IMG/VR virus record: IMGVR_UViG_3300025133_009629
Coordinates: 1-23,719 of that record
DNA length: 23,719 nt
Reading direction: 5' to 3' (one strand)
Origin: a virus
The position numbers and the translations under genes were made by a program. Under the pieces are notes generated by a model. That model saw only the letters and a list, made by a program, of their open reading frames with translations. It was not told where the DNA came from and searched no databases. Of the stretch, positions 1 through 23,719 are shown piece by piece (positions within the stretch are counted from its first letter, which is position 1; each line of letters opens with the position of its first letter).

Positions 1-2648
1 TACTTGATGAAGTAACTGAAGAAGAACTCTCTAATCTTGACGATATTCTTCATAACTTAGACCCAAAAGACTTATCATTCAACAACATCTTTGGCGATAG
101 AATGAGAATAGCTCAGCCAATGATAACCAAAGACCAAAATCTTGAAAGCCTAAAGAAACTCCTAACCGATTCAGGATACGAACCAGACTTCCAAACAGGA
201 TTGGCAACTTATTATACTATGACTTATGATTTGGGTCAGGGTAGTGCCACTCCCGGCAAACGCGAAACAAAAGTTATAGGTCGCGATCTAAAAGATCATC
301 TCCTAGACAAAAATGGCGAGGCAGCGAGATTATATACAGATACCGATGAAAGCTTTGAGAAAAGAAAAAAGGAGATACGAAAGAAGCAAGTTAAAATAGG
401 CAAGCTTCTTCAAAAAGGCGCTCGCCTTTACGATAATGCTCGTGCAGCATGGACAGCTTCAGATACAATCAATCCCGAAGACTTTGGTATGAGTCCGGAG
501 GGTTGGGCAGATGAGGATATTGGAGAAAAAACTGGCAAGTACAGAGCCGCCGCCGAAGAAATGGCTGCTAAATCTAGAAAGGAACACCAAAAACTATTTA
601 ATGTTTTTCAGGCGGATACTTCAAGAGCAGTTTCTGCCCTCAACATATACCAAAGATTAGCCGATTGGTGGAACAAGAAGTCAGCTTTTTATCGCGAGAA
701 CCCAGAAGATGCTGGTGAAACAAGCAGTGACTATTCTATCATATATACTCGCCATCCAATTGATGTAATGCGAATGTCTGACTTTGAGAATATTACAAGT
801 TGCCATTCACCACCTTCACGACCAAGTAACTCAGGTAATTCATATTACAAGTGTGCTGTTGCCGAAGCCCATGGCCACGGTCCAGTAGCATATGTGGTTC
901 GCAACGAAGATCTAAACGAGCTAATATCAAAATATGGCTTGGAAGACGCCGACTACCAAGACTTATTGGACGCAATAGAAGAAAACGATGAAGAACTCTT
1001 CGCAGACTCAGTACGCGATGTTGGCGATATTACGCCAATCTCTCGTGTGAGAATAAAGAAGTTTGTTAATCCTACTCTTGAGATATCTTTAGGAGTGCCT
1101 AGCACAATGGTTTACGGAAAGAAATTTCCAGAACTCTACTCCAACATAAGCGACTTTACAAAAGAGAAACAAGAGAAAGAACTCACAAAGATAAAAGATT
1201 CCACCGAATCTGACAACCCATTTGATAATGCCTTTGATAAAGATGGAAGACTTAATCTCGCCAATTGGGAACGCTTTGGCGGTTCTTACCAAGATGCTGG
1301 AGATTATCCCGGCGAGGCTATGACCAAATATTTGGGATATAAAACCACAGGCGGCCCTCATTACGATGACACCACAGAAGACAACCTAGGTGTTCTAGGC
1401 ACACAAGAAGAATGGCAGCAAGAAGTTAATGAAATACGAGAACGCTTTAATCGTGGATACCAAGCAGCCCGTATTGAGAGCGCAACCGTAGAAGATGATG
1501 GCGCGGGTGAATATTATATTGACATACTAGCCGTTTTACGAATAGTTTTCCCCGAAGACGAACTAAGTACGTCAGCTTTCCAAGATGCCACCAGAAATGC
1601 GATTAATTCCATTCCGGATATGCTAAGCGAATATGGATTTGAGGAATTTGGCGAACACCTACACTATACCACAGTTAACGATCGTTCACAAGCTTGGGAT
1701 GACATTATACGAAGAATACAGGACGAAGAGAAACAACAAGTAGTAATAGAAATACCAATTGACATCGAAGCAGTTAGCCCCGAACAAGTTGGTTATGCTT
1801 ACAATCCAGATAGTTTTAGAGAAATAGCAGAAGCAATTGACTCTCTTGATGATAAAGCTGATGCTATTGAAGAAATGGCAAAAAGTCATCTAAAACGCGA
1901 AGGTGTGATGAAGGGTAGTGAGCTTATCAAATTTGCGCGCGCAATAGAAGATGAACACTGGTATGAGTGGGACTATGATGTAGATGATGACTGGAATCCT
2001 GCAAGTATCGAAGTAGAAACAAAGACTTACGTAAATTTTGAGGATTTAGCGCAAAAGCTACCTATTGCTCTAGAACGCGCAAACTCCGACCAATCAGGCG
2101 AAGTATATATTATGTTTGCCGGTGATCCTCTCGCCCTAGCCTCACAAGCTAGCGATGGCGACGGAAACTTTAAATGGTGGGAGGTTCGCTCACCGGAGTT
2201 TGAAGCCGATACGCTAGGAGGCTTTAAAGACTTGGATGAAGTCAAAGATTATGTCCGAGATCAACTTACCAAACTAATCTTACGCCCCAAAGGAACTAAA
2301 ATCCCAAAAGGATTACAATCAAGCCACGACTATCTTGTAGCTGTATCTATGCTAATGCGGGATGCAGTTGGCGGCAAAGAAGGCGAGTTTATGTTTCCTA
2401 ATCGTGAGATGTGGGTAAGCGGGCCGGATAGTGATGATGAATATAAAATGATGTTTAGAATATTACTGGACGATGATGACAGCGATGAGGTTGTCAAAAG
2501 CGCCCACGAGATTATGGCAGAGGTAGATGATGAAGATATGCTAAAAGACATCTTTAGAACAGCATTTGCGAAGGTAGGTAAGATATCGGGCTCAAAAGCA
2601 ACCGTAACGGAAGTAAGGCAGTACTTTAAAAAATTTGATTTCTTTTAA
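1..2648 (+). CDS. Very large phage protein of unknown function, 5' end outside the window
   Basis: The frame is open from base 3 and reads plausible acidic protein sequence (LDEVTEEELSNLDD and onward) into the ATG at 102, so the gene starts before the window; 881 residues are visible. I do not recognise a catalytic domain. A compact region around residues 215-330, counted from the ATG at 102, holds the patterns TRHPIDVMRMSDF, SCHSP, a KCAVAEAHGHGPVAYVVR segment and ISRVRIKKF, and looks like the conserved core of a recurrent but uncharacterised protein of marine phages; that similarity is from memory. The rest is hydrophilic, rich in Asp, Glu and Lys, with a strongly acidic C-terminal third. 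Its TAA overlaps the stop codon of the convergent clpX by four bases. A structural or scaffold role is only a guess based on size and on the virion-like genes nearby. Confidence 0.85.
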   Translation, partial: LDEVTEEELSNLDDILHNLDPKDLSFNNIFGDRMRIAQPMITKDQNLESLKKLLTDSGYEPDFQTGLATYYTMTYDLGQGSATPGKRETKVIGRDLKDHLLDKNGEAARLYTDTDESFEKRKKEIRKKQVKIGKLLQKGARLYDNARAAWTASDTINPEDFGMSPEGWADEDIGEKTGKYRAAAEEMAAKSRKEHQKLFNVFQADTSRAVSALNIYQRLADWWNKKSAFYRENPEDAGETSSDYSIIYTRHPIDVMRMSDFENITSCHSPPSRPSNSGNSYYKCAVAEAHGHGPVAYVVRNEDLNELISKYGLEDADYQDLLDAIEENDEELFADSVRDVGDITPISRVRIKKFVNPTLEISLGVPSTMVYGKKFPELYSNISDFTKEKQEKELTKIKDSTESDNPFDNAFDKDGRLNLANWERFGGSYQDAGDYPGEAMTKYLGYKTTGGPHYDDTTEDNLGVLGTQEEWQQEVNEIRERFNRGYQAARIESATVEDDGAGEYYIDILAVLRIVFPEDELSTSAFQDATRNAINSIPDMLSEYGFEEFGEHLHYTTVNDRSQAWDDIIRRIQDEEKQQVVIEIPIDIEAVSPEQVGYAYNPDSFREIAEAIDSLDDKADAIEEMAKSHLKREGVMKGSELIKFARAIEDEHWYEWDYDVDDDWNPASIEVETKTYVNFEDLAQKLPIALERANSDQSGEVYIMFAGDPLALASQASDGDGNFKWWEVRSPEFEADTLGGFKDLDEVKDYVRDQLTKLILRPKGTKIPKGLQSSHDYLVAVSMLMRDAVGGKEGEFMFPNREMWVSGPDSDDEYKMMFRILLDDDDSDEVVKSAHEIMAEVDDEDMLKDIFRTAFAKVGKISGSKATVTEVRQYFKKFDFF

Positions 2649-3925
2649 TCTTCTTCTTTGGTTTCTTTAAAAACATATACTGGTAACTTATTGTTAATAA
2701 TACATTCTTTATCAACAATGACTTTAGAAATCTTTTTATAAGTTGGAGTATCATACATAGGTTCTAGTAGTATTTTTTCTAAAATGCGTCGGAGTCCGCG
2801 GGCGCCAGTGTTAGATATAAGTGCCTTTTTAGCAATCTCTGCTAGGGCGCCTTTTTCAATTGACAGTTCAACGCTGTCCATACTTAATAAATTTTTGTAT
2901 TGACTTATAAGCGAGTCTTTTGGCTCTATTAAAATTCTTATAAGCATTTCTTCGGATAACTGGTGCAGACAAGTAAATATTGGCAAACGGCCGATTAATT
3001 CCGGAATTAGTCCAAATTCCGCAAGATCCTGTGAGTTAATATTAGACAACATCTCATTAAATTCGATTTCTTGTTTGTTTTTAGTGCTATTCTTAAAACC
3101 CAAGGTTTGTTTTGTATTCAATCTTTCTTTCACAATCTCGTTAAGTCCAACAAAGGCACCTCCGCAGATAAACAAAATATTTGTTGTGTCTAGCGATATC
3201 GTTTCTTTGTTTGGCCCTTTGACATTTAGTTTCTTTGGTACATCCACAATGTTTCCCTCAATCATTTTCAATAAGGCTTGTTGAACTCCTTCACCGGAGA
3301 CATCGCGAGTCATTCCCATGCGGCCCTTTTTCAGAGAAATTTTATCGATTTCATCGATGTATACGATTCCGCGCTGGGCCTTTCGTATCGAACCGCCTGC
3401 GTTTTCTAATAATCTAGAAAGAATGTTTTCGACGTCTTCTCCTACGTATCCAGCCTCGGTTAGATTCGTCGCATCTGCTGTTGTAAATGGTACATCTAAT
3501 ATGTTTGACAGGGTTTCCGCTAGCAATGTTTTGCCGGTGCCGGTTGGGCCTGCCAAAAGAATATTACTTTTTTTAATGTTTGTTTTCCCCGGGCTCATAT
3601 TATTGAGATTCAATATTCGTTTGTAGTGATTATAAACTGCAACAGACAATATTTTCTTTGCTGATTCTTGGCCGATTACTGTTTCATCTAACGTTTTCTT
3701 GATTTGCCTAGGCTCTGGTAAATCTTTGAATCTCTCATTTTCTATTTTTTCTTGTATTGTATCGTTTTTGCTTTTTTCGTTTTCTAAAACGTCATAGCAT
3801 AGATAAACACATTCATTACATATATTACTAGTAATGCTCACGCCGGTGATAATTCGATCTGCTTCTTTTCTGGTTTTTCCGCAAAAGGAGCAATTAAAAT
3901 TTTTATTTTTTATATTATCACTCAT
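2645..3925 (-). CDS. clpX: ClpX, AAA+ unfoldase of the ClpXP protease
   Basis: A full-length ClpX of 426 residues, close to the 424 of E. coli. The N-terminal zinc domain has Cys12, Cys15, Cys36 and Cys39. Walker A is GPTGTGKT (126-133) and Walker B is IVYIDEID (187-194). The pore-1 loop GYVG is at 159-162, the pore-2 region VSGEGVQQ follows, an arginine-finger region ELIGRLP is present and the sensor-2 motif GARGLRR is intact. The ClpP-docking loop carries LGF at 275-277, an accepted variant of IGF. ClpX unfolds tagged proteins, including those ending in the ssrA tag, and feeds them to ClpP; no clpP is visible here, so host ClpP is the likely partner. The loop that reads RKH in bacterial ClpX aligns without gaps to VKG (235-237). 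The gene is transcribed against its neighbours; its TAA overlaps the stop of the preceding convergent gene. An AT-rich box at 3945-3955 may be its promoter. Confidence 0.97.
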   Translation of the reverse strand: MSDNIKNKNFNCSFCGKTRKEADRIITGVSITSNICNECVYLCYDVLENEKSKNDTIQEKIENERFKDLPEPRQIKKTLDETVIGQESAKKILSVAVYNHYKRILNLNNMSPGKTNIKKSNILLAGPTGTGKTLLAETLSNILDVPFTTADATNLTEAGYVGEDVENILSRLLENAGGSIRKAQRGIVYIDEIDKISLKKGRMGMTRDVSGEGVQQALLKMIEGNIVDVPKKLNVKGPNKETISLDTTNILFICGGAFVGLNEIVKERLNTKQTLGFKNSTKNKQEIEFNEMLSNINSQDLAEFGLIPELIGRLPIFTCLHQLSEEMLIRILIEPKDSLISQYKNLLSMDSVELSIEKGALAEIAKKALISNTGARGLRRILEKILLEPMYDTPTYKKISKVIVDKECIINNKLPVYVFKETKEED

Positions 3926-3944
3926 AATACTTTATATCCATCTA

Positions 3945-3955
3945 AAATAAATAGT
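3945..3955 (-). promoter_or_regulatory. Candidate promoter box upstream of clpX
   Basis: Read on the minus strand this is ACTATTTATTT, ending 19 bases before the clpX ATG. Nearly the same 11-mer, ACTATTTATTA, lies 24-25 bases before two other gene starts (9776-9786 and 18290-18300). Its position and recurrence suggest a phage promoter element, but the sequence is AT-rich and no transcription data support it. Confidence 0.35.
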
Positions 3956-3991
3956 TCTAATTAATATAACGATTAATTAAAAAGGATTGCG

Positions 3992-4192
3992 ATGAAGAAT
4001 ATAATTTATCTAGATGAAGTTAGAATAAGAAAATCTATATTAGAGACAGAAGAGGCGATTGAAAGAGTAAAAATGTTAGTATTTGTAGGAATTGAAGTTC
4101 CGGAAGATGTTATGCCTAGGTTAGAAAAAATACTTTCTATGCTTGAACAAGACTTAATTGATTTATTTGAAAATGATATAAATTATGATTAG
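3992..4192 (+). CDS. Small acidic helical protein, unknown function
   Basis: 66 residues starting at ATG with an AGGA ribosome-binding site nine bases upstream. The sequence is predicted largely helical by its heptad-like spacing of Leu, Ile and Val (for example EEAIERVKMLVFVGIEV, then PRLEKILSMLEQDLIDLF) and could form a short coiled coil. It has no Cys, no signal peptide and no recognisable domain. It is divergent from clpX across a 66-base AT-rich spacer, so the two may share a regulatory region. Reality as a gene rests on the ribosome-binding site, codon use like its neighbours and compact placement. Confidence 0.7.
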   Translation: MKNIIYLDEVRIRKSILETEEAIERVKMLVFVGIEVPEDVMPRLEKILSMLEQDLIDLFENDINYD

Positions 4193-4213
4193 CTTTTAAC
4201 TAATTATTGTATT

Positions 4214-4417
4214 GTGAAACAAACTACTATTTTTTTACAAGTACCCGCTAGCGCTAAAAACGTTTTATCAAGCAACAAGACGACTAATTTTCCAATAAGC
4301 AATAAAACTATATTTCGTGAACCAGAAGGAAAAAAACATTTGCAAAGAGTGTTGGAAGCCTTAATTCAAGCATATGGAAAACCGGCAGTAATTAAAGCCT
4401 TGCAAAAAGTCGATTGA
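4214..4417 (+). CDS. Small basic protein, unknown function, GTG start
   Basis: 67 residues beginning with GTG; no clear Shine-Dalgarno sequence precedes it, so the start is uncertain. The N-terminal half is polar and Ser/Asn/Thr-rich, the C-terminal half is a basic amphipathic helix (KKHLQRVLEALIQAYGKPAVIKALQKVD without the last residues resembling any named domain). The TGA stop abuts the TAA of the convergent membrane-protein gene with no spacer. It could be a small DNA- or protein-binding factor, but nothing specific can be assigned. Confidence 0.6.
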   Translation: MKQTTIFLQVPASAKNVLSSNKTTNFPISNKTIFREPEGKKHLQRVLEALIQAYGKPAVIKALQKVD

Positions 4418-4753
4418 TTATTTCCAATATACCTGAATAGCTATTATTACAACTGATAAAACTAAACAAATCAAGGTTTTATTTATCAGAATGCTCTCTC
4501 TAAGAAAAAAGTAAGTCAATATCCCAAAAACAACGTTGGAAACTCCAAAACCAATCAGCTTTGACGTCCATAGATAACCAGTATCTGCTACTATGCTTTT
4601 AATCGCATACCAAAAGCATATGCCCATGGGCACCGCAAATATCAAATTTGATAATATTGCTTTATCTTCCCACCATTTCCAGACAAATTGAGAATTGAAT
4701 TGAAACCATGCTAATATATTTCCAACTATAAAAAATAATATTCCTTTATGCAT
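4418..4753 (-). CDS. Four-helix membrane protein, DMT/SMR-sized
   Basis: 111 residues with four clear hydrophobic segments: about residues 4-22 (ILFFIVGNILAWFQF), 33-53 (ILSNLIFAVPMGICFWYAI), 63-86 (TSKLIGFGVSNVVFGILTYFF) and 90-110 (KTLICLVLSVVIIAIQVYW). Length and four-helix layout match small multidrug-resistance and other half-size transporters of the drug/metabolite superfamily, but TM1 lacks the membrane-embedded Glu that drives EmrE-type transport, so drug efflux is not supported. I recall similar small membrane proteins recurring in marine phage genomes without assigned function. A modest AAGG lies upstream of the ATG. It is one of only three minus-strand genes here and converges directly on the preceding small gene, which suggests independent acquisition or regulation. 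Confidence 0.8.
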   Translation of the reverse strand: MHKGILFFIVGNILAWFQFNSQFVWKWWEDKAILSNLIFAVPMGICFWYAIKSIVADTGYLWTSKLIGFGVSNVVFGILTYFFLRESILINKTLICLVLSVVIIAIQVYWK

Positions 4754-4798
4754 ATACTAATTACCTTATATAAAATTATATATTATGGAGTATATATT

Positions 4799-4960
4799 AT
4801 GAAAATTACTAAGTCAAGGCTAAAACAGCTTATAAGTGAAGAAATAAAAAATATTTTATACGAGTGACCGGAAAGCGAAGAGGAGTATCCTCTAGAACTA
4901 GAAGACGTGCCGGATGCCGATGAATTAAAAGAAGAGTCACAAGACGAAAAAAACATTTAA
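4799..4960 (+). pseudogene. Short ORF interrupted by an in-frame UGA: nonsense-broken gene or readthrough
   Basis: From ATG 4799, preceded by TGGAG at a good distance, the frame encodes 22 residues starting MKITKSRLKQLISEE and ending NILYE, then TGA at 4865-4867. The same frame continues for 30 acidic residues (PESEEEYPLELEDVPDADEL and so on) to TAA at 4958-4960. The N-terminal amphipathic helix is a motif I recall from the start of many marine phage virion proteins, and an acidic tail commonly follows it, so both halves look like one original gene. TGA serves as a normal stop elsewhere in the window (4415, 6743, 20626, 23145), which argues against a changed genetic code. Possibilities are a recent nonsense mutation, programmed readthrough, or a genuine 22-residue peptide. 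Confidence 0.55.
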
Positions 4961-5022
4961 ATAATTTAATATTATAATATATTTTTACGTTCAAGCCGTT
5001 TAAATAACATCGGAGGTTAATT

Positions 5023-5232
5023 ATGGCAACAGTTAAAGAACTACAAGCACAATTGAACAAACTAGAGCAGTCGGTCGGTCGTTTGCAAACGTCAAATTCA
5101 GATTTGCGCGACGAAATCGCAGTGATTAAAAGCAATTACACGCTTTTAGTCAAAGAAATGACAACGAGGTTGGAACTGATCCACAATAGGTTTCAGGGTA
5201 CTGGGAATCAACAAGCTTCTGGTGGGGCGTAG
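5023..5232 (+). CDS. Small coiled-coil protein
   Basis: 69 residues with a very strong ribosome-binding site (CGGAGGT six to seven bases before ATG), suggesting high expression. Residues 4-57 form an obvious coiled coil (LQAQLNKLEQSVGRLQTSN, then LRDEIAVIKSNYTLLVKEM), with hydrophobic residues at heptad positions, followed by a flexible Gly/Gln tail. The shape resembles small phage structural or assembly proteins, but no family can be named. A TATAAT hexamer at 4973-4978 lies about 45 bases upstream without a convincing -35. An inverted repeat, TTAAATC-AA-GATTTAA (5235-5250), sits directly after the stop. Confidence 0.8.
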   Translation: MATVKELQAQLNKLEQSVGRLQTSNSDLRDEIAVIKSNYTLLVKEMTTRLELIHNRFQGTGNQQASGGA

Positions 5233-5286
5233 TCTTAAATCAAGATTTAAACGCTTAATCAAACAAATAAGGAAATATTTTTTATT

Positions 5287-5514
5287 ATGAATAATCAAAA
5301 CGCCCAACAACAGATAAATATCGATTTATCTACTGCTAGCAGCATAGAGTGTGATGAATGTCAACACACAGAATTTGTTCCAGCATTCATTATTAAAAAG
5401 GTATCCGCTCTAATGTCTCCCACTGGTGCTGAGACTATGGTGCCGGTGCAAGTATTTAAATGTGGAAAGTGTAACCACATTAATGAGCTATTCTTGCAAG
5501 GAGTAACTAATTAA
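5287..5514 (+). CDS. Zinc-ribbon-like small protein
   Basis: 75 residues with two CxxC pairs: CDEC in the first third and CGKC near the C-terminus, with a His directly after the second pair (CNHIN). The spacing, with a hydrophobic beta-like stretch between (AFIIKKVSALMSPTGAE), matches a zinc-ribbon fold. I recall similar short proteins in marine myophages, with an unassigned, possibly virion role. The ribosome-binding site is AAGGAAA at a rather long distance from ATG. The following gene begins four bases after the TAA, so the two are probably co-translated. Confidence 0.8.
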   Translation: MNNQNAQQQINIDLSTASSIECDECQHTEFVPAFIIKKVSALMSPTGAETMVPVQVFKCGKCNHINELFLQGVTN

Positions 5515-5517
5515 TGT

Positions 5518-6330
5518 ATGGATTCAAATAATTGGAATAATTGGAAAATCTTTCTTGATGAACTTGCAGATCCGCAGTTTGTCGACACTTCTTCTTTAAT
5601 ATCAAAAAAAACATTAGCTCCAGAACTCTGGGAAAGAGATAGTTTACATCCGGATGTGCTAGCTGCAGCCCTGCGCGTGGCCAGAGACTTTTTTGACAGT
5701 TTAAATCTTTTAAACAGTCCCATTATAATCGACATTATACTCACTGGCTCGCTAGCTAGCTATAATTGGTCCGAAATGTCAGATTTCGATCTTCATATCT
5801 TAATAGATTTTAATAAATTGGAACAAGAAAATAGAGAATTGCTAGAAGATTATTTTAAAGAAAAAACTAGATCATGGAACTCATTACATGACATATTACT
5901 CAAAGGGTATGAAGTAGAACTTTATATCCAAGACAGCAATGAATCGCATATTTCTAACGGTGTTTATTCTTTAATGGAAAATCGTTGGATTAAAAGGCCC
6001 GTAAACTATAAACTAGACATTGATTACAAGATAGTTAAAGAAAAGGCCGCGAAACTAATGGAAGAAGTTGACAATGCATATGATCTATACGCAGAAAAAG
6101 ATTTTGCGGGCGCTAAAGAATTATCTGAGATCATAATGCAAAAAATTAAACGATATCGTAAGGCCGGGCTGGAAACTGGTGGTATATATTCTATAGAAAA
6201 CTTAGTTTTTAAAACTTTAAGACGTAATGAATATCTTAAAAAACTCTCCAGCATAAAAACGCTAGCATACGATTCTTTAATGTCTTTAAACGAACGCGAT
6301 AAAAAGTATATTACTTATAAAAACGACTAA
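5518..6330 (+). CDS. Pol-beta-fold nucleotidyltransferase
   Basis: 270 residues. The signature of the minimal nucleotidyltransferase superfamily is clear: LTGSLASYNWSEMSDFDLHI, with Gly77-Ser78 in the helix N-terminus and Asp89 and Asp91 as the metal-binding pair, and a third acidic residue Glu134 in YEVELYI. Such enzymes transfer a nucleotide to protein, RNA or small-molecule hydroxyls, and include toxin-antitoxin MNT-type enzymes and tRNA nucleotidyltransferases; which target applies here cannot be told. The C-terminal 100 residues are helical and Lys-rich, a plausible substrate-binding part. The gene follows the zinc-ribbon protein with a three-base gap and has no strong site of its own, so translation is likely coupled. 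I recall similar proteins in marine phages. Confidence 0.85.
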   Translation: MDSNNWNNWKIFLDELADPQFVDTSSLISKKTLAPELWERDSLHPDVLAAALRVARDFFDSLNLLNSPIIIDIILTGSLASYNWSEMSDFDLHILIDFNKLEQENRELLEDYFKEKTRSWNSLHDILLKGYEVELYIQDSNESHISNGVYSLMENRWIKRPVNYKLDIDYKIVKEKAAKLMEEVDNAYDLYAEKDFAGAKELSEIIMQKIKRYRKAGLETGGIYSIENLVFKTLRRNEYLKKLSSIKTLAYDSLMSLNERDKKYITYKND

Positions 6331-6352
6331 TTAATCTTATAAGGAGCAAAAT

Positions 6353-6745
6353 ATGTCAAGCACAGATTACAAATACGGAACCGGGCTGAGCAACGTCGGT
6401 TCTTACCAAGTAAGCGGGAAACCGTTTCTATCCGGGGGGATTGACACATCCGTCATAGATCAAGTTACATTTCCAACTGTTACACAATGGGTGCATATAT
6501 CATCTAGCGGGCCCGTAAAAGTGGGAATGTCCGCAAATGGTGTTGACCCGGGTACTAACTATTTTACAGTCGACACAGCAGGCGGCCAACAGCTGCCGTT
6601 GCTCGAAATTAAGTGTACTGAACTACATTTTGATGGAACAGCAATAATCGATGTCGTCGCTGGACTCACAGGTATCCCCATTGAACGTATCAATAATATT
6701 TCGACAGATGGTACGAACTGGTCCGGGTCTGCTGGTATTGGTTGA
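6353..6745 (+). CDS. Probable virion protein (beta-rich, Gly/Ser/Thr-rich)
   Basis: 130 residues with a strong ribosome-binding site (AAGGAG, seven bases before ATG). Composition is Gly, Ser, Thr and Val-rich with almost no Lys or Glu and only one Cys, typical of phage head-decoration, fibre or tail-surface proteins. Segments such as VTQWVHISSSGPVKVGMSA and LPLLEIKCTELHFDGTAII suggest a beta sandwich. No specific family is recognised. The TGA overlaps the next ATG (TGATG), showing translational coupling to the following gene, and the three genes 6353-7409 form one tight cluster. Confidence 0.8.
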   Translation: MSSTDYKYGTGLSNVGSYQVSGKPFLSGGIDTSVIDQVTFPTVTQWVHISSSGPVKVGMSANGVDPGTNYFTVDTAGGQQLPLLEIKCTELHFDGTAIIDVVAGLTGIPIERINNISTDGTNWSGSAGIG

Positions 6746-7053
6746 TGAGAATCAGAATTCTTAAAGAAGTAGGCTTAAACAATCCAAATGATTATACAAG
6801 AGGTACAACTGACGTACTTGTCACTTTTGTTCATTCGGACGGCACAGAAGAGACTCAATATGATGATGATCGTACATCATTAGCCTCAGAAAGCTGTCAG
6901 CCGGAAGGGACACAAAATCATATCAAAGTGAGAATCAAACTATCTGATGTTAATGCAAAAGTACACGATAATGATAACAAAATGGATATGCTAGGGCCCG
7001 GAGTTCATCCGGGGAGCACTGGTAGCCCCTGTGGTAATTTGGAAGGAAACTAA
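6745..7053 (+). CDS. Small protein of unknown function in virion-like cluster
   Basis: 102 residues, starting at the ATG of a TGATG overlap with the preceding gene; a TTG one codon earlier is possible but less likely. The sequence is polar, with many Asp, Asn, Thr and Gly (DYTRGTTDVLVTFVHSDGTEE; HDNDNKMDMLGPGVHPGS) and looks beta-rich. No domain is recognised. Its TAA overlaps the ATG of the next gene (TAATG), and a GGAAGGAA ribosome-binding site for that gene lies inside its last codons. Co-translation with the Gly/Ser-rich protein before it suggests a shared virion role. Confidence 0.75.
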   Translation: MRIRILKEVGLNNPNDYTRGTTDVLVTFVHSDGTEETQYDDDRTSLASESCQPEGTQNHIKVRIKLSDVNAKVHDNDNKMDMLGPGVHPGSTGSPCGNLEGN

Positions 7054-7409
7054 TGAAAGAAATTGTAGATAGTTTTAAGCATTTTTTAGTTGAAGAAAAA
7101 AGCACATATGTCGTTAATATGCTGATTATGGCTCAGCCAAATACTAGATTATACGGTCGAATTTTTGAAGCAATTAGAGGAATAGAAGGTGTCACAGTAA
7201 TTCGATCGACAGAAGCCATTAAAAGAGACCAACAAAACAACAAAATAATGAATTTATCAGTAAGATTCTATGTTAATCCTGCGAATTCCATTCCTTATGT
7301 GGAAAAGCTTAAAAATGCAATTCGCAATCTAAAAGATGATGATGGTGATAGAATTTTATCTGTACAAATTCGTTCCCTTCCTGAAAAGCAAGATGACGTT
7401 TTTAAATAA
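7053..7409 (+). CDS. Conserved phage protein, alpha/beta, unknown function
   Basis: 118 residues. The N-terminus has a short amphipathic helix (MKEIVDSFKHFLVEEKS) like those seen on several proteins in this window. A compact alpha/beta domain follows, with strands VVNMLIMA, VTVIRST, MNLSVRFYV and RILSVQIRS and helices RIFEAIRGIEG and YVEKLKNAIRNLKDD, resembling a ferredoxin-like beta-alpha-beta arrangement. I recall the phrase RGIEGVT(V/I) in hypothetical proteins of marine phages, but no function is known to me. Translation is coupled to the upstream gene through TAATG plus a good Shine-Dalgarno sequence. Confidence 0.78.
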   Translation: MKEIVDSFKHFLVEEKSTYVVNMLIMAQPNTRLYGRIFEAIRGIEGVTVIRSTEAIKRDQQNNKIMNLSVRFYVNPANSIPYVEKLKNAIRNLKDDDGDRILSVQIRSLPEKQDDVFK

Positions 7410-7448
7410 AATAAGTAAATAAAGGTGTTAAAAGAATTTATTCCATAG

Positions 7449-7460
7449 TTATTATATAGG
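7449..7460 (+). promoter_or_regulatory. Candidate promoter box before the MopE/VWA lipoprotein
   Basis: TTATTATATAGG lies nine bases before the GTG start; its last bases merge with the AGGGA ribosome-binding site. The identical 12-mer occurs on the minus strand at 18228-18239, upstream of the other secreted lipoprotein gene. Shared regulation of two exported proteins is possible; chance in AT-rich DNA is the alternative. Confidence 0.3.
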
Positions 7461-7468
7461 GAATAAAT

Positions 7469-9601
7469 GTGTTCTACCGTATAAAAAATAACATCTCATT
7501 ACTATTAATGCTAGTTATAGTTTCTAGTTGCAGTCATAAAAACGACGGAAATAATCAAGACACTCAACAAACCAATACGCCGGATGCGAACATAATTTTA
7601 GACGTCGCAGATGACACAAATGAAGAAGATTCCTCTGATAGTGAGAATATAGAAGAAATAGATACTTATTCTATTTGGACGGATCCGTGCATAGAGTGCG
7701 CGTGGTATTTCTGCGGTAGCTTGGATGCTGTTTGGCAAAAACAAATTTGTATTAATAATTGTGATGACCCTCCCACTGTAATATACGAAGGCATATGCGA
7801 AGAACATCTAGAATGTAATCCGGCGCAATTAGTCTTAGAAGCAAATATTCCTTGCACGACAGAAGACGGATATCCCGGGACAAAAGATAAGCTTTGTAAC
7901 AAAGGTCAGATACAATATACAAATTGTAAATCTGACTGCTCGGAAGAAGTGTGCGATGATATCGACAACGATTGCGATGGCGACATTGATGAAAACGTAA
8001 AAAACGCATGCGGGGACTGTGGGGACGTACCTGAAGAGGTGTGTGATTATATCGACAACGATTGTGATGGAGTTATAGATAACGGCGTCACGAATGCGTG
8101 TGGAACTTGCGGGAAGGCGCCGGAAGAGATCTGCAACGGCGTTGATGATGATTGTGATGGAGATATCGACGAAGGACAACTAAATGCATGCGGAAAGTGC
8201 GGGCCACTCGATGAAGAAATTTGTGATGGTCTCGATAATGATTGTAACGGGCTTATTGATGAAGATTTAATTGGCGAGTGTACCACAGATTGTGAGACAA
8301 ACTTGCAGTATTGTGTTGCCGGTCAGTGGATTTGCACTGCGAAACAACCCCAACCTGAAGTTTGCAACGGTCTAGACGATGACTGCGATGGAAAAGCCGA
8401 TGAAGGTTTAGATTGTCTTTGCACTATTAATGATATTGGTGTTTTAATGCCATGTAAAGAAGCTCCTTTAGTTTGTGGAGAGGGGTATAAAACATGCGAG
8501 TGCGTAGACCCAAATGATCCAACTTGTGCTGAATTGCAGTTAAGCGAATGTTTGGCAGTTTGTCATTGGCTCCCGCAAACTATTCCTGCAGGTTCGACTT
8601 GCGATAAATATCTTGGAGAAATCAAGCCAGAAGAGTGCAATAATCATGATGATAATTGTAATGATTTGATTGATGAAGGCTTAGTCGCAAATTGTTATAG
8701 CGGCCCTCCAGAAACATTATTAATTGGCATATGTTTGCCCGGGGAGATGATGTGCCTAGATGGCTCCTGGGGGAATTATGATGACAATGAAGTTTTCATT
8801 AAAAAACTCTGCTTAGGAGAAATAACACCACAACCAGAAGATATATGCAATGGTACAGATACAAACTGTGATGGTAAAATTGACGAAGATAAAGTATTAG
8901 AGCCCACAGATATTCTTTTTATTATTGATTTGTCCGGATCCATGGCCGAGGAAATTAATGCAGTCACTACGGCTCTCAATCAATTTGCCACACATTATAG
9001 TGATTCTGATGTTGTTAAATGGGGCCTTGTTTTCACTGCATCTTGGTCAGGATCCGGTGAACAAGTCGTATTGGCTACAGATTTAGTAGACTTCGAAACA
9101 TTTATGACTATTTTCCAAAGTACAGGGTTTACACTTTATGGGGCCGACGAGCAAAATTATGATGCAATATATATGGCAATACATAATTTACTTGGCGCAG
9201 TTAGCTTGCCGCATGAATTAGTTGATTTAAGCTGGTTCGGTGGTTGGAGTTCTAGTACGACGGAATCAAGCCCGCCAAAGAATGATTGGAATATAAGCTG
9301 GAGAGATGATGCAAAACATGTAATCATATTATTTTCTGATGAAGCTGGTCAGACGTATCTTACCCCCAATATAACCGAAGCTATGCTGGTTAATATGATT
9401 AACGCTGCAGATGAATTAGCGGTTTATGCCTTTACTCAAAATTGGCTAATCGACAATGGCACTGCTGATAATTACGTCGCTCTTACAGAAGCCGGAATGA
9501 AAGGTAAAGCTTATTATTTGACGATGAGTGCGGTAGAAATGTATAACAATCTTTTGGAAATTCTTGATGAAACCGCTTGCGGTGGAACTAACAATCCTTA
9601 A
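7469..9601 (+). CDS. Lipoprotein with seven MopE-type Cys/Asp repeats and a von Willebrand A domain
   Basis: 710 residues, GTG start with AGGGA five to six bases upstream. Residues 1-21 are a lipoprotein signal (ISLLLMLVIVSSC, lipid on Cys21), so the mature protein should be membrane-anchored and exposed. A Cys-rich central region holds seven copies of the pattern E(V/I)CNGxDDDCDGxxDE, the first four in tandem about 30 residues apart, the others spread to about residue 475; this matches the metal-binding motif described in MopE-related proteins and common in Myxococcota. The last 230 residues form a von Willebrand A domain with the MIDAS motif DLSGS near residue 487 (FIIDLSGSM). A Ca-stabilised or disulphide-rich stalk presenting an adhesive domain is a reasonable inference. 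It is unusual in a phage and could be host-derived surface cargo. A 37-residue membrane peptide is coupled downstream. Confidence 0.9.
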   Translation: MFYRIKNNISLLLMLVIVSSCSHKNDGNNQDTQQTNTPDANIILDVADDTNEEDSSDSENIEEIDTYSIWTDPCIECAWYFCGSLDAVWQKQICINNCDDPPTVIYEGICEEHLECNPAQLVLEANIPCTTEDGYPGTKDKLCNKGQIQYTNCKSDCSEEVCDDIDNDCDGDIDENVKNACGDCGDVPEEVCDYIDNDCDGVIDNGVTNACGTCGKAPEEICNGVDDDCDGDIDEGQLNACGKCGPLDEEICDGLDNDCNGLIDEDLIGECTTDCETNLQYCVAGQWICTAKQPQPEVCNGLDDDCDGKADEGLDCLCTINDIGVLMPCKEAPLVCGEGYKTCECVDPNDPTCAELQLSECLAVCHWLPQTIPAGSTCDKYLGEIKPEECNNHDDNCNDLIDEGLVANCYSGPPETLLIGICLPGEMMCLDGSWGNYDDNEVFIKKLCLGEITPQPEDICNGTDTNCDGKIDEDKVLEPTDILFIIDLSGSMAEEINAVTTALNQFATHYSDSDVVKWGLVFTASWSGSGEQVVLATDLVDFETFMTIFQSTGFTLYGADEQNYDAIYMAIHNLLGAVSLPHELVDLSWFGGWSSSTTESSPPKNDWNISWRDDAKHVIILFSDEAGQTYLTPNITEAMLVNMINAADELAVYAFTQNWLIDNGTADNYVALTEAGMKGKAYYLTMSAVEMYNNLLEILDETACGGTNNP
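7943..8265 (+). repeat. Four tandem coding repeats of about 90 bp (MopE-type motif)
   Basis: Within the lipoprotein gene, units beginning near 7943, 8032, 8122 and 8213 each encode a motif of the type EEVCDDIDNDCDGDID followed by a NACGxCG linker in the first three. Three further diverged copies start near 8356, 8630 and 8836. DNA similarity between units is moderate, so this is an old protein-level repeat rather than a recent tandem duplication. Confidence 0.85.
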
Positions 9602-9714
9602 TGGGTCTTTTGATTTGCATATTTGGTATTGAAAAAGTCTTGTTTACTCTTTGTACACTATACTTAATTGGTCTATATTACTATATTAAAAAGCATATTG
9701 GCCGATTAGACTAA
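9601..9714 (+). CDS. 37-residue single-span membrane peptide
   Basis: The ATG overlaps the TAA of the lipoprotein gene (TAATG), the coupling arrangement used by other gene pairs here. The ORF encodes one hydrophobic helix (MGLLICIFGIEKVLFTLCTL, then YLIGLYYYI) ending in a positively charged tail (KKHIGRLD), which fits a membrane-spanning peptide with the tail in the cytoplasm. There is no separate ribosome-binding site. It might assist or regulate the lipoprotein, or act as a small holin-like or accessory peptide; nothing in the sequence decides. Short length leaves some chance that it is not a gene. Confidence 0.5.
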   Translation: MGLLICIFGIEKVLFTLCTLYLIGLYYYIKKHIGRLD

Positions 9715-9775
9715 TCACATACATTTTTAGTTCTCTCTTAATCATCTAATATTTCTTACTATTCGTAAATTAATT

Positions 9776-9786
9776 ACTATTTATTA
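9776..9786 (+). promoter_or_regulatory. Candidate promoter box before the 9.8-15 kb operon
   Basis: ACTATTTATTA ends 24 bases before the ATG at 9811, in the 96-base AT-rich spacer after the membrane peptide. The exact 11-mer, within a longer match AATTACTATTTATTA, recurs at the same distance before the PIN-PhoH gene. It would be placed correctly to start the long co-directional transcript that follows. Confidence 0.4.
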
Positions 9787-9810
9787 TAATTAAATCAGGG
9801 AGATTAGCAT

Positions 9811-10821
9811 ATGCAAGTTAAAAATGAAGTGCTTAAGCGTACTATAGTTCAAGAAACTATCATGACTTTGGTAGACCATGGTCTTATGAAAGAAGCACGG
9901 GATATGCATCTCAAGAACAAAGAATATTTAGATGAAGCATGGCTTAGAGACCTTATCGACAAGATCTCCGGGAAGCAACGCGACGATGGCGCCAAAGCGA
10001 AATGGCAAGATATTGAGCAAACTTTGGGCGATGATGAAAAAGAAGAAGATAGACTTGAGAAAATGGTTGCTAAGATTTCCAAAGGTCTTGTAGACCGCGG
10101 ACAATATGGCAAGAAAGAGGCAGCAGAAATAGCGCAGAAATTCCGCGCTAGTGCTCCCGGTCTAGATAGAAATACATATCAAATTATAGGCGATATTCTA
10201 TATGATATTGGCGATAATCCTTCTGTTGTTAAACAGGTTGTTGGCGCAGCTGCAAAAGAAGGCGATTTGGACACTCACGACTTTCTTGGTCAACCCGGCG
10301 CTAGGCCGGAGACCAAAGGTGCAGGAGAAGCAGGCGCCGAGAAGAAAAAACCAGCGACGGTCTCCAATACTGTCAAAGATTTGGCGGGTGTACTAAGAGA
10401 TCCGGCAGAAAGAGCACTTCTACTAAAAGGATTGTATAGACTAATGATCAATAAATCAGTTTTGGGTGCTATCAAAGCATTGCCCGATGGACAAGGCGAT
10501 GAAGTGAAAAATCTATTAGTACAAATGATGGAAATGGATCCAAAAGCACTAGCAGATGTACGTGCAAAAGTTGGCGATGAATTTGAAGCCGAAGCCTTGG
10601 ATACAAAATACCTACACAAAGGATCTGGCCGCGCATCTTCTTATGGAGCACAATTCGCGGCAAGACAGAGCGGCATGCAAAAGCAAACAAGCGCGGAGAA
10701 AGCCGCCGGTTTGAAGTTGAAAGAATCTAAAAATTCCAATTTCCGGGCGAAGGCAGAAAGAGCCATTATTCTAGAAATTTTAGGCTTATATATCGAAAGA
10801 AAAACAAACAAAATTATCTAA
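9811..10821 (+). CDS. Helical, charged protein of unknown function, first gene of operon
   Basis: 336 residues with an SD-like GGGAG upstream of ATG. The protein is almost entirely alpha-helical and highly charged; it opens with a helical repeat-like segment (ETIMTLVDHGLMKEARDMHL) and ends with another hydrophobic-basic helix (RAIILEILGLYIERK). Between lie a Gly/Ala/Lys linker (about residues 163-185) and a further helical region. No catalytic motif, Cys cluster or signal is seen. It is followed after one base by the metallopeptidase gene, so the two are probably co-translated. Position at the head of a structural-looking operon makes an assembly or internal-head role plausible, without proof. 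Confidence 0.8.
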   Translation: MQVKNEVLKRTIVQETIMTLVDHGLMKEARDMHLKNKEYLDEAWLRDLIDKISGKQRDDGAKAKWQDIEQTLGDDEKEEDRLEKMVAKISKGLVDRGQYGKKEAAEIAQKFRASAPGLDRNTYQIIGDILYDIGDNPSVVKQVVGAAAKEGDLDTHDFLGQPGARPETKGAGEAGAEKKKPATVSNTVKDLAGVLRDPAERALLLKGLYRLMINKSVLGAIKALPDGQGDEVKNLLVQMMEMDPKALADVRAKVGDEFEAEALDTKYLHKGSGRASSYGAQFAARQSGMQKQTSAEKAAGLKLKESKNSNFRAKAERAIILEILGLYIERKTNKII

Positions 10822-10822
10822 T

Positions 10823-11572
10823 ATGGACAATATTAACACCTATGCTAATGATTTAATTGATTTTTTTCATCAAAAGTATAAGTTGCAAAACAAGCCAAAT
10901 GCAGATTTTGTACAAAATATAGAAAATAGTCAGAATCCTTTAGGAAAAACCGCTTATTATGATCCATCTCAAGAGGCCATTACTATTTTTATTTCCGGAA
11001 GGCATATTAAGGACTGTTTGAGATCTCTAGCTCATGAATTAGTCCATCATTGGCAAAACGAGCGCGGAGATTTAGATAATTGTGGACCAACAGTTCCGGG
11101 TTATGCTCAAAAAGACGATCATATGCGCGGATTGGAGCGACAAGCCTATGAAATGGGCAATATGTGCTTCAGAGATTGGGAAGATAACATAAAGACAACA
11201 AATAAACAGCTTTATGAAACTATTTATAAAGCGAAAGAAATAAAAGGAGATAATATAATGTCTGATAAGCAATGGCGCCAAGGCGAACTTAATACAATGT
11301 TAATGGAAAAGTGGGGTTTTACACCAAAAGAAAATTCTTTTCTTACAGAAGGGAAAGGGACTTATGATTTGTCGAATGCTGATTATGCCACCGGGCAATT
11401 AGAAGAAGCACCTGAAGAACTAGAAGAAGGTGACGAAGAAGAAGTTCTAGAAGCGCATCCGCAGTCCCCTGCTGCAAGATTAAAGGTTTTAGACGAAAAA
11501 GAAGAGAGCGAAGAGACAAAGCTTCGTGAGGCCATCAAAAAAGTCATTGAAGAATTAACAAAAGAGAAATAA
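10823..11572 (+). CDS. Zinc metallopeptidase fused in frame to an acidic C-terminal domain
   Basis: 249 residues. The N-terminal half carries a zinc-peptidase motif, LAHELVHHWQ, with His71, Glu72 and His75, and downstream Glu105 or Glu110 (GLERQAYEMGN) as candidate third ligand, the layout of gluzincin-type peptidases. The C-terminal half is different: a motif ELNTMLMEKWGF near residues 154-165, found from memory in marine phage proteins, then a very acidic, helical stretch ending KLREAIKKVIEELTKEK. The start has no ribosome-binding site and follows the previous TAA by one base, whereas a strong one precedes the internal Met146. The gene may therefore make both a protease-acidic protein and a separate 104-residue acidic protein, like nested protease/scaffold genes of other phages. 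Confidence 0.85.
   Translation: MDNINTYANDLIDFFHQKYKLQNKPNADFVQNIENSQNPLGKTAYYDPSQEAITIFISGRHIKDCLRSLAHELVHHWQNERGDLDNCGPTVPGYAQKDDHMRGLERQAYEMGNMCFRDWEDNIKTTNKQLYETIYKAKEIKGDNIMSDKQWRQGELNTMLMEKWGFTPKENSFLTEGKGTYDLSNADYATGQLEEAPEELEEGDEEEVLEAHPQSPAARLKVLDEKEESEETKLREAIKKVIEELTKEK
11243..11250 (+). promoter_or_regulatory. Strong internal ribosome-binding site in the metallopeptidase gene
   Basis: AAAGGAGA lies seven bases before an in-frame ATG at 11258 (Met146, MSDKQWRQGELN). It is stronger than the signal at the gene's own start. Translation from here would give a 104-residue protein consisting of the KWGF motif and acidic helix only. Confidence 0.6.
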
Positions 11573-11573
11573 A

Positions 11574-11825
11574 ATGAAATTAAATCTCAATGATCTCACA
11601 AGAAGGTTTTTATTAGGTGAATCTGTCAATAAACCGTCAGTGCGCGCTTACGTTGAATCTGTTCTTCGTATTATAGAGGAAGTGCGTCCAAAATCCCAAC
11701 GAGAAAACAGACAATTCAGCGTTGCAAGGCAACATCTCCAGGAAATTAAACGTTTAAATAGAAAACTCGAAGAAAAAATTACACTTCTAGAAGAGCAAGT
11801 CAAAATATTAGAAGAAGGAAAGTAA
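11574..11825 (+). CDS. Small coiled-coil protein
   Basis: 83 residues, starting one base after the metallopeptidase stop. It has an N-terminal amphipathic segment (MKLNLNDLTRRFLLGES) and, from about residue 52, a long coiled coil (LQEIKRLNRKLEEKITLLEE). No other motif is present. It lies between the metallopeptidase and the ligase-like fusion and has its own GAAGGAAAG near the end that serves the next gene. The gene order and co-translation point to a shared assembly function, but the protein belongs to no family I can name. Confidence 0.75.
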   Translation: MKLNLNDLTRRFLLGESVNKPSVRAYVESVLRIIEEVRPKSQRENRQFSVARQHLQEIKRLNRKLEEKITLLEEQVKILEEGK

Positions 11826-11826
11826 A

Positions 11827-14193
11827 ATGGGCGGCGTAGCAGGACATTTAGCACATTTATACGATAATCGTGATCTAACTTACAACAAAATGGCTGAAAT
11901 TCTCCAAAAAGCGGCAACTGGCGAGCTTATTGGTACCGAAAAGACCGATGGATACAACATTTATCTCGGCTTTGTTGATGGTAAGGCACGTGCGGCGCGT
12001 AATAAGGGTGACATGTCCCGCGGCGGCATGACAATGCAAGATTTAACCAATAGAACATTTCAAGGCGGCGAAAATGCTAAAAAAGCTTATGTTACAGCGT
12101 TTAAAGCTTATGAAAAAGCGCTTGATTCCCTCGCGCCGGAAGAAAAAGAGAAAATATTCGGTGTTGGAGGTGAAATCTTTTATAATACCGAAATCCAAGG
12201 GCCAGTAGCTCCGAATGTTGTGAATTATGACGAAAACGTCCTTAATATACATAGAATGGGCCATAAACGCTATAATAAAGACACAAATAGACTTGAAGTT
12301 GTCGATGCGGACGAAGAATCTGCTTTTTTAGATAGCACAACCGATCGATTCGAACAAGCAACACATGGTGAGTCCTTCAACGTGCGAAGAACTGCCTATT
12401 TAAAACTAAATCAAATAACAGACGAAGTTACTCTCAATACAGTACTAAATAAGATCACAGCTACTGGATATGAAGGTGATTTAACAATCGACCAATATTT
12501 AGAAAACAATATTCGGCCCATGATCGATAAAAAATTTGCAAATTTAGATGCATTAAAAAGAGAACAATTAGTAGATCGTGTTTTAAAGAGAGATGGATCA
12601 GTCTCATTAACTCAGATTTCGAAAGGCTTGCCACAGCAGGAAAGAGCAGAATTATCTCAATATGTAAAAAATTCGAAATTCATAATTAAAAAATTGATTG
12701 AGCCAATTGAATCTGCTATTCATGATTTTGCTGTTGAGTTGTTAAGAGGGCTTAAGAGCGCTTATGTGCTAGATAATTCTAAAGAGGTTGGGCGGCTAAA
12801 AAAAGAAGTTGAAGACGCAATTAATGCTATTAAATCCTATGAAGGGCCTGAAAAGGAAACAGCACAAGATATTCTGCGGCAACAACTTATAAAACTAAAG
12901 CATCATGATAACATCGATACAGTAGTTGAAGGCTTTGCTTTCCAATACGATGGGCAGATGTATAAGTTTACCGGAAATTTCGCTCCAATGAACCAATTAT
13001 TGGGCTTATTTCGCTATGGTCGAGGTAATATACCAAAAATGGTAAAAGAATCGATTCTAGAGCAAAACGAAGGCGAATATGATGAAGTTTTACCCTTTAA
13101 TGAGACGAAGATTGGCCTAGTGCCAATGTCCGCCAAGCCCTACCACGCTGGTCATCATATGTTAATCCAATTGGCAGCAATTAGTGAGATTACAGATGAA
13201 ATTCAAGAACTAGAGTTGCCAGTTAACGACATTGTTGGAGTTTTCATCTCTTTTTCAGGTAGAGGCGTACGCAAAATCAAAGATCCAACAGACTCTAGAA
13301 CAATAAATCAAGGAGCCAGAAGAATTGAAGACCCGAAGCCTGGAGAAACTCCGATATTTGGATCTGATATGGAACATATTTGGCAAAACATACTTAAACC
13401 TAATTTAGAATTATCTGAAAAAGTAAAGTTAATATCTCCAGCGGACGGAGCGCACGAATCTCCGGTTAGAAACATACACGACATCTGCGGAGCATTAAAG
13501 GAAGCTTTTGACGCTCAACAAGAAACTTTCGAAGTTCCCCATTTGGGCATCAGCGCGCGAGTTAACCAAACAGTAATTAATATTTATTCTGATAGCGAGG
13601 ATATAGTGCAAAATTACTCAGATGACATAATGGAAGAATATGGAGAACTTTGGAAATCGGAGTCATTGCCGTCAATACGACCGATCGGAGTTCCAAGAGA
13701 GAAAACAGTAGAAATTAGCGGCACAGCAATGAGAGATTTTTTATGCAAGGGAGATATTGAACAATTCTCCGACATGTTGCCTCCTTTGCCGCAAGACAAA
13801 AAAGAAGAACTTGCAAATATTCTTATAAAAAGTATTGAATGTGGAATACCTCTTAAAAGACGCGAATTGCAGGAGGGCACCCATCATTTTATGGGTATTT
13901 TTCGTGGGTTAGTTGATGAAGTGTTAAAAGAAATCAGCAAAGCGGGGAAGAAAAAAATATCTAAAAAAATTCCCATTTTAAAAGATGAAGGATATCCTCA
14001 TAAACAAGCAATTGCAATTGCTCATTCTATGGAAAAAAAGAAAAAACTAGAAGAAGATGACTTGGAAGAAACTTCGATGAGCGGCGGTTCAATGGCGTTT
14101 GCTGCTGGTGTTCCTAAGCGCAGAAAAAGAAATTTAAAAGAAGACGAAGTTAACGAAGTGATAAACTATTTATTACAGAAACTTGGGGTGTAA
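11827..14193 (+). CDS. Ligase-like adenylyltransferase fused to an HxGH nucleotidyltransferase
   Basis: 788 residues with at least three parts. Residues about 30-400 show the motifs of covalent nucleotidyltransferases (RNA/DNA ligase superfamily): motif I EKTDGYN with the nucleotide-binding Lys39, a downstream ARAARNKGD segment, motif III-like GGEIFYN near 116, motif IV-like EGFAF (Glu368) and motif V-like YKFTGNF (Lys380). Residues about 425-650 contain an HxGH cytidylyl/adenylyltransferase fold: PYHAGHHM (His440, His443) and ISGTAMR (630-636), as in NMN and phosphopantetheine adenylyltransferases. A C-terminal tail has KQAIAIAHSMEKKKK and a Gly/Ser linker seen in phage structural proteins. 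Both enzyme modules use ATP and transfer AMP-type groups, so a joint end-repair, NAD or RNA-modification role is possible. The substrate is unknown. Confidence 0.85.
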   Translation: MGGVAGHLAHLYDNRDLTYNKMAEILQKAATGELIGTEKTDGYNIYLGFVDGKARAARNKGDMSRGGMTMQDLTNRTFQGGENAKKAYVTAFKAYEKALDSLAPEEKEKIFGVGGEIFYNTEIQGPVAPNVVNYDENVLNIHRMGHKRYNKDTNRLEVVDADEESAFLDSTTDRFEQATHGESFNVRRTAYLKLNQITDEVTLNTVLNKITATGYEGDLTIDQYLENNIRPMIDKKFANLDALKREQLVDRVLKRDGSVSLTQISKGLPQQERAELSQYVKNSKFIIKKLIEPIESAIHDFAVELLRGLKSAYVLDNSKEVGRLKKEVEDAINAIKSYEGPEKETAQDILRQQLIKLKHHDNIDTVVEGFAFQYDGQMYKFTGNFAPMNQLLGLFRYGRGNIPKMVKESILEQNEGEYDEVLPFNETKIGLVPMSAKPYHAGHHMLIQLAAISEITDEIQELELPVNDIVGVFISFSGRGVRKIKDPTDSRTINQGARRIEDPKPGETPIFGSDMEHIWQNILKPNLELSEKVKLISPADGAHESPVRNIHDICGALKEAFDAQQETFEVPHLGISARVNQTVINIYSDSEDIVQNYSDDIMEEYGELWKSESLPSIRPIGVPREKTVEISGTAMRDFLCKGDIEQFSDMLPPLPQDKKEELANILIKSIECGIPLKRRELQEGTHHFMGIFRGLVDEVLKEISKAGKKKISKKIPILKDEGYPHKQAIAIAHSMEKKKKLEEDDLEETSMSGGSMAFAAGVPKRRKRNLKEDEVNEVINYLLQKLGV

Positions 14194-14196
14194 CAT

Positions 14197-14979
14197 ATGA
14201 TTGATCGCGACGAATTATTAGCTGAAATGAAGGAAGAACAACGGTTACGTAAAACTTTACGTAATCTTTTAGAATTATATTTTAAAGAAAAAGAAGATAA
14301 AACCCTTCTAGAAGAAAATCGATTTCGCAAAATTATTCGTTCTTTGATTAAAGAGGCCACTTCTGCAGACGTCCCTAATGAACAACCGCAGCGCTCTACT
14401 GGTATAAATGTTTTAGAGGGTTTGTTAAAAAATATTATTGCAATTATAGAAGAAGACTATAAAGCTTTAACAACTTCTTCGGAGCAAAGAGAATCATTTC
14501 GCTCTCACATTCTTAATGGTGTTGAAAATTCTTTAAGACCCGCTGAAGTAGCGGTTACGGCCGGGGATGATGAACCTGAAGCTGATATACCACTAGAAGA
14601 GCCTGAAACTGATATAGCACTTGAAGAAGCTGAAGAAGATATAGAAATGAGCATCGATATTGATAAAGAAAAAGATAAATTTATTCCAGTACGCGATCGT
14701 GATATGGAACCGGATCCTGAAGAGGCAGAAGAACCAGATACTTTCCAGCCAATTGGCGGTATGAATGTAACAGGACGTAACTTTGCTTCAATTACTTTTA
14801 ATAAAATTGAGAATCAAATATTAGATGCTTATGAAAGCTTAGGAGATAAAGAAGACAGGGTGCTTTTTGAAGACTATTTGTTAACTAATCTTAAGCTATA
14901 CTTTGATAGGTTTGAAGAAGAATTGCAGCCAACACTGCCAGAACCAGAATCACCTGATTACGATCAGGTTAAAGTATAA
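14197..14979 (+). CDS. Acidic protein with N-terminal amphipathic helices, unknown function
   Basis: 260 residues, starting three bases after the preceding stop with GGGGTG upstream. The N-terminal 60 residues hold two similar basic amphipathic helices (RLRKTLRNLLELYFKEKE and RFRKIIRSLIKEAT). A disordered, very acidic middle follows, including repeats of the type EPEADIPLEEPETDIALEE, and then a folded C-terminal domain from about residue 185 (GRNFASITFNKIENQILDAY) rich in aromatic residues. No enzyme motif is seen. Such amphipathic-plus-acidic organisation is common in phage scaffold or internal head proteins, an inference only. It ends 55 bases before the helix-turn-helix-like gene. Confidence 0.78.
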   Translation: MIDRDELLAEMKEEQRLRKTLRNLLELYFKEKEDKTLLEENRFRKIIRSLIKEATSADVPNEQPQRSTGINVLEGLLKNIIAIIEEDYKALTTSSEQRESFRSHILNGVENSLRPAEVAVTAGDDEPEADIPLEEPETDIALEEAEEDIEMSIDIDKEKDKFIPVRDRDMEPDPEEAEEPDTFQPIGGMNVTGRNFASITFNKIENQILDAYESLGDKEDRVLFEDYLLTNLKLYFDRFEEELQPTLPEPESPDYDQVKV

Positions 14980-15034
14980 AGACACTTATAATAATATTAT
15001 ATCACATTTTTCTCGAATATTTAAACTTGATAAC

Positions 15035-15418
15035 ATGACTTGGACTAATAAAAAGAAAAGCTTGACATCTGTCGAAAATTATAGTATAATCAAAAAACTT
15101 GATAAAGAAGCTAAAATCAATAAAGCTTTTCTTAATACTATTAACAATATTTCTTTAGAAGACTTAATAGCTATTAAACTAGAATTATCAACAAGATATT
15201 TATGTGGGAAATTCTATGGCATGCCATTATGGAAAATAACTAGGCATACAGTCGTCGATGCACTACTTAAAACTGGGCTTAGTATAGCTAAAACTAAGAA
15301 AGAAGCAGCTAGGTTCTTAGGAATAGATTATATGGACTTTAATAAATATATTAAAAAATATAATACTATTTCATATTTTGAAAATGGGGGCGAAACGGTT
15401 TCGACAAAGAAAGAATAA
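15035..15418 (+). CDS. Small helix-turn-helix-like protein whose 3' end overlaps the tmRNA
   Basis: 127 residues from ATG 15035; a longer reading from 14903 would overlap the preceding gene and is not supported. Residues about 40-115 are helical (SLEDLIAIKLELSTRYLCGK; TRHTVVDALLKTGLSIAKT) and end in KKEAARFLGIDYMDFNKYIKKY, which resembles a Fis-type or homeodomain-like helix-turn-helix. I recall similar short proteins in marine phages and T4-like viruses. There is no good ribosome-binding site. The last 10 codons and the stop (15386-15418) are also the 5' part of the tmRNA, and a perfect sigma-70 promoter lies inside codons 10-19. A DNA-binding regulator is likely but unproven. Confidence 0.75.
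   Translation: MTWTNKKKSLTSVENYSIIKKLDKEAKINKAFLNTINNISLEDLIAIKLELSTRYLCGKFYGMPLWKITRHTVVDALLKTGLSIAKTKKEAARFLGIDYMDFNKYIKKYNTISYFENGGETVSTKKE
15062..15090 (+). promoter_or_regulatory. Consensus sigma-70 promoter upstream of the tmRNA
   Basis: TTGACA (15062-15067), a 17-base spacer and TATAAT (15085-15090): both hexamers match the consensus exactly with optimal spacing. Transcription would start near 15097, about 290 bases before the mature tmRNA 5' end, so a precursor would have to be cut by host RNase P. It sits inside the coding region of the helix-turn-helix-like gene and would also serve the tubulin-like gene. Confidence 0.7.
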
Positions 15419-15699
15419 AATATACGTGCAAGACTGTGTGAGTAACACAGTAAAAATGCTCAATTTTTTATAAACGCCAACGATAACGTTGAGTTTGATT
15501 ACGCACTAGCTGCGTAATCTGGAGTTCCTAGCGCTTCATTAAAGAAGCTAGGCAAGTTTTCTTGTTTTTCGGGATACAAAACAAGTGGTACGCGTATGCA
15601 GGGTTTGAGTTTGTCAGAGTTCAAATAACTGACTAATCTTGTGAATGACGTTGTTTTTGATAGTCTTTGGACCCGGGTTCGACTCCCGGCGCCTCCACC
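15386..15699 (+). ncRNA. ssrA: Transfer-messenger RNA (tmRNA, one-piece)
   Basis: tmRNA rescues stalled ribosomes and adds a degradation tag. The 5' end GGGGGCGAAACGG pairs with 3' CGCCTCC (15690-15696) to form a 7-bp acceptor stem that keeps the G3-U70 pair read by alanyl-tRNA synthetase; A15697 is the discriminator. The T arm is CCGGG-TTCGACT-CCCGG (15673-15689). A resume codon GCC at 15476 begins an encoded tag ANDNVEFDYALAA, ending in TAA at 15515-15517. Hairpins consistent with PK1 (CTGTGT/ACACAG, 15434-15449), the tag-proximal stem (CCTAGC/GCTAGG), and later pseudoknots (CTTGTTTT/AAAACAAG, 15561-15585; GTCAG/CTGAC, 15613-15633) are present. The gene encodes CC then T, not CCA, so the terminal A must be added after processing. 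It lies between the helix-turn-helix-like and tubulin-like genes. Confidence 0.97.
15476..15517 (+). other. tmRNA tag reading frame
   Basis: The frame from resume codon GCC encodes ANDNVEFDYALAA and then TAA. With the alanine brought by the tmRNA itself the tag is AANDNVEFDYALAA. The C-terminal LAA is what ClpX recognises, and the AND start matches the segment bound by the SspB adaptor in E. coli. It is longer than the 11-residue E. coli tag. Confidence 0.93.
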
Positions 15700-15750
15700 T
15701 AACATTAATAAAAATTCTAACTAATTAAGTTAAAGGAGAAAGTTGTAATC

Positions 15751-16824
15751 ATGAGTAAAAAAAAGAAAAATTGGGAGCTGCCAGAAGTCCCACCAAATGA
15801 TTTTGATTTTGTGGAAGCGTACGACGATGAACCATCTATAGACGAAAAGATGCTAGCTGAAAACACAGCGCCTAGTGCTATTAATTGTGCTTTTATCGGT
15901 GTTGGCGGCGGCGGAGGAAAAATAGCCAAAGCTTTTCTGGATTTAGGATTCAATAAAACTTTTCTTGTTAACACTACTGAAAAGGATCAACCAAATGGCG
16001 TAGAGACAGAGAATTTCCTTCTATTACCGGGCGCTGACGGCGTAGGGAAAGACATTAAGCTAGGAAAGCAAATTTTACAGGACAATAGCGCTCTAGTAGA
16101 AGATGCCTTAAGGACACGTATTGGCAAAGTAGAATGGATATTCGTTTGCGCTAGCGCTGGCGGCGGCACTGGCAGTGCAAGCTATATTTTACACAAAGCA
16201 ATGACTAGATATTTAGCTTCTATTGAAGCGACTGGAAAAGTAGTGTATATTGTTAGCAAACCAACTGCGCAAGAGCTATTAAACCCAACTATTAAATCTA
16301 ACTGTGAGTCCTTTTTGAAAGATATTGGTAAGCATACACATATTGTCATTGACAATGAAAAACAGCTGCAGCTGCTACGAGGCAAGGTAGGCATGTTAAA
16401 CATGTTTCCTGCAGCCAATAAGAATTTTGCAAAACTGTTAGCGCAAGTGTTTAAATTAGCCGACGAAGCCTCTCCAATTCAGGCTTTTGACTCTAAAGAT
16501 TTAGAGCGCTGTTTACAAACCAATGGCCGCATTCTTTTGGGCAGTACTGTCATTAGAGAGCCGACGCGACAAGATTTAGGTGCCGCTGTTTTGCAAGGAT
16601 GTTTAAAATCATCGCCTTGCCCTGCGCCACCAAGTAAATCAAAAACAGGGGCGTTGCTAGTTATAACTACTCCAGAAATGGCTGACGATCCAACAATAAG
16701 CAATCGCCTAGAAGCTGCTTTTTCATACGTCGGCGGTAGATCTGATACATTATTTTCTGGCGTTTATGTACGAGAAAAGTTGCCAGGATTGATTGCGCTA
16801 ACTTTATTGGGTGGTATTAGCTAA
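15751..16824 (+). CDS. FtsZ/tubulin-like GTPase
   Basis: 357 residues, start supported by AAGGAGAAA upstream. After a 43-residue acidic N-terminal extension, the tubulin/FtsZ fold is recognisable: the T1 loop GVGGGGGK (50-57), NTTEKDQ (74-80) corresponding to the FtsZ T3 region, and the signature GGGTGSA (137-143), which differs from the family GGGTGSG only in the last glycine. AFDSKDLER (245-253) aligns with the FtsZ T7 segment VDFADV and retains acidic residues for GTP hydrolysis. Phage tubulins such as PhuZ form spindles that centre the replicating genome; whether this one does so is unknown. It has no long C-terminal tail. It lies directly after the tmRNA and probably shares its transcript. 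Confidence 0.88.
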   Translation: MSKKKKNWELPEVPPNDFDFVEAYDDEPSIDEKMLAENTAPSAINCAFIGVGGGGGKIAKAFLDLGFNKTFLVNTTEKDQPNGVETENFLLLPGADGVGKDIKLGKQILQDNSALVEDALRTRIGKVEWIFVCASAGGGTGSASYILHKAMTRYLASIEATGKVVYIVSKPTAQELLNPTIKSNCESFLKDIGKHTHIVIDNEKQLQLLRGKVGMLNMFPAANKNFAKLLAQVFKLADEASPIQAFDSKDLERCLQTNGRILLGSTVIREPTRQDLGAAVLQGCLKSSPCPAPPSKSKTGALLVITTPEMADDPTISNRLEAAFSYVGGRSDTLFSGVYVREKLPGLIALTLLGGIS

Positions 16825-16837
16825 AAACAATTGTTTT
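16824..16837 (+). repeat. 14-bp AT-rich palindrome after the tubulin-like gene
   Basis: AAAACAATTGTTTT is a perfect palindrome beginning on the last base of the TAA stop. It is followed by pyrimidines (CTAC) but no long T run, so a classical terminator is unlikely; a protein-binding site or weak hairpin is possible. Confidence 0.4.
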
Positions 16838-16864
16838 CTACAACAATAATCAGAGGAGATAACG

Positions 16865-17089
16865 ATGGAAGTACAACAAACTAAAACATGGAAGACCGAT
16901 GCTCAATATGCTTCATACGATGAGGCTTTAGAACACCGCGATAAAATCTTACAAGAGCATGCTTTGGTAAAAATAAGAAAAGCTTCTGTTAAAGGTCGTG
17001 ATATTTTTAGAGTTAAATACTGGGATCCCGAAAAAGCTCCAAAACGTAAAAAATCAAAAAAGCACCGTTCAAATGCAACAAATAATTAA
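16865..17089 (+). CDS. Small basic protein, unknown function
   Basis: 74 residues with a strong ribosome-binding site (AGAGGAGAT, six bases before ATG). The N-terminal part is alpha/beta (WKTDAQYASYDEALEHRDKI; HALVKIRKASVKGRDIFRVKYW), and the last 25 residues are very basic (APKRKKSKKHRSN), which suggests nucleic-acid binding. No family is recognised. The last 17 bases overlap the next gene, so the two are probably co-translated. Confidence 0.75.
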   Translation: MEVQQTKTWKTDAQYASYDEALEHRDKILQEHALVKIRKASVKGRDIFRVKYWDPEKAPKRKKSKKHRSNATNN

Positions 17090-17420
17090 AGAAGCTAGCT
17101 ATGTTTGCGAACCTCCGTCACTTAAAATTGTAACCAAGTATAAACTATATAATGAGTCTGGATTTAGGGGCACCGGTGTCAAAGTATCATTTTATGAACA
17201 CCGCGCTCTGGTGTTTCATAAAGATATTTTGACTAAACGAAGCTTTTTCGAAAGAGAAGAATATGACAAGCTACTTAAGCAAGTACTAAACACTATTTTT
17301 AATATGGACAGAAATGATTTTCAGAAACATTCTCTTAAAAATGAGATTAAAGGACTGTTCTTTTATGATAATTTAACTTGTGTAAAAGCTAAATCAGGTA
17401 AAATTATATTTAAACGTTAG
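17073..17420 (+). CDS. Small protein of unknown function, overlapping its upstream neighbour
   Basis: 115 residues from ATG 17073. An upstream start at 16998 would make the first 25 residues a mere second reading of the preceding gene, so the later start is preferred. The protein is basic and beta-rich at the start (IVTKYKLYNESGFRGTGVKV), then helical (EEYDKLLKQVLNTIFNM). No motif is recognised. Its stop codon overlaps that of the convergent trypsin-like gene (17417-17420). Confidence 0.7.
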   Translation: MQQIIKEASYVCEPPSLKIVTKYKLYNESGFRGTGVKVSFYEHRALVFHKDILTKRSFFEREEYDKLLKQVLNTIFNMDRNDFQKHSLKNEIKGLFFYDNLTCVKAKSGKIIFKR

Positions 17421-18190
17421 TTAAGCATATAATTCGAATTATTTTCATATATATATCGGCTATTTAAGTTGGTTTTTCTTTCATGTTCAATGATAGCTTT
17501 CCTAATAAAAGCTTTTAGATCTCCATAATTAGCTGATACAATAATTGACATCATATCGCGATAAACAGAATGCAATAATCCAATTAACTCACCGTCAGAA
17601 TTTAATATCATTGATCCGGATGACCCAGGCGCAGCATCAAAGGTATAAAAGCTTCTATAGCCTTTTCTTCCTATATACCTTCCTTCAAAAATTGGCACAA
17701 CATCCTTATAATGTACACCATATGGCGATGCTATATTGAATACCTTGTCACCTTCATCCGGTGCATTAGGGGCAACTTTAACCTCCTCAACGCCAGCCAT
17801 TAGATCTTTGACAAACATCATACATATATCCATTTCTCTATTAGAGTCGAGGACTTCCGCCGAAAATACTCTGCCATCCAGAGTTTCCGCTTGCAACATT
17901 GTTGATGTTTCTACGCCTTCTAAAAGCCCAGCAGCGCCGCCATTGCATACATGTGCGGCAGTCATAACATATGAGCCGTTATATGCAATTTTTACGATGA
18001 ATCCGGATCCGACTGAAACGCTCCTTCCCTCTACGCATTGGTTATTTTCGCAACTTTTTAATAATATTGTTTTCTTTATAAACATATATCCTTTTCTTGG
18101 TAGTATTTCACTTGCTGAAAGATGATGACTATTAAGGCTGCATGATACACATGATACCATTAATAATAGGGCTATGATTACCCTAGACAT
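17417..18190 (-). CDS. Secreted trypsin-like serine protease, lipoprotein
   Basis: 257 residues. Start chosen at 18190 because AGGAGG lies eight bases upstream; a longer reading from 18265 has no such signal and would hide the signal peptide. Residues 1-17 are a lipoprotein signal (VIIALLLMVSCVSC, lipid on Cys14 or Cys17). The chymotrypsin-fold catalytic triad is complete: His80 (MTAAHVC), Asp121 (REMDICMM) and Ser191 (APGSSGS). The domain runs to about residue 235 and ends in a helix. Such proteases, of HtrA/trypsin type without a PDZ domain here, cleave proteins in the periplasm or at the cell surface. In a phage it could remodel the host envelope, degrade receptors or protect against rivals. 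An unusual gene for a phage and likely of host origin. A palindrome and a promoter-like box lie upstream. Confidence 0.9.
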   Translation of the reverse strand: MSRVIIALLLMVSCVSCSLNSHHLSASEILPRKGYMFIKKTILLKSCENNQCVEGRSVSVGSGFIVKIAYNGSYVMTAAHVCNGGAAGLLEGVETSTMLQAETLDGRVFSAEVLDSNREMDICMMFVKDLMAGVEEVKVAPNAPDEGDKVFNIASPYGVHYKDVVPIFEGRYIGRKGYRSFYTFDAAPGSSGSMILNSDGELIGLLHSVYRDMMSIIVSANYGDLKAFIRKAIIEHERKTNLNSRYIYENNSNYMLN

Positions 18191-18211
18191 GTTTTTTCCC
18201 TCCTTTTGCTT

Positions 18212-18229
18212 GGCCAATTGATATTGGCC
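18212..18229 (-). promoter_or_regulatory. Operator-like palindrome upstream of the trypsin-like gene
   Basis: GGCCAAT-TGAT-ATTGGCC is an exact inverted repeat with 7-base arms. It lies between the promoter-like box at 18228-18239 and the ribosome-binding site of the protease, where a repressor could block transcription. As RNA it could instead form a 7-bp hairpin in the leader. Confidence 0.45.
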
Positions 18230-18239
18230 TATATAATAA
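18228..18239 (-). promoter_or_regulatory. Candidate promoter box of the trypsin-like gene
   Basis: On the minus strand this is TTATTATATAGG, identical to the 12-mer before the MopE/VWA lipoprotein gene at 7449-7460. It includes a TATTAT -10-like hexamer and lies about 38 bases before the ATG. Confidence 0.35.
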
Positions 18240-18289
18240 GTAATAAATCGTACGGCTAATTGCATCTTTCAACGAAAATTAAATAAATT

Positions 18290-18300
18290 ACTATTTATTA
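18290..18300 (+). promoter_or_regulatory. Candidate promoter box before the PIN-PhoH gene
   Basis: ACTATTTATTA, 25 bases before ATG 18326, matches the 11-mer at 9776-9786 at nearly the same distance, and both are preceded by AATT. It lies in the 135-base divergent spacer shared with the trypsin-like gene. Confidence 0.4.
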
Positions 18301-18325
18301 GTGAGTCAACAAATGGATTGTAAAC

Positions 18326-19639
18326 ATGGCTAAAAAAACTTATGTTATTGATACTAGTGTGTGTCTGACAGATTCATCATGCTTAACATCTTTCGAAAAT
18401 AACGACGTCGTACTTCCATTGAAAGTTCTAGAAGAAATTGATAATCACAAGAAACGACAAGATAGCGTCGGCGTTAACGCAAGAAGTGTAATAAGAAAAC
18501 TAGATGCTTTAAGAGAAAAGGGAAGCTTATATAAAGGAATTCGAATAGATAAAGGCAAAGGAATCATATACGTAAAGCTTTGTGTAAAAGACGGGCTCCC
18601 CGAAGATTTAGATTTAAGTATACCAGATAACGAAATCATAGGCGTCGCCTTGAATCAACAGAATTCATCGCCCGGGAAAAAAGTAATTGTTGTGACCCGC
18701 GACATCAACATGCGCGTTAAATGCGACGCGCTAGGTTTAATAACAGAAGATTATCAGTCTAATCAAGTGGTATCGGACACTAGTCATATATATACTGGCT
18801 TTGTTGAACATTTAATAGACGAACCAATAATCGATCGATTTTACAACGGTGACGAGGTATTTATCGAAGAAGAAGATCTCAAGTTACATCCAAATCAATT
18901 TATCATGCTAGTTTCAAATCAAAATGAGAAAAAGTCCGGCCTAGCAATGTTTAAAAATTATAACAAACCTTTGATTCGAATCAACGGAAAACATAAAAAG
19001 GGTCTTTGGGGTGTAAAACCTAGAAACAAAGAGCAAATGTTTGCTCTAGAACTCTTAAAAGATAAAAGCATTGATGTAGTTACTTTAGTTGGCAAAGCAG
19101 GCTGCGGAAAAACTCTTTTAGCTATAGCATCCGGATTGCAACAGATTATTGAAACAGAGGAATACAATAAATTGGTTATTTCTCGGCCAATTCAGCCCAT
19201 GGGCCGCGACATTGGCTTTCTTCCGGGAACAATAGAAGAGAAAATGGCGCCATGGGTCGCCCCGATTCAAGATAATTTACAATTCTTGATGGGCAATGAT
19301 AAGGCTACTTTGGAAATGTATATGGAAAACGGTATAATTGAAGTAGAAGCTTTAACTTATATCCGCGGCCGTTCCATATCCAATGCATTCATTATTATTG
19401 ACGAAGCTCAAAACCTTACCGCTCATGAGCTTAAAACTATTCTGACACGTGTTGGAGAAAACACAAAAATAGTTTTAACGGGAGATATTGAGCAAATTGA
19501 CAATGTGTACATTGACGAAACATCAAATGGTTTAACTCACGCAGTTGAAAAGTTTAAACAGTTTGATGTGGCCGGTCATGTCACATTAATTAAAGGCGAG
19601 CGTTCTAAAGTTGCAACAATTGCGTCTAAAGTCCTTTAA
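18326..19639 (+). CDS. phoH2: PIN-PhoH fusion protein (PhoH2 type)
   Basis: 437 residues. An N-terminal PIN ribonuclease domain (about 1-150) begins YVIDTSV with Asp9, then VLEEIDNHKK with acidic Glu36 or Glu37, and VVTRDINMRVKC with a further Asp, the usual metal-binding set. The C-terminal PhoH ATPase domain has Walker A GKAGCGKT (256-263) and Walker B FIIIDEAQN, followed by GDIEQID. PhoH2 proteins of this architecture are sequence-specific RNA helicase-ribonucleases in mycobacteria and related bacteria; PhoH genes are frequent in marine phages, though usually as the single domain. The protein is cytoplasmic and probably acts on RNA during infection. A weak GGATTG precedes the ATG. A 20-bp AT palindrome overlaps the stop. 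Confidence 0.94.
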   Translation: MAKKTYVIDTSVCLTDSSCLTSFENNDVVLPLKVLEEIDNHKKRQDSVGVNARSVIRKLDALREKGSLYKGIRIDKGKGIIYVKLCVKDGLPEDLDLSIPDNEIIGVALNQQNSSPGKKVIVVTRDINMRVKCDALGLITEDYQSNQVVSDTSHIYTGFVEHLIDEPIIDRFYNGDEVFIEEEDLKLHPNQFIMLVSNQNEKKSGLAMFKNYNKPLIRINGKHKKGLWGVKPRNKEQMFALELLKDKSIDVVTLVGKAGCGKTLLAIASGLQQIIETEEYNKLVISRPIQPMGRDIGFLPGTIEEKMAPWVAPIQDNLQFLMGNDKATLEMYMENGIIEVEALTYIRGRSISNAFIIIDEAQNLTAHELKTILTRVGENTKIVLTGDIEQIDNVYIDETSNGLTHAVEKFKQFDVAGHVTLIKGERSKVATIASKVL

Positions 19640-19657
19640 ATTTAAATATTTAAATTT
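19638..19657 (+). repeat. 20-bp perfect AT palindrome at the end of phoH2
   Basis: AAATTTAAATATTTAAATTT overlaps the TAA of the PIN-PhoH gene and is followed by TATAAT at 19663-19668, 21 bases before the next ATG. It may be an operator covering the -35 region of a promoter for the small gene downstream. It is composed only of A and T, so chance is not excluded. Confidence 0.45.
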
Positions 19658-19688
19658 TATACTATAATCTAAAAGAGGTAATCTAATT

Positions 19689-19937
19689 ATGAAACATGAA
19701 GAAAATCCAGAATTACTAATACCTGTCATTAAAGATAGCGTTATAAAAAGTATGCTAGTAGAGCACACCGGCGAGAAATTTCAGCCGGATAACGGTGAAG
19801 TAACCATTGAAATGGTGATTGAAGCCATGGCCGAAGAGTTTCCAGAAATCCTCCTTGCAATTGCAGAAGAAAACTTTATTAGAGGATATCAACAGGGCCT
19901 AAATGATAATAATCTAGAAAATAAATCAAAAAAATAA
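19689..19937 (+). CDS. Small acidic protein, unknown function
   Basis: 82 residues with AGAGGT about ten bases before ATG. Mostly helical and acidic (TIEMVIEAMAEEFPEILLAI), with a motif FIRGYQQGLNDN near the C-terminus that I recall from short conserved phage proteins. No enzyme motif is present. It lies four bases before the next ATG, so it is probably co-translated with the second metallopeptidase. Confidence 0.78.
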   Translation: MKHEENPELLIPVIKDSVIKSMLVEHTGEKFQPDNGEVTIEMVIEAMAEEFPEILLAIAEENFIRGYQQGLNDNNLENKSKK

Positions 19938-19941
19938 TAAA

Positions 19942-20628
19942 ATGAAAGAATATATAAGTGCTAGCGCTAATAAAAGTAACAAACTATATAAAACAATGAA
20001 TATCCACGGAAAGCCAGTACAGGCTTTAAAGCCTTTTGAAAATAAAATTGATTTCAACTATGTTGTGGATAAAATTGAAAGCTTGGTTCCTGCTCAACTG
20101 ATGCAAAATATTGATGCGTTTTATGTAGGATACTTTAAAGATTTTTTTAAAGACGATCGCGAATTCAACGCGATGTTTAAAGACGGCGCCGTTTATATAT
20201 CTCCGGATCAGGACAACGAAGAAGATCTTTTAGATGATATCGTTCACGAAATAGCGCATTCTTTGGAAGAAAAATATAATAGATATATTTATGGCGATCG
20301 AAAATTAGAAATAGAATTTATAGGAAAAAGAAGAACGTTATACTTTTTTGTTGACAAACCAACTTTAAATATGTTATACTATAATAATCCAGAGTATGAT
20401 GCCAAGTTTGATGATTATTTATACAAAGGTATTGGATATGACAAACTGAGATTAATAACTCCGGAGCTATTTTATTCTCCATACGCCATTACTTCTCTTA
20501 GAGAATATTGGGCAAACGGTTTTGAAAATTATTTGTTGGGAGATCGCAACATGCTTAAAGATATTAGCCCGGTGTTGTATAATAAAATTGAAAATTTATT
20601 TGAGGAAACACAAAGATATGAAAGTTGA
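19942..20628 (+). CDS. Putative zinc metallopeptidase
   Basis: 228 residues. The zinc motif is VHEIAHSLEE, with His102, Glu103 and His106; EYWANGFENYLL near the C-terminus supplies Glu188 or Glu195 as likely third ligand, an arrangement recalling the lethal-factor/minigluzincin group. There is no signal peptide, so it acts in the cytoplasm or virion. It is unrelated in sequence to the metallopeptidase at 10823 beyond the HExxH. It starts shortly after the small acidic gene and overlaps the next gene by 11 bases. Substrate unknown; roles could be head maturation or host-protein cleavage. Confidence 0.82.
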   Translation: MKEYISASANKSNKLYKTMNIHGKPVQALKPFENKIDFNYVVDKIESLVPAQLMQNIDAFYVGYFKDFFKDDREFNAMFKDGAVYISPDQDNEEDLLDDIVHEIAHSLEEKYNRYIYGDRKLEIEFIGKRRTLYFFVDKPTLNMLYYNNPEYDAKFDDYLYKGIGYDKLRLITPELFYSPYAITSLREYWANGFENYLLGDRNMLKDISPVLYNKIENLFEETQRYES

Positions 20629-21040
20629 ATTTAAAAAGAAGGGTAACAAACTATTTCTAAATATGATAGTTATTCCCAAAACAGTTCGAGAGCCTAGACG
20701 TCGATACACTACAGAAGATATCGAATTGTGGCTCGCGAGCAATAAAAAAAATATTGTTTTAGATAACTACAGATTGATTGCTAAACCACACTTTGTACAC
20801 GACGGAATGGGAGAGTCATATTTATCCGGAGAATGGATATATGAATTAATTGAACAAGAAGCACCAACAGAAACTCCGCCGGTAATTATAACAACGAAGA
20901 CAACGAAAACAAAAACAAAGCGTGCGCCTAGGCAAACAAAAGCTATTTTGGAGGCGCATACATCTAGTCCATCAAAAAGCCCATCCGGAAAGTCTGCAAG
21001 TAAAAAAGCATCCAAAGCAAAAAAAGTTCAGAGGGTTTAA
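20618..21040 (+). CDS. Small protein with a basic Lys/Ser/Thr-rich tail, unknown function
   Basis: 140 residues from ATG 20618, which overlaps the metallopeptidase gene; the reading from 20522 is not credible because it repeats that gene in another frame. Residues 1-75 form an alpha/beta domain (MKVEFKKKGNKLFLNMIVIP; TTEDIELWLAS; WIYELIEQE). The remaining 60 residues are low-complexity and highly basic (TTKTTKTKTKRAPR, later SASKKASKAKK), resembling histone-tail-like nucleic-acid-binding ends. Its stop overlaps the next ATG by one base (TAATG). Confidence 0.75.
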   Translation: MKVEFKKKGNKLFLNMIVIPKTVREPRRRYTTEDIELWLASNKKNIVLDNYRLIAKPHFVHDGMGESYLSGEWIYELIEQEAPTETPPVIITTKTTKTKTKRAPRQTKAILEAHTSSPSKSPSGKSASKKASKAKKVQRV

Positions 21041-21852
21041 TGTCACATATATCATTTTCAGAATTAAAAGAGTGGAAAAACTGTCCATGGAAACACAAAT
21101 TAAACTATCTAGAAAAAATCAAGCAATTCAAAGGTAATGAATATACAGCTTTTGGCAGTGCTTTGCATAGCGTATGTGAAACAACAGTCTTAAACAATGA
21201 TAAAGATGGTTTTGATTGGACCACTTATGATAAAAATAAACACTTTGAAACAGAGTTTTTGAACAATCTTAAAGAACTAAAAGAAAAAAGCCCTGATATC
21301 GTTCTTAGACCGGAATTGATTGAGCCAATGCGCGCACAAGGTAAACACATAACCGAATTTATTCTTCCAGCTTTAAAGAAAGATTTTGGCAATTTTAAGC
21401 TTGTAGCAGCAGAAGAAAGTTTGTATGAATTAATCAACTCAGAAGTAGACAAGAAGTTCAAAGGATTCATAGACTTGGTGATTTACACTCCAAAGGATGA
21501 GAAATATCACATTATCGATTGGAAAACCTGCGGCTGGGGCTGGGATACTCGCACGAAGACTGACAAGATGACAACTTATCAATTGACTCTTTATAAACAC
21601 TATTGGTGTAAAAAGCATGATAAAGAATACAAAGATGTATATACCCATTTTGCACTCCTCAAGCGTACAGCAAAGAAGAATATAGTAGAAATATTTAAAG
21701 TTTCCAATGGTACTAAAAAAATTGAGAATGCTCTTAAATTACTCAACAAAGCAATGTATAATATTGAAAAAAAGAATTATATTAAAAATCGATTAGCATG
21801 CCATGGCAGATATGGAGTATGTGAGTATTATAAAAGCAGCCATTGCGCTTAA
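21040..21852 (+). CDS. PD-(D/E)XK nuclease, Cas4/RecB-like
   Basis: 270 residues. The nuclease core has Asp145 (GFIDLVIY) and the pair Asp160 and Lys162 (IIDWKT), the PD-(D/E)XK signature, followed by the QxxxY-type helix TTYQLTLYKHYW typical of RecB/Cas4 nucleases. The N-terminus, FSELKEWKNCPWKH, has Cys15, and the C-terminus has three more Cys (CHGRYGVC, then SSHC), together four cysteines in the positions where Cas4 and AddB hold an iron-sulphur cluster, though the spacing (6 and 7) differs from the usual 2 and 5. Such proteins are common in large phages, probably for DNA end processing or recombination. No cas1 or CRISPR array is nearby, so an adaptation role is not supported. Confidence 0.9.
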   Translation: MSHISFSELKEWKNCPWKHKLNYLEKIKQFKGNEYTAFGSALHSVCETTVLNNDKDGFDWTTYDKNKHFETEFLNNLKELKEKSPDIVLRPELIEPMRAQGKHITEFILPALKKDFGNFKLVAAEESLYELINSEVDKKFKGFIDLVIYTPKDEKYHIIDWKTCGWGWDTRTKTDKMTTYQLTLYKHYWCKKHDKEYKDVYTHFALLKRTAKKNIVEIFKVSNGTKKIENALKLLNKAMYNIEKKNYIKNRLACHGRYGVCEYYKSSHCA

Positions 21853-21872
21853 TTTCAAACGAGGAGAATAAT

Positions 21873-23147
21873 ATGACAGACAAAAAAATTAAAATACTGA
21901 CTTTAAGCGATATGCCGTTAAGTCCTAGTGGAGTGGCTACTCAAACTAAATATGTGATTGAAGCACTTTTAAAGAGTGGAAAGTTTCAAGTTAGATCTTT
22001 CGGTGGAGCTATGAAACATCCAAATTACAATCCAATTAAGACTGAAGAGTGGGGTGACGACTGGTTAATCTGGCCTGTCGATGGATATGGCAGCCAAGAG
22101 CAACTTCGTTCTATCGTTCGCGAAGAAAAGCCAGACATTCTTTGGTTTATGACAGATCCTCGTTTTTGGGGATGGTTATGGGAAATGGAAAATGAAATTC
22201 GGCCTCTTATGCCAATGGTTTATTATCACGTATGGGATAACTATCCTTATCCTACTTTTAATAAAAGGTTTTATGAAAGCAATGATTTCGTCGCGACCAT
22301 TTCAAAGGTAACAGATGACATAGTTAAAACAGTGGCACCAACTGTTAAATCTCAATATATTCCCCATGCTGTAGATTCAGACGTTTTCAACATCATCGAT
22401 GATAAAGAACAGATCGAGACCATAAAGAAAAATCTCCTGAAAGAACATTATGATGCTAATAAATTTATTTTCTTTTGGAATAATAGAAATGCTAGAAGAA
22501 AGCTAAGCGGATCTGTTATATTTTGGTTTAAAGAGCTATTAGAAAGAATAGGCCATGACAAAGCAAATTTAATCATGCACACAGCAACGAACGACCCACA
22601 CGGACAAGATTTGCAAGCAATTATCAGCGAAATTGGATTAACTAACGGAGAAGTTCTTTTTAGTCAACAAAAGGTAGAAGCTAATAAATTAGCTCTGTTG
22701 TATAATGTAGCAGATTGTACTATTAACTTATCCGACGCTGAAGGCTTTGGTTTGGCTACTTTGGAATCGCTTTCTTGTGGGACACCAATTATAATTAATA
22801 AAACCGGCGGACTTCAGGAACAAATCGGCCCTGTAGATAACGAATTTGGAATTGGTCTGGAACCAGTATCTAAAGCAATTATAGGTTCACAAGAAATTCC
22901 ATGGATTTATGAAGATCGAGTTAGCGGCAAAGAAGCTGTAGACGCAATGGAAAAAATGGTTCTCATGAGCAAGAAAGAAAGAGATAAACTCGGCAAAGCT
23001 GGCAGAGAACATGTTTTAAAGAATTACAATTTTGCAAATTTTAATAAAACATGGGTTGACACTCTCGTCAATCTTCATGAAGAAGAAGGTTCTTGGGAAA
23101 CTAGAAATTATAACAATTCGTGGAATTTGGAGGAAATAACATTATGA
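21873..23147 (+). CDS. Glycosyltransferase, GT-B fold, family 4-like
   Basis: 424 residues. Start placed at 21873 because GAGGAG lies just before it; a start at 21843 overlaps the nuclease gene. The N-terminal Rossmann half starts ILTLSDMPLSPSGVATQTKY, with the Gly-rich acceptor loop. The C-terminal half has FFWNNRNARRK, and the donor-binding EX7E motif EGFGLATLE (Glu290, Glu298) followed by SLSCGTPIII and NKTGGLQE, as in GT4 retaining transferases using nucleotide sugars. In phages such enzymes glycosylate DNA bases, virion proteins or host surface. The stop overlaps the next ATG by four bases, so both transferases are made together. Confidence 0.9.
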   Translation: MTDKKIKILTLSDMPLSPSGVATQTKYVIEALLKSGKFQVRSFGGAMKHPNYNPIKTEEWGDDWLIWPVDGYGSQEQLRSIVREEKPDILWFMTDPRFWGWLWEMENEIRPLMPMVYYHVWDNYPYPTFNKRFYESNDFVATISKVTDDIVKTVAPTVKSQYIPHAVDSDVFNIIDDKEQIETIKKNLLKEHYDANKFIFFWNNRNARRKLSGSVIFWFKELLERIGHDKANLIMHTATNDPHGQDLQAIISEIGLTNGEVLFSQQKVEANKLALLYNVADCTINLSDAEGFGLATLESLSCGTPIIINKTGGLQEQIGPVDNEFGIGLEPVSKAIIGSQEIPWIYEDRVSGKEAVDAMEKMVLMSKKERDKLGKAGREHVLKNYNFANFNKTWVDTLVNLHEEEGSWETRNYNNSWNLEEITL

Positions 23148-23719
23148 AAATTTTGATTAGAGGCCCAGTTTTAACTAGATCTGGCTATGGCGAACACTGC
23201 CGATTTGTAATGAGGGCGCTAAGAAAATTAGAAAATGTAGATTTGCATCTTCTCCCAGTGCCATGGGGCGCCACAAATTGGATTTGGGAAGAAGATGAGG
23301 AACGAGCTTGGTTTGACGAAATTATTAAGAAAACAGCTTTATATCATCAATCCACGAACAATCAACCGCAATACGATATGAGCATTCAAGTTACTATTCC
23401 GAATGAATGGGCAAAAATGGCAGCCATCAACGTAGGTGTAACAGCTGGAATTGAAACTACCAAAGTACCTGCTATATGGTTGAACAAATGTAACGAAATG
23501 GATAGAATAATCACCATTTCTGATCATTCGAAGCATAGCTTTTTAGAAAGCACCTATGAAGGCACAGATCAGAATACCGGACAAAAAGCACAACTAAACT
23601 GCAACAAAGATATCGACGTTGTGCATTATCCGGTTAAACAGTTTGAAGAAGTTGATTTAAATCTAGAATTTTCTTCAAAATTTAATTTTCTCACTGTTGC
23701 ACAATGGGGCCACCGAAAA
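23144..23719 (+). CDS. Second glycosyltransferase-like protein, cut by window end
   Basis: 192 residues are visible, with GGAGG upstream of ATG and an ATGA overlap with the preceding gene. The start MKILIRGPVLTRSGYGEHCR matches the N-terminal nucleotide-fold and Gly-rich loop of GT-B transferases, and the visible part includes IPNEWAK, ITISDHSKHSF and, at the end, FLTVAQWGHRK, which marks the start of the C-terminal donor half. The EX7E motif would lie outside the window. It probably acts with the transferase before it on the same acceptor or successive sugars. Confidence 0.85.
   Translation, partial: MKILIRGPVLTRSGYGEHCRFVMRALRKLENVDLHLLPVPWGATNWIWEEDEERAWFDEIIKKTALYHQSTNNQPQYDMSIQVTIPNEWAKMAAINVGVTAGIETTKVPAIWLNKCNEMDRIITISDHSKHSFLESTYEGTDQNTGQKAQLNCNKDIDVVHYPVKQFEEVDLNLEFSSKFNFLTVAQWGHRK

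Follow-up and report, generated by a model that had tools for sequence, protein, structure and literature searches.

The window considered here, a linear virus fragment of 23,719 bases analysed over its whole length, carries genes for both a tmRNA (ssrA) and the protein unfoldase ClpX, and this raises the question of whether a phage directs its own pathway for tagging and destroying proteins or whether two separate tools happen to share a fragment. The former was proposed in the first-pass annotation, which had placed both genes within 13 kb; they indeed lie about 11.5 kb apart, on opposite strands. To our knowledge there are reports of tmRNAs as well as of Clp proteins in phages, and little is known of their roles. 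ClpP was not found in the 23,719 bases, but in a fragment such as this, missing parts tell little.

ClpX is encoded at full length (426 aa) on the minus strand (positions 2645-3925) and was characterised by Pfam, a PDB sequence search, a tree, a structural model and a fold search, all of which agree with the initial assignment. The zf-C4_ClpX, AAA_2 and ClpB_D2-small domains each score above the Pfam cut-off, the N-terminal C4 zinc domain (PF06689) covering residues 12-48 with 45 bits. The nearest solved relatives are bacterial ClpX proteins, with ClpX 8e91 as the top PDB sequence match (E 6e-128), and the AlphaFold model (mean pLDDT 78.6) matches the fold of chains of E. coli ClpXP, for example 6wrf. 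ClpX of the window and of E. coli have the same domain order, are 50-54% identical in the AAA+ part and share their catalytic, pore-1 and docking motifs; the Walker A and B, GYVG pore-1, arginine finger and sensor motifs (including sensor 2) are all kept. The [LIV]GF loop for ClpP (IGF loop, residues 275-277) is retained as the tripeptide LGF (positions 3095-3103, minus strand), and in E. coli ClpX the substitution I268L weakens ClpP docking (PMC7112951). Judged from these motifs, the protein is most likely a complete unfoldase that would dock on ClpP. The adjoining gene encodes an 848-aa protein with no assigned function (positions 102-2648, plus strand), a homologue of which is also found near clpX in the relative G002.

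Unlike E. coli ClpX, the window protein has an altered RKH loop and a partly altered pore-2 loop. It is these two loops of ClpX that grip the ssrA tag. The RKH-loop segment KKLNVKGP (residues 231-238; positions 3212-3235, minus strand) differs from E. coli by P224K, G226L, G227N, R228V and H230G, and the pore-2 loop (residues 199-209; positions 3299-3331, minus strand) carries S197G and I198M while keeping the equivalents of T199 and V202, just as pore-1 keeps those of Y153 and V154. Of 80 bacterial ClpX sequences 77 have the RKH motif, as do 77 of 90 viral ones; its position reads VKG in the window and KPK and RSK in the two closest homologues (L002 of contig G001 and L046 of G030, respectively), which sets the window ClpX outside the E. 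coli-type ssrA readers as defined by this motif. Near-invariant positions, taken as those at least 90% constant in other ClpX sequences, number 130, and the window departs from them at 10, L002 at 13 and L046 at 16. Among the 13 of these positions that belong to the pore-2 and RKH loops the departures number 6, 8 and 9, so that the loops account for 23 of all 39 departures (hypergeometric p 5e-5, 8e-7 and 3e-7 for three related proteins, whose tests are not independent). A quick tree groups the three proteins into a single clade (SH-aLRT 99); its closest neighbours, L003 and L004, retain the RKH motif.

The consequences of such changes are described for E. coli ClpX, where R228A raises the KM for ssrA substrates 50-fold or more and moves preference toward an N-degron, H230A raises this KM to roughly 140-240 uM, and pore-2 changes also raise it strongly; human ClpX, which has leucine at the T199 and H230 positions, shows no degradation of ssrA substrates (PMC7652416). 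Altered loops on a kept motor point to a ClpXP that would have been turned to different substrates, leaving the tag mainly to host proteases. As the equivalents of T199 and V202 are kept, the loss of tag recognition by the window ClpX is advanced only as a prediction. The ClpX proteins of PA5oct and SCTP-2 (L085 and L130) are also devoid of the RKH motif, and a ClpS adaptor gene is annotated near clpX in both, which makes them possible further cases of a redirected ClpX.

The tmRNA gene is of the one-piece type (positions 15386-15699, plus strand) and was confirmed by ARAGORN, by the Rfam model RF00023 and by alignment with 22 relatives. The RF00023 match (15386-15700) spans model positions 1-374 and scores 113.2 bits (E 7e-44; curated score 47). 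The acceptor stem pairs G1-C72, G2-C71 and G3-U70, and the alanine acceptor identity, a 5' GGGG with U70 at the 3' side, is found in 23 of the 23 aligned tmRNA genes; the 3' end reads ...CCACCT, and the terminal A of CCA is hence absent from the DNA. The tag reading frame (GCC...TAA, positions 15476-15517, plus strand; ARAGORN and the 23-gene alignment) encodes ANDNVEFDYALAA followed by a stop, and thereby has the hydrophobic ALAA end that had been noticed initially. Tag residues 1, 2, 4, 5, 6, 10, 12 and 13 are invariant across the window and its 22 relatives, and codon changes within the close group are mostly synonymous; by this alignment the tag residues are clearly under constraint. Tags in the wider family vary, with ANDNVEFDYALAA, ANNNNNFESVRLAA, ANNNLHFEQRLAA and others, and in 76 loci they end in LAA, VAA or IAA save for one odd ARAGORN parse. 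A degenerate pattern of the close-group tag had no match in 84,980 bacteria and archaea (one genome per species), which argues that the phage tmRNA is not a recent host copy. The gene is working-looking, and its charging, SmpB binding and tagging in cells are predicted from sequence. As for its expression, the T4-type late promoter TATAAATA showed no enrichment, and a perfect sigma-70 consensus, TTGACA-17-TATAAT (positions 15062-15090, plus strand; about 0.04 expected in the window), lies inside the l171 gene about 300 bases upstream of the tmRNA; it is not conserved at the same place in relatives and therefore no timing of expression is claimed.

The window belongs to an uncultivated phage family represented by IMG/VR contigs, the longest of those tested measuring 185-203 kb, for which a PIN-PhoH protein (positions 18326-19639, plus strand) and a 249-aa HExxH-containing protein (positions 10823-11572, plus strand) served as markers. 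Among 50,697 deposited phage records there was no close relative, the best PhoH match being 40% identical, and the l171 protein had no match at all. The conserved gene order near the tmRNA runs through the 249-aa, 83-aa, 788-aa and 260-aa proteins, l171 and the tmRNA, sometimes followed by a tubulin-like gene, to a trypsin-like gene on the other strand and PhoH. The tmRNA is present in the same position in 50 of 85 partly redundant loci spanning l171 to PhoH, and the 35 loci without it mostly form a single subclade; as read from these loci, the gene has long been part of the phage family as a whole. The tmRNA-less subclade (L163, L174, L184 and kin) either lost its tmRNA or never had one, and there l171 carries a stop codon of its own and differs in its tail. 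Other members of the neighbourhood include the tubulin/FtsZ-like gene, which directly follows the tmRNA in the window (15751-16824) and occurs in part of the relatives only (G064, G089 and a few others), and the trypsin-like protease gene (17417-18265, minus strand), whose product has a lipoprotein-like start as judged by eye and which is kept between tmRNA and PhoH in close relatives. A 710-aa protein (7469-9601) with MopE-type metal-binding repeats and, again by eye, a lipoprotein-like start is conserved family-wide and is an uncommon protein for a phage.

A clear ClpX was found in four members of the family (the window, G001, G030 and G017), and a probable fifth is represented by a 35-residue fragment at the contig edge of G130; tmRNA is present in all of these. 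Seven contigs of the family that measure 185-203 kb have no ClpX, and five of the seven carry tmRNA; the case for the absence of ClpX rests on these long contigs. Its absence from the PhoH contig set was dropped as evidence because the majority of contigs in that set stop short of the clpX position, and most family contigs are fragments in which ClpX may be missed. On the long contigs, ClpX is a rare addition in the family. The association between the two genes within the family is not significant (tmRNA in 5 of 5 contigs with ClpX versus 5 of 9 long contigs without, p 0.22) because tmRNA is so common there. In the window, G001 and G030, clpX occupies the same place, past a nucleotidyltransferase gene, and the tmRNA is encoded on the other strand. 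G096, which is more distantly related and covers this place, has no clpX; on the G017 contig a distance of about 150 kb separates clpX from the tmRNA. G001 was the sole match to the nucleotidyltransferase query.

A search for the remaining components, which the first-pass annotation had recommended, was rewarded for ClpP and not for SmpB. The nearest relative, G001, has a ClpP of its own (60% identity to the E. coli protein) besides tmRNA and ClpX, and G017 also carries all three, so that ClpP accompanies two of the four clear ClpX genes; in G002, whose clpX lies on the next branch of the tree, clpP directly follows clpX. As the neighbours of ClpP are the same genes in G001 and G002, the phage from which the window derives probably encodes a ClpP beyond the left window edge. 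No SmpB was found in any family contig searched. The ClpP cluster (G001 49231-55923, G002 53137-58799) also contains a zinc-knuckle-like protein, an AAA ATPase that is MoxR-like by eye and a 400-aa protein, and in G002 clpX is itself part of this conserved cluster.

The co-occurrence of tmRNA and ClpX was also surveyed in phages at large. A tmRNA above the cut-off is present in 6 of 50 ClpX-bearing IMG/VR records and in 1 of 13 such records of a second, overlapping set, and a published survey found tmRNA in 2.3% of phage genomes (PMC9004378); no rates were drawn from a scan of viral contigs with a tmRNA pattern, as it included many contigs of isolate genomes, which are likely prophages. Among named huge phages with ClpX, tmRNA is present in 4 of 7 lineages (phage G, Lak, LR756511 and LR756504, with the Lak-B2 and C1 matches borderline at 47-49 bits) versus 0 of 13 large phages without ClpX (Fisher p 0.007), but since the 13 controls were hand-picked and smaller on average and the Rfam model excludes two-piece tmRNAs, genome size may explain this association. 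All eight named ClpX-bearing huge-phage records searched have a ClpP-family match, and Lak-B2 (L456) and LR756504 (L457) encode SmpB alongside tmRNA, ClpX and ClpP. With complete gene sets in two other huge-phage lineages, the general idea of a phage tag-and-degrade route remains viable. Several GenBank 'phage' ClpX matches were left out of the comparison owing to their bacterial-looking sequence, for example the tig-clpP-clpX arrangement in MD-2021a.

The pairing itself is not new, contrary to what the first-pass annotation implied, as it already exists in Sinorhizobium phage AP-J-162 (PMC11242549) and in Bacillus phage G (its tmRNA in PMC4131195), but no described system built on the pair was found, and a literature search returned no paper treating tmRNA, SmpB, ClpX and ClpP together as one phage system. 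The published genome of AP-J-162 resembles the window in having both tmRNA and clpX, but it measures 471.5 kb, its clpX lies beside IF-3 and topoisomerase genes, and the two genes were not put forward as a single system (PMC11242549). Phage G likewise has a tmRNA and ClpX, with clpP adjacent, but its ClpX retains the RKH motif, its ARAGORN tag frame is another and its gene order is unrelated. Lak phages and LR756504 share tmRNA, ClpX and ClpP with the window's family and, as they also encode SmpB, have a fuller tagging side than anything in that family; huge phages with tmRNA and SmpB were described by Al-Shayeb et al. 2020 (PMC7162821). Methylophilales phage Melnitz and the pelagimyophages are marine phages in which a phage tmRNA is common but not universal, and for which phage-directed tagging of host proteins was proposed; they differ in their two-piece permuted tmRNA and glutamine riboswitch, and the paper makes no mention of Clp (PMC9004378).

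Overall, we lean towards the reading that the window holds two largely independent tools, a family tmRNA with a host-read tag and a substrate-shifted phage ClpX. They are probably separate because the tmRNA is old in the family, whereas ClpX is a rare addition with changed tag-reading loops. This reading is founded on the gene identities, their conservation and distribution, the loop changes and the ClpP of relatives. In the course of events that it predicts, which presumes expression and activity of both genes and the use of host SmpB, the phage tmRNA would act during infection with host alanyl-tRNA synthetase, EF-Tu and SmpB to free ribosomes that have stalled on broken messages, and would add an -LAA tag read by host proteases. 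The phage ClpX would dock on ClpP, either the phage's own, which at least two ClpX-carrying relatives encode elsewhere, or that of the host. It would not be the main reader of the phage tag; since the loops that grip ssrA are remodelled, it would most likely feed ClpP other substrates, which may be regulatory proteins of the host or the phage. Against this stands the presence of a tmRNA in every family member found to have ClpX, the four clear cases as well as the probable fragment. Moreover, the kept equivalents of T199, V202, Y153 and V154 may leave some ssrA binding, and binding could be restored by an adaptor or by co-evolution of the tag with the loop.

The original proposal, that the phage tmRNA tags incomplete proteins which phage ClpX and phage or host ClpP then destroy under partial phage control, draws on the intact parts, on their presence together with ClpP in G001 and G017, on the excess of tmRNA among ClpX-bearing huge phages and on the full sets, SmpB included, of Lak and LR756504. 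It is nevertheless rather unlikely here, as the degron-reading loops are changed, the genes occupy separate strands and loci, tmRNA occurs in the family mostly without ClpX and their association there is not significant, while the huge-phage figures suffer from the smaller controls and the two-piece tmRNAs outside the model. A dedicated pathway in the window's phage is thus possible and not favoured, two tools fitting better, and a coupled route may exist in the G017 phage, which has an intact RKH motif, tmRNA and ClpP. Less probable still is a ClpX with no role in proteolysis, acting as a remodeller for replication or virion assembly or as a rival for host ClpP that spares the substrates of host ClpXP: the lost RKH motif beside kept ATPase motifs and docking loop would suit an unfoldase or a ClpP decoy, and no protease gene adjoins clpX in the window, but with ClpP in relatives, directly after clpX in G002, a protease partner is the simpler reading. 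Very improbable, finally, is a tmRNA left over from integration at host ssrA, or one that is decaying and has no function. Prophages integrating at ssrA are known to pick up pieces of it (discussed in PMC9004378) and one family subclade has no tmRNA, but the gene is full length, strongly scoring and syntenic across the family, and its conserved tag is of a class found in no genome of the searched species collection.

A further feature of the locus, newly found here, is that l171, an ORF with an HTH-like C-terminal part (positions 15035-15418, plus strand; a weak, sub-threshold HTH match), runs into the tmRNA gene, its TAA stop at 15416-15418 coinciding with tmRNA nucleotides 31-33. The overlap is common to 16 distinct family sequences including the window, in all of which l171 is in frame with tmRNA base 1 and stops at tmRNA nucleotide 33 or 39; in other members, G001 and G030 among them, the l171 stop precedes the tmRNA. 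Because l171 ends inside the tmRNA, processing of the latter should yield an l171 mRNA without a stop codon: an RNase P cut of the putative joint transcript should leave a non-stop message whose end coincides with a codon boundary. This line of reasoning has a precedent in Carsonella, where smpB runs into ssrA (PMC4131195). It may be speculated, with considerable doubt, that l171 and the tmRNA constitute a self-sensing switch. RNase P would cut the shared transcript at the codon boundary, and the product of the stopless l171 message would be tagged by the same released tmRNA and then destroyed, so that l171 would build up only under saturated trans-translation and would report the state of host ribosomes, an accumulation that resembles that of ArfA in E. 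coli.

For the family as a whole, a tmRNA with an intact tag that has long been kept, mostly in phages without ClpX, argues that the phage gains from tagging by host proteases. The natural ClpX with changed tag loops and an unchanged motor lends itself readily to testing how the specificity of unfoldases evolves, and the conserved overlap of l171 with the tmRNA could let a phage protein report on ribosome rescue.
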